Source: Neolewinella lacunae (GTDB lineage: Bacteria; Bacteroidota; Bacteroidia; Chitinophagales; Saprospiraceae). Taken from it: a stretch of DNA of 45,467 nucleotides. The stretch is from contig NZ_JACSIT010000143.1 of the NCBI RefSeq assembly GCF_014349155.1, positions 659 through 46,125 of the forward strand, read 5' to 3'. The notes under the pieces were generated by a model. The model saw only the letters and a program-made list of their open reading frames with translations. It was not told the DNA's origin and searched no databases. Positions 1-45,467 of this stretch are shown in pieces. The position numbers and the translations under genes were made by a program. Every line of letters begins with the position of its first letter. Position 1 is the first letter of the stretch.

Positions 1-3000
1 TCAACGGTGATGTCGGCATTGCCAATCGGGTTACCGCTGCTGATGACGACGCTTACCGCTTCGCCGACGCAGGCGGGATCGGACAGCGTGATGAGCACCG
101 AAGGCCGTGCAAAAACGATTACCTCAAAGGTTCCCGTAAAATCACAGGGCCCCTCCTCGGAGTAAGTGACATTGATGGTATGGGTCGTTCCGGCTTCGGA
201 GCCCCCGGCGGCGGCGGCGTCGAAGGTGGTGCCCGATACGCCCGGCCCGCTGAAGGTGTAAGTAGCCCCGTTGCCGTTGCCGCCCGTTACCAGAACGGTG
301 CTGAGGTCCAGCGTTTCATTGCCGTTGAGGAGGCAAACCTGGTCGGCTACGCCCGTCCGATCGAGGGTAAACGGCGGACAAGCCTCCGCCTGGCAGCTCA
401 CTGCAACGGAGGCCGGACTATTGCCGCAAGCCCCACTTCCGAGGGCCGTAACCGTCATCGTTGCGGTCTCCCCGGGCAAAAGCCCACTGCGGGTGTAGCT
501 CGTTTGCCCCGCGGGAAGCATGTCTCCATTGTCAATCAGGTAACCCGTTGCACCGGCCACGGCGGGCCAGGTGATGGTGACGGAGTTGCGATCTGCCGCG
601 CTGCAAGTCGGGTTCGGTGCGGGCAGCGGATCTTCAACCGTAATGTTGAGTTGGGAAAGTGAACTGGTACAGCCATTGCCCTCAACCGTAAGCATAATGG
701 CAAAAGTACCTGCGGAAGCAAAGTTGAGCGTGTAGCTTTCGTAGCCCGCCAGCGCAGTCGCGGTGGCCGAAGCGAAGTCCCAGCTGAAAGTACCACTCGC
801 CGCCTGGGGCAAATCCCCGGCGTAGGCCAGTAGAATGTCTTCGCCGGTGCAGACGGTGATGTCCGTTCCTCCACCGTTCAGCGTGAAATCGCTGGTGGGC
901 GGCGCCAGGACGGTATAGGTAAAGACGGCCGTATCGGCGCAGGTCAGTTCGTTGTAGATCACCTGTATGGGGTGAGAACCCAGGCCCGCCGCAGCGGCAT
1001 CGAAAGTGAATACGCCCGCATTGTTGGTCACCCCGTTGCCCGTGAAGGCGAAGTTCCCCCCGCCAACGCCCCCGCTCTGGGTGGCACTCAGGGTTACGAC
1101 GTTACCCGCCGCCCCGAGGCAGAAGTCTGCATCGGCTGGCGGCGTCACCGTGATCGTCGGGCAGCTGGAAGCGGTACAGGATACCGGGGCCGAGGCCGCA
1201 CTATTGCCGCAAGGCGCAGCCCCGATGGCAATGACGGTAATGGACACCATATCGCCTTCGTTCAAGCCGCTGATGGTCAGGCCCGTAGAGTCCTGTAAGG
1301 TTCCCGGCTGGCCGTCAACGCTCACTTCGTAGGTCGCTACGCCCGGCTGGGGGTCCCAGCGAAAGGAGACGCTGCTCAGGCTGTTGGGGCCACAAGTGAC
1401 CACGGGGGGCAGGAGCGGCGCTACCACGTCAATGCTGTCGATGGCCACTGTGCCGGAGCATCCGTCGTCGTCGGTGATGACCAGACGGACGTATTTCCGG
1501 CCCGGACTGCTCCAACTTACGTCGATGGCGGCATCGTCTACGCCATCCGTCACCGTGGCATCGCTGGCGGGTACTTCCCAGGCATAGCTCCAGCCAACTT
1601 GCGCGGCACCTGCGTCCGCGCCCACTACCTCATCCGTACAAATCGGTCCGTCGGGCAGGTTGAAAGTAGAAGCGGGCAGGGCATTGATGGTCACGTCAAT
1701 GGTATCCCGGAAAGTACAGCCGCCCTCACTGAAGGTGGCAAAAACCTGGTGGATACCCGGAGCAATACCGCTGGGGTTAAAGGTACCAAGGGTGCTGCCA
1801 TCGGTCTGTAGCCAGCTCAGGCTGCCGCTGCCGTCGGAACCCATGACATTGGGTTGGAGGACGACGGTGGTGTCCTGGCCCGCGCAGAAGGGGCCGACGG
1901 GTACCAAATCCAACGTAATCGGCGGGCAGCTTTGGGCGGTACAGGTCAGGGTCGTTGGCGCGGAATTTCCGCAGGGGCCTCCGTTGACGGCGATCACCTC
2001 GATGGTCACCGCTTCGCCTTCGTTGAGGCCCGTGGCCAGCAGGGAATTGGCCGTTTGGGTGATCGTGGCACCGGCCGGCTGGCTGATGATGTTCACCATG
2101 AAGGTGCTGCTGCTCGGGTGGCTCCAGGCGAAGCCCACCCGGTCAAAACTTACATTCTCACAGTCAATTGTGGGCGCGGTCGCAGGTGCAGAGACCGTAA
2201 TGGGAGCAGTGGACGCTTGAGAAGGGCAAGCAGTACCCACCACTGCAAGACCAACAATCGGCATCCCCGGATCGTCAAAACGGATGACAATGGGCCCGAC
2301 GCTGTTGGCATCGCCACTGACCAGGGTAGCGCCCTGAGGAATTGCCCAGCCAAAGGCCAATCCAGTTGGGTCACCACCCGTGTACGTGAAGGTCACCTCG
2401 TCGCCCGCGCAAACCGCACTGCTGCTGGCGGAAAAACTGGCCGAGGGCGGGGCCAGTACCGTAAACTGGATGGTCGCAGGGTAAGTACAGGTTCCTTCAG
2501 TGTACACCAGAGTGACGGTGTGCACGCCCGGTCCTGCCGCGGCGGGGTCAAAGCTGCTGCCCGTAACGCCGGGGCCGCTCCACTGGATGCTGCCGGCCGG
2601 GGGGACGTTGGCGCTCAGGGCAACCGGGGTGGCCGAACCGTCGCTGCAAAAGGTTCCGGAAGGGGTGGTGATGACGGGGGTGATGGCTGCACAGGACTGG
2701 GCAACGCATTCCACCGGCAGGCTGGTTACGGGCGCGCAGCCCATGGTGTTGGCCGTTACGGAGATCGTCACCGCATCGCCCGCGTTGAGGTTGCGGACGA
2801 TGAAGCCCAGCGGCGTACGTTCAGTTGTTGCGCCGGCGGGGATGCTGATTTCGTTGACGGTGTAGGCGTCTGCCCCCACGTCGTTCCAGCTGAAGGCGAC
2901 GGAGTCCAGGCCCTGTTCCGCACAGGTCACGGTCGGCAACGCAGGGGGCTGGACGAGCGTGAATGAAGTGGTGAAACTATCCCCACAACCGGGGTTGCTC

Positions 3001-5438
3001 GTACTGACGGTGGTCAAAGTGACCTGGTAAGTGCGGAATTGGCTGAAGCGTACCTCAAACAGGCGGTTCTGGGGTTCGTTGCGCAGGATGGTGGTGCCCG
3101 CCGGGTTATCGATGCTTAAGGTGTAGGTGGCGTTGGGATCGTAGGCGTTGACCAACGAGAAAATGACGTCGGCAGCGTTGGCACAAACCTGGGCCAAAGG
3201 CGTGGTCAGGTCGGCATTGGCCGCACCTACGACGGGGATGTTGAAGACCGTGTCGTAGGGACAGGTACCGTTGGGGTAAAGGAATGAGGCGCTGACCTGA
3301 TGGACGAAACTGGTCACGCCCGGTGCCAAGGCAGGCAGGGAGAGGGTGGTGGTCCCGAAACTTCCCGCCGGCTGGTTGACCAGGCCCAAAGTGCTGCTGT
3401 TGAGGATGATGGAGCCATTCGCGAAGGTGTTGAGGAAAAAATCGTACGGCTGCCCCGCCGTGGTCACGCAGATGGGGTCGATAGCGTCGAAAATCCAGCC
3501 GGGATTTTGGCAGGCGGGGGTGGTGCAGGTGATGCTGTTGGTGGGGCCCAGACAACGGCCGCTCGCTGAATTATTGAACGGGACCACGCGAATAGTGGCA
3601 CTCTGCTCAGGCAGGAGGCCCGTAAGCAGGTAACTCAGGCCAGTGTAGTTGTTGGACACCAGCATTTCCGTTCCACTACCGATGCGGATGTAGACCTCAA
3701 AGCCATCCTGGCCCACGTCATTCCAGCTAAACAAGATTTCGTTGACGGTGGAAGAGTTACAGGCACCGAAAGTTACTGGGCTGAGTGAGGGCAGGAACGT
3801 GATGTCCGCAAAATTGGAAAAGTTGTTACATCCATTGGCATCAGTTACTTCCAGGTAGAGTTCGGTGGTCTGGGTCGAGCTGGCATTTATGAGCAGCGTA
3901 CTGGTGGTAAAGGTATTTTCGGGCCCCCAGAGGTACGTGTACGGGGGCTGCCCGCCGGTGACGGTTGACGTGAGGGTGACACTGCCATCGGGGCAAAGCT
4001 CCGCGCTGGCGGGAGCAATCATAACCGTAGGACGCTCCCAGACCTCGTAGGAGTGGAAAAACACCTGCGAGCAGCCACTTGGCAGCGTAACTTCCAGGCG
4101 CATTTGCAAGATTCCCGCCGGGCCGGTAGTGATGGTGTGCGTGCTACCGTCGGGGGCATTGTTCCAGGTGAACGTAGTGCCGGCGGGGAATGATCCCGCG
4201 CCGCTGGTGGCCGTGAAGGTGATGTCATCCATCTGGCACACCGGGCCATTGTCGGTGATGGTCGCAGTAATCTGTGGGCTAACGGTAATGGTGGTCGTCA
4301 GGGTTTCAAAACAGCTGTTGCCAGTGCCGTACAGGACTTCTACCGTATAAGTTCCCGCCAAAGCCGGAGTCGCCGTGAAGGTATGGGTAGCCGAAGTGCT
4401 TACAATCATCCCTGCAGGGTTCCGCCACCGGTAGCCCGTACCACCGGTAGCTACCAAAGTCACTGTTTCACCGAAGCAGTAGCTATCTCCCGGATCCGGA
4501 CTAATAGTAGGGTTGATGGTGGTGTAATTGACCGTGATTGCGTCGCTGATGGTGCGGCAACCGGATCCGTTGCTGACGCCAAAGGTATAGGTGCCAGGAA
4601 CGTTGATTTCTAGGATGGGGTCCGTTCCTACCACCACTCCGCTGGCATTCTCCCAGGTTACGATTACGTTGCAGGCCCCGCTGGAGAAACTGCCTTCGAT
4701 GCGGAAGTTTTCACCGGGGCAGGGGTCATTCAGCAGTTGGGTAAGGGGGTCCTCAATTTCAGGAAAGCAGACGTTGGCATCGTCCTGGCAAGGGGAATTA
4801 CAGGGGTTGCCACCGCTGTAGCCGCCCGTTTCCCCGTCGGGGTTGATCTCAAGGATAAAATTGTAAGCCTCGCCGGGGCACTGGCCTGCGGCGTCTACGG
4901 TAATCAGGTTGAAGCAAAACACCAGACCGCTGGAGGTGCAATTCACCCCTCCACCCCCGGAGACTCCCCCGTCTCCCCAGTTATTCCCAGGGTTTCCATC
5001 CAGCACGGCCGGGCTGTTGCAATTGCTCCCCGGGTCGTTCGTCCCCTGCGGGCTATCGAAAGCGTAGCCCGGCCCGAATGTGGTTTGGCACCCGGGAACA
5101 CAACGGGTCCAACTAGGGTACCAGCCCCAAACCCCACCATTGGAACAAGACGCTGCCGGAGGTGTGCCGGGAGTCAGGGAAGAAAAATCGAAACCCGACC
5201 CTACACTCAAAGGAATCACGGAGTGCAGGAACTCAGATCCCGTGGGCACGTAGTTGTCCGTAATGAAACAAATCTCCACGGCAGTACCTGCGGGGTACAC
5301 GGAGCCCGGAAAGGTGGAGTAATCCGGAGTATAAGTCACCGTGCCAAAATCGTCGCTGGAACAAGCCTGCCCGCGCAGGGAAGGGGTAAAAGTAAAAAAG
5401 ACTAAAACCAACAAAAGAAGGGATAGAAATACTTTCAT
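1..5438 (-). CDS. Giant secreted FN3/PKD/Ig-like mosaic protein, C-terminus outside window
   Basis: One uninterrupted frame runs from the ATG at 5438 to the left edge (1812 codons, no stop), so the gene is truncated by the window. It begins with a signal peptide (MKVFLSLLLLVLVFFTF, cleavage likely after LRGQ). Residues about 20-200 form a Cys/Gly-rich globular head. Beyond residue 500, FN3-like domains recur with their conserved Trp codons near nt 3725, 2886, 2124, 1358 and 569. Each is followed by an Ig-like segment (GPGVTGSSFDPAAAGPG type) and a PKD-like segment, giving a compound unit of about 255-280 residues. FN3 copies share 'GLNEGE.VTI.V.A' and a 'C.AQSCP' linker. Such proteins in Bacteroidota are surface adhesins or gliding proteins exported by T9SS; the sorting domain would lie beyond position 1. 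Two copies of the 18-bp dispersed motif are embedded in it. The function is inferred from architecture only. Confidence 0.88.
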   Translation of the reverse strand, partial: MKVFLSLLLLVLVFFTFTPSLRGQACSSDDFGTVTYTPDYSTFPGSVYPAGTAVEICFITDNYVPTGSEFLHSVIPLSVGSGFDFSSLTPGTPPAASCSNGGVWGWYPSWTRCVPGCQTTFGPGYAFDSPQGTNDPGSNCNSPAVLDGNPGNNWGDGGVSGGGGVNCTSSGLVFCFNLITVDAAGQCPGEAYNFILEINPDGETGGYSGGNPCNSPCQDDANVCFPEIEDPLTQLLNDPCPGENFRIEGSFSSGACNVIVTWENASGVVVGTDPILEINVPGTYTFGVSNGSGCRTISDAITVNYTTINPTISPDPGDSYCFGETVTLVATGGTGYRWRNPAGMIVSTSATHTFTATPALAGTYTVEVLYGTGNSCFETLTTTITVSPQITATITDNGPVCQMDDITFTATSGAGSFPAGTTFTWNNAPDGSTHTITTGPAGILQMRLEVTLPSGCSQVFFHSYEVWERPTVMIAPASAELCPDGSVTLTSTVTGGQPPYTYLWGPENTFTTSTLLINASSTQTTELYLEVTDANGCNNFSNFADITFLPSLSPVTFGACNSSTVNEILFSWNDVGQDGFEVYIRIGSGTEMLVSNNYTGLSYLLTGLLPEQSATIRVVPFNNSASGRCLGPTNSITCTTPACQNPGWIFDAIDPICVTTAGQPYDFFLNTFANGSIILNSSTLGLVNQPAGSFGTTTLSLPALAPGVTSFVHQVSASFLYPNGTCPYDTVFNIPVVGAANADLTTPLAQVCANAADVIFSLVNAYDPNATYTLSIDNPAGTTILRNEPQNRLFEVRFSQFRTYQVTLTTVSTSNPGCGDSFTTSFTLVQPPALPTVTCAEQGLDSVAFSWNDVGADAYTVNEISIPAGATTERTPLGFIVRNLNAGDAVTISVTANTMGCAPVTSLPVECVAQSCAAITPVITTPSGTFCSDGSATPVALSANVPPAGSIQWSGPGVTGSSFDPAAAGPGVHTVTLVYTEGTCTYPATIQFTVLAPPSASFSASSSAVCAGDEVTFTYTGGDPTGLAFGWAIPQGATLVSGDANSVGPIVIRFDDPGMPIVGLAVVGTACPSQASTAPITVSAPATAPTIDCENVSFDRVGFAWSHPSSSTFMVNIISQPAGATITQTANSLLATGLNEGEAVTIEVIAVNGGPCGNSAPTTLTCTAQSCPPITLDLVPVGPFCAGQDTTVVLQPNVMGSDGSGSLSWLQTDGSTLGTFNPSGIAPGIHQVFATFSEGGCTFRDTIDVTINALPASTFNLPDGPICTDEVVGADAGAAQVGWSYAWEVPASDATVTDGVDDAAIDVSWSSPGRKYVRLVITDDDGCSGTVAIDSIDVVAPLLPPVVTCGPNSLSSVSFRWDPQPGVATYEVSVDGQPGTLQDSTGLTISGLNEGDMVSITVIAIGAAPCGNSAASAPVSCTASSCPTITVTPPADADFCLGAAGNVVTLSATQSGGVGGGNFAFTGNGVTNNAGVFTFDAAAAGLGSHPIQVIYNELTCADTAVFTYTVLAPPTSDFTLNGGGTDITVCTGEDILLAYAGDLPQAASGTFSWDFASATATALAGYESYTLNFASAGTFAIMLTVEGNGCTSSLSQLNITVEDPLPAPNPTCSAADRNSVTITWPAVAGATGYLIDNGDMLPAGQTSYTRSGLLPGETATMTVTALGSGACGNSPASVAVSCQAEACPPFTLDRTGVADQVCLLNGNETLDLSTVLVTGGNGNGATYTFSGPGVSGTTFDAAAAGGSEAGTTHTINVTYSEEGPCDFTGTFEVIVFARPSVLITLSDPACVGEAVSVVISSGNPIGNADITV
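1606..1623 (-). repeat. 18-bp dispersed motif, copy 1 (inside giant gene)
   Basis: Matches GGGCGCGGNCGCAGGTGC exactly on the minus strand with N=A. It is read in frame by the host gene as Gly-Ala-Asp-Ala-Gly-Ala within a PKD-like segment. Confidence 0.85.
2172..2189 (+). repeat. 18-bp dispersed motif, copy 2 (inside giant gene)
   Basis: Exact match on the plus strand with N=T. It is antisense to the coding direction, so the host protein reads Ala-Pro-Ala-Thr-Ala-Pro, at the linker leading into the third FN3 domain. Confidence 0.8.
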
Positions 5439-5699
5439 CCAATAGTCCAAACTAGCAGACACAGCACACGCGCAGTCATTTTCATCCAGGTCAAAGCTGG
5501 GTGTAAAGGTGTAGATTTGCGGGCTGAAAAATCAGGTGTTGGCTCAAAAGTACTTGGAAACGGTTAGGGACCTGCGTCTGAAGTAGCGTTGTGTAATACG
5601 TCTAGTGTTAACAAATTTTATGGGGTCAGGAGTGTCAAACTCCGTCAATACGGCTGCAAAATAAACCAATAGTTGACAGAAAAAAAACCTTTCCTTCAT
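5439..5699. other. Divergent intergenic region
   Basis: This 261-bp spacer separates the start of the giant secreted protein (minus) from the CPBP protease gene (plus). It is AT-richer than its flanks and must hold both promoters. I see no exact TAnnTTTG element, no RNA gene and no repeat in it. Confidence 0.5.
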
Positions 5700-6596
5700 A
5701 TGCGAGAAATAAACAAGGATTTAACTAAGCCAGGCCGGCTGCTCCTCATCACCCTGGTGGCCTTACTGCTTTTTGCCCTCGTCTCCACCGTTTTGGCCTC
5801 CGCAGTGATGGTGGCGGCGGGCATCAACCCGCTGTCCGTCTCTGGCGAAAACCTCACCGTGGGGCAGCGGCAGGCCTTCCGCCTGGCCCTGTTGTGCAGC
5901 AATCTTTTCCTGTTTGTGGGCACGGCCCTGGCCGCTTTCGTCTTTGCCTACCGCGGAGGCTGGCGACGGGCGGCGGGGCTGGATCGCGGGCCCCAGTCCA
6001 GCAGTTTGGCTTACGCCATCGGCTTTTTCGTCCTCTCCCTGCCGGTGGTGGCCTACCTGGCCTACCTCAATTTGCAGGTAGACCTGCCCGAGTGGGCCGT
6101 CCAGACGGAAGACCGGACCAACCAGCTCCTGGCCGGCGTCCTTACCATGAGCTCCATCCCCGAGGTACTCATGGCCCTCGTCACCGTGGCGCTCACGCCC
6201 GCACTGGGGGAAGAGCTGTTGCTCCGCGGGCTCGTCCAGCGCCGCATCTTTGGCCAGTGGTTCCGCAGCCACCACCTGGCCATCTGGCTGGCGGCTTTCC
6301 TGTTCAGTTTCATGCACTTCGAGTTTGCGGGCTTTCTGCCCCGGCTGGCCCTGGGCGTAACCCTGGGCTACAGCTACCACTGGACGCGCTCGCTCTGGGT
6401 ACCCATCGGCCTGCACTTCGCCTTCAACGGCCTGCAGGTGATGGTGGCTTACGTGACCGGCGAGTTTACGCCCGATACCCAAATGGCCGATGTACCACCC
6501 TGGTGGCTGGCCATCGTGAGCCTGGTCATCGTCGGCTACCTCGGCTGGCGGGCCGAAACGCTGTTTGCTCCGCCCACCGCCACGGAGGATGCATGA
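5700..6596 (+). CDS. CPBP family intramembrane metalloprotease
   Basis: A polytopic membrane protein of 298 residues in the CPBP (CaaX protease/bacteriocin-processing, Abi) family. The three family motifs are visible: EELLLR (Glu171, Glu172, Arg176), FSFMHF with His206, and HFAFN with His239 and Asn243. These form the presumed membrane-embedded zinc/glutamate active site. About seven hydrophobic segments are evident. A TTG at 5673 would add nine polar residues; I prefer the ATG at 5700, which directly precedes the basic, then hydrophobic, N-terminus. Family roles include CaaX-type prenyl-protein processing and immunity to self-produced peptides; the substrate here is unknown. It converges with the GlmU-like gene downstream. 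Confidence 0.85.
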   Translation: MREINKDLTKPGRLLLITLVALLLFALVSTVLASAVMVAAGINPLSVSGENLTVGQRQAFRLALLCSNLFLFVGTALAAFVFAYRGGWRRAAGLDRGPQSSSLAYAIGFFVLSLPVVAYLAYLNLQVDLPEWAVQTEDRTNQLLAGVLTMSSIPEVLMALVTVALTPALGEELLLRGLVQRRIFGQWFRSHHLAIWLAAFLFSFMHFEFAGFLPRLALGVTLGYSYHWTRSLWVPIGLHFAFNGLQVMVAYVTGEFTPDTQMADVPPWWLAIVSLVIVGYLGWRAETLFAPPTATEDA

Positions 6597-6612
6597 GGTT
6601 TGCGTAGATTCA

Positions 6613-6630
6613 GGGCGCGGCCGCAGGTGC
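6613..6630 (+). repeat. 18-bp dispersed motif, copy 3
   Basis: Exact match with N=C (contains a NotI palindrome GCGGCCGC). It lies 16 bp past the CPBP stop codon in the spacer between convergent genes. Confidence 0.85.
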
Positions 6631-6715
6631 CGTGGACGGACAATAGGAGATATTTGGCAGACACAGGTTTTGTAACACCCTCCAGGTTTTGTAGCATCCT
6701 CCCCGGCGATAGCCA

Positions 6716-6812
6716 TTTCCCCTTTCCTCCTTTCCTCCCTTTCCCCCTTTATTCCTTTATTCCTTTCCCCCTTTATTCCTTTCCCCCTTTCCCCCTGTAT
6801 TCCTTTCCCCGG
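6716..6812. repeat. Polypyrimidine tract of degenerate 'ttcctttccccctttа'-like units at the 3' end of the GlmU-like gene
   Basis: About 97 bp are almost purely C and T on the plus strand, built from imperfect ttcctttcccccttta units. The minus-strand gene ends inside it: its last residues (EYRGKGGKE) and its stop codon at 6773-6775 are encoded by the tract. Unit gain or loss would change the protein C-terminus. The mirror-like homopurine/homopyrimidine character could favour triplex structure or act as a transcript end. Confidence 0.75.
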
Positions 6813-7999
6813 AATTCCGCACTTTCCGCAAAAACGGCGGCAAACAGGGCCCGGTGAACTTCCGTGAAGGCTTTTTCCCGCCGTGCCATCACCCGCTCGG
6901 CGGTTTCCATGGCTTTGTCCGGCCGGTACGTCTCGAACCCCTCAGCCCCGCCCCAGCTGAAACTGGGAATGAACGCCGGCGGAAAGCCCGCCCCAAAAAC
7001 GTTGGCCGAAAAGCCCACTACCGTCCCCGTGTTGAACATGGTGTTGATGCCCGCCTTGGCATGGTCGCCCATCACCAGGCCGTGGAACTGCCGGCCGGTA
7101 TCGATCATCCCCTTGGCGGTGTAAGACCAGACTTTTACGTTGCCGTAGTCGTTGCGGAGGTTAGATGCGTTGGTATCCGCCCCCAGGTTACACCATTCCC
7201 CGATCACGGCGTTGCCCAGAAAACCGTCGTGTCCCTTGTTGCTGTTGCCCTGCATCACTACATTGTTAATCTCGCCCCCGGCCCGGCAGTGGGGACCCAG
7301 GGTGGTGCCGCCGTAGATTTTGGCCCCCATCTTCACCAGCGTCTCTTCGCCAATGCCCAGCGGCCCCCGCAACATACTGCCTTCCAGTACGATGGCGCCG
7401 CGACTGATGTAAATGGGGCCGTCTTCCACGTTGAGGAAGCAGGCTTCCAGCTTGACGCCTTCTTCCAGAAACAGGTTTTCCGCCGGACCGATCAATACGT
7501 TGCTAGGCGAAAGCGGCGCAGAGCTTTGGCCCGCAGTGAGCAGGACGTAGTCCTCCCGGATGGCCAGTGCGTTCTGGGCAAAAATATCCGCTGGCTCGCG
7601 GATGGTCAGCAGGGGTTGGTTCCCCAGATCAAAGGCCTGGACTTCCCCGAAGTCCTGGTCTTGCGCCAAGGCTTCCACCGCCGCCCGGTCCAGGCAGGCG
7701 GCCACCAACTCCCCGTTTTTGAGGTAGGCTTCGCCGGGCAGGAGGTCGAGCACCAAGGCGACGATGCCCGCCGTGGGCAAAATGTTGCCATTGATGAGCA
7801 AATTGTGATCATCGTATTCCAAGGGAAACAGCGCCTCCAGATAATCCTGGGTGAGAAAGGAACCGGATAAACCCAGGTGGCGCTCCCACTTCTCGCGGAT
7901 CGTCAGCAGGCCAATGCGGAGGTCGCCTACGGGGCGGCTGTAGGTGAGGGGCAGCAGGTGTTGGCGAACGTCGGCGTCAAAAAGGATCAGGCGGGCCAT
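6773..7999 (-). CDS. GlmU-like sugar nucleotidyltransferase/acyltransferase (Bacteroidota type)
   Basis: A 408-residue protein. The N-terminal half begins MARLILFDADVRQHLLPLTYSRP and resembles the nucleotidyltransferase-like region of the Bacteroidota GlmU alternative (TIGR03991-type, putative UDP-N-acetylglucosamine diphosphorylase/glucosamine-1-phosphate N-acetyltransferase). The C-terminal half has left-handed beta-helix hexapeptide repeats (IYISRGAIVLEGSMLRGPLGIGEE, then GGTTLGPHCRAGGEINNVVM). It would supply UDP-GlcNAc for peptidoglycan and LPS in the cytoplasm. The start at 7999 places the conserved 'LILFDA' at the N-terminus. A TACTTTTG element lies about 73 bp upstream on this strand. 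The last dozen residues are low-complexity (Gly/Lys/Glu) and come from a polypyrimidine tract, so the true C-terminus may vary between strains. Confidence 0.85.
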   Translation of the reverse strand: MARLILFDADVRQHLLPLTYSRPVGDLRIGLLTIREKWERHLGLSGSFLTQDYLEALFPLEYDDHNLLINGNILPTAGIVALVLDLLPGEAYLKNGELVAACLDRAAVEALAQDQDFGEVQAFDLGNQPLLTIREPADIFAQNALAIREDYVLLTAGQSSAPLSPSNVLIGPAENLFLEEGVKLEACFLNVEDGPIYISRGAIVLEGSMLRGPLGIGEETLVKMGAKIYGGTTLGPHCRAGGEINNVVMQGNSNKGHDGFLGNAVIGEWCNLGADTNASNLRNDYGNVKVWSYTAKGMIDTGRQFHGLVMGDHAKAGINTMFNTGTVVGFSANVFGAGFPPAFIPSFSWGGAEGFETYRPDKAMETAERVMARREKAFTEVHRALFAAVFAESAEFRGKEYRGKGGKE

Positions 8000-8071
8000 A
8001 GGAATTACTGAAAAGTGTGCAGGGGTGGGGGAGAGGCTGTGCGGTGGCGGGGGAGCGTATTTCTAGTAAGA

Positions 8072-8079
8072 CAAAAGTA
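8072..8079 (-). promoter_or_regulatory. -7 promoter element (TACTTTTG) for the GlmU-like gene
   Basis: The minus strand reads TACTTTTG, matching the Bacteroidota TAnnTTTG element. Transcription would begin near 8068, giving a leader of about 70 nt. No clear -33 TTG is seen. Confidence 0.5.
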
Positions 8080-8116
8080 GTGCTTTTGTTTGGAGGGGGC
8101 CAGGTTTGCTGGCGGG

Positions 8117-8192
8117 GTCGGGCTGACGCCCGGGAGAGGGGGAGCCGGGCTGAAGCCGCGACAATACCTTGGGCTGAAGCCGCGACAATACC
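8117..8192 (-). repeat. Inverted relative of the 63/64-bp repeat family
   Basis: On the minus strand this contains two copies of ggtattgtcgcggcttcagc (at 8171-8192 and 8147-8168), followed by a gggcgtcagcccgaccc-like stretch (8117-8133). These are the two conserved blocks of the tandem array at 10315-10756, in the same order but on the opposite strand and with a diverged middle. The pair flanks gatC, the ABC ATPase gene, the small conserved gene and rpmE2. Confidence 0.8.
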
Positions 8193-8248
8193 ACCAGGTC
8201 TAGGCAGCATCTACCCCGCAGGGAGGCCGCATCCGTCCGCTCGCGTCG

Positions 8249-8256
8249 TACCTTTG
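8249..8256 (+). promoter_or_regulatory. -7 promoter element (TACCTTTG) for gatC
   Basis: A perfect TAnnTTTG lies 14 bp before the gatC ATG. Transcription starting about 4 bp downstream would leave a leader of roughly 11 nt. I do not see a matching -33 TTG. Confidence 0.6.
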
Positions 8257-8270
8257 TCGAAAAAGAGGAC

Positions 8271-8561
8271 ATGACCGTAGATGAGCAGTTAATATTGCGA
8301 CTGGCTAAACTTTCCCGCCTGGCCCCCACGCCCGAACAAACCGATCGCCTGCGGGCCGATCTGGTCAATATTCTGGGCATGGTGGAGAAGCTGGACGAAC
8401 TTGACCTGGCCGCCGTAGCCCCCTTGCGCTACGTCACCGGTGTGGAGAACGTCTTGCGGCCCGACGCCTCCGGCGACCACCTCGACCGGGCCGAAGCACT
8501 GGCGAATGCGCCGGATGCGGATCAGGAAGGCGGCTACTTTCGCGTCCCGCGGGTCATCTGA
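8271..8561 (+). CDS. gatC: Asp-tRNA(Asn)/Glu-tRNA(Gln) amidotransferase subunit GatC
   Basis: A 96-residue protein with the GatC pattern: an N-terminal helix (ILRLAKLSRLAPT), a central VNILGMVEKLDELD segment, and the C-terminal EGGYFRVPRVI signature. GatC is the small structural subunit that packs around GatA and helps assemble GatCAB. That complex converts Glu-tRNA(Gln) and Asp-tRNA(Asn) to the amidated forms. gatA and gatB are not in the window, so the complex is encoded at dispersed loci, as is common in Bacteroidota. The length fits the family (about 95 residues). Confidence 0.95.
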   Translation: MTVDEQLILRLAKLSRLAPTPEQTDRLRADLVNILGMVEKLDELDLAAVAPLRYVTGVENVLRPDASGDHLDRAEALANAPDADQEGGYFRVPRVI

Positions 8562-8600
8562 GGAACGCCACTTTTTTACCTCCCACCAAAATATCTTGTC

Positions 8601-9332
8601 TTGCACCCAGTCATCTTAATCAACGATCTTACCAAGACCTACGTAATGGGCCAGACCCAGGTCAAAGCCCTGCGCGGCATCGAACTCCGCATCGATACCA
8701 ACGAATACGTGGCTTTAATGGGCCCCTCTGGATCGGGCAAATCCACCCTGATGAACCTCCTGGGCTGCCTCGATACCCCCACCCGGGGAAGGTACGAGCT
8801 GGATGGCAAGGACGTGAGTAAAATGGACGACACCGAACTGGCCAGAATCCGCAACGAAAAGATCGGCTTCGTCTTTCAGACATTCAACCTCCTGCCCCGG
8901 CAAACGACCCTGGAAAACGTCGCTCTCCCGTTGGTTTACGCCGGCATCAGCAAAAAAGAACGGCAGGCACGCGCCCAGGCCGTGCTCGACTCGGTAGGCC
9001 TCGGTGATCGCGTCCATCACCGCCCCAACGAACTTTCGGGCGGTCAGCGGCAGCGCGTAGCCATCGCCCGCGCCCTGGTCAATGACCCGGCCATCATCCT
9101 GGCCGACGAACCCACCGGAAACCTCGATACCAAAACGAGCATCGAGATCATGGAGATTTTTGAAAAAATTCACCAGGCTGGCAACACCGTCATTCTGGTT
9201 ACCCACGAGCCCGACATCTCCGAGCACGCCCACCGCATCGTCCGCCTCCGCGATGGCATCATCGAAAGCGATCTCCGCAATACCAGCGTCCGCCGGGCCA
9301 GCGACCCCGAACACCGCTACAATCAGGCATAG
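8601..9332 (+). CDS. ABC transporter ATP-binding protein, LolD/MacB type
   Basis: A 243-residue ATPase subunit of the MacB/LolD/FtsE-like family. It shows Walker [12 protein letters not shown]-loop [13 protein letters not shown], signature [15 protein letters not shown], Walker [13 protein letters not shown], and the H-loop VTHE. 'NLDTKTS.EIM' after Walker B is typical of this subfamily. The start is TTG at 8601: the next ATG (8646) would remove the conserved [12 protein letters not shown] strand. It would power a lipoprotein-release or MacB-type efflux permease. No permease gene is adjacent, so the partner is unknown. It lies 39 bp after gatC and may be cotranscribed with it. Confidence 0.9.
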
Positions 9333-9394
9333 GGAATCATCCCATACTACGGAAGGTGGTCCTCGCCAGAGAAGGATCTGTGTGTGGGGCTGAC

Positions 9395-9730
9395 TTAAAC
9401 GCCGTCGGGGCGCGAGTAATCCACCCGGAATTTTTCGATCATTTCCGGCGTCAGCGAGTCGGCGTATACTCCATAGGCATCAACGAGCATCCCCCGGGTG
9501 CCGTCGTTGCCCTCAATGGCGTAGAGGACGGAGTTGTCATCCGGGTTACTCATCCCTTCAAAGCGAAAAGTGCGGCGGATGGTAAAGGCCTCGGGGGGGA
9601 AGTTCCGGTCCAGGGCTTCGCACCGCAGGCAGTCGCTCTGCTGTTCAAAATCGTAGGTATATCCTTCGTTGCGCAGCAGTTCGATGGCGGCGGAAAGCGT
9701 ATTGGGGGCATCAACTGATGGTTTGGACAT
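9395..9730 (-). CDS. Small conserved Bacteroidota protein, often mislabelled phosphoribosylpyrophosphate synthetase
   Basis: A 111-residue acidic cytoplasmic protein starting MSKPSVDAPNTLSAAIELL. Its central motif (RRTFRFEGMSNPDDNS, then YAIEGNDGTRGMLVDAYGVYAD) matches a small family widespread in Bacteroidota. That family carries the name 'phosphoribosylpyrophosphate synthetase' in databases. At about 110 residues it is a third of the length of a real PRPP synthetase and lacks the PRPP-binding loop, so that name should not be used. The upstream in-frame ATG at 9940 would add an improbable Cys/Phe-rich segment overlapping the rpmE2 start, so I chose 9730. Function unknown. Confidence 0.8.
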   Translation of the reverse strand: MSKPSVDAPNTLSAAIELLRNEGYTYDFEQQSDCLRCEALDRNFPPEAFTIRRTFRFEGMSNPDDNSVLYAIEGNDGTRGMLVDAYGVYADSLTPEMIEKFRVDYSRPDGV

Positions 9731-9813
9731 GGCGAGGTTTTTCTTTAGTTCAAGCGCTGGAAGCCGCCAAATGTTCGGCTTTGGCACAGTGGAAAGGAGC
9801 CTGCTGGCCGCTT

Positions 9814-9831
9814 GGGCGCTGCCGCAGGTGC
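9814..9831 (+). repeat. 18-bp dispersed motif, copy 4
   Basis: GGGCGCTGCCGCAGGTGC, one mismatch at position 7. It lies in the divergent spacer between the small conserved gene and rpmE2, about 60 bp upstream of the rpmE2 -7 element. Confidence 0.75.
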
Positions 9832-9870
9832 AGGGGAAAGGACACGGAGCAATGATCTGAGCAACGAGGC

Positions 9871-9901
9871 TTGGCGAATTCAAAACAAAAGCGTACCTTT
9901 G
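9871..9901 (+). promoter_or_regulatory. Bacteroidota promoter for rpmE2
   Basis: A -33 TTG at 9871-9873 and a -7 TACCTTTG at 9894-9901 are separated by 20 bp, the best-formed promoter in the window. The predicted start near 9905 gives a leader of about 18 nt before the ATG at 9923. This fits a highly expressed ribosomal gene. Confidence 0.7.
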
Positions 9902-9922
9902 CGCTCCGAAAAATATCAAGCA

Positions 9923-10195
9923 ATGAAAAAAGATCTGCACCCCGCAACGTACCGGACCGTAATCTTCCGCGATATCAACGCCAACATTTCATGGTTGGGC
10001 CGTTCCTGCGCCAAGACGCGGGACACCGACAAGTTCGAGGACGGCAACGAATACCCCCTGATCAAGCTGGAGATTTCCAACGAGTCTCACCCCTTCTTCA
10101 CGGGCAAGATGCAGTACGTCGATACCGCCGGTCGGATCGATAAGTTCAACAAGAAATTCGGCAAGAGCCGCTTCGCCAAGGCCAGCGAGGAGTAA
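9923..10195 (+). CDS. rpmE2: 50S ribosomal protein L31 type B
   Basis: A 90-residue ribosomal protein with the type B (zinc-independent) L31 pattern: MKKDLHPATYRTVIFRD at the start, then 'ESHPFFTGKMQYVDTAGRIDKFNKKF'-like residues near the C-terminus. It lacks the CxxC zinc ligands of type A L31. L31 bridges the large-subunit central protuberance and the small-subunit head. A longer frame beginning at 9812 includes non-coding leader sequence. The ATG at 9923 follows a strong promoter. A perfect hairpin terminator follows 54 bp after the stop, so it is monocistronic. Confidence 0.95.
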   Translation: MKKDLHPATYRTVIFRDINANISWLGRSCAKTRDTDKFEDGNEYPLIKLEISNESHPFFTGKMQYVDTAGRIDKFNKKFGKSRFAKASEE

Positions 10196-10249
10196 TTCCT
10201 TCGCCCCGAAGCAGACCTGCTTTTTTCCTTGCCGGCCGCCGGCCATGCG

Positions 10250-10290
10250 AAAGCCCGGAGTGAACGATCGTTCACTCCGGGCTTTTGTCG
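10250..10290 (+). terminator. Perfect palindromic terminator after rpmE2
   Basis: Bases 10250-10285 form a perfect 36-bp inverted repeat (arms aaagcccggagtgaacga and its exact complement) with no unpaired loop, ending in a T-rich tail. It is expected to terminate rpmE2 transcription and could work in both directions because it starts with AAA and ends with TTT. Confidence 0.9.
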
Positions 10291-10314
10291 TTGTGCTGCT
10301 CCGGCCTCAGCCCC

Positions 10315-10756
10315 GGGTATTGTCGCGGCGTCAGCCCCGACCCCGCTCAAGGTATTGTCGCGGCTTTAGCCCGACCACTTCACCTTGCGGGCGTCAGCCC
10401 CGACCCCCGCTCAAGGTATTGTCGCGGCTTTAGCCCGACCACTTCACCTTGCGGGCGTCAGCCCCACCCCCGCTCAAGGTATTGTCGCGGCTTTAGCCCG
10501 ACCACTTCACCTTGCGGGCGTCAGCCCCGACCCCGCTCAAGGTATTGTCGCGGCTTTAGCCCGACCACTTCACCTTGCGGGCGTCAGCCCCGACCCCGCT
10601 CAAGGTATTGTCGCGGCTTTAGCCCGACCACTTCACCTTGCGGGCGTCAGCCCCACCCCCGCTCAAGGTATTGTCGCGGCTTTAGCCCGACCACTTCACC
10701 TTGCGGGCGTTAGCCCCGACCCCCGCTCAAGGTATTGTCGCGGCTTTAGCCCGACC
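10315..10756 (+). repeat. 63/64-bp tandem repeat array (about 7 copies)
   Basis: The conserved block ggtattgtcgcggctttagc starts at 10351, 10415, 10478, 10541, 10604, 10667 and 10731. The periods are 64, 63, 63, 63, 63 and 64 bp, with a degenerate leading copy at 10315. Units are nearly identical over their whole length, including a second block (gcgggcgtcagcccc), so this is not a CRISPR. Because 63 is a multiple of three the array stays open in several frames and creates false long ORFs. It fills the space between the rpmE2 terminator and the yjjG promoter. An inverted relative lies at 8117-8192. Confidence 0.9.
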
Positions 10757-10853
10757 CTGGCCTGCAACGCAAAGCTTCCGAACCTATCTCCCACACCGCA
10801 GAGCATCGATCCCCAGCCGAATCCCCCCAACCCAGCTCCTCCAACTTTACCAG

Positions 10854-10871
10854 GCACCTGCGACCGCGCCC
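10854..10871 (-). repeat. 18-bp dispersed motif, copy 5
   Basis: Exact match on the minus strand with N=T. It ends 1 bp before the yjjG -7 element at 10873, where it would occupy the region between -33 and -7. Confidence 0.85.
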
Positions 10872-10872
10872 T

Positions 10873-10880
10873 TACCTTTA
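10873..10880 (+). promoter_or_regulatory. Probable -7 element (TACCTTTA) for the YjjG-like gene
   Basis: Seven of the eight consensus positions are compatible with TAnnTTTG. The predicted start near 10884 gives a 20-nt leader. The adjoining 18-bp motif could be bound by a protein that affects this promoter. Confidence 0.45.
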
Positions 10881-10903
10881 CACCCTCCAAATTTTGCTGC
10901 CTT

Positions 10904-11587
10904 ATGTACCGTTGGTTACTATTTGATGCGGACAACACGCTCTGGGACTTCGACGCCGCCGAAGCTTCCGCCCTGGAACGGACGCTGCGCGAGCGGGACA
11001 TCGACTGGTCGGACGAAGTACTGGGTGAATACCGCGAGATCAACCACCGCGCCTGGGCCGACTACGAACGCGGCCTGCTGCCCAAGGAACAGCTCCGCAC
11101 CATCCGCTTCGAGCGCCTGCTGGAGCGCTACCAGCTGGACCACCCCGCGGAGGAGCTCTCCTTCAACTACCGCACCTACCTGAGCCAAAGTACCCACCTG
11201 CTGGAGGGCGCTTACGAGTTGCTGACGACCCTGCGGCCCCACTACCGCCTGGGGATGGTCACCAACGGCCTGCGCGAAGTGCAACGATCCCGGCTGCTCA
11301 ACACGGGACTGGACCATTTCTTCGAATTTGTGGCCATCTCCGACGAAATTGGCGTCGGCAAGCCCCAGGCTGCTTTTTTCGACTACGCCTACGCGCAGAT
11401 GGATGGGGTAGACAAGTCTGCCGTACTGGTGATCGGCGATAATCCGGTGGCCGACGTGCGCGGGGCCCTGGACTACGGCTTCCACGCCTGTTGGCTGCGG
11501 CACCCGGGCGTAGCCGACCAAAAGCACCTGGGCGAAACCTACCGCATCCGCGACATCCGGGATTTGACGCAGTTGCTCGTTTTTTGA
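10904..11587 (+). CDS. yjjG: YjjG-family HAD phosphatase (noncanonical pyrimidine nucleotidase)
   Basis: A 227-residue HAD-superfamily phosphatase. Motif I is FDADNTLWDF (nucleophile Asp8, acid/base Asp10), motif II VTNG, motif III Lys in EIGVGKPQ, and motif IV VIGDNPVADVRGA. A helical cap is inserted after motif I. The 'DADNTLWDFDAAE' start and total length match the YjjG subfamily, which hydrolyses (including noncanonical) pyrimidine nucleoside monophosphates. The frame is open far upstream only because it passes through the tandem repeat array; the real start is the ATG at 10904, where the conserved first beta strand (YRWLLFDAD) begins. Confidence 0.88.
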   Translation: MYRWLLFDADNTLWDFDAAEASALERTLRERDIDWSDEVLGEYREINHRAWADYERGLLPKEQLRTIRFERLLERYQLDHPAEELSFNYRTYLSQSTHLLEGAYELLTTLRPHYRLGMVTNGLREVQRSRLLNTGLDHFFEFVAISDEIGVGKPQAAFFDYAYAQMDGVDKSAVLVIGDNPVADVRGALDYGFHACWLRHPGVADQKHLGETYRIRDIRDLTQLLVF

Positions 11588-11659
11588 TGGACGCCCTCCC
11601 AACTTAAGCGGCAGTGCGGCGTTGGCCCATCAACCATTTTTTCGATCATTCTTTTCCCC

Positions 11660-12307
11660 GTGACCAAGCAAGAAAAAGCCCACGCCATCCACCGCATCCT
11701 GGAGGACCTGTACCCCACCGTGCCCATTCCGCTGGACCACACCGACCCCTACACCTTGCTCGTTGCCGTCCTGCTTTCTGCGCAGTGTACCGACGTGCGC
11801 GTCAACCAGGTCACGCCCCAGCTCTGGGCGCTCGCCCAGCGCCCGGAAGAAATGATGGCGCAATCGGAAGAAGACATCCGGGCGATTATTCGTCCCTGTG
11901 GCCTCTCTCCGCGCAAAAGCAAAGCCATCAAGGAACTCAGCCGCATCCTCACGGAAGACTACGGCGGGGAGGTCCCCCAGGACTGGGCGGCGCTGGAGGC
12001 CCTGCCCGGCGTTGGCCACAAAACGGCCGCGGTGGTGATGAGCCAGGCCTTTGGCGTGCCCGCCTTTCCGGTGGATACCCACATTCACCGCCTGGCCTAC
12101 CGCTGGGGACTGAGCAGCGGCAAAAACGTGGCAAGCACCGAACGCGACCTGAAACGCCTGTTTCCGGAAGAAAGCTGGAACAAACTCCACCTCCAGATCA
12201 TCTTCTTTGGCCGGGAATACTGCCCCGCCCGCGGGCACCGGATGCGGGATTGCCCCATCTGCGGCACCTACGGACGCAAGGCGCTGCTGAAGGCGGAACG
12301 GGAGTGA
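11660..12307 (+). CDS. nth: Endonuclease III (DNA glycosylase/AP lyase) with altered Fe-S Cys pattern
   Basis: A 215-residue base-excision repair enzyme that removes oxidised pyrimidines and nicks AP sites. It shows the helix-hairpin-helix LPGVGHKTAAVV with the catalytic Lys, and VDTHIHRLAYR with the catalytic Asp. The start is GTG at 11660. The usual C-x6-C-x2-C-x5-C 4Fe-4S loop is changed: the C-terminus has C-x9-C-x2-C (EYCPARGHRMRDCPICG), so the second and fourth ligands are replaced by Met and Tyr and an extra Cys is present. Cluster binding is therefore doubtful or uses other ligands. Confidence 0.92.
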   Translation: MTKQEKAHAIHRILEDLYPTVPIPLDHTDPYTLLVAVLLSAQCTDVRVNQVTPQLWALAQRPEEMMAQSEEDIRAIIRPCGLSPRKSKAIKELSRILTEDYGGEVPQDWAALEALPGVGHKTAAVVMSQAFGVPAFPVDTHIHRLAYRWGLSSGKNVASTERDLKRLFPEESWNKLHLQIIFFGREYCPARGHRMRDCPICGTYGRKALLKAERE

Positions 12308-12409
12308 GCAAACGGTTCCGGGACCTCCGGTTGGGGAAGGACAGTGGTACCAGAGCGCTGGATCGGAGCGCTCCCCTCGCTTCAGCAACCTTTTGGCCCG
12401 GTGGCTGTC

Positions 12410-12417
12410 TATTTTTG
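12410..12417 (+). promoter_or_regulatory. -7 element (TATTTTTG) for the UbiA-family gene
   Basis: A perfect TAnnTTTG 28 bp before the ATG at 12446. A TTTG at 12392-12395 is upstream but only 14 bp away, closer than usual. Confidence 0.5.
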
Positions 12418-12445
12418 CGTAAACTTTTTAAACTGCACTCCGCCG

Positions 12446-13324
12446 ATGCTGCTGCTCCGCCGGTTGGGCGACTTCCTCTCGCTCGTCAAATTTTCCCACA
12501 CCATTTTTGCCCTGCCTTTCGCGTTGATCGGCTTTTTTCTGGCGGTGCTGGATGCGGGGGAACTGCGCTGGCAACAACTGTTGCTGGTGGTGCTCTGTAT
12601 GGTCTTTGCCCGCTCCGCAGCGATGGCTTTTAACCGTTGGCAGGACCGCGACATTGACGTAAAAAACCCCCGGACGGCGGTGCGGGAAATTCCGGCCGGC
12701 ACCATCTCCAGCCGGGCGGCGCTGAATTTTGTGGTGCTCAACTGCGCCCTGTTCATCGTTGCGGCGGGCTTACTCAATTGGCAGTGCCTTCTCCTCTCGC
12801 CGGTAGCCTTGCTGGTCATCCTGGGGTACAGCTATACCAAGCGTTTTACCTACCTCTGCCACTTCGTTCTGGGGCTCGGCCTAGCGTTGGCTCCCGTGGG
12901 GGCTTACCTGGCGGTGACGGCCCAGTGGGCTTTGCTGCCGGTGCTCTACGGCGGCGTGGTGCTGCTGTGGGTGGCGGGCTTCGACATCATTTACGCCCTG
13001 CAGGACGAAAACTTTGACCGCGAGGAGTCGCTGTATTCCATTCCGGTGCGGTTGGGGACGGTCCGGGCGCTGCGCCTGGGCCGGATTTTGCACTTGCTTT
13101 GTGCGACTTTGGTCGTAGTGGCGGTACTGCGGCAGGCGGCTTTGTACCCGGAGTTCGGTACCCTGAGCTACGCGGCGGGAGCTTTCTTCCTGGCCGCGCT
13201 TACTTATCAGCACACCCTGGTGAAGGCGGGAGATTTGCGGCGGATCAACCTCGCCTTTTTTACCACTAATGGCATTGCCAGCCTGGTCTTTGGGGCGCTT
13301 ACGGTGCTGGATGTGTATTTGTAG
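12446..13324 (+). CDS. UbiA-family prenyltransferase (menaquinone-type, MqnP-like)
   Basis: A 292-residue integral membrane prenyltransferase with about eight or nine membrane helices. The first Asp-rich motif is FNRWQDRDIDVKNPRTA (Asn/Asp Mg-pyrophosphate site), followed by REIPAG; the second is DIIYALQDENFDREE. The opening KFSHTIFALPFAL and the 'RTA.REIPAG' signature match the UbiA-other/MqnP group (TIGR01475 type), which prenylates an aromatic ring in quinone synthesis. Menaquinone is the expected quinone in Bacteroidota, so I infer that pathway. A GTG at 12344 would add 34 residues that the -7 element at 12410 argues against. Confidence 0.85.
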   Translation: MLLLRRLGDFLSLVKFSHTIFALPFALIGFFLAVLDAGELRWQQLLLVVLCMVFARSAAMAFNRWQDRDIDVKNPRTAVREIPAGTISSRAALNFVVLNCALFIVAAGLLNWQCLLLSPVALLVILGYSYTKRFTYLCHFVLGLGLALAPVGAYLAVTAQWALLPVLYGGVVLLWVAGFDIIYALQDENFDREESLYSIPVRLGTVRALRLGRILHLLCATLVVVAVLRQAALYPEFGTLSYAAGAFFLAALTYQHTLVKAGDLRRINLAFFTTNGIASLVFGALTVLDVYL

Positions 13325-13399
13325 GCGGGGCGTCAGTGGCAAAGCTTTTGGTGGTGCTCAACGGTGTTGGGTCTACTTCGCACACCTGGCTTTTTAGCC

Positions 13400-13439
13400 C
13401 ATGGAGTTGCTTGGAGTAGGGCATGGAGTTGCTTGGAGT
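13400..13439. repeat. Short direct duplication of catggagttgcttggagt
   Basis: Two identical 18-bp copies at 13400-13417 and 13422-13439 (22-bp period) in the spacer between the convergent UbiA-family and yhhQ genes. Confidence 0.7.
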
Positions 13440-13476
13440 TTGGTGGGGTAAAGCCGTTATACGGCGACTGCCTGAT

Positions 13477-13525
13477 CTTAGCCCCTCTTCGTGTTCTTAG
13501 TGGTTCAAAAAAGAGCGAAGCGCTC
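13477..13525 (-). repeat. 'accactaagaacac' dispersed repeat, copy 1
   Basis: On the minus strand it reads cgcttcgctctttttt, then gaaccactaagaacacgaag, then aggggctaag. The same order of blocks occurs at 19873-19919 and in diverged form at 19929-19986. It overlaps the stop codon of yhhQ. Similar 'accactaag' elements are common in Bacteroidota intergenic DNA. Confidence 0.75.
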
Positions 13526-14348
13526 ACCTCCCCGCTCGCGCCTTGAGCGCTTCGGCCAGCTCGTGCCCCAAATACCGGTCGATCCAGCCATGCAGAAGGT
13601 AAATGACCGGCGTCAGCACCACGGCCATCAGGAACTTGAACGTATACTGGACGGTGGCTACTGCCAGAATCCGGGACCAGGGCCAGGGATCCGCTACGCC
13701 GCCGAAGAGTTCCGGGCCCAGCTTGAAGGCGACGATGAGCACCACCAGGCTGTCTACCAGCTGGCTGACTACCGTCGAGCCCGTTGCCCGCAGCCACAGC
13801 CGTCCTTCGCCCGTACGGCCGCGGATGCGTTGGAAGACGAAGACGTCCGTCAGCTGCGCCAATAAAAAGGCCGCCAAAGACCCCACAATGATGAACAACC
13901 CCTGCCCAAAGGTAATGGCAAAGGCCGCCTGGCTATCCGGCACATTACGCGCCGCCGATTGCACCACCCACCAGTCGGCCGGTGCCAACTGGATGGCCGC
14001 AAAAATCATCAGAAAGGCGTAGGAAATCAGCGCAACGGTCAGGAAACTCAGCATCCGGACGCCCCGCCGGCCGTAGTACTCGTTGAGCAGGTCCGTCATC
14101 ACGAAAACGATGGGCCACAGCACCACACCCGCCGAGAATTGCAGCGCACCAATTTCGCCGAAAAGGTTAAAATTCCAGGCGGCAATGCCCAGCGTGTCTT
14201 CGAGGGCAAAGATTTTTACCCCGATCAGTTCGGCTACCAGGGCATTGGCCACGAAGAAGCCGGCCAGAATGATGAACAGGCGGCTGGGGCGGTAAGTGAT
14301 TACGTCTGCCGGAGCAGTGAGCGTGGGCGTAGGGCCAGAATGTGGCAT
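13524..14348 (-). CDS. yhhQ: Queuosine precursor transporter, YhhQ/VUT family
   Basis: A 274-residue membrane protein of the VUT (vitamin uptake transporter) family with six or more helices. Family features are ANALVAELIGVKIFAL in the first helix, the NFNLFGEIGALQFSAGVVLWPIVFVMTDLLNEYYG segment (conserved TDLxNE), and RATGSTVVSQLVDS later. YhhQ proteins import preQ0/preQ1-type precursors for queuosine tRNA modification. The ATG at 14348 is preferred to one at 14420, whose extra residues are polar and Cys-rich. The 3' end overlaps a dispersed repeat. It is divergent from the next gene. Confidence 0.88.
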   Translation of the reverse strand: MPHSGPTPTLTAPADVITYRPSRLFIILAGFFVANALVAELIGVKIFALEDTLGIAAWNFNLFGEIGALQFSAGVVLWPIVFVMTDLLNEYYGRRGVRMLSFLTVALISYAFLMIFAAIQLAPADWWVVQSAARNVPDSQAAFAITFGQGLFIIVGSLAAFLLAQLTDVFVFQRIRGRTGEGRLWLRATGSTVVSQLVDSLVVLIVAFKLGPELFGGVADPWPWSRILAVATVQYTFKFLMAVVLTPVIYLLHGWIDRYLGHELAEALKARAGR

Positions 14349-14492
14349 TGAGCTGGGTGATTGTCTGACAAGAGCTAACCCTACAATGCAGGCGCGTAAA
14401 GGTTTGTTGCGACAGCCCAAACCAACGATTTTTACCTACTTTGCGTCTTGGTAGACACATGACCTCTTTTTGCTAGTTCACCTTTATCACGC

Positions 14493-15389
14493 ATGCGAAC
14501 TTCCCTGTTAATTCTGGCGCTGTTGGTGGCCACCGCGCTCGCCGGGCAATCCTACCGCTCCCGCATCCACTACAAAGTCAAGTTGGGCGACGAAAAGCAG
14601 CTGCACCAACTCATTTTGCTGGACTACACCAAGCTCCTCGGTACTGCCCTCGATATTCAGGCCGACTCGATCTACTTCCGCCTGCGCAGTGCCGATGAAG
14701 TGTCGGTCATTCCGCTCGCAGAGATGCGTTTTTTGGGAGAATTCGTCGTTGGGCAATCGGCCTTGTCCGTACCGCGTGTCCCTCCGCCGCTCACTGACCT
14801 CACCTACGAGCGTACGGCCCTGCCCTTCAACGGCCGGGGGCAGCTACGCATCATCAACCTCGTTTACGGGGTAGCGGAGTTGAACCTCAACCAAAACCTG
14901 CAGGTCGGGCTTGGCGTGGCGGGGCCACTGGGGCTGCTCTCTACCCAGCGCCTGCGCTTCAGCCTCAACCCTCAGCTCCACCTTGGGATCAGCAACCAGG
15001 TTCTTTTCCCGCCTTTCAACCAGGGCAACGGCCAAGGCATTTTTGCCATTGGCGACCTCACCACGATACTTACCATCGGCTCGGAGCGGCGCTTTTTGAA
15101 CCTCGGCACGGGCATTTTCTACAACCGCGATAATGGCGATGGGCCCGTACCCCTGCATCGCATCGGCATCGGCGGCAGGGTAGGGGAGCGGTGGCACCTT
15201 TACAGCGAAGTACTCATGTCGCTCGATCGGAGTTTCAACTTCCCGCAACTTCAGATTTTTCCTTCGTTTACGGCCAGCGTCGGGGCCCGCCGTCACCGCT
15301 GGCAACTTGGTGTTTTTACGGTGGTGCTCGACGAAGATTCCTTTTTTCCGCCGCCGCTGCCGTACGTAGGTTACGCTTATTATTGGTAA
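14493..15389 (+). CDS. Hypothetical exported, probable outer-membrane beta-barrel protein
   Basis: A 298-residue protein with a signal peptide (MRTSLLILALLVATALAG, cleaved before QSYRS). After a region of about 80 residues there are alternating hydrophobic strands with glycine turns (VGLGVAGPLGLLS, LHLGISNQVLFPP, FTASVGARRHRW). The C-terminus is aromatic (GYAYYW), as in outer-membrane barrels recognised by BAM. I do not recognise a named family. It stands alone, with a lipoprotein gene 240 bp downstream. Confidence 0.65.
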   Translation: MRTSLLILALLVATALAGQSYRSRIHYKVKLGDEKQLHQLILLDYTKLLGTALDIQADSIYFRLRSADEVSVIPLAEMRFLGEFVVGQSALSVPRVPPPLTDLTYERTALPFNGRGQLRIINLVYGVAELNLNQNLQVGLGVAGPLGLLSTQRLRFSLNPQLHLGISNQVLFPPFNQGNGQGIFAIGDLTTILTIGSERRFLNLGTGIFYNRDNGDGPVPLHRIGIGGRVGERWHLYSEVLMSLDRSFNFPQLQIFPSFTASVGARRHRWQLGVFTVVLDEDSFFPPPLPYVGYAYYW

Positions 15390-15416
15390 GTGTTTTTCTT
15401 CGCAGTATTCCACGCT

Positions 15417-15434
15417 GGGCGCGGCCGCAGGTGC
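15417..15434 (+). repeat. 18-bp dispersed motif, copy 6
   Basis: Exact match with N=C, 27 bp after the stop codon of the preceding barrel-type gene and followed by agtgggg. Confidence 0.85.
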
Positions 15435-15629
15435 AGTGGGGATGATGGACAGGCCCCGGCACTGACGTGGCCCCCGGCTCAGCCAGCCTGGCCAAGGGAA
15501 AGTACTTACAGCAAACGGGTAGAGCGGGGGTTGGCGGATTGGATGGTTCAACCATATAACCCGATCATAATTGGTTCGCCAGGGATCACCTCCATCTTCT
15601 TATCTTTACCTCGCAACAACCCACCCGCA

Positions 15630-16061
15630 ATGCGTTTTTTTTCCGTCCTCCTTTTGTTTTTGGCCCTTTTGCAAGGCTGCGGCAATTCTGCTGCCGAGCC
15701 CACCGCCGGGACGCCTTCCGCAAGTGCGGAGTCCGGCACTACGGACGAATCACAGGACGTCCTGACCGTCCGCTACCGCTCCGATGGCTTCTACCCCGGT
15801 ATTGCGAGCGAATGGCTGGAGGTAACCTACGATAGCGAAACTCCCACCATTCTTTCCGTTGTCTATTGGAGTTCGGACGATGAAACCAGGCAGGAGATGG
15901 AGATTCTGGAGCAGAGTTTCTCCGCAGGGGAAATCAGTGGCTACTCCGGGCAGCTCGCCTTCCCCGGCCAAGACCCCATTGGCTTTGGCAGCATCGAAGA
16001 CCGTTTTAACTTCGTTCACGACGGTGATCGTTTTCAGGAGTTTGAACTGGAAGAAGAATAG
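15630..16061 (+). CDS. Small lipoprotein of unknown function
   Basis: A 143-residue protein with a lipoprotein signal (MRFFSVLLLFLALLQGC; the Cys would be lipidated). A Ser/Thr/Ala/Glu-rich linker of about 25 residues follows, then an acidic domain (LTVRYRSDGFYPGIASEWLEVTY) ending in a run of Glu. Placing the start at 15630 makes the lipobox correct; the frame is open further upstream but that part overlaps an 18-bp motif. A TATCTTTA element at 15601-15608 could be its promoter. No family recognised. Confidence 0.7.
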   Translation: MRFFSVLLLFLALLQGCGNSAAEPTAGTPSASAESGTTDESQDVLTVRYRSDGFYPGIASEWLEVTYDSETPTILSVVYWSSDDETRQEMEILEQSFSAGEISGYSGQLAFPGQDPIGFGSIEDRFNFVHDGDRFQEFELEEE

Positions 16062-16137
16062 CGCTTAACTCACCGCTGCACCCTGCGCCAGGGAATGTCA
16101 TTCCCCCCACGGCAGGGGCAGCTAAATCAATACCAAA

Positions 16138-16617
16138 ATGCTGTTGGAAATCTTCATGAGCGTAATGATCTTTTACGGCATTTTAATCGCCGTAAACCTT
16201 CCGGCACCCTGGCTGGGCCTGGAATTTGAGAGCGGTGAAACGCCCAAATTATGGTATGCGCCTCCCGGCTACCTTATCCCCATCGTCTGGTTCGTACTTT
16301 TTACTTTGTTGGGAATCGGTAGGTATCTGCTCCTGCGAGCGGGTGGGGGAGATTACCTCTGGTGCTTATACGGATTGGCCCTGCTCTGTGCGGCTTACGC
16401 TTACTACACCCTAGGTTTTGCCAGACTCACCAATATCTCAGCCTTGTGGTTTGGCCTGGCCGGGAATACCGTAGTTATTCTGTTTGCTGCTTTTGCCGTT
16501 TATACATTATTGCCCGTGGAAAAAACAGCGGCCCTGCTTACCCTGCCGGTGATTGTGTGGACCGCCTTTGCCAGCCTGATCGTGATCGGCGAATTAAGGC
16601 TGGCGAAACTCCTGTAA
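16138..16617 (+). CDS. TspO/MBR-like membrane protein
   Basis: A 159-residue protein with about five membrane helices. The segment LWYAPPGYLIPIVWFVLFTLLGIGRYLL resembles the TspO 'PP..F...W..LY...G...Y' signature, and ALLTLPVIVWTAFASLIVIGEL resembles the last conserved helix. TspO proteins bind tetrapyrroles and lipophilic ligands. The conservation is partial (Glu-Leu at the end rather than Asn), so it may be a divergent relative. A short palindrome (gggaatgtcattccc, 16091-16105) lies just upstream. Confidence 0.55.
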   Translation: MLLEIFMSVMIFYGILIAVNLPAPWLGLEFESGETPKLWYAPPGYLIPIVWFVLFTLLGIGRYLLLRAGGGDYLWCLYGLALLCAAYAYYTLGFARLTNISALWFGLAGNTVVILFAAFAVYTLLPVEKTAALLTLPVIVWTAFASLIVIGELRLAKLL

Positions 16618-16659
16618 TTCCTGCCCCGCTCTTCCCAAAAAATAACCCACCCATCTGCC

Positions 16660-17067
16660 ATGGAAGTAAAATCCATCTACGTTAACCTTCCCGTTCGCGA
16701 CCTGGCCAGGACCCGGAGCTTTTGGACCACCCTGGGCTTCACCTTCAACGAAGATTTTTCTGACGATAAGGCCTTGTGCCTGGTGTTGAACGAGGGGCTA
16801 ATGTATTCCATGCTCATCAGCCATGAATACTTCACCACTTTCACCAACCGACCCGTTTCCGATGGAACCACTACCCAGGTCCTGGTGGCCATCCAGGTGG
16901 ACCGCCGGGAGCAGGTGGATGAGATCGTAGGTCTGGCCTTGAAGAACGGTGGCACCCGCTACAAGGAAAGTACCGATCACGGCTGGATGTACTACGACTG
17001 CTTTGCCGACCCCGACGGCCACCAGTGGGAAGTGATGTTTATGGACGTCAGCACTATCTCCGCATAA
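16660..17067 (+). CDS. VOC (glyoxalase/bleomycin-resistance) family protein
   Basis: A 135-residue single-copy VOC fold protein. It starts VKSIYVNLPVRDLARTRSFWTTLGF, the typical first beta-alpha unit. The end, YDCFADPDGHQWEVMFMD, carries the DPDGH.WEV strand with a metal-ligand-like Glu. Such proteins act as metal-dependent lyases, dioxygenases or drug-binding proteins; the substrate cannot be told. Its TAA stop shares one base with the ATG of the next VOC gene, so the two are translationally coupled. Confidence 0.85.
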   Translation: MEVKSIYVNLPVRDLARTRSFWTTLGFTFNEDFSDDKALCLVLNEGLMYSMLISHEYFTTFTNRPVSDGTTTQVLVAIQVDRREQVDEIVGLALKNGGTRYKESTDHGWMYYDCFADPDGHQWEVMFMDVSTISA

Positions 17068-17495
17068 TGGCCGCAAAAGCAATTTACACCTGCCTTTGGT
17101 TCGACGGAAAAGCCCAGCAGGCCGCTGAATTCTACTGCTCCGTTTTTCCCTCCTCCCGCATCCTCTTTGCCAACCAAACGGTGGTAAACTGGGAGTTGAA
17201 TGGCCAGAAATTCATGGGCTTGAACGGTGGACCCCGGTTCACCTTCAGTGAAGCCATCTCCCTGGTAGTCGACTGCGACACCCAGGAAGAAATCGACCAC
17301 TACTGGAACCACCTAACCGCCGATGGGGGGCAGGAAGGACGCTGCGGCTGGCTAAAAGATAAGTTTGGCGTTTCCTGGCAAATCATCCCCACCATACTGC
17401 CCGCCCTGCTGAGCGACCCCGGGAAAGCGCCCAGGGTGATGGCTGCGTTTATGCAAATGAATAAGTTCGACCTGCAAACCCTGCTGGAGGCGTGA
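17067..17495 (+). CDS. VOC family protein, PhnB-like
   Basis: A 142-residue PhnB/3-demethylubiquinone-methyltransferase-type VOC protein: KAIYTCLWFDGKAQQAAEFYCSVFP, FMGLNGGP.FTFSEAISLVVDC, and GRCGWLKDKFGVSWQIIP are the recognisable blocks. The enzyme name often given to this family is not supported, since members lack a methyltransferase fold. Start ATG at 17067 overlaps the preceding stop (ataatg). Function unknown; likely cotranscribed with the upstream VOC gene. Confidence 0.85.
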   Translation: MAAKAIYTCLWFDGKAQQAAEFYCSVFPSSRILFANQTVVNWELNGQKFMGLNGGPRFTFSEAISLVVDCDTQEEIDHYWNHLTADGGQEGRCGWLKDKFGVSWQIIPTILPALLSDPGKAPRVMAAFMQMNKFDLQTLLEA

Positions 17496-17649
17496 GCGGT
17501 GACCCTGCTGCAAAATTTTAATTTCTCTTTGGGGAGACCAGAACCGGGCGCAAGCCGACGCAGCTCAGGTTGCGAGAATCCGCCTTATCATTACCCATCT
17601 TTTCCGTCTTGCCCCTTCCCTAACCACCACCGTCAATTTCCCCCTAACC

Positions 17650-19050
17650 ATGCCAGCCATCAGTGTCTTCGATATTTTCAAGATCGGCGTAGGTCCGTCC
17701 AGCTCCCATACCATTGGCCCATGGAAGGCGGCACTGGAATTTGTTGCCACCTTGCCTCCTCTTTCCTTTGATCGCCTGGAGGTCCGCCTCTACGGCTCGC
17801 TGTCCAAAACGGGCCGCGGCCACGCCACCGATGCGGCCGTGCAACTTGGCCTGCTGGGCCACGTTGCCGAAAACATCGCCTCCGAACGCATCCCCGAGTA
17901 CCTGGCGGAACTCAAAGAAAGCGGTATCCTGGCCATCAACGGCCAATTTCTGCCCTTCTCGCCCCAGCGCGACATCGTCTTTACCAATCTCAACCACAAG
18001 AGCCACCCCAATACGCTGGAATTCCTGGCCTACGCCGGGGAAACGGTGGTCCACCAGGCCACCTACGCTTCCCTGGGCGGGGGCTTCATCCGCCGCGTGG
18101 GGGTGGTGCCCAAGGGCAAGCGCGTGAAATTGCCCTTTCCCATCGATAAGGGGACCGATCTGCTGGCCCACGTTGATGCCGCCGACTGCTCCATTGCCGC
18201 ACTCGTTCGCCGCAACGAAGAATCGCTGCGCCCCCGCGCCGAAGTAGATGCCCGCCTCCAAACGCTGTTCCAAACGATGAAAGAAGCCGTATACCGGGGC
18301 TGCACGACGGGTGGAACCCTGCCGGGGGGCCTCAACGTCCAGCGCCGCGCCAAGGCCATTTGCACCGAGCTGCTCGATGCCCGCCCCTTTGCCGATCTGC
18401 CCAGTTGGGAAACGCGCATCCGCGGCGCGTACCAGGATTTCAACACGGTCAATAAGTGGGTCAGTTGCTTCGCCCTGGCCGTCAACGAGGAAAACGCCGC
18501 CATGGGCCGCATCGTCACTGGCCCCACCAACGGTGCCGCTGGCGTGGTTCCGGCCGTTCTCCTCTATTACTACTTTTTCTGCACCGATTACGACGCGCCC
18601 AACGTGGAGGACTTCCTGCTCACGGCCGGGGAAATCGGTTCTCTTTTCAAAAAGGGTGCCACCATCTCTGCGGCCGTCGGGGGCTGCCAGGCGGAGATCG
18701 GGGTGTCTTCGGCCATGGCGGCGGGCGGACTAACCGAAGTGCTCGGCGGCAGCCCCCGGCAGGTGCTCATGGCCGCCGAAATTGCCATGGAGCACCACCT
18801 GGGCCTGACCTGCGACCCCGTCGGCGGCCTCGTCCAGATCCCCTGCATCGAACGCAATGCCATGGGGGCCATCAAGGCCATCACCGCCGCCAACCTTGCC
18901 CTGGCCGGCAACCCTGCCGACAGCAAAGTCGACATCGACACCGTCATCAAAACCATGTGGCACACCGCCAAGGCGATGAATCACAAATACAAAGAAACAT
19001 CCCTCGGCGGCCTGGCCTTTAACCTGCCCGTCGTCATACCCGAGTGTTGA
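17650..19050 (+). CDS. sdaA: L-serine ammonia-lyase (Fe-S dependent, single chain)
   Basis: A 466-residue enzyme that deaminates L-serine to pyruvate and ammonia with a 4Fe-4S cluster. It begins with the beta domain (SVFDIFKIGVGPSSSHTIGPW). The alpha domain follows, with GPTNGAAGVVPAVLLYY, the Cys of ISAAVGGCQAEIGVSSAMAAGG, and the Cys residues of GLTCDPVGGLVQIPCIERNAMG as probable cluster ligands. Both domains are fused in one chain as in E. coli SdaA, and length agrees. It is monocistronic, 154 bp after the VOC pair. Confidence 0.95.
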   Translation: MPAISVFDIFKIGVGPSSSHTIGPWKAALEFVATLPPLSFDRLEVRLYGSLSKTGRGHATDAAVQLGLLGHVAENIASERIPEYLAELKESGILAINGQFLPFSPQRDIVFTNLNHKSHPNTLEFLAYAGETVVHQATYASLGGGFIRRVGVVPKGKRVKLPFPIDKGTDLLAHVDAADCSIAALVRRNEESLRPRAEVDARLQTLFQTMKEAVYRGCTTGGTLPGGLNVQRRAKAICTELLDARPFADLPSWETRIRGAYQDFNTVNKWVSCFALAVNEENAAMGRIVTGPTNGAAGVVPAVLLYYYFFCTDYDAPNVEDFLLTAGEIGSLFKKGATISAAVGGCQAEIGVSSAMAAGGLTEVLGGSPRQVLMAAEIAMEHHLGLTCDPVGGLVQIPCIERNAMGAIKAITAANLALAGNPADSKVDIDTVIKTMWHTAKAMNHKYKETSLGGLAFNLPVVIPEC

Positions 19051-19092
19051 GTACGCTGGCCCGGCTTCCACCGCTCCTGTTGTCTCTACCCT

Positions 19093-19111
19093 GCACCTGC
19101 GTTTAGCGCCC
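19093..19111 (-). repeat. 18-bp dispersed motif, copy 7 (diverged, 19 bp)
   Basis: Outer parts match (gcacctgcg and gcgccc) but the centre is ttta with one extra base. It ends 6 bp before the bshB1 -7 element at 19118. Confidence 0.55.
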
Positions 19112-19117
19112 CCATGC

Positions 19118-19125
19118 TACATTTG
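19118..19125 (+). promoter_or_regulatory. -7 element (TACATTTG) placed for leaderless bshB1 transcription
   Basis: A perfect TAnnTTTG ends only 4 bp before the bshB1 ATG at 19130. With the usual spacing, transcription would start at or next to the A of the start codon. Confidence 0.6.
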
Positions 19126-19129
19126 CGCT

Positions 19130-19861
19130 ATGGAAATTGATATTCTCGCCGTTGGCGTACACCCCGATGATGTGGAGCTGAGTGCTTCCGGAACCCTGCT
19201 GCGCCACATCGAGCTGGGCTATTCGGTGGGCTTACTGGACCTGACGCGCGGCGAGCTCGGCAGCCGGGGGACGGGCGAAATTCGCACCCGCGAGGCTTTG
19301 GATGCGGCTGAAAAACTCGGAGCGAAATTCCGGGTAAATCTCGATCTCCCCGATGGGTTTGCCCAGTACAGCGAGGATACCATCAAAAAAATAATTCCCA
19401 TCTTGCGCCAGTACCGACCCAAAATCGTGCTGGCCAATGCCCTGGACGACCGCCACCCAGACCACGGCCGCGCCGCTAAAATCGTCGCCGACGCCTGCTT
19501 TTATTCCGGACTGCTCAAAATCGAAACCTTCGGTGCCGACGGCCAAGCGCAGGAACGCTGGCGACCCGACGCCGTTTACCACTATATCCAGGACCGCAAC
19601 CGAAAACCAGATTTTGTGGTGGACATCAGCGATTACCTGAATAAAAAAATGGCCATTATTCGCTGCTTTAAATCCCAGTTCGATGATCACCTGCCCGGAG
19701 AATACAGCGCCGAGGTAAGTACCCCCATCAGCGGAGCGGATTTTATGGCCTTTATCCGCGCCAAAGCCCGCAGTTTTGGCCGCGAGGCGGGCTTTGAATT
19801 TGCGGAGGGTTTTGAGGCTTCGCGCTATCCGGGGGTGCTGAATTTATTTGACCTTAAATAA
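19130..19861 (+). CDS. bshB1: Bacillithiol biosynthesis deacetylase BshB1
   Basis: A 243-residue zinc deacetylase of the LmbE/PIG-L family that removes the acetyl group from GlcNAc-malate in bacillithiol synthesis. Zinc motifs are VGVHPDDVE (His/Asp/Asp near residues 10-13) and DDRHPDHGRA. The 'TRGELGSRGTGEIRTREALDAA' stretch and the FKSQF, PGEYSAEVSTPISG segments are typical of BshB1. The conserved first strand starts at residue 2, confirming the ATG. bshA and bshC are not in the window. Promoter placement suggests a leaderless mRNA. Confidence 0.93.
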   Translation: MEIDILAVGVHPDDVELSASGTLLRHIELGYSVGLLDLTRGELGSRGTGEIRTREALDAAEKLGAKFRVNLDLPDGFAQYSEDTIKKIIPILRQYRPKIVLANALDDRHPDHGRAAKIVADACFYSGLLKIETFGADGQAQERWRPDAVYHYIQDRNRKPDFVVDISDYLNKKMAIIRCFKSQFDDHLPGEYSAEVSTPISGADFMAFIRAKARSFGREAGFEFAEGFEASRYPGVLNLFDLK

Positions 19862-19872
19862 GGGTGTCGGGT

Positions 19873-19986
19873 AGCTTCGCTCCTTTTTTGGACCACTAAG
19901 AACAAGAAAAGGGGCTAAGGTTTTTGGGGAGCTTCGCTCTTGATTTTGAACCACTAAGTTCACTTAGAAAAGTAAGGGTCACAAAG
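19873..19986 (+). repeat. 'accactaagaacac' dispersed repeat, copies 2 and 3 in tandem
   Basis: Copy 2 (19873-19919) has the same block order as the element at 13477-13525. Copy 3 (19929-19986) keeps gcttcgctc and gaaccactaag but diverges after that (ttcacttag). They fill the spacer between the convergent bshB1 and deacetylase-like genes. Confidence 0.75.
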
Positions 19987-20046
19987 TTTTTTTTAATCAA
20001 AAATATTAGTGTTCATCTTATTGTTTTTAGGGCTTCAAAAAATAAT

Positions 20047-21381
20047 TTAAGATAAATCATTTATTATACCCACGTACATCTCGCTCCACCCCGCCCAGCC
20101 GTAACTTTCTGCGAAACTGCTGTTGTGCCAAAGCAGCGCAAAATCCCCGCCGTGGGGCCGTACTTTCTGGGCAAGAGAAAGCACTTTTTCGCGGGCGTCG
20201 GTAGCGTTTAATCCGAGGTAATTTTTCAGGGTAACGTCCATGGCCGCGAAGGGATGAACACTGAGGCCGGTGGCTTCTTCCCGTTCCAGATCATACCAAA
20301 AAAAGGGCAGGTTGGTGCCGGCGCGCCAGCCCACGGCATCAGCGTAGCCCATGCTGTACTCGTGGGTGATGCCCGCCAGGCGCAGTTGCCGGTAAGTATC
20401 GGGCAGGCGAAAGCGCAAAAAATGTTGGCGGGCGTGCTGCACCCGGTGGCCGAGTATCCGGGCGAGCCGTTCGGTTTCTTCCCGCAGCAGGGCAGGGTCG
20501 GTACTGCTGCGGTAGCTGGGGTGGATGCCATGCGTCACTGCGGCCGGGACGTTTTGAAGCAGGTGCACTTGGGCGGCGGGAATGGGGTAGGGGTTGGGGT
20601 CATGACGGCTCCCGTTATCGGCCAGCAGCCAAAAAAGCTGGATTTTGTCCGTAGGGCGCTGCCGCAGGTGCAGGGAAAAGATGAAGGGCAATGTGGCGAA
20701 GGGGTCATCATCCGCTGCCGTGGTGAAGCGTTGCCAGGCACGGCGCCAGTGCCCCGTCAGTACATCCCGCAGGCCCGCCGCAACTCCCCGCCATCCCCGG
20801 TGCTGCCAGGCCCAGGGGATGTCGATGTCGTACGTCGGCCGCAATATCATGGGCTCCACCCGCTCCGGCAAGCCCGGGAAGACCTGGCGCAGTTCCGTCC
20901 TCAGGGCACAGGCCCACTCCCGTACCACCGGACGTTCCAGAAAGCCCGCACGGTAGGCCAGGCTGGCCGTGGCGGGGAAGCGCCCGTGGGCATCCGAAAC
21001 AAAATCCTGGTACTCCTCGTAGCGGGAGAGCTGGTAGAAAATGCAGGCCAGCAGGTCGTAGCCTTCCATTCCAAGAGGGCCAACGACGGGGAAAAACACG
21101 GGCAAGTCACCGTCTTGGACGGGAACCAAGTCTTTCGCGCCCGGTGCTGCACCACTCATGAAGGGGTGCGCCGGCCAGGCCACGTAGGGCGGGGCCTCCG
21201 GACTGAGCTTCGGTTGGCCGTAGACCACCCTGGCTTCGCTTTCCGCCGCCAGCCATTGTTCTTCGCGGGTGAAAAGCCGGAAACGGTAGCCCAGGTCGGC
21301 CCCGATTTCGTGCAAAACGTAGCGCAGACGCGGATGGCGGTGCGGACTCAAAACGGCAATGGCGGGCGCTGGCTTCGGCAT
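20047..21381 (-). CDS. Polysaccharide-deacetylase-like protein of Bacteroidota
   Basis: A 444-residue cytoplasmic-looking protein without a signal peptide. The N-terminal 150 residues form a separate domain (RLRYVLHEIGADLGYRFRLF, DLPVFFPVVG, DLLACIFYQLSRYEEY). From about residue 190 it resembles a polysaccharide-deacetylase (NodB-like) barrel: RPTYDIDIPWAW corresponds to the metal-binding TFDID strand, then FWLLADN, GIHPSYRS with a candidate metal His, and DFALLWHNSSF near the end. The architecture (DUF7033-type plus deacetylase) is common in Bacteroidota capsule/exopolysaccharide contexts, but the gene stands alone here. I chose ATG 21381; the earlier ATG (21471) crosses an 18-bp motif. Confidence 0.75.
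   Translation of the reverse strand: MPKPAPAIAVLSPHRHPRLRYVLHEIGADLGYRFRLFTREEQWLAAESEARVVYGQPKLSPEAPPYVAWPAHPFMSGAAPGAKDLVPVQDGDLPVFFPVVGPLGMEGYDLLACIFYQLSRYEEYQDFVSDAHGRFPATASLAYRAGFLERPVVREWACALRTELRQVFPGLPERVEPMILRPTYDIDIPWAWQHRGWRGVAAGLRDVLTGHWRRAWQRFTTAADDDPFATLPFIFSLHLRQRPTDKIQLFWLLADNGSRHDPNPYPIPAAQVHLLQNVPAAVTHGIHPSYRSSTDPALLREETERLARILGHRVQHARQHFLRFRLPDTYRQLRLAGITHEYSMGYADAVGWRAGTNLPFFWYDLEREEATGLSVHPFAAMDVTLKNYLGLNATDAREKVLSLAQKVRPHGGDFALLWHNSSFAESYGWAGWSEMYVGIINDLS
20654..20671 (+). repeat. 18-bp dispersed motif, copy 8 (inside deacetylase-like gene)
   Basis: GGGCGCTGCCGCAGGTGC, one mismatch, identical to copy 4. Antisense to the gene, it encodes the His-Leu-Arg-Gln-Arg-Pro stretch. 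Confidence 0.6.
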
Positions 21382-21445
21382 TTCCCGGGCAAGGTACGGA
21401 GTCGATCCGGTACCATCTATCCTGTGGTTTTTAAGACTTCCATTG

Positions 21446-21463
21446 CACCTGCGCCCGCGCCGT
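21446..21463 (-). repeat. 18-bp dispersed motif, copy 9
   Basis: CGGCGCGGGCGCAGGTGC on the minus strand (mismatch at position 1, N=G). It lies in the divergent spacer about 65 bp upstream of the deacetylase-like start. Confidence 0.65.
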
Positions 21464-21653
21464 ACAGCCAATTGTGTACCAATTTCCCCTGGCGCTCCCT
21501 TTTAGCGCCCAACCGTGAAGAACCCAAACGGTGGATGGCACCGTACCTTGTCATCTTACTACCAAATCACCATTTTTCCCCCGTTCGCGGGCTGCGGTGA
21601 CAACATTTGGACAAAAATTACTGTCTAATCACTAATTCCCTTATCTTGTCAGT

Positions 21654-22466
21654 ATGTTACGAACCCTCCTCCTCTTCGGCTTGACCTGCGTTTTCTCCGT
21701 TCTTGCTTACGGGCAGCAGCGCATTCCCGCTAATCAGAACATCTACGGGGTAGGAAACCGTGGAATCATCTACGATAATGAACTGAATTTTAGCCTGGCC
21801 CTGGCGACCCCGCGGGACATCTTCCTGGGCGTACGCGCCGGGAAGTTGGTCAGCTACGATAAGATGAAGTACTGGTCGGCCTCCATCGGCAGCATCCGCC
21901 ACAGCCGGGAACGCCGCGAAAACCCGGAGCGCATCAACTTCCTGACCAACCGCGTAAGCCGGTCTTACACCTTCGGTAAAGAAAACCAGCTTTACGCCCT
22001 GCGTGTCGGCTTCGGTACCCGCAAGTACCTGAGTGAAAAAGCCCGCGTAAAAGGCGTTGCGGTGGGCTATTCCTACGAGATAGGACCCAGCCTCGGCATC
22101 CTCAAGCCTTACTACCTGGAGGTGTACGCCGATGAACCGGGCAACCAGGGCATCATCGTCGACGTACGCCACGACGGCACCAATACGGCAGAATTTCTTA
22201 ACCAGGACCGCATCTTCGGCGCTTCGGCCTGGACGGTGGGCCTCGGTGAAGTCTCCCTGCGCCCCGGTATTCACGGCAAGTTTGCCACTCACTTCGGCTT
22301 CGGTGCTTACGACGAGGTCGCCAAATCCCTGGAAGCGGGTATACTGGCCGACTTCTTCCTCGGCGAAACCGACTTGATGATCGAGAGTGAGCTCACCCCC
22401 GGAGTAACCAATACGCCGTTCTATCTGAGTTTGTACCTCAAGGTGCAGTTGGGTAAGCGCTGGTAA
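21654..22466 (+). CDS. Hypothetical exported outer-membrane-type protein
   Basis: A 270-residue protein with a signal peptide (MLRTLLLFGLTCVFSVLAYG, cleaved before QQRIP). Mature sequence shows amphipathic strands typical of a beta-barrel (NLSLALATPRD-like, KFATHFGFGAYDEV, PFYLSLYLKVQLGKRW) and ends in an aromatic residue. Related sequences in Bacteroidota are unnamed. It is divergent from the deacetylase-like gene and shares its 272-bp upstream region. Confidence 0.65.
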   Translation: MLRTLLLFGLTCVFSVLAYGQQRIPANQNIYGVGNRGIIYDNELNFSLALATPRDIFLGVRAGKLVSYDKMKYWSASIGSIRHSRERRENPERINFLTNRVSRSYTFGKENQLYALRVGFGTRKYLSEKARVKGVAVGYSYEIGPSLGILKPYYLEVYADEPGNQGIIVDVRHDGTNTAEFLNQDRIFGASAWTVGLGEVSLRPGIHGKFATHFGFGAYDEVAKSLEAGILADFFLGETDLMIESELTPGVTNTPFYLSLYLKVQLGKRW

Positions 22467-22544
22467 GGCCCGCAATGGCGTGGAGTGCACGGGAATTGAT
22501 TATTCTTTCTTTGTCTTGGGGCTGACCTTTCCTTTGAAGAGGTT

Positions 22545-22552
22545 TACCTTTG
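22545..22552 (+). promoter_or_regulatory. -7 element (TACCTTTG) for the FG-GAP gene
   Basis: A perfect TAnnTTTG; a start near 22556 gives a leader of about 74 nt. A TTG at 22516-22518 is 26 bp upstream, longer than the usual spacing. Confidence 0.5.
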
Positions 22553-22629
22553 AGTGGGTAACCAACTTCGAACACGAACCAGGGCCGCTGCCGTAGCAGG
22601 TGGCCAGTGGTAAGGTAGCTTCCTGATGT

Positions 22630-25600
22630 ATGCAGTACCGCGTTTTTTTCCTTCTTCCTTTCCTCTGGTTTTGGGCGTGCAATGGGAGTGAGCAGGCTTC
22701 CGATGCAAACGATGCCCCTTCCGCAGGTAACGGCCCCACCTTTACGCTGCAGCCCCCCTCCACCACCGGCCTTGATGTGATGAACAGCGTAGACCTGGAC
22801 TTTGAGTTCAACTACGACTCCTTTGCTTACCTATTGAATGGGGCCGGAATTGGGGTATTGGACTATGACCTCGATGGCTTGCAAGACCTGTTTTTCGTTA
22901 GCAATCAGCACGCCCACCGGCTCTTTCACAACGAAGGCGACTGGAAGTTTACCGACGTAAGCACGGCCGCAGGGATTGGGGCTACGGGAGGTTTTTGTAC
23001 GGGTGTCTCAGTAGCAGACGTCAACGCCGACGGCTACCCTGATCTGTACATTTCCCGGACCGGAACGGATGCTAAGGCGGCAGATGGCAGCCGCCGCAAT
23101 CTCCTCTTCCTCAACCAAAAGGATGGGACCTTTATCGAGGCAGCCCGGCAGTTTGGCCTGGATAGTGACCACCCTTCCACCCAGGCCACTTTCTTTGACT
23201 ACGACGGCGACGGCGACCTGGATTGCTATCTGCTCAATACGCCAACGGATTTTAAATTGGTCAACCGCGTAAGGGTATCCCAGGCGGCCAATGGCGCCAT
23301 CAGCAGGGTTTTGGGCCCAATCAAGCCTTACGAATCCGACCAACTGTTCAGAAACGATGGGGGGAAGTTTACCGATGTCAGCGCGGCCGCGGGTATCGTC
23401 AACCGGGGATTCGGGCTCAGTGTAGCCATCTATGATTTCAATGATGATCAGCTCCCCGATATCTACGTCGCCAACGACTACGTTGACCCCGATCACCTGT
23501 TCATCAACCAGGGCAACGGGACTTTTGTCGACGAGAATTTCCGTTACTTCCGCCACACCACGCTCAGCTCAATGGGCTCGGACATTGCCGACCTCAACAA
23601 TGACGGGCTTGCCGACCTGGTTACTTTGGATATGCTGGCGGAAGACCTCGTTCGGCAAAAACGCCTCGAAAATGGGATGCGGCCAGACCGCTACAACTCC
23701 CTGGTCCGTTTTGGCTACGGCCACCAGTTTATGCGCAACCAAATGCAGATCAATACGGGAACCGGCTTTGTCGATTACGCTGAATTGGCGGGTATTGCGG
23801 CAACGGACTGGAGTTGGGCGCCCCTGCTCGCCGATTTCGATAACGATCGCCACGTAGACCTCTTCGTCAGCAATGGCTACCACTACGACGTTGGCGACCT
23901 GGATTTTATTGAGTTTACCTCCGACTCGATCCGGGCCAAGGGAGGAGCAACGCGGCAACAGTTCAGCACTTACGCCGATTACCTCAAACTCATTCCCAGT
24001 AATAAAGTCAGTAACTACCTCTACCGCAACAACGGCGACCTCCGCTTCACCAACGTAACTGCCGCCAGCAACCTGGCCCAGCCCTCTTTTTCCACGAGTT
24101 CCGTGTACGCCGACCTGGACAATGATGGGGACCTAGACTTGATCGTTGGTAACCACGGAGAGCCGCCTTTCGTATACCGCAACGAAACGGTGGAGTCCGG
24201 GCAGTCCGGTAGCTGGTTGCAGGTTACCGCCGCCGGTGGGCAAGCCAACCCGTTGGGCTATGGCCTGGCCGTCAGTGCCTTTGTGGGGGAGGAAGAAATC
24301 TTCCGCCAGCTGTATCCCGTTCGGGGATTTCTCGGCACCACCCAGGGGCCATTGCACTTCGGCTTGGGCAATGCCAAGCGCATTGACCGCCTGGAGGTGC
24401 GTTGGCCAGACGGCAAAACCCAGGTTTTGGAAAATGTAGCCGTCAACCAGATCCTTCGCCTCAGCCACCAGGAAGCCAGCCGGAAAAGCATTCCTTCCGC
24501 TCCGGCGCCGGCTCCGTTGTTCACCTACCCCGCCGATCAGCGCGGGCTGAATTTTGTGCACGTAGAAAATCCCTTTGACGACTTTGACCGCCAGAGTCTG
24601 CAACCCCGGATGCTTTCCCGCGAAGGACCCGCCTTGGCCGTGGGCGACGCCAACGGTGACGGTTTACAAGATGTTTTGATCGGCGGGGCCAGCGGCCAAA
24701 GTGCCAGCCTGTACTTACAAACCAGCGCTGGCGCATTTTCCGCCGCCACTTATCCCTTTCCCCCGGATCACCAGCGCTTCGAGGACGTCGCCGCCCTGTT
24801 TTTTGACGCCGATGGAGACGGTGACCAGGACCTCTACGTCGCCTCCGGCGGCAACGAAGCAGCACCCGATGACCCCGTCTACCAAGACCGGTTCTACCGC
24901 AACGAAGGTGGAAAATTTGCGTATGCCCCCGCCGCCCTCCCGACCCTGCGGAGCAGCACGGCCCAGGTAGTGCCCATCGACTTTGACCAGGATGGAGACC
25001 TGGACTTGCTGGTGGGCGGTCGGACCCTCCCCGGTAACTACCCCTTAGCTCCCCGTTCTTACCTGCTCCGGAACGACGGAGGGAGTTTTACCGACCAAAC
25101 ACAGGCCATTTTCCCCGCTCTGGAATCCATCGGAATGGTTACCGCCATCGCCCAGGGGCAAATTCTCGGAGATGAACAAGCGGAAGTCGTCATCGCCGGA
25201 GAATGGATGCCCATTCAGGTCTTCTCTTTCCGCGACGGCGTTTTTACCCTCAGCAGTTCCATCCCTAACAGCACGGGCTTTTGGCATGCCTTACTGCTTG
25301 CGGACCTGAACGGCGACGGGAGCAACGAAATAGTAGCGGGCAATGAAGGGCTAAATACCCGCTTTAAGCCTTCTCCCACCCGGCCCGTCATGTTGTATGC
25401 CGCCGATTTTGATGGCAACGGAACGATCGATCCCATCCTGACCGTTCCAGGCCCGGCCGGAAATCAGCTACCCGTAACCACCAAAGCCCAGATGCTCAAG
25501 CAGATGCCGGGCCTGAAAAAACGATTTTTGCGGACGAGTACCTACGCCAGTGCCGACATCAACGATTTGTTTGGGGCCGAAGAAATTGCCCAGGCCAAAC

Positions 25601-25992
25601 AGTTGAGCGTCGATCACCTGAGCTCTACCATCTATAAATTTGCAGACGGACAATGGCAAGCCACGCCGCTGCCCAATTCCGCCCAGACCTCCCCGGTCCG
25701 GGCCATCCGGCAGGGCGACTTCAACCAGGATGGTCTCCCCGATTTACTCATGGTAGGCAACGACTACGGCGTACACGTAGAAACTGGCCGGGCCGACGCT
25801 GGAAACGGCGTATTGCTCCTCAACGCCGGAGACGGGAAATGGACGACGCTCCCGAACCGGGAACACGGTTTCTGGGCCAGCCTGGACGCACGCAACCTGC
25901 AATCCATCCCCCTTTCCGATGGACGAACCGGTTGGGTGGTAGTGAATAATGCTGGTCCGGCGGCCCTTTTCCTTTGGTCGCCACCAAATTAG
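22630..25992 (+). CDS. FG-GAP/VCBS repeat protein with ASPIC-UnbV domain
   Basis: A 1120-residue exported protein. The N-terminus (MQYRVFFLLPFLWFWAC) looks like a lipoprotein signal, although the lipobox is atypical (Phe-Trp-Ala-Cys). FG-GAP/VCBS repeats with Ca-binding DxDxDG loops occur throughout (for example LDYDLDGLQDLFF, DYDGDGDLDCY, DLDNDGDLDLIV, DQDGDLDLLVGG), predicting seven-bladed beta-propellers. An ASPIC/UnbV domain lies near residues 530-620 (NPLGYGLAVSAFVG, RWPDGKTQVLENV). A second propeller set follows. In Bacteroidota such proteins often accompany SusC/SusD pairs in glycan uptake loci; none is adjacent here. It is probably a surface-exposed protein or carbohydrate-binding protein. 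Confidence 0.88.
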   Translation: MQYRVFFLLPFLWFWACNGSEQASDANDAPSAGNGPTFTLQPPSTTGLDVMNSVDLDFEFNYDSFAYLLNGAGIGVLDYDLDGLQDLFFVSNQHAHRLFHNEGDWKFTDVSTAAGIGATGGFCTGVSVADVNADGYPDLYISRTGTDAKAADGSRRNLLFLNQKDGTFIEAARQFGLDSDHPSTQATFFDYDGDGDLDCYLLNTPTDFKLVNRVRVSQAANGAISRVLGPIKPYESDQLFRNDGGKFTDVSAAAGIVNRGFGLSVAIYDFNDDQLPDIYVANDYVDPDHLFINQGNGTFVDENFRYFRHTTLSSMGSDIADLNNDGLADLVTLDMLAEDLVRQKRLENGMRPDRYNSLVRFGYGHQFMRNQMQINTGTGFVDYAELAGIAATDWSWAPLLADFDNDRHVDLFVSNGYHYDVGDLDFIEFTSDSIRAKGGATRQQFSTYADYLKLIPSNKVSNYLYRNNGDLRFTNVTAASNLAQPSFSTSSVYADLDNDGDLDLIVGNHGEPPFVYRNETVESGQSGSWLQVTAAGGQANPLGYGLAVSAFVGEEEIFRQLYPVRGFLGTTQGPLHFGLGNAKRIDRLEVRWPDGKTQVLENVAVNQILRLSHQEASRKSIPSAPAPAPLFTYPADQRGLNFVHVENPFDDFDRQSLQPRMLSREGPALAVGDANGDGLQDVLIGGASGQSASLYLQTSAGAFSAATYPFPPDHQRFEDVAALFFDADGDGDQDLYVASGGNEAAPDDPVYQDRFYRNEGGKFAYAPAALPTLRSSTAQVVPIDFDQDGDLDLLVGGRTLPGNYPLAPRSYLLRNDGGSFTDQTQAIFPALESIGMVTAIAQGQILGDEQAEVVIAGEWMPIQVFSFRDGVFTLSSSIPNSTGFWHALLLADLNGDGSNEIVAGNEGLNTRFKPSPTRPVMLYAADFDGNGTIDPILTVPGPAGNQLPVTTKAQMLKQMPGLKKRFLRTSTYASADINDLFGAEEIAQAKQLSVDHLSSTIYKFADGQWQATPLPNSAQTSPVRAIRQGDFNQDGLPDLLMVGNDYGVHVETGRADAGNGVLLLNAGDGKWTTLPNREHGFWASLDARNLQSIPLSDGRTGWVVVNNAGPAALFLWSPPN

Positions 25993-26106
25993 CAAAGCAC
26001 TGATTTTCCCGGGCCGATGCCTTTTAGTGTCAAGGGCCGCAGCCTGCCGGAGGAAAGGACTTTGGGCGCGACGAAGGGCGGGACTAAAGAAGCCCAGGCC
26101 CGTCTG

Positions 26107-26712
26107 TTACCGCAAAAACTCCAGCTCTTCACCTTCTCCGAGCCGGACCCGGACTGTGGTATGGGTACCCAGTTCCTCCTGTTGACGACGCTGCACCGTG
26201 TAATCCGCCGCCCGCAAAACATCGGAACGGACGCGTCCGAAGCGCGTCGGCAATTCCGTGTCATCGGGTCCGATGGCCAGGCAGGCGACCAGCGGCGCTT
26301 CCAGGTCTTCGCACAGCCGATAGCAAAAGCTATCAAAGGCAATGCGTACGGCTACTTCACCGCGCTGATCGTGCAGGCGCAGGGGGATGTTGCGCCCGGC
26401 GGGCACGTGGAGAGTAAGTGGCCGGCGGTGGTAGGCCAGCAAGGTCTCCAGCTTGGGGTGCAACTGCGGGCACCACTGCCGCAGCGTTTCCAGGTCAGAA
26501 AAAATGAGCTCCGGGCGGTTCACCCGCGAAGGAGGGCAGGCAGCCAAAAGTTTGGTGATTGCCTGGGGCTGCTGGACGTGGGCCACCACCTGCCAGAGGT
26601 TGGCGGTGGGCAGCAGCACGATGCCACCGCCGTGCAGGGTGGAAAGTGCCCGGGAGCCTAAGGGCGGTAACGGGGGGTGCATTTCTGGAATCGGGTTAGT
26701 CCTTGTGTTCAT
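26107..26712 (-). CDS. YrdC/Sua5-like protein with degenerate active-site motifs
   Basis: A 201-residue protein with a YrdC-like layout: GGGIVLLPTANLWQVVAH matches the 'GGIV..PTdT.YGL' strand, YHRRPLTLHVPAG matches 'pgp.T.il', and VAVRIAFDSFCYRL matches the '.gvR.P' block. True Sua5/YrdC enzymes make threonylcarbamoyl-AMP for the t6A37 tRNA modification. Here the KxR ATP/tRNA-binding motif appears as PPSRVNRP and the SxN motif is ACLAI, so it may be a non-catalytic paralogue. ATG 26712 is chosen; 26763 adds an unlikely Cys-containing extension. Convergent with the FG-GAP gene. Confidence 0.6.
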   Translation of the reverse strand: MNTRTNPIPEMHPPLPPLGSRALSTLHGGGIVLLPTANLWQVVAHVQQPQAITKLLAACPPSRVNRPELIFSDLETLRQWCPQLHPKLETLLAYHRRPLTLHVPAGRNIPLRLHDQRGEVAVRIAFDSFCYRLCEDLEAPLVACLAIGPDDTELPTRFGRVRSDVLRAADYTVQRRQQEELGTHTTVRVRLGEGEELEFLR

Positions 26713-27306
26713 GCTGTATGGGAAAGATTGGCCGCAAGCCCGCAGGCCGCCAAATGGTTGCAATTCCTAAGAGCTTCTCTAAAATTTTTAAGAACTGATA
26801 ATCAATGACTTATGGTTCTGGCCAGAGAAAAAATTGCGCGCATAGTGGACTACGTAAGCCATTTTTTGTGACGCCAGGTTCATAAGTGATTGCTTATCAG
26901 GAAGTAAAAATTTAGACAAGCTCTGAGCCCCGGGGTAGAATATGACTCGGGTAGTGCGCCAAAGTACTTGTCCGCTTACCTGACCCTGACCCTGCCGTAA
27001 CACAAAACACAGTTGTTATGCGGCCTTGCCGAAGGTGATAAGCACTTAAGTCAGCTTTTCATATACCAAAATCAAACGTCCCAACGGGCGCTGCGTGAGC
27101 GCTACGACCAACCCTTACCGCGAATCGCACAGTAGAAGCTCCGGCCGTAGAAAAAATTTAATTTTCAGGACTACCAAATCCAGCCCAGCAGGCTTGGCGG
27201 GAGACGGCGAACCGACATATTAACTTTCCCGACGATCCAAAGACCGTATTCAGACTAGGAAACTGTATTTTGCCGTTCAGATTGTACGTGGTCTAAAATT
27301 TTAATA
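26713..27306. other. 594-bp intergenic region without recognised gene
   Basis: AT-richer than its flanks. It contains a short open frame (26788-27003, minus) with no recognisable features, poly-A/T stretches, and TATTTTG near 27267, one base short of a -7 element for the downstream gene. I see no tRNA, terminator hairpin or repeat. Confidence 0.5.
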
Positions 27307-29652
27307 GTGCGCATCCCTCAACTCCTTTTTGGCCGCATTCCCTTGCTGCTGGCCTTTGCCCTGTTTTCCGCTTCTGAACTCTACGCCGGCCACATCGTGG
27401 GCGGTGAGTTCACCTACACCTGCCGTGGCTTCCGCAACAACGACCCCAACACCAACATCCGGGTGTACGACGTGCGGATCAATATGTACCGCGACTGTAT
27501 TGGCCAGGGAGCGTACTTCGACGGGGCCCGCGAAGGACAAGGTCCCAATGGGGAATTCAGCGGCCCCGGCCACATTTCCATTTACAATGGGCTGACCCTC
27601 TTCGATCCCACTTTTAACATCGTCCTGGGCCAGGTTTCCAGCGTGCCCATCAACCTCGGTAACCCTTGCCTGGTCATCACCGAAGACATTTGTCAGGAAA
27701 TCGGCGTTTACGAATTTACCGTGGAACTGCCTGTCTCCAATCAACCCTATACCCTCACCTACCAGCGCTGTTGCCGCAACCCAGAAATTACCAACCTCGT
27801 CCGGCCGGGTGATATCGGCACCACCTACTTTATAACGATCACCCCCGAAGCCCAACGGCGCTGCAACGCCAGTCCGGACTTTAACATCGACCCGCCCATC
27901 GCCATTTGTGTCAACGAAGTTTTTCAGATTGACCTGGGGGCCACCGACCGCGAAGGCGATAGCCTGGCCTACAAATTCTGCGACCCAGTGCTCGGCGGCG
28001 GACTCGATGGCCTCAACGGCCCTACCAGCACCAGTACCACTTTTGACGATATCATCCCACTGATCGAATCCCCGCCACCCTATGCACCAGTAGATTTTCG
28101 TTTTCCCCAGTTTGACCTCAATAATCAATTGGGGCAGGGCAGCGTACTGGAGATTGACCCCCTCACCGGCCTACTCAGCGGGCGCCCTATTTTTCGGGGT
28201 ATCTTCGTGCTCGGCGTCTGCGTCGAGGAATGGTCGCGCGATTCCGTCCCCATCCTCCTCAGCGAAACCAAACGCGAATTCCAGCTGGCCGTAAACCTCT
28301 GCGGCAACCAGGTTTTTGCCGACCTGCTGGAAACGGAACTGGACGACCAGGGGCGCTTCTTCATCCGCCAGTGCGGCCCCGGCACCAATACCATCATCAA
28401 CCAGAGTACCAACGTAGACTTCATATCCACTTACGACTGGATCCTCGACGGTCCCGAAGGCATCCTCACCGGCAACAGCCGTGATTTTGTCACCAACATC
28501 ACTACGACCGGCGTATACGAAGGCACCATGATCCTGAACCGCAATTCCTTCGCCCAAAACTGCATCGATACCGCCGTTTTCCTCCTCGGGGTTTTTCCCG
28601 ATGCGACCGCCGATTTTGAATTCGCCGAGCCGGGATGCAACGACGAGCCGATTGACTTTTTGGACCGCTCCACCCCCGATGGCGACAACACCATTGTGGA
28701 GTGGGAGTGGGATTACGCCGACGGCTCCGCCCTTGACCCCCGGCAGAACCCCCGCCACCGCTACAACCAGCCAGGCGTCTTTCCCGTCCGCCTGAGCATT
28801 ACCGACAACAACCGCTGCACCGCCGAAGTCACCAAGCCGGTAACCTACTTCCCCACGCCGCGGACCATCCTCATCGAGCCCGACCCCGGCTTCGGCTGCG
28901 TCCCCTACACCAAGCAATTCATCAACCTGAGCCGGCCGATCAACGACCAGTATATTTTTGAATGGGAGTTTGGCGACGGCGCAACCGGCGACGTGGCCAG
29001 CCCTACCCACGTCTACGAACGAACCGGCATTTTTGATGTCTACCTGGCCATCACCAGCCCGACCGGCTGCTTCGTGGATACCCTGTTCAACAGTTTGGTG
29101 GACGTGCGCAGTGCCCCCATCGCCGATTTTTTCTGGACGCCCGAAGAGCCGACCAACATCTTCCCCGACATTCGGGTCTTTGACCGCAGTATCGACGCCA
29201 ACCGCAGCCGCTACGTCATTCGTAACCGCGCCGGAGAGCAGATTTTTACCACGCCGGCCCTCGACTTTGATTATACGCTGCGCGACTCCGCCACCCTCTT
29301 CATCACCCAGTTGGTGACCCACCCCAGCGGGTGCGTCGATACACTGACGAAAGACCTCAAGCTGCGGCTCGTCAATACCTACTTCATGCCCAATGCCTTC
29401 ACGCCCAACGGCGATGGGCTCAACGACGTCTTTTTGCCCGAAGGCATCCTGATCGGGGCCACCGAATACCTGCTGCGGATCTGGAACCGCTGGGGCGAAC
29501 TCATCTTCACTTCCACCGAGCCGCGCGTGGGGTGGGACGGCAACTTCCGGGGAACGCCCAGCCCCGGAGGTGGCTACCTCTGGGATGCGCAGTTCATCGA
29601 CGTCGGCGGAGAGTTTCAGGAGTTCAAGGGTGGGGTAGTGCTCATCCGCTAA
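27307..29652 (+). CDS. T9SS-secreted PKD-domain protein with gliding-motility (CHU_C) C-terminus
   Basis: A 781-residue secreted protein. The GTG start at 27307 gives a signal peptide (MRIPQLLFGRIPLLLAFALF), and the mature protein starts near GHIVGGEFTYTC. The N-terminal 330 residues form a Cys-containing domain (VRINMYRDC, YTLTYQRCCRNPEITN) that recurs in Bacteroidota surface proteins. PKD domains follow at about residues 430-590 (WEWDYADGS..DPRQNPRHRYNQPG; WEFGDGATGDVASPTHVYE). The last 85 residues (FMPNAFTPNGDGLNDVF, IWNRWGELIF) are the CHU_C/type B sorting domain that directs T9SS export. Likely a surface adhesin or gliding accessory protein. Confidence 0.92.
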   Translation: MRIPQLLFGRIPLLLAFALFSASELYAGHIVGGEFTYTCRGFRNNDPNTNIRVYDVRINMYRDCIGQGAYFDGAREGQGPNGEFSGPGHISIYNGLTLFDPTFNIVLGQVSSVPINLGNPCLVITEDICQEIGVYEFTVELPVSNQPYTLTYQRCCRNPEITNLVRPGDIGTTYFITITPEAQRRCNASPDFNIDPPIAICVNEVFQIDLGATDREGDSLAYKFCDPVLGGGLDGLNGPTSTSTTFDDIIPLIESPPPYAPVDFRFPQFDLNNQLGQGSVLEIDPLTGLLSGRPIFRGIFVLGVCVEEWSRDSVPILLSETKREFQLAVNLCGNQVFADLLETELDDQGRFFIRQCGPGTNTIINQSTNVDFISTYDWILDGPEGILTGNSRDFVTNITTTGVYEGTMILNRNSFAQNCIDTAVFLLGVFPDATADFEFAEPGCNDEPIDFLDRSTPDGDNTIVEWEWDYADGSALDPRQNPRHRYNQPGVFPVRLSITDNNRCTAEVTKPVTYFPTPRTILIEPDPGFGCVPYTKQFINLSRPINDQYIFEWEFGDGATGDVASPTHVYERTGIFDVYLAITSPTGCFVDTLFNSLVDVRSAPIADFFWTPEEPTNIFPDIRVFDRSIDANRSRYVIRNRAGEQIFTTPALDFDYTLRDSATLFITQLVTHPSGCVDTLTKDLKLRLVNTYFMPNAFTPNGDGLNDVFLPEGILIGATEYLLRIWNRWGELIFTSTEPRVGWDGNFRGTPSPGGGYLWDAQFIDVGGEFQEFKGGVVLIR

Positions 29653-29666
29653 GGCCCTTCCGGATG

Positions 29667-29684
29667 GGGCGCGGCCGCAGGTGC
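29667..29684 (+). repeat. 18-bp dispersed motif, copy 10 (left arm of inverted pair)
   Basis: Exact match with N=C, 15 bp after the CHU_C gene stop. It pairs with the reverse copy at 29754-29771 around a terminator. Confidence 0.9.
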
Positions 29685-29702
29685 CAGGCCCGCTCCTAAC
29701 GG

Positions 29703-29742
29703 AAAAAGCCAGGGAAGTCCTCCGACCTCCCTGGCTCTTTTA
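29703..29742. terminator. Bidirectional terminator between convergent genes
   Basis: Stem AGCCAGGGA (29707-29715) pairs with TCCCTGGCT (29728-29736). A run of A lies on the left and cttttat on the right, so both strands carry a U-tract. It serves the converging CHU_C gene and the small exported gene. Confidence 0.88.
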
Positions 29743-29753
29743 TCCAGTTCTAC

Positions 29754-29771
29754 GCACCTGCGGCCGCGCCC
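29754..29771 (-). repeat. 18-bp dispersed motif, copy 11 (right arm of inverted pair)
   Basis: Exact match on the minus strand with N=C (as in copy 10), so the two 18-bp arms are perfect inverted repeats separated by 69 bp. It lies 10 bp past the stop of the small exported gene. Confidence 0.9.
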
Positions 29772-29781
29772 AAATGGAGCA

Positions 29782-30165
29782 CTAGCGGCCCTCGCGTACG
29801 AACAGGTACTGGGTGCTGCCACCCGTGGTGCTGGCGTTGCCTTCGCTGGGCAAGACCATGGCCTCGACGTATTTCCAGCCGTTGGCGATGAGGAAGTTGA
29901 CGCCGTGCATGACGGAGTTGAAGCGCATCCGTTGATCGGTACGCGGGTTAACGACTTCCATGCGGTTGCGGTTGCCGCCCTGGATGCTCTGGCCGTAATC
30001 GATGAAAATCGTCACCGTGTTCGACAAAAAGCGCTCCTGGGCAATCATGCGGATCATCGAGACTTCCTCGAGGTTGTTGATGTTGACGCCATCGACGACC
30101 ACCTGGCTGAAGGCGGCAGAGCTGGCGGCGAAAAGGAAGGCGATGGCGACAAAAAGCTTTTTCAT
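29782..30165 (-). CDS. Small exported protein of unknown function
   Basis: A 127-residue protein with a signal peptide (MKKLFVAIAFLFAASSAAFS, cleaved before QVVVDG), leaving about 107 mature residues. The mature part (NNLEEVSMIRMIAQERFLSN, FNSVMHGVNFLIANGWKYVEAMVLP) lacks recognisable motifs. Similar short periplasmic proteins occur in Bacteroidota without known role. It ends at the shared bidirectional terminator. Confidence 0.7.
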   Translation of the reverse strand: MKKLFVAIAFLFAASSAAFSQVVVDGVNINNLEEVSMIRMIAQERFLSNTVTIFIDYGQSIQGGNRNRMEVVNPRTDQRMRFNSVMHGVNFLIANGWKYVEAMVLPSEGNASTTGGSTQYLFVREGR

Positions 30166-30322
30166 TGTGATTGGTTTTACTTGTCCTTGGAAATGCTTTA
30201 CCCGGCTGGTTTAGCCTTATCGGGGGTCAAGTATAGCGTTTCCTTAACAAAATAGGGACGTTGGGCCGACGTTTATACCCCACAGCCTTTCCCGGCTACA
30301 AATTTTGCCCCAAAACGAGCCT

Positions 30323-30688
30323 ATGTTATCCATTGCCACCCTACTGCTCAGTTTTCTTCTCCCCGCCCCCCCGCCGGATGCTCCCGTGGAATGGATCAGT
30401 CCGTTGACCGTTGACGTTGGCGACATTTTGCGGGGCGAAGACCATACCCATACCTATTACTACGTCAACCTGACGGACGCTCCTTTGACGGTGGATAACG
30501 TCCGCCCCAGTTGCGGGTGTACGGCCACCGACTGGCTGGGCACGCCGGTGATGCCCAAAGACACGGGATCGATCAGCGTCACCTACGACGCGATGAACGT
30601 CGGGTATTTCCGGAAGAACGTCAAGGTTTTCTTCCGGGGTTACCCCGGCGCGCACAAACTTTGGCTCGAAGGATTCGTCGAGCCATAG
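30323..30688 (+). CDS. DUF1573 family protein
   Basis: A 121-residue protein starting with a hydrophobic export signal (MLSIATLLLSFLLPAPPP). The DUF1573 pattern is clear: VGDILRGEDHTHTYYYVNLTDAPLTV, then VRPSCGCTATDW and a Pro-Lys-Asp-Thr-Gly...Tyr segment with NVGYFRKNVKV. DUF1573 is an Ig/MSP-like beta-sandwich common on Bacteroidota cell envelopes; function is unknown. A TTG at 30305 is possible but ATG 30323 gives the better signal. Confidence 0.85.
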   Translation: MLSIATLLLSFLLPAPPPDAPVEWISPLTVDVGDILRGEDHTHTYYYVNLTDAPLTVDNVRPSCGCTATDWLGTPVMPKDTGSISVTYDAMNVGYFRKNVKVFFRGYPGAHKLWLEGFVEP

Positions 30689-30866
30689 GCCTTCTTGGTC
30701 TTAAGGGGCAGTGTATGGAGCTGCAAAGTATTACCTTCGCGCCGCTGGGTTTCTGCTGGCAGCCGCTACCCTTTGTTTCTCCCGCTGAATTTGCTGGCAG
30801 GGGAAATGGAGTGGGTTGGCGACTGAAGGTGTGGGCCAGACTTTTTGACCATCTGATTTTTCTTCT

Positions 30867-32492
30867 ATGACCTGGTTAACTTGGGTGCTCCTACTCGGTT
30901 ACATTGCCCTCAGTTTTGCGCTATACCGCCTGTTTCCGAAGGCGGGCAAAGCAGCTTCGGCGGCCCTCATCCCCGGCTACAACATGTGGATTGTGGCGGA
31001 GCTGGTGGGGCGCAAGCCCTGGCATGCCCTGTGGCTGTTAATTCCGTACCTCAACGTCTTCATCTTCGCGGGCTTGATGGTGGACTTGGCGCGCTCCTTT
31101 GGGCGTTTCAGCTTTGGAGAGCACGTCCTGGCAGTCATTACCTCCTGGGGTTACTTCGGCTGGCTGGGGGCAAAACCTGAGGTGCGCTACAACGGACCCA
31201 TCCTGGAGGTTGAACGCGCCTACCGGCAGGAGCTGGCCGCCGCCGAAAAAACCAAGGAGAAGCGGGAGATCAACAAGGTGCACGCTGCCTATCCCCAGTT
31301 TCAAAAGCCTTTTTACCAGGACTGGGCCGAGGCTGCCATTTTTGCGATCTTCGCGGCGGCCTTTATCCGCCTGCTGCTGATCGAGTCCTACATCATCCCT
31401 ACGCCCTCGATGGAGGGCAACCTGAACGTGGGGGATTTTCTCTTCGTTTCCAAGATCCACTACGGCCTGCGCCTGCCGGAGACCCTGCTGATGATTCCAC
31501 TGGCCCACAACCGGGCTCCCCTCGTTGGCGGCGAAAGCTACATCGAAGGCGCTGAACTTCCCTACCGTCGCCTGCCTGCCCTGGAGGCGATCGACCGTTA
31601 CGACCCCGTAGTGTTCAACGTGCCCGCCGGCGATAGCGTCTACGTCACGCCGGCGCGTACTTACTACCCACACGACGTCCGCACCGGCTTTTTACCCGCC
31701 AACGTGGCCCGTGCCGTGGAGTCGGGCCAACTGGAGCTCATCACGCGTCCCCGCGATAAGCGCGACCACTACGTCAAGCGCGCCATCGGCCTGCCCGGCG
31801 AAGTGCTGGAAATCAAGGACCGGCAGGTATTCATTGACGGCCAGCCCATTGCTGACCCTGAGAACGTCCAGTATTTCTACAAAGTCACCTTCAGCACGCC
31901 GCCCAACCGCAGCAAGTGGTCGGATATGGGCATCAGTTCTCCGCCCGGGGGCGACGATGTTTACCAGGAAAACGGCAACCTCTTCATCATCCGCCTCAAC
32001 CAGGCCCAGATCGATTGGCTCAAGGGGAATGACCCCCAGGCCACCTTCGAGCCCGTTGACCAGTCGGGCGACAAAGGCATCCGCTTCTACCCCCACAACG
32101 AGCGCTACTTTGGCGAAATGCAGGTCGATAACTACGGCCCCGTCAAAATCCCTGCCCGGGGCATGACCATCAAGCTGGACGAGCGTACGCACGCCCTTTA
32201 CTGGCGCGCCATCAAAGTTTACGAGGAAAATCCGAGCTATACCATGCTGAACGGACAGTTTTTCCTAGACAATCAGCCGATAACGGAGTACACCTTCCAG
32301 CAGGATTACTACTGGATGATGGGCGACAACCGCCACAACTCGGAAGACAGCCGCATTTGGGGCTTCGTTCCCGAAGACCACATCTTAGGTAAGCCCCTGT
32401 TCGTCTGGTTCTCCATCAAGGAAGGCAACCTCTTCAACGGCATCAACTGGCACCGCATCGGCCGCAACGCTTCTAAGCAGGGCGGACGCTAA
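30867..32492 (+). CDS. lepB: Signal peptidase I with extra N-terminal membrane domain
   Basis: A 541-residue inner-membrane serine protease that removes Sec signal peptides. The catalytic Ser181 lies in PTPSMEGNL just after a membrane helix (residues about 155-176), and the general base Lys304 lies in HYVKRAIGLPGE. The box GDNRHNSEDSRIWGFVP marks the C-terminal core. Ahead of the core are about 100 residues with three hydrophobic segments (a DUF5684-like module, ALIPGYNMWIVAELVGRKPW), and the large insert between the Ser and Lys boxes is characteristic of Bacteroidota LepB. It would process the many exported proteins encoded here. Confidence 0.93.
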   Translation: MTWLTWVLLLGYIALSFALYRLFPKAGKAASAALIPGYNMWIVAELVGRKPWHALWLLIPYLNVFIFAGLMVDLARSFGRFSFGEHVLAVITSWGYFGWLGAKPEVRYNGPILEVERAYRQELAAAEKTKEKREINKVHAAYPQFQKPFYQDWAEAAIFAIFAAAFIRLLLIESYIIPTPSMEGNLNVGDFLFVSKIHYGLRLPETLLMIPLAHNRAPLVGGESYIEGAELPYRRLPALEAIDRYDPVVFNVPAGDSVYVTPARTYYPHDVRTGFLPANVARAVESGQLELITRPRDKRDHYVKRAIGLPGEVLEIKDRQVFIDGQPIADPENVQYFYKVTFSTPPNRSKWSDMGISSPPGGDDVYQENGNLFIIRLNQAQIDWLKGNDPQATFEPVDQSGDKGIRFYPHNERYFGEMQVDNYGPVKIPARGMTIKLDERTHALYWRAIKVYEENPSYTMLNGQFFLDNQPITEYTFQQDYYWMMGDNRHNSEDSRIWGFVPEDHILGKPLFVWFSIKEGNLFNGINWHRIGRNASKQGGR

Positions 32493-32551
32493 AGGGTTGG
32501 CTGGCGGCTGCTGGGCTGAAGGCCCTCTCTTGCTCCATGTTACCTCGCCCG

Positions 32552-32569
32552 GCACCTGCGGCCGCGCCC
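32552..32569 (-). repeat. 18-bp dispersed motif, copy 12
   Basis: Exact match on the minus strand with N=C, 6 bp beyond the aquaporin gene's stop codon, between convergent lepB and aquaporin genes. Confidence 0.85.
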
Positions 32570-32575
32570 ATTGGA

Positions 32576-33304
32576 TCAACCCGGCTGGAGCGCCAGCCAG
32601 GCCAGTGCTGCCAGGCACCCCCCTACGAGTGGCCCCACCACGGGTACCCAGGCGTAGCCCCAGTTGCTGCCGCCCTTGCCGGGGATGGGCAGCAGGGCGT
32701 GGGCAATGCGCGGCCCCAGATCCCGCGCCGGATTGATGGCATAACCGGTGGTTCCCCCCAGCGAAAGGCCGAGCGCCAACACGACCAGCGCGACGGGCAG
32801 CGCATCGAGTGCGCCGAGCTTGCCCGGGGAGTCCCCAAAAACCGGCCCGGTGATGTAAAGCACGGCCAGCACGAGCGCAAAGGTGCCGATCACCTCGGAA
32901 ATGAAATTGGAGGGCATGGCGGGAATGGCCGGCCCGGTAGCGAAAGTACCCAGGATGGTTCCCTGGTTTTCTTCCGCAGCGTAGTGTGGCCGGTAGTGCA
33001 ACCAGGTCAGGCCGGCACCGCAGATGGCCCCGAGCAATTGGGCCAGGAGGTAGCTGGGCACCAGAGCCCAGGAAAACTTGCCCGCAGCGGCCAGGCTTAC
33101 CGTCACGGCGGGGTTGATGTGCGCGCCGGATGCTTCGGCGGAGATGAAAACGGCTACGAAAACAGCCATTGCCCAACCGAAGGTCGTCACAATCCAGCCA
33201 CTTTGCAGCCCGTAGGTGTGCTTCAGGCTGGTGTTGGCGTTTACGCCACAGCCGAGGAGGATCAGCACCGCCGTGCCGAGGAATTCGCCTAAAAATGGTG
33301 TCAT
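32576..33304 (-). CDS. glpF: Aquaglyceroporin (MIP family, GlpF-like)
   Basis: A 242-residue channel with six membrane helices and two half-helix NPA boxes: SGAHINPAVT and GYAINPARDLGPR. The Asp after the second NPA-Arg marks glycerol facilitators rather than water-only channels, where Ser is usual. It starts MTPFLGEFLGTAVLILLGCGV, the normal first helix. No glpK or glpD is adjacent. It would allow passive uptake of glycerol and small polyols. Confidence 0.92.
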   Translation of the reverse strand: MTPFLGEFLGTAVLILLGCGVNANTSLKHTYGLQSGWIVTTFGWAMAVFVAVFISAEASGAHINPAVTVSLAAAGKFSWALVPSYLLAQLLGAICGAGLTWLHYRPHYAAEENQGTILGTFATGPAIPAMPSNFISEVIGTFALVLAVLYITGPVFGDSPGKLGALDALPVALVVLALGLSLGGTTGYAINPARDLGPRIAHALLPIPGKGGSNWGYAWVPVVGPLVGGCLAALAWLALQPG

Positions 33305-33390
33305 GATCGAAGATTGTCTTTAGTGTGCCGCCAACGTGGCCGGTTACCGAACCGGTCTGGGCTTCTGCGACCAAGGTAATCGATAATCCC

Positions 33391-33437
33391 CGAAAATAAA
33401 ACGGGCCAGCTCCCCCGGGTGGGGAAGGTGGCCCGTT
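33391..33437 (-). terminator. Terminator of the fructose-bisphosphate aldolase gene
   Basis: Stem aacgggcca (33400-33408) pairs with tggcccgtt (33429-33437), with inner cccc/gggg pairing. Read on the minus strand it is followed by TTTATTTTCG. It lies just after the aldolase stop (33459). Confidence 0.82.
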
Positions 33438-33458
33438 GGGTGAAAACGGTAAAAGGGC

Positions 33459-34535
33459 TTAGCCCAGTACGTCGACGCAGTTGAGGTCTTCGAAGGCTTG
33501 CTTGAGGCGCAGGCTGAAGGCTTCTTCGCCCTTGCGGACCCAGACCCGGGGATCGTAGAATTTCTTGTTGGGCTGCTCTTCGCCTTTGGGGTTGCCGATC
33601 TGGCCCTGAAGGTAGTCGCGGTTGGCCGCTTCGTAGGCGCGCACGCCGTCCCAGTAGGCCCACTGCAGGTCGGTATCAATGTTCATCTTGATGGCGCCGT
33701 AGCTGATGGCCTCGCGGATTTCCTCCTGGCTGGAGCCCGAGCCGCCGTGGAAGACGAAGTTGATGGGGTTATTGGCCGTCAGGGAAAGCTGTTCCTTGAG
33801 GTAGTCCTGGCTGTTTTTCAGGATGATGGGGCGCAGGGAGACGTTGCCGGGCTTGTAGACGCCGTGGACGTTGCCGAAGGCGGCGGCGATGGTAAAGCGG
33901 TCGCTGATTTTGCTCAGGGCCTGGTGGCTGGCGAAGACCTCTTCGGGTTGGGTGTAGAGGCGGCTGCTGTCTACGTCGCTGTTGTCTACGCCGTCTTCCT
34001 CACCGCCCGTGACGCCGAGTTCGATTTCAATGGTCATGCCAATTTTGGCCATCCGCTTGAAGTACTTTGCGCTGATTTCCAGGTTTTCTTCCAGGGGCTC
34101 TTCGCTCAGGTCGAGCATGTGGCTGCTGTAAAGGGGAAAGCCACGCTTGGCGTAGAATTGCTCCCCCGCCTCCAGCAGGCCGTCGATCCAGGGCAGCAGG
34201 TTTTTGGCGCAGTGGTCAGTGTGCAAAATGACGGGCACACCGTAGGCTTCGGCCATCGTGTGGACGTGCATGGCACCGGAAAGGCCGCCGACGATGGAGG
34301 CGCGCTGGTTGGCATTGCTCAAGCCTTTGCCCGCGAAAAACTGGGCACCGCCGTTGGAAAACTGGACGATGACGGGGCTGTTGAGGGCCTTGGCCGTTTC
34401 CAGTACGGCGTTGACGGTGCTGCTGCTGGTAACGTTGACGGCCGGAATGGCAAATTGCTGCTCGTTGGCGTAACGGAACAGGGCGCTTACTTCATCTCCG
34501 TGGAGGACACCGGCGCGAAAGGATTGCTTAGCCAT
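33459..34535 (-). CDS. fbaA: Class II fructose-bisphosphate aldolase
   Basis: A 358-residue zinc-dependent aldolase that interconverts fructose 1,6-bisphosphate with DHAP and glyceraldehyde 3-phosphate. Family blocks: AIPAVNVTSSSTVNAVLE at the N-terminus, HTDHCAKNLLPWIDGLL with the zinc His and catalytic Asp, EIELGVTGGEEDGVDN (zinc-site Glu), FGNVHGVYKPGN with a zinc His, and FHGGSGSS plus NIDTDLQWAYWDG at the C-terminal phosphate site. The length matches the E. coli-type (class IIA). ATG 34535 starts the conserved domain; the longer frame to 34673 crosses an 18-bp motif. A TACCTTCG element at 34561-34568 (minus) fits a -7 box. Confidence 0.95.
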   Translation of the reverse strand: MAKQSFRAGVLHGDEVSALFRYANEQQFAIPAVNVTSSSTVNAVLETAKALNSPVIVQFSNGGAQFFAGKGLSNANQRASIVGGLSGAMHVHTMAEAYGVPVILHTDHCAKNLLPWIDGLLEAGEQFYAKRGFPLYSSHMLDLSEEPLEENLEISAKYFKRMAKIGMTIEIELGVTGGEEDGVDNSDVDSSRLYTQPEEVFASHQALSKISDRFTIAAAFGNVHGVYKPGNVSLRPIILKNSQDYLKEQLSLTANNPINFVFHGGSGSSQEEIREAISYGAIKMNIDTDLQWAYWDGVRAYEAANRDYLQGQIGNPKGEEQPNKKFYDPRVWVRKGEEAFSLRLKQAFEDLNCVDVLG

Positions 34536-34560
34536 GGGTGGTTCTTGTTTTTTGGGACCG

Positions 34561-34568
34561 CGAAGGTA
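34561..34568 (-). promoter_or_regulatory. Probable -7 element (TACCTTCG) for the aldolase gene
   Basis: One mismatch from TAnnTTTG on the minus strand, with a predicted leader of about 22 nt to the ATG at 34535. Confidence 0.4.
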
Positions 34569-34643
34569 AGGCAGATTCCGCCTCGCTTGTGAACAAAATC
34601 CCGCTTTAGTCCGCTGCCCAAATCCGCATTCGACCTGTTTTTC

Positions 34644-34661
34644 GGGCGCGGACGCAGGTGC
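34644..34661 (+). repeat. 18-bp dispersed motif, copy 13
   Basis: Exact match with N=A, about 109 bp upstream of the aldolase start codon in the divergent spacer. Confidence 0.85.
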
Positions 34662-34917
34662 AAAGGTTGTCAAAACCCAGTGTTGAGCTGCTTCCCCCCG
34701 GCCTCGGACCGTAGCTTAGCGTCGTGCCATCTCCCGGTGGCGGAGCAGCGAGGAGAGGCGAAACGGCAGGATGGCCGAAGAAGAAAAAGGGCGGGCGCAT
34801 CGGAACATCCGCCCCGCGCCTTACCTTGTAGAAAAACCCGCCGCAGGGCCTTGAATGACCGGCCCAATTTCGCCCACTTCAGCCCAAGCACTATCTCGCC
34901 TCTTTTACGCCCAAACC

Positions 34918-36390
34918 ATGCAATTGAAAGAAAACCGCCTGCTTAAAAACCTGGCCTACCTCAACGGGGAATGGACTGCCGCCCGCGAGGGAAGCACCTT
35001 CCGGGTCTGTAATCCCTACGACGGCAGCTTGCTGGCCGAGGTGGCCGACCTCGGAGAAGAAGAAACCTGCCGCACCATCGAGCTGGCCCGCCAGGCCCAG
35101 GTGCAGTGGGCCGGTAAAAGCGCTGGGCACCGCTCCCGCATCCTTCGCCGCTGGCACGATCTGATCCTGGAACATACGGATGACCTGGCCCTCATCCTTA
35201 CATCCGAGCAGGGTAAGCCCCTGGCCGAAGCCGTGGGGGAAATCCGCTACGGTGCCTCCTTCGTGGAGTGGTACGCCGAAGAAGCCAAGCGGGCCTACGG
35301 AGACGTCATCCCCGCCCACGGATCCGACAAACGCATCACCATCCTCAAGCAGCCGGTGGGCGTCGTGGCGGCCATTACCCCCTGGAATTTTCCCGTCGCG
35401 ATGGTTACCCGCAAGGTAGCCCCCGCCTTGGCCGTAGGTTGCAGCGTCATCCTAAAGCCAGCCGATGCCACGCCGCTCTCCGCCCTGGCCCTCGCCGTGC
35501 TGGCCCACGAGGCCGGCTTCCCCCCCGGGGTTTTTAACGTCATCACCACCACCTGGGCCAAGGAAGTTGGGAAGTTGTTTTGCACCAGCCCGCTCGTCCG
35601 CAAACTCAGCTTCACCGGTTCTACTGCCGTGGGCAAAGAACTCATGCGGCAGTGCGCTACGACCGTGAAAAAGCTTTCCCTTGAACTGGGCGGCAATGCC
35701 CCCTTCATTGTTTTTGACGACGCCGATTTGCCCGCTGCGGTGCAAGGGGCCATCGAAAGCAAATACCGCAACGGCGGGCAGACCTGTGTCTGTGCCAACC
35801 GCATCTACGTGCAGGCGGGCATCTACGAGCGCTTCGTGGCGGAGTTTGCCGCCGCCACGCAGGAGCTTAAGCTGGGCGACGGACGCCTGGCAGAAACCGA
35901 CCTCGGGCCACTCATCAACAAAGCTGCGCTCGAAAAAGTGGAGCAGTTGGTAGACGATGCCTGCGCTAAAGGCGCGCGTGCCCTGACCGGCGGCCACAGT
36001 TCTACCCTGGGCGGGTACTTTTACGCGCCGACGGTGCTTACCGACGTCAACCATACCATGGACATCCACCAGGCGGAAATCTTTGGGCCGGTAGCACCCA
36101 TTTTCCGCTTCGAGACGGAAGCCGATGCCATCCGTGCGGCCAACGATACGCGGGCGGGGCTGGCCGCTTATTTCTACGGCCGGGACTACGCCCGGATCTG
36201 GCGCGTTGCCGAGGCGCTGGAATTTGGCATGGTGGGGATCAATACCGGGATGATTTCCACGGCGGTTGCCCCCTTCGGCGGCATCAAAGAATCGGGATTC
36301 GGGCGCGAAGGCTCTTTTTATGGCCTGGATGATTACCTGGAGGTGAAGTACCTATGCTGGGGCGGCATCGAACCCACTCCTGCCGGTTAA
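34918..36390 (+). CDS. gabD: NAD(P)-dependent succinate-semialdehyde dehydrogenase
   Basis: A 490-residue aldehyde dehydrogenase. It shows the cofactor-binding TPWNFPVAMVTRKVAPALA, FTGSTAVGKELM, the general base Glu in KLSLELGGNAPF, and the catalytic Cys in GGQTCVCANRIYV. The C-terminal INTGMISTAVAPFGGIKESGFGREGS is typical of the GabD subfamily. It would oxidise succinate semialdehyde to succinate in 4-aminobutyrate breakdown; no gabT is adjacent. ATG 34918 is chosen because the next residues begin the conserved helix; an ATG at 34855 would add 21 residues. It converges with rlmH, 5 bp between stops. Confidence 0.9.
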   Translation: MQLKENRLLKNLAYLNGEWTAAREGSTFRVCNPYDGSLLAEVADLGEEETCRTIELARQAQVQWAGKSAGHRSRILRRWHDLILEHTDDLALILTSEQGKPLAEAVGEIRYGASFVEWYAEEAKRAYGDVIPAHGSDKRITILKQPVGVVAAITPWNFPVAMVTRKVAPALAVGCSVILKPADATPLSALALAVLAHEAGFPPGVFNVITTTWAKEVGKLFCTSPLVRKLSFTGSTAVGKELMRQCATTVKKLSLELGGNAPFIVFDDADLPAAVQGAIESKYRNGGQTCVCANRIYVQAGIYERFVAEFAAATQELKLGDGRLAETDLGPLINKAALEKVEQLVDDACAKGARALTGGHSSTLGGYFYAPTVLTDVNHTMDIHQAEIFGPVAPIFRFETEADAIRAANDTRAGLAAYFYGRDYARIWRVAEALEFGMVGINTGMISTAVAPFGGIKESGFGREGSFYGLDDYLEVKYLCWGGIEPTPAG

Positions 36391-36395
36391 AACTC

Positions 36396-36869
36396 CTACT
36401 CGTTGTGGTAGTTTTCGCCGCGCAGGATGGTCATCGCCCGGTAGAGCTGCTCGGAAAAGAACAGGCGGATCATCTGATGGCTGAAGGTCATCTTCCCCAG
36501 GCTCAGGCTGCCGTTGGCGCGGGCGTAGATCGCGGGCGAGAAGCCGTAAGCGCCGCCCACCAGAAAAACCAGGCGGTGGTAGGGGAGTTGCAGCTGACGA
36601 TCCAGCCACTGGGCGAAGGCGACGCTGCCGAAGTGCTGCCCTTTTTCATCGAGCAAGATCAGCCCATCTTCGGGTTTCAGGCGGGCCATGATTAACTCTC
36701 CTTCTTTTTCCTTGCGTAACTCCGGGCTGAGCTTGCCGCCGCCTTTTACGTCGGGGATCACCTCAAAACTGATGGGCAGATAGTGCCCCAGGCGCTTGGT
36801 GTAAATCGCTTCTCCTTCGCGCAGATAGGCTTCGGTGGTTTTTCCGATGTAGTAGACTTGTACTTTCAT
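36396..36869 (-). CDS. rlmH: 23S rRNA pseudouridine-1915 N3-methyltransferase RlmH
   Basis: A 157-residue SPOUT-class methyltransferase that methylates pseudouridine 1915 (E. coli numbering) in helix 69. Diagnostic parts are MKVQVYYIGKTTEAYL at the start, LLDEKGQHFGSVAFAQWL, VFLVGGAYGFSP (SAM-binding knot), and the C-terminal SLGKMTFSHQMIRLFFSEQLYRAMTILRGENYHNE. The start at 36869 gives the conserved N-terminus exactly. Only 5 bp separate it from the converging gabD stop. Confidence 0.96.
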   Translation of the reverse strand: MKVQVYYIGKTTEAYLREGEAIYTKRLGHYLPISFEVIPDVKGGGKLSPELRKEKEGELIMARLKPEDGLILLDEKGQHFGSVAFAQWLDRQLQLPYHRLVFLVGGAYGFSPAIYARANGSLSLGKMTFSHQMIRLFFSEQLYRAMTILRGENYHNE

Positions 36870-36974
36870 GGGCATCTTCTGAAGGGATGGTAGCTGTTCT
36901 GACTCGGCAAGGGGAGGAAGGTAGAAAAACCAGGAACAGGGAAAGGAAGGTTCGCAGGGCAATTGTCAGTTTTA

Positions 36975-36992
36975 TGGCGCGGCCGCAGGTGC
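36975..36992 (+). repeat. 18-bp dispersed motif, copy 14
   Basis: TGGCGCGGCCGCAGGTGC, mismatch only at position 1, about 106 bp upstream of the rlmH start. Confidence 0.8.
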
Positions 36993-37027
36993 CCGGGAAA
37001 GGGGTAGGGAGCGGTGTTGGTCCTGGG

Positions 37028-37232
37028 GGAGGACCCCGGATTACGGATGCTGTAGCACCGATTGTGTGGGAGTACCCCGGATTACGGATGCTGTAGCACC
37101 GTTTGTGCGGGAGGACCCCGGATTGCGGATGCTGTAGCACCGTTTGTGTGGGAGGACCCCGGATTGCGGATGCTGTAGCACCGATTGTGCGGGAGTACCC
37201 CGGATTACGGATGCTGCGCATCCTCCATCCGG
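37028..37232. repeat. 41-bp tandem repeat array (five copies)
   Basis: Units start at 37028, 37069, 37110, 37151 and 37192, each exactly 41 bp and beginning gga.ga/taccccggatt. Each carries cggatgctgtagcaccg with a tgct-gt-agca dyad. Units differ only at a few positions: gga/gta after the first gga, ttacgg/ttgcgg, gattgtg/tttgtg, and gtg/gcg. The last unit degenerates after cggatgctg. The whole unit is conserved, so there are no spacers. Confidence 0.9.
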
Positions 37233-37305
37233 GGTTATTCAGGTTTGACCCCTCCGGGGTCGGTGGGCCAGGCTACCAAGGCGTTTGGATATCATGCTTT
37301 GGCGG

Positions 37306-38685
37306 TCAGTCTGCTAAATCGTATTCTTTGATTTTCCGGTAGAGGGTGCGTTCGGAGATGCCTAGTTCGGCGGCGGCTTCTTTGCGGCGGCCACCGTGTT
37401 TGCGGAGGGCTTTGCGGATGAGGTCTTTTTCGGCGTCGGCCAGGCTGAGGTTTTCCTCGACCACTTCGCTTTCGGCGTAGGCGCGGTGCATGTCGTGGCT
37501 GACGATGACGGGGGCGTCAACGGTGCTGGCCTGGAGACCACCGCTCGTTGTCCCCCGCCGTGCACCTGCGTCCGCGCCCCCGGTGCGCTCACGGCTGGGA
37601 AAATCGCGGAGGAAGTCCTCGGTGCTGTTCCGGGGCTGCAAGCCACGCTCGGCGACCATGCGGTCCAGCACCTCTCCGGCATCGGTGAGGTGGGCGGGCA
37701 TCTGGAGGGAGCGGACCTTGGTCATGTCGGGGATGCTCAGGTCGTTGCTGCTGATCAACTCGGAGACGAGGCGCTTGAGTTGGATCATGTCTTCGCGCAT
37801 TTCGAAGAGGACCTTGTAGAGGATTTCCCGCTCGTGCATGGAGATGCCCGGGCCCTGGTCTTTGCGGTCTTCCGCGCGGATGGCCGGGAGGTTGCGCTGA
37901 AGGAGTTGGGGCATCATATCGGCGAGATCGATGGCCGTCATTTCCCGCTTTTCGGAGAGGATACTGAGGCGTTCAGCGACGTTTTTCAGTTCCCGGATGT
38001 TTCCCGGCCAGCGGTAGTTCTCCAGCAGCCAGCGGGCTTCTTCGTCGAGCCGGACGGCCTCAATGCTCTGCTTTTCCGCAAAATTGTTGGCGAAAAAGCG
38101 GAAGAGGAGGTAAATGTCTTCCTGCCGCTCGCGCAGGGCTGGCATGTCGATGGGTACGGTCGCCAGGCGATAGTAGAGGTCTTCGCGGAACTTGCCATCG
38201 CTGACGCGCTCGATCAGGCGGCGGTTGGTGGCGGCAACTACGCGGACATCCGTGCGTTGCACCTTATTGGAACCCATCCGGATGAACTCGCCATTTTCGA
38301 GTACCCGCAGGAGATAGGATTGGGTTTCGAGGGGCATTTCCCCGATTTCATCGAGGAAGATCGTACCTCCGTTGAGGGTTTCGAAGTAGCCTTTGCGGTC
38401 GGCGCGGGCGTCAGTATAGGCCCCTTTTTCGTGGCCAAACAATTCCGAGTTGATGGTCCCCGGGGGGAGTGCACCGCAGTTGATGGCGATGAAGCCCTCG
38501 TGTTTGCGCACGCTGTTGTCGTGAATGATGCGGGAAATTACCTCTTTGCCCACGCCGCTTTCGCCGGTGATGAGCACGGATAGATCGGTGGAAGCAACGC
38601 GCAGCGCCGTCTGGAGGGCGTTCTCCAGCGCGGGGGAACGGCCGACGATGCCGTAGCGGCGTTTGATCGTGTCGAGGTTAGCCAT
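37306..38685 (-). CDS. Sigma-54-dependent activator (AAA+/Fis type) without receiver domain
   Basis: A 459-residue bacterial enhancer-binding protein. The AAA+ domain starts at once (YGIVGRSPALENALQTALRVASTDLSVLITGESGVGKE, Walker A), then Walker B GGTIFLDEIGE and the REDLYYRL arginine-finger region. The sigma-54 contact loop is GAYTDA rather than GAFTGA. The C-terminus is a Fis-type helix-turn-helix (KHGGRRKEAAAELGISERTLYRKIKEY). There is no N-terminal sensor domain. The variable linker (about residues 340-410) contains an in-frame 18-bp motif. It follows miaB by 32 bp and is likely cotranscribed; this gene order is common in Bacteroidota. Confidence 0.9.
   Translation of the reverse strand: MANLDTIKRRYGIVGRSPALENALQTALRVASTDLSVLITGESGVGKEVISRIIHDNSVRKHEGFIAINCGALPPGTINSELFGHEKGAYTDARADRKGYFETLNGGTIFLDEIGEMPLETQSYLLRVLENGEFIRMGSNKVQRTDVRVVAATNRRLIERVSDGKFREDLYYRLATVPIDMPALRERQEDIYLLFRFFANNFAEKQSIEAVRLDEEARWLLENYRWPGNIRELKNVAERLSILSEKREMTAIDLADMMPQLLQRNLPAIRAEDRKDQGPGISMHEREILYKVLFEMREDMIQLKRLVSELISSNDLSIPDMTKVRSLQMPAHLTDAGEVLDRMVAERGLQPRNSTEDFLRDFPSRERTGGADAGARRGTTSGGLQASTVDAPVIVSHDMHRAYAESEVVEENLSLADAEKDLIRKALRKHGGRRKEAAAELGISERTLYRKIKEYDLAD
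37562..37579 (-). repeat. 18-bp dispersed motif, copy 15 (inside sigma-54 activator)
   Basis: Exact match on the coding strand with N=A, read in frame as Gly-Ala-Asp-Ala-Gly-Ala in the linker before the DNA-binding domain, the same frame and peptide as copy 1. Confidence 0.85.
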
Positions 38686-38717
38686 AGGTTGGGTGTTCCA
38701 GCGCAGGGGGCTGGAGT

Positions 38718-40148
38718 TTAGCGCGCGCCGAACAAGGTGGCACTGGTGGAATCAATGATGCGGACCGTTACGTAATCGCCGGGTTTTTCCCCTTCCAGCT
38801 TAGGGAATACCACCATGCGGTTTTGGGTGGTGCGCCCTTTCCAGTCGGCGGCAGATTTTTTGGAATCACCCTCAATGAGGACCTCGAAGCTTTTGCCGAC
38901 TTCGGCTGCGTTGAGCTCACGGCTGATGTCGGTCTGTAAGTCAATGATCTCCTGCAAACGCCGCTTTTTCACGGGTTCGGGGACGTCGTCAACGAATTTT
39001 TTGGCCGCCGGCGTGCCCGGGCGCTCGCTGTAGAAGAACATGTAGCTCATCGAGTAGCGGGCGTAGGCAATCATCGAAAGGGTATCCTGGTGCTCTTCCT
39101 CGGTCTCGGTGCAAAAGCCGGTGATGATGTCGGAACTGATGGCGCAGTCGGGCATGATCTCGTAGATGCGGTCTACCTTGGCCTGGTACCAGGCGCGGTC
39201 GTAGGTCCGGTTCATCAATTCGAGGATGCGCGAATTGCCCGACTGGACGGGCAGGTGGATGTACTTACAGACGTTGTGGTGGTCGCGCATGGCGTAGAGC
39301 ACCTCATCGGTAATGTCTTTGGGGTGGCTGGTGCTGAAGCGGATGCGCAGGGCGGGGTCTACTGCAGCAGTCATGGCCAGCAGTTGCGCAAAGTTGACAC
39401 TTTCGCCCGTTTCGGGGTTTTCCCACTTGTAGCTGTCGACGTTCTGCCCCAGCAGGGTCACTTCGCGGTAGCCACGGTCGAAGAGGTCGGTGGCCTCCGC
39501 AACGATGCTGAAGGCGGAGCGGCTGCGTTCGCGGCCCCGGGTGAAGGGCACCACGCAAAAGGAACACATGTTATCGCAGCCCCGCATAATGGAGATGAAA
39601 GCCGTGATGCCGTTGGACTGGAGGCGAACGGGGCTGATATCGGCGTAGGTCTCCTCGCGGCTCAGGAATACGTTGACGCCTTTTTCACCCTCTTCGGCAC
39701 CCGCCACGAGGCCGGGCAGGTCGCGGTAGGCATCGGGGCCGACTACCAGGTCGACGAGTTTCTCTTCTTCCAGGAACTTGGCCTTGAGGCGCTCCGCCAT
39801 GCAGCCGAGGACCCCCACCATGGTGCCGGGGTGGCGTTGCTTGACCTTATCGAAGACCCGCAGGCGTTTGCGTACCGTGTCTTCGGCCTTCTCGCGGATG
39901 GAGCAGGTATTGATCAGGATCAGGTCGGCACTTTCCAGGTCGCGCGTAGGGCCGTAGCCCGCCTCGCCGAGGATGGATGCGACAATCTCGGAGTCAGAAA
40001 AATTCATCTGACAGCCGTAGCTCTCGATGTAAAAACGCTTCTCGCCGGGGCGCTTGGGTGCGAAATCCGCCCCAAATACCTCGCCTTGTTTCGTCTCATC
40101 TACCGTCTTGGTTTCCAGATCGTGGAGCGTGGGATTGTCGTTATACAT
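38718..40148 (-). CDS. miaB: tRNA-2-methylthio-N6-isopentenyladenosine synthase MiaB
   Basis: A 476-residue radical SAM methylthiotransferase that modifies i6A37 to ms2i6A37 in tRNAs. The N-terminal cluster ligands are in YGCQMN, NTCSIRE and LGCMAER. The radical-SAM motif is GCDNMCSFC (CxxxCxxC), followed by [10 protein letters not shown], and a C-terminal TRAM domain ([11 protein letters not shown]..., [13 protein letters not shown]). ATG 40148 is chosen over 40175, which adds nine residues ahead of the promoter-proximal boundary. A TATCTTTG -7 element lies 25 bp upstream. First gene of an operon with the sigma-54 activator. Confidence 0.96.
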
Positions 40149-40172
40149 AGGTGATGCACCTTTTTGAGCCCG

Positions 40173-40180
40173 CAAAGATA
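40173..40180 (-). promoter_or_regulatory. -7 element (TATCTTTG) for the miaB operon
   Basis: A perfect TAnnTTTG on the minus strand, placing transcription start near 40169 and a leader of about 21 nt. Confidence 0.6.
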
Positions 40181-40256
40181 CGGTGCCCGGCTGACAGAAT
40201 GACAGTTTCGCCCCGCTTTTTCGTCGAATCGAAACTTTCTTTCCACGTGCAAAGAC

Positions 40257-40292
40257 AAAACCCCGCCTCCGGGTGGCTGGAGACGGGGTTTT
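40257..40292 (-). terminator. Terminator of the subtilisin-like protease gene
   Basis: aaaaccccg pairs with cggggtttt and ctcc with ggag, with one mismatch, around a gggtggct loop. On the minus strand a TTTTGTCTTTG tail follows. It lies 24 bp past the protease stop. Confidence 0.88.
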
Positions 40293-40315
40293 GTAGGGGT
40301 AAAGAACGGCGAAGC

Positions 40316-43300
40316 TTAACGCCGGATCACGATCCGCTCGGTGCTTACTTCTTCATCCGTCAGGATGCTGATCAGGTAAACGCCGGTGGGCAGGGTGCTG
40401 ACGTCCAGGGTGACCCGTTCGATGTTGTCGTAAGTATGGTGGAGCAGGCGCTTGCCATCGATGGTGAAGACGGTGATTTCCTGGATGGGATCACCGGCGT
40501 ACACCCGGACGTGGTCGGTAGCGGGGTTGGGGCTCAGCATGAGTTCATCGTCGAGGCTGGCGGGTTCCCCGCTACGGCGGTGGGTGGCTACTTCGGAGAT
40601 GGAAGTAATGGCTCCTGCTCCCGTAGTGGCCTGTGCTACCGTAAATCCGGTCACGGTTACCTGGTCGATGTAGATTTCGTCGCTGTTGTCGCTGGCGTCA
40701 CACTGGAAGCGGAACTGGGAGCTGCTGCCGAGGTTGAAGCTGGAGGCGGGCAGGGTAACGGTGGCTGTGTAGAAGCCGTTGTTTGAGAAGCTGCTGCCAG
40801 CGGCGTAGGTGGCCACTGTTTGCCAGCCGGAGCCGCCGTTGAAGCGGACCCAGAAGTCCTCGCCGTTTTCCATACTGCGGGCGTAGAAGTAGAAGGTCAG
40901 TTCTACGGAGGCCAGGCCACTCAGGTTGAGTACGGGTGAGGTCATGGCTGAAGCGGTGCCTGAGTTGTCGCGGATGCGGACGGAGAAGTTGCCCTCGTAG
41001 CTGTAGGCACTAGTGGAAACCCTGGCTACGTCGCCACCACCATCGATCCAGCCCTGGAGGCCGGTTTCGAAGAAGTAAGCACCCAGCTCGCCGCCGCCAC
41101 CGGTGCAGCCGGTAGTGGTAACCGCAGCCGCATTGCTGGTAGCCGATGCATTGCCCGCTGCGTCGTTGGCCGAGACAGTAAAGGAGTAGTTGGTGCAGGC
41201 AGTAAGCCCGTTTACCGTAGCGGCGGTGCCGGTAACCGTGCCCAGTAAGGTACCGCTCGAAAAGACATTGTAGCTCACCACGCCTACGTTATCGCTCGAA
41301 GCATTCCAGCTAAGGGAAACGGAAACGTCGGTAATGTTGCTGGCCGTCAGGCCGGTTGGGGTCGTCGGAGGGGTAGTGTCGGGGCCGGGACCGCCGATGC
41401 AGAAGTCCGTAGCCTGGCTGGAGCCGAAGGAACCGCCACTGGCCAGCACCGTAGTTCCCCGCCGCAGGGTGTACGAACCATTACCGTAGCTGCAACAGAT
41501 GCCGTCGCCGTAGCTGTCGAGGATGGTGAAAGTGTAGCAATCATCAGCCAGGCAAATGGTCTCGTTGATCGTGCTGCCATCGGGAGACGAACCGTAGGTG
41601 CCGCCGCTGGCCACAATCTGCCCAGCGTCGTTGGCAATCCGCCAGCTGGTTTCCTCGGGGTAATTGTCCAGGGTAATGGTCAGGGTCACCTCCGTGCCAT
41701 TGCAGCCTACGGGCGGACAGGCCGGGCAGCTGGGGCCACCGCAGTCAATGCCCGTTTCCTGACCGTTCTGGACGCCGTCTGTACATGTGGGGCCGCCGCC
41801 GCCACCACCCGCGTTCTGGATGGCTCCCAGGGCATTTACCCGGCCGTTGGCATACTCCAGGTCGTCACCCGCCGGGCCCATGTCGATGGCCGTGCTGTAC
41901 AGCAGGTCCTTAACCTGGGTAGAAGTAAGGTTGGGGTTGAAACCCAGAACCAGAGCGGCTACGCCCGCCACCACTGGGCAAGCGGAAGAGGTTCCCCCAA
42001 AGTTGTTGGTGTAGTTGCCGCTGCCGTAGCCGGGGCTGCCCATCCGGTCCGTAGTCCGCACGCCCGCACCGGGGCCGCCTACGTTATTGGATGGGGCCAT
42101 GATGTCGAGGTCCGTACCATAGTTGCTGTAAGCCGAACGGATGCCCTGGTTGGAGAAGGCCCCAACGGCAATCACATTGACGTTTTTGGCCGGGTAATCC
42201 ACACAATTCTTGTAGCCGTTGCCGGAGGCGAAAACTACTACCGCACCCAGGCCACCGCGGCCATTGCTGTTGGCATCAGCCAGGGCATTGTTGATGTTGG
42301 TAAAGTTGGCCGTACAGGAGGTGTAGCCCCAGGAGTTGCTCAGTACGTCCGCTCCCTGGTTTTTAGCCCAGGTAATGCCGTCGGCAATGTCTTGGGTGGA
42401 TTCTCCCCCGACGAAGATGTTGACCGAGATCAGATTGACCAATGGGGCTACTCCCATGACGCCAATATTGTTGTGGCTGGCCGCAATGGAACCCGCGCAG
42501 GATACCCCGTGGGCACTGCCGCTTACGGCGTTTCCGTTGCCGTTGTTGGCCGGACTGAATCCTGCCGTATACCGACTTGCCCCCGTGCTGGTAACGAAGT
42601 CTTCGTGGGCCTCCAGACCATCGTCAATCACCGCTACGGTGATGGAACTGGAGCCCAACGTAAGGCCCCAGGCTTCCAGGGCGTTGCAGTCCGCATCCGC
42701 CGTTCCCGTCACTCCGTCCAGGGTCTGGCCGGTGTTGTTCATCTGGAACTGCTGGCTGAATAAGGGGTCTTGGTAACGCTCGATGGGCGCGTAAAAGTCG
42801 GGTTGGGCAAATTCAGCCAGTCCGCTTTCGTACACCGCGTTGGAGGCCGCGAAGGCCTGCGTGACGTCCAGCAACTCAATGCGGAAGATGCCGTCTTTGC
42901 GCACCACGTTCTTAATGCCATACTGCCCCATCAGGTCGAGCAACTGCGCCGCGTCTTTTTTGTCCTTTAGCTTGGCGACAATCGTACGGGTGGGGAAAAT
43001 GGTGTAGCCATCGGAGTAGCTGAAACCGGGGCTTACCTGGACTGCTCCGGGGGTAAGTCCGAGGCTGGCGGCTACGGCGTCGGGGCGCATCGGACTGGCC
43101 ATTTCCACCACTGCGTACGGCTTGTGCGGCCAGCTCGAATAGCGTTTAACGTCGGCCGTACGGACGCGGGCCAGCTCGCTCCCGGCGTCCGCCGTGATGA
43201 TGAACTGGGTAGTGGAGGCGCGGAGCGCCACTTTGCCTTCTTCCGTCCAGTAATGGGCAGACTGGGCGATGGCAGTTGTAGCCCAGCAGAGGCAGAGCGC

Positions 43301-43324
43301 CCCCAGGAGTAAATGTTTTAACAT
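40316..43324 (-). CDS. T9SS-secreted subtilisin-like (S8) serine protease
   Basis: A 1002-residue exported protease. Signal peptide [20 protein letters not shown]; a propeptide-like region runs to about residue 185. The S8 triad is Asp234 (TVAVIDDG), His272 (SAHGVSCAG) and Ser446 (GGTSSACP), with oxyanion Asn369 (FASGNG). After a Gly-rich linker (near 505) comes a Cys-rich [17 protein letters not shown] stretch and an [17 protein letters not shown] / DSYGDGICC domain. An FN3 domain (about 650-740) and a jellyroll-like region follow. The C-terminal 75 residues ([23 protein letters not shown]) are a type A T9SS sorting domain. It would degrade proteins outside the cell. Confidence 0.93.
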
Positions 43325-44905
43325 GTCTTAAAGGTTGGTTACGTAAGTAGAGAGAGACAAAAATGAAGTAGTGATAGTACTATTGACAGCCAGCCCAGCG
43401 GGCCACTTGCGGTAAATGTAATCATTATCCTTGTGTTGACAAGTTAAAATCTGATTTTTTGGGTTAAACAGCTATTTTGTACTGCCTGGCAAGGTTTTTG
43501 CGGTAGAAATGAAAGTGGTTTTTGGCGCGGCCGCAGGTGCAGGGTAGGGGACACGAAGGAGCTTCGTCCAACCGCTGCAAGACAGGTGTTGGTAAAGCAT
43601 AAGGTGCTGATTATAAGTGTTTTAAAACATTTCCGAACCACGTACTCATCCACCAGGTAAGGGATGCACTGCACTGTCATGGCCTTCCCGGCCTCCTCTT
43701 TTGCACTCTTCGCCTGTTTTTTTGTGAGACAACGGTCGCCACCCCGCTGGAGCTAGCCCCGCCTGGGAAGCCCGGAAGTGATGCAACCAATTGCTGCCCA
43801 CCTGCCTGGTCTGAAGGACAGGGTAATGCTCTCGCAGTTGCGGGGCCGGCAACGCTGATCATTCAGGATCGGCCAGATGCTACGGCTAAGACTTCGCCAG
43901 GCCGCGTCAGGTTTGTTGCGGGAATTAACGGGCCATCGCGTCAGGGTGGACTTACGGCGACCAACCATAACAGCTCGGGCCAAAACCGCAACCCCGCGCC
44001 TTTGGAGTAAGGAGCCTCCTTTAGTGGCGAAAGGAGCCATAGCGTGAGGGGCTTACCTTATAATATAAAATATGGTCTTTTCTTAAGTATTAAAAGAAGT
44101 GGCTATCATGCTTTTTTTTGGGTATGATATTTTTTTCACACTAAAAAATTGATTCGGTGGTTCGAGGTTTGGGAAAAGCAGTTTGTGCCAAAGTTGGAAG
44201 TTAAATATTTGGCTATCAGTTATTTGTGATTTTCGTGGCCCCTTTTGTCAGGGGGCGGGCAGCTTCTGGTATGTGTTAAAACCCGGATTTATTTCAATTT
44301 TTTTTTGGGCGCTAACCAATATCTCTGTATATTAGCTAATGAAAAACCTGTCTGTGGTGCCTATAGGCCCGATTCATGGCAGGTAGCTGTCCTTTTTTCT
44401 ACTTCAATAAATAACTCTCAATGAAAAAGTGTCCTCTCAAATTTGCTCTTAGCTGACCCCTGTTGTGCCGTGGGCTGAAAAGTCCTTATGCATAGCTGAG
44501 CAGTATCAAGCTCCTGCTTCCTGATTTCCGTGTAGCGTGCTGCATGGACAAGGATCGGTATGCATTTAATCTGGCGAAAACGTGCGCGTGTATTTCACAC
44601 GATTAGCCACTATTTTGTCCAGTCGAATGTATAAGTCATTAATTTTCAGGACTTAGTGTGCTTTATTCATCTTTCCTTGTCTTGCGCTGTGCGGATCGGG
44701 CCGAGCATTTTTTTGTTTTTTGTACTTATCAATTACTTCCCCATCGGGCATTATCCTGCCCGTGAAATAGTCGTCCCTTGGGGCGATAGTAAAGGATTTT
44801 TTGCCCTGAAATAATGGTAGAAAACTCCCGAAAATTTAAACGACCCCAGGGTCGTAAGCCCTGTGTCGTGCTATTTGACTGCGTTTAATCTCAAAAGAAG
44901 ACCTT
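43325..44905. other. 1.58-kb region without recognised gene; AT-rich right half
   Basis: The left half holds an 18-bp motif, a small cgaag/cttcg hairpin near 43557, and a GC-rich patch (about 43640-44040) with overlapping open frames that I cannot assign. From 44041 the sequence becomes strongly AT-rich with long T runs and no long frame. A 12-codon frame (MKKCPLKFALS, 44421-44456) and a hairpin cgggca/tgcccg near 44745-44762 are visible, as is acgaccc/gggtcgt near 44839. No tRNA or insertion sequence is recognised. The AT-rich part is likely the upstream region of the partial secreted gene. Confidence 0.5.
43523..43540 (+). repeat. 18-bp dispersed motif, copy 16
   Basis: TGGCGCGGCCGCAGGTGC, mismatch only at position 1 as in copy 14, about 200 bp upstream of the protease start; followed by agggtagggg. 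Confidence 0.8.
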
Positions 44906-45467
44906 ATGAAATGTTCCCTACGAACACTGGCCGCGCCATGTCTGAAAATATGTGCTGCAACACTGATTTTTATTTTCTGTAATACACAATTACCTGCGGA
45001 AAAATCAGTATCACTACCTCCGCCGGAGGACTGCAATAATCCTTTAGCGGGCAAGAATGCAATAGTTGATGAAATTTCTCCGGGTTTAGTGGGTCTGCTT
45101 TTGGCGGGAAGCAACTTAGGTAACGTAGTAAATGAGGATTTAGAGGATTTTGTGGACATTAATATTACTGCGGCTGTTTTAGGGACGGCTATTGTATCGG
45201 TAAAAGACATTAGTGAAACCTATCCCGCCGGACGCAGAGCGGGTTTCGTCCTCCAAAGCAATGGGGGTTTATTATCCGCCAGTGCGCTCAGTGGTTTGTC
45301 GATTCGTACTTACCTCAATGACGTGCCCCAGGAAACAGCGACCTTCGGTGGTGGTCTTCTGGACCTTGCAGTTTTGGGCAACGCTGGCGGCAAGCAGCGC
45401 CTTGGTTTTACCACCACTTTGCCCTTTGACGAAATTGAACTGTACCTCAGTTCCACCCTCACCCTGC
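44906..45467 (+). CDS. Secreted adhesin-like protein, N-terminal part only
   Basis: An open frame from ATG 44906 to the right edge (187 codons, no stop), so the gene is cut. The N-terminus (MKCSLRTLAAPCLKICAATLIFIF) resembles a signal peptide. The mature part reads ...DEISPGLVGLLLAGSNLG, EDFVDINITAAVLGTAIVSVKD, YPAGRRAGFVLQSNGGLL, RTYLNDVPQET, then ...FTTTLPFDEIELYLSSTLTL. The 'YPAGxRAGFV' pattern occurs in Bacteroidota surface proteins that carry T9SS sorting domains, so I infer a large secreted product. The first 100 or so codons are AT-rich (TTA, AAT, ATT) and later ones GC-rich like the rest of the window. Confidence 0.75.
   Translation, partial: MKCSLRTLAAPCLKICAATLIFIFCNTQLPAEKSVSLPPPEDCNNPLAGKNAIVDEISPGLVGLLLAGSNLGNVVNEDLEDFVDINITAAVLGTAIVSVKDISETYPAGRRAGFVLQSNGGLLSASALSGLSIRTYLNDVPQETATFGGGLLDLAVLGNAGGKQRLGFTTTLPFDEIELYLSSTLTL

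Follow-up and report, generated by a model that had tools for sequence, protein, structure and literature searches.

Copies of the motif in the window

The window, the whole 45,467-nt stretch of DNA analysed here, carries a dispersed 18-bp motif (the core), found 16 times at up to three mismatches when 0.74 matches were expected. So high a count never occurred in 100 shuffles, which bears out the initial annotation in its claim of a density beyond chance. Ten of the matches are exact copies, five have a single mismatch and the remaining one has three. The single mismatch is a T at core position 7 in the copies at 9814 (+) and 20654 (+), and a changed first base in those at 21445 (-), 36975 (+) and 43523 (+), so that three copies are of the latter kind and not two, as had been annotated. 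About 16 copies had been proposed, and 15 of these were recovered, including all ten given as exact, whereas the one at 19093 (GGGCGCTAAACGCAGGTGC) is a looser variant with one additional base and two altered in mid-motif, and falls outside the 16 matches. The match with three mismatches, at 39191 (+) within a miaB-like ORF, may be a chance one. Position 9 is indeed occupied by all four bases if the 21445 copy is counted. The features of the window, with those of a second box (box B), are as follows.

1606..1623, minus strand: core, exact; in a long ORF running off the window edge, in the GADAGA frame
2172..2189, plus strand: core, exact; antisense in the same edge-cut long ORF as the 1606 copy
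6613..6630, plus strand: core, exact; intergenic
9814..9831, plus strand: core, one mismatch; intergenic
9844..9854, plus strand: box B for the core at 9814, ACGGAGCAATG, 12 nt past it; assigned from its letters and offset statistics
10854..10871, minus strand: core, exact; intergenic
15417..15434, plus strand: core, exact; intergenic
19093..19111, minus strand: loose core variant, 19 nt long through one additional base and with two others changed
20654..20671, plus strand: core, one mismatch; antisense in a predicted gene
21445..21462, minus strand: core, one mismatch; intergenic
29667..29684, plus strand: core, exact; tight inverted pair with the 29754 copy, between convergent genes
29730..29740, minus strand: box B for the core at 29754, AAAGAGCCAGG, by sequence
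29754..29771, minus strand: core, exact; partner of the 29667 copy in the tight inverted pair
32528..32538, minus strand: box B for the core at 32552, ATGGAGCAAGA, by sequence
32552..32569, minus strand: core, exact; intergenic
34644..34661, plus strand: core, exact; intergenic
36975..36992, plus strand: core, one mismatch; lies upstream of the gene for a SPOUT methyltransferase (PF02590)
37562..37579, minus strand: core, exact; falls in the part of a sigma-54 activator gene that encodes the variable linker, reading GGADAGAR
43523..43540, plus strand: core, one mismatch; outside the ORFs listed for the window

Four copies lie in genes, as the initial annotation had it, those at 20654 and 37562 in whole ORFs and those at 1606 and 2172 in the ORF cut by the window edge; its observation that Gly-Ala-Asp-Ala-Gly-Ala is encoded twice holds for the in-frame copies at 1606 and 37562. 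A scan of the window against Rfam gave no match at the gathering threshold.

Abundance and placement

The motif is not confined to this region. The draft genome of the window (G000) contains 879 exact copies (448 + 431), with none for the reversed control, and 842,467 sampled bases of it hold 217 sites at up to two mismatches, or one per 3.9 kb. Strong genome-wide over-representation, by which uptake sequences are recognised, is thus observed. Among the 120 genomes searched, exact copies occur in 19 of 21 Neolewinella genomes (G000 and 18 of its 20 congeners) and in none of 99 others, 52 of them from other genera of the family and 47 from the order. A named collection was also scanned, with a listing that may omit the window's own genome: among the matches listed, the repeated bearers were Neolewinella or Lewinella species and MAGs, and other organisms had single matches. 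Cultured species that bear the motif include N. agarilytica, N. persica and N. aurantiaca, which makes experiments feasible.

Placement was assessed for the 217 copies with a custom codon-based gene caller (598 genes, 82% coding), which is crude. By this measure 158 copies are intergenic, 53 genic and six at edges, when 17% of random positions are intergenic. The intergenic copies are spread over tandem sense (39), tandem antisense (44), convergent (31) and divergent (44) arrangements, and the in-gene copies are 28 sense and 25 antisense, so no link between the motif and gene direction or arrangement was seen among the 217. An RNA element, a terminator or a promoter is disfavoured for this reason. 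Uptake sequences are expected to be depleted in mobile DNA. The largest of the sampled gaps between copies (20 kb) contains a Schlafen-type helicase gene and an ORF of 2250 aa; in the next two, the ORFs are 2516 and 2741 aa long.

Both orientations are intermingled on each contig stretch, for example 25+/26- and 23+/22- on the two held-out stretches. This bears on the idea of a Chi-like recombination hotspot, recognised directionally in double-strand break repair, which would suit a motif that is directional, frequent and species-specific. Mixed orientation counts against it, as does length, since known Chi sites are much shorter than the 18-bp motif, and we give this explanation scarcely any probability.

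Core, second box and module

The second box, the dialects and the strand-specific spacing, described in this and the following sections, are additions to the initial annotation. Just upstream of the G000 core lie a few T-rich bases; downstream come a T-poor stretch and then box B, AAGGAGCAAGG. At a threshold of at least 8 of 11 positions within 80 nt, box B accompanies 151 of the 217 copies, including 31 of the 53 in genes, compared with a 9.5% rate at random places when the search was extended slightly, to 90 nt. The offset peaks at 12 nt. Where the core has a C-rich hairpin-like module after it the peak is at 34 nt, and the offset is 55 nt in a few copies, some of which show two modules; these steps are close to two turns of the helix. 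By a crude score (five Cs in a span of 20 nt), the module is found in 47 of the 217 copies in G000, in none of 64 in G005 and in none of 41 in G011. Box B is present at 32 of the 64 copies in G005 and hardly in G011 (6 of 41). Searching for core and box B at one fixed spacing finds few copies (30, in eight of the 21 genomes), because both spacing and letters vary.

Dialects and evolution of sites

The two genus genomes without the window's spelling, as well as several in which it is low in copy number, carry hundreds of copies of other spellings. The spelling GGGCGGGGNCGCRGGWGC occurs 474 times in G011, 294 in G017, 286 in G005, 222 in G004 and 205 in G008 (three in G000), GCGSCGGRGCGCRGGTR 367 times in G001 and 228 in G006 (27 in G000), and GGCTANCAAAGTAGCARNG 276 times (133 + 143) in G010 and never in the 20 other genomes of the genus, to which the search for these dialects was confined. 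The reversed controls gave one match each for the first two. In every one of the 21 genomes, one or other of the four patterns reaches 24 or more exact copies, the lowest being G013, in which no pattern used exceeds 24. The G010 word may be related to the other spellings, as their common outline suggests. On a miaB tree, rooted on G010 by choice, the spellings are largely grouped by clade, with mixtures in G005, G012, G016 and G020; miaB identity among the genomes is 71–86%. The node of the GGGCGGGG group (G004 with G008, G011 and G017) has a support of only 0.17, and G005 lies outside it. Clade-specific dialects, also a mark of uptake sequences, are part of what is seen in the genus. No comparable dispersed word was found in ten other genera of Saprospiraceae, of which 12–60 kb each were sampled (G024 and G039, with stretches too short, were left out), in what is a weak test, since the same procedure missed the known G004 spelling in 79.5 kb.

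The history of single sites was followed in alignments between congeners, in which some sites are kept and others missing. A tight inverted pair is kept in five genomes (G001, G004, G016, G017 and G020), of which G001 has another spelling of the plus-strand member; G012 and G008 also possess this member, too diverged for scoring. The site G004:9010 is missing from seven congeners, and between the matched flanks these have 18 bp in six cases and 17 in one. Because the flanks keep the 18-bp distance in six of the seven, the site arose by substitution. Point mutation in place, as is characteristic of uptake sequences, is thus observed at this one cleanly aligned site. Other site-lacking alignments vary in length, as at the 16-bp site G010:13901, opposite which 8, 13 and 10 bases are found, and carry little weight for or against.

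These observations speak against a very small mobile element, one of three readings in the initial annotation. A small mobile or palindromic repeat element, spaced evenly by deletion between close direct repeats, would fit the tight inverted pairs, the C-rich hairpin-like module and the length variation of several site-lacking alignments. However, G004:9010 differs from six of the seven site-lacking congeners without a change in length, an orthologous site carries another spelling in place, and 53 of the G000 copies lie within genes. Deletion between direct repeats is also insufficient for the spacing described below, as it would not deplete long same-strand gaps, which are depleted like the short ones. 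We consider such an element highly improbable.

Strand-specific spacing

Copies of the same orientation are evenly spaced in G000. The 203 same-strand gaps have a mean of 7.64 kb and a CV of 0.51; four are shorter than 0.25 of the mean (44.9 expected) and nine longer than twice the mean (27.5 expected). Near-independent, even strands imply that close neighbours are almost always opposite in orientation, and neighbours less than 1.6 kb apart are so in 53 of 54 cases. Below 3.2 kb, opposite pairs number 50 of 58 in the first sample and 34 of 38 on held-out contigs, and in neither case did any of 5000 label shuffles give as high a value. A model of two independent even strands reproduces the orientation table of G000 except for pairs less than 500 bp apart, of which 24 were seen and 14.6 expected. 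A strand-blind model, by contrast, gives about half opposite pairs below 1.6 kb and thus fails.

The same tendency is found in three other genomes, where evenness is weaker (CV 0.64 in G005, 0.65 in G011 and 0.80 in G010). Neighbours closer than 3.2 kb are opposite in 16 of 17 cases in G011 (0 of 5000 shuffles) and in 20 of 27, with seven in the same orientation, in G005 (81 of 5000). In G010, for 100 listed sites of its own dialect, they are opposite in 11 of 12 cases (107 of 20,000 shuffles), and at 3.2–6.4 kb in only one of seven. No description of strand-specific evenness was found in the uptake-sequence literature searched, as far as the accessible text of the papers goes. The evenness suggests polar action, in which a tag serves the DNA on one side of it, and as a testable signature of directional action it is applicable to genomes with known uptake sequences.

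Two further explanations could account for such spacing. The motif may be the site of a chromosome-organising protein, of the nucleoid or loop-anchor type, that is required at regular intervals on each strand. Even spacing with strand-specific exclusion, the presence of both orientations and the intergenic bias are all compatible with this; the respelling of 18 bp at hundreds of places in congeners is hard to obtain without a drive, which makes it unlikely. The motif may also be a site from which a gene transfer agent of phage origin packages DNA in one direction, so that host DNA bearing it would be exported more and the drive would act on the donor side. Polar action of this kind would yield strand-specific spacing. 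In a viral collection 83 stretches carry the exact motif (box B is also present at 17 of 80 viral loci examined), and one 44.6-kb contig accounts for five of the stretches, with seven exact matches. One of nine ORFs searched on this contig matches tail fibres, but the other eight, all nine coming from one part of the contig, are without a phage family of known function, and a packaging start is very unlikely.

Competence genes and the uptake-sequence reading

ComEC was found in all 21 genus genomes and DprA in 20, the one miss being a genome that is 55% complete. This is weak evidence, because both are also found in most control genomes (ComEC in 10 and DprA in 11 of 14 with matches, E. coli among them). 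The pilus/type II secretion ATPase family PF00437 gave matches in 20 of 21 genomes, 11 of them reaching the cut-off, and none covers more than 84 of the 370 positions; two matching ORFs that were examined are Clp-type AAA chaperones. A pilus ATPase was thus not detected in the 21 genomes by the PF00437 search and the follow-up of these two ORFs. To our knowledge, type IV pili mediate the action of the uptake sequences characterised so far, and in this feature the motif would depart from them. The literature searched, with most subscription journals outside its scope, contained no joint report of Lewinella and natural transformation and yielded no data on uptake or transformation in the genus, and no uptake sequence of Bacteroidetes or Bacteroidota was noticed in it.

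The motif is real, genus-wide, dialect-forming and directional, and most likely functions in the manner of a DNA uptake sequence. That it is one, that is, a putative self-recognition tag bound during uptake in natural transformation, we regard as probable. This is the best supported of the three readings in the initial annotation, given the genus-wide occurrence, both orientations, clade-related spellings, intergenic bias and origin by substitution, and the combined features are as predicted for an uptake sequence by transformation-coupled drive. It is proposed that a putative receptor at the cell surface recognises the asymmetric core, together with the second box about 12 nt downstream in some species, and would feed the DNA one way towards ComEC. 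Tagged DNA would be imported and recombined more often, tags would build up by transformation-coupled drive, and after a change of the receptor the copies would drift to a new dialect. Since no pilus ATPase was detected, the receptor would need to operate independently of type IV pili. Were it to act in a polar manner, another tag within a few kb would be redundant when in the same orientation but not when in the opposite one, which would lead to a density of roughly one tag per 7.6 kb on each strand.

The fuller claim, of a first uptake-sequence family in Bacteroidota, 18 bp long (about 45 bp with box B in some species), with dialects within a genus, a pilus-independent receptor, action in one direction and tags spaced evenly on each strand about 7.6 kb apart, is close to evenly balanced, leaning slightly towards the negative. 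If true, a further phylum would provide an independent example, apparently one that lacks pili; this would indicate that self-recognition at uptake evolves repeatedly, and would hint at a sequence-specific DNA receptor of a new class.

Comparison with known uptake systems

The comparisons below refer to the portions of the cited papers that were available. Two families of Proteobacteria, Pasteurellaceae and Neisseriaceae, are named there as having specific uptake sequences (PMC7811141). Like the motif, the DUS of Neisseriaceae has many copies and clade-specific dialects that follow phylogeny; it shows no genomic orientation bias (PMC3630211), and in G000 the orientations of the motif are mixed along the contigs. 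However, it is 10–12 bp long and read by the pilin ComP, whereas the Neolewinella motif has 18 bp and, in some species, a second box, and belongs to another phylum, with no pilus ATPase detected in the genus, about one site per 3.9 kb and strand-specific even spacing. The USS of Pasteurellaceae resembles the motif in having a core with contributing flanking segments (PMC7811141), an even spacing (ascribed to Karlin) and a non-coding excess (PMC1939737). It is unrelated in sequence, and its flanks are AT tracts, while those of the motif are purine-rich in G000 and G005. In most Pasteurellaceae one USS orientation is commoner in genes (PMC2346458), unlike the nearly equal sense and antisense copies of G000. 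In the accessible part of one study, uptake by H. influenzae is not significantly affected by how the strongest site is oriented (PMC1939737), which by analogy would argue against the polar reading.

Within Bacteroidota, Riemerella columbina prefers its own DNA in competition, which favours the uptake-sequence reading; in the available text of that study no specific tag is established and the k-mers listed are A/T-rich words (PMC7965970), a difference from the motif described here. Transformation of R. anatipestifer needs ComEC and DprA, together with proteins unlike the known machinery (PMC8459023).

Hairpin between the core and box B

In the draft genome to which the window belongs (G000), the segment separating the 18-bp core from box B, the second box downstream, can contain a C-rich hairpin (e.g., TCCCCCCCGACCCCCCGAAGGGGGGAG), which is doubled in some copies. 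With a strict pattern, all hairpins found in the first set of sampled contig stretches (22/22) lie no more than 60 bp from a core.

L009-L020, L022, L023, L025, L026 (G000): C-rich hairpin, between core and box B

Short repeats of another type, unrelated to the motif, also occur at several places in this genome.

L028 11283-11650; L022; L016; L009 5741 (G000): GAATGCGT/GAATGAGT-type short repeats

A repeated stretch, its copies set 93 bases apart, was seen in a Neolewinella congener with another core spelling (G001, L220 4032-5461).

Distribution of the motif

The longest stretch without core copies in the G000 sample holds a Schlafen group 3 helicase/S24 peptidase protein, adjoined by a TPR protein.

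L025 12582-16788 (G000 contig C22, about 132.6-136.8 kb): Schlafen group 3 helicase/S24 peptidase and TPR proteins

The motif is also carried by a 44.6-kb contig of a viral collection, IMGVR_UViG_3300009467_000002, for which seven exact matches are listed, spread over five stretches; one of these, L147, bears a pair of near-identical 46-nt repeats of the core plus box B type. One of the nine ORFs searched on this contig matched tail fibres.

L147, L161, L176, L205, L210: stretches of IMGVR_UViG_3300009467_000002

The pattern of the Pasteurellaceae uptake signal sequences was present in none of the 22 genomes of the order reached through L068, a record titled Klebsiella pneumoniae MAG; therefore, the content of this record may be at odds with its title.

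Within the window, several overlapping short ORFs lie at 9395-12633, beside an ORF that by eye resembles an ABC transporter ATPase, and their presence suggests a broken gene or frameshifts from assembly.
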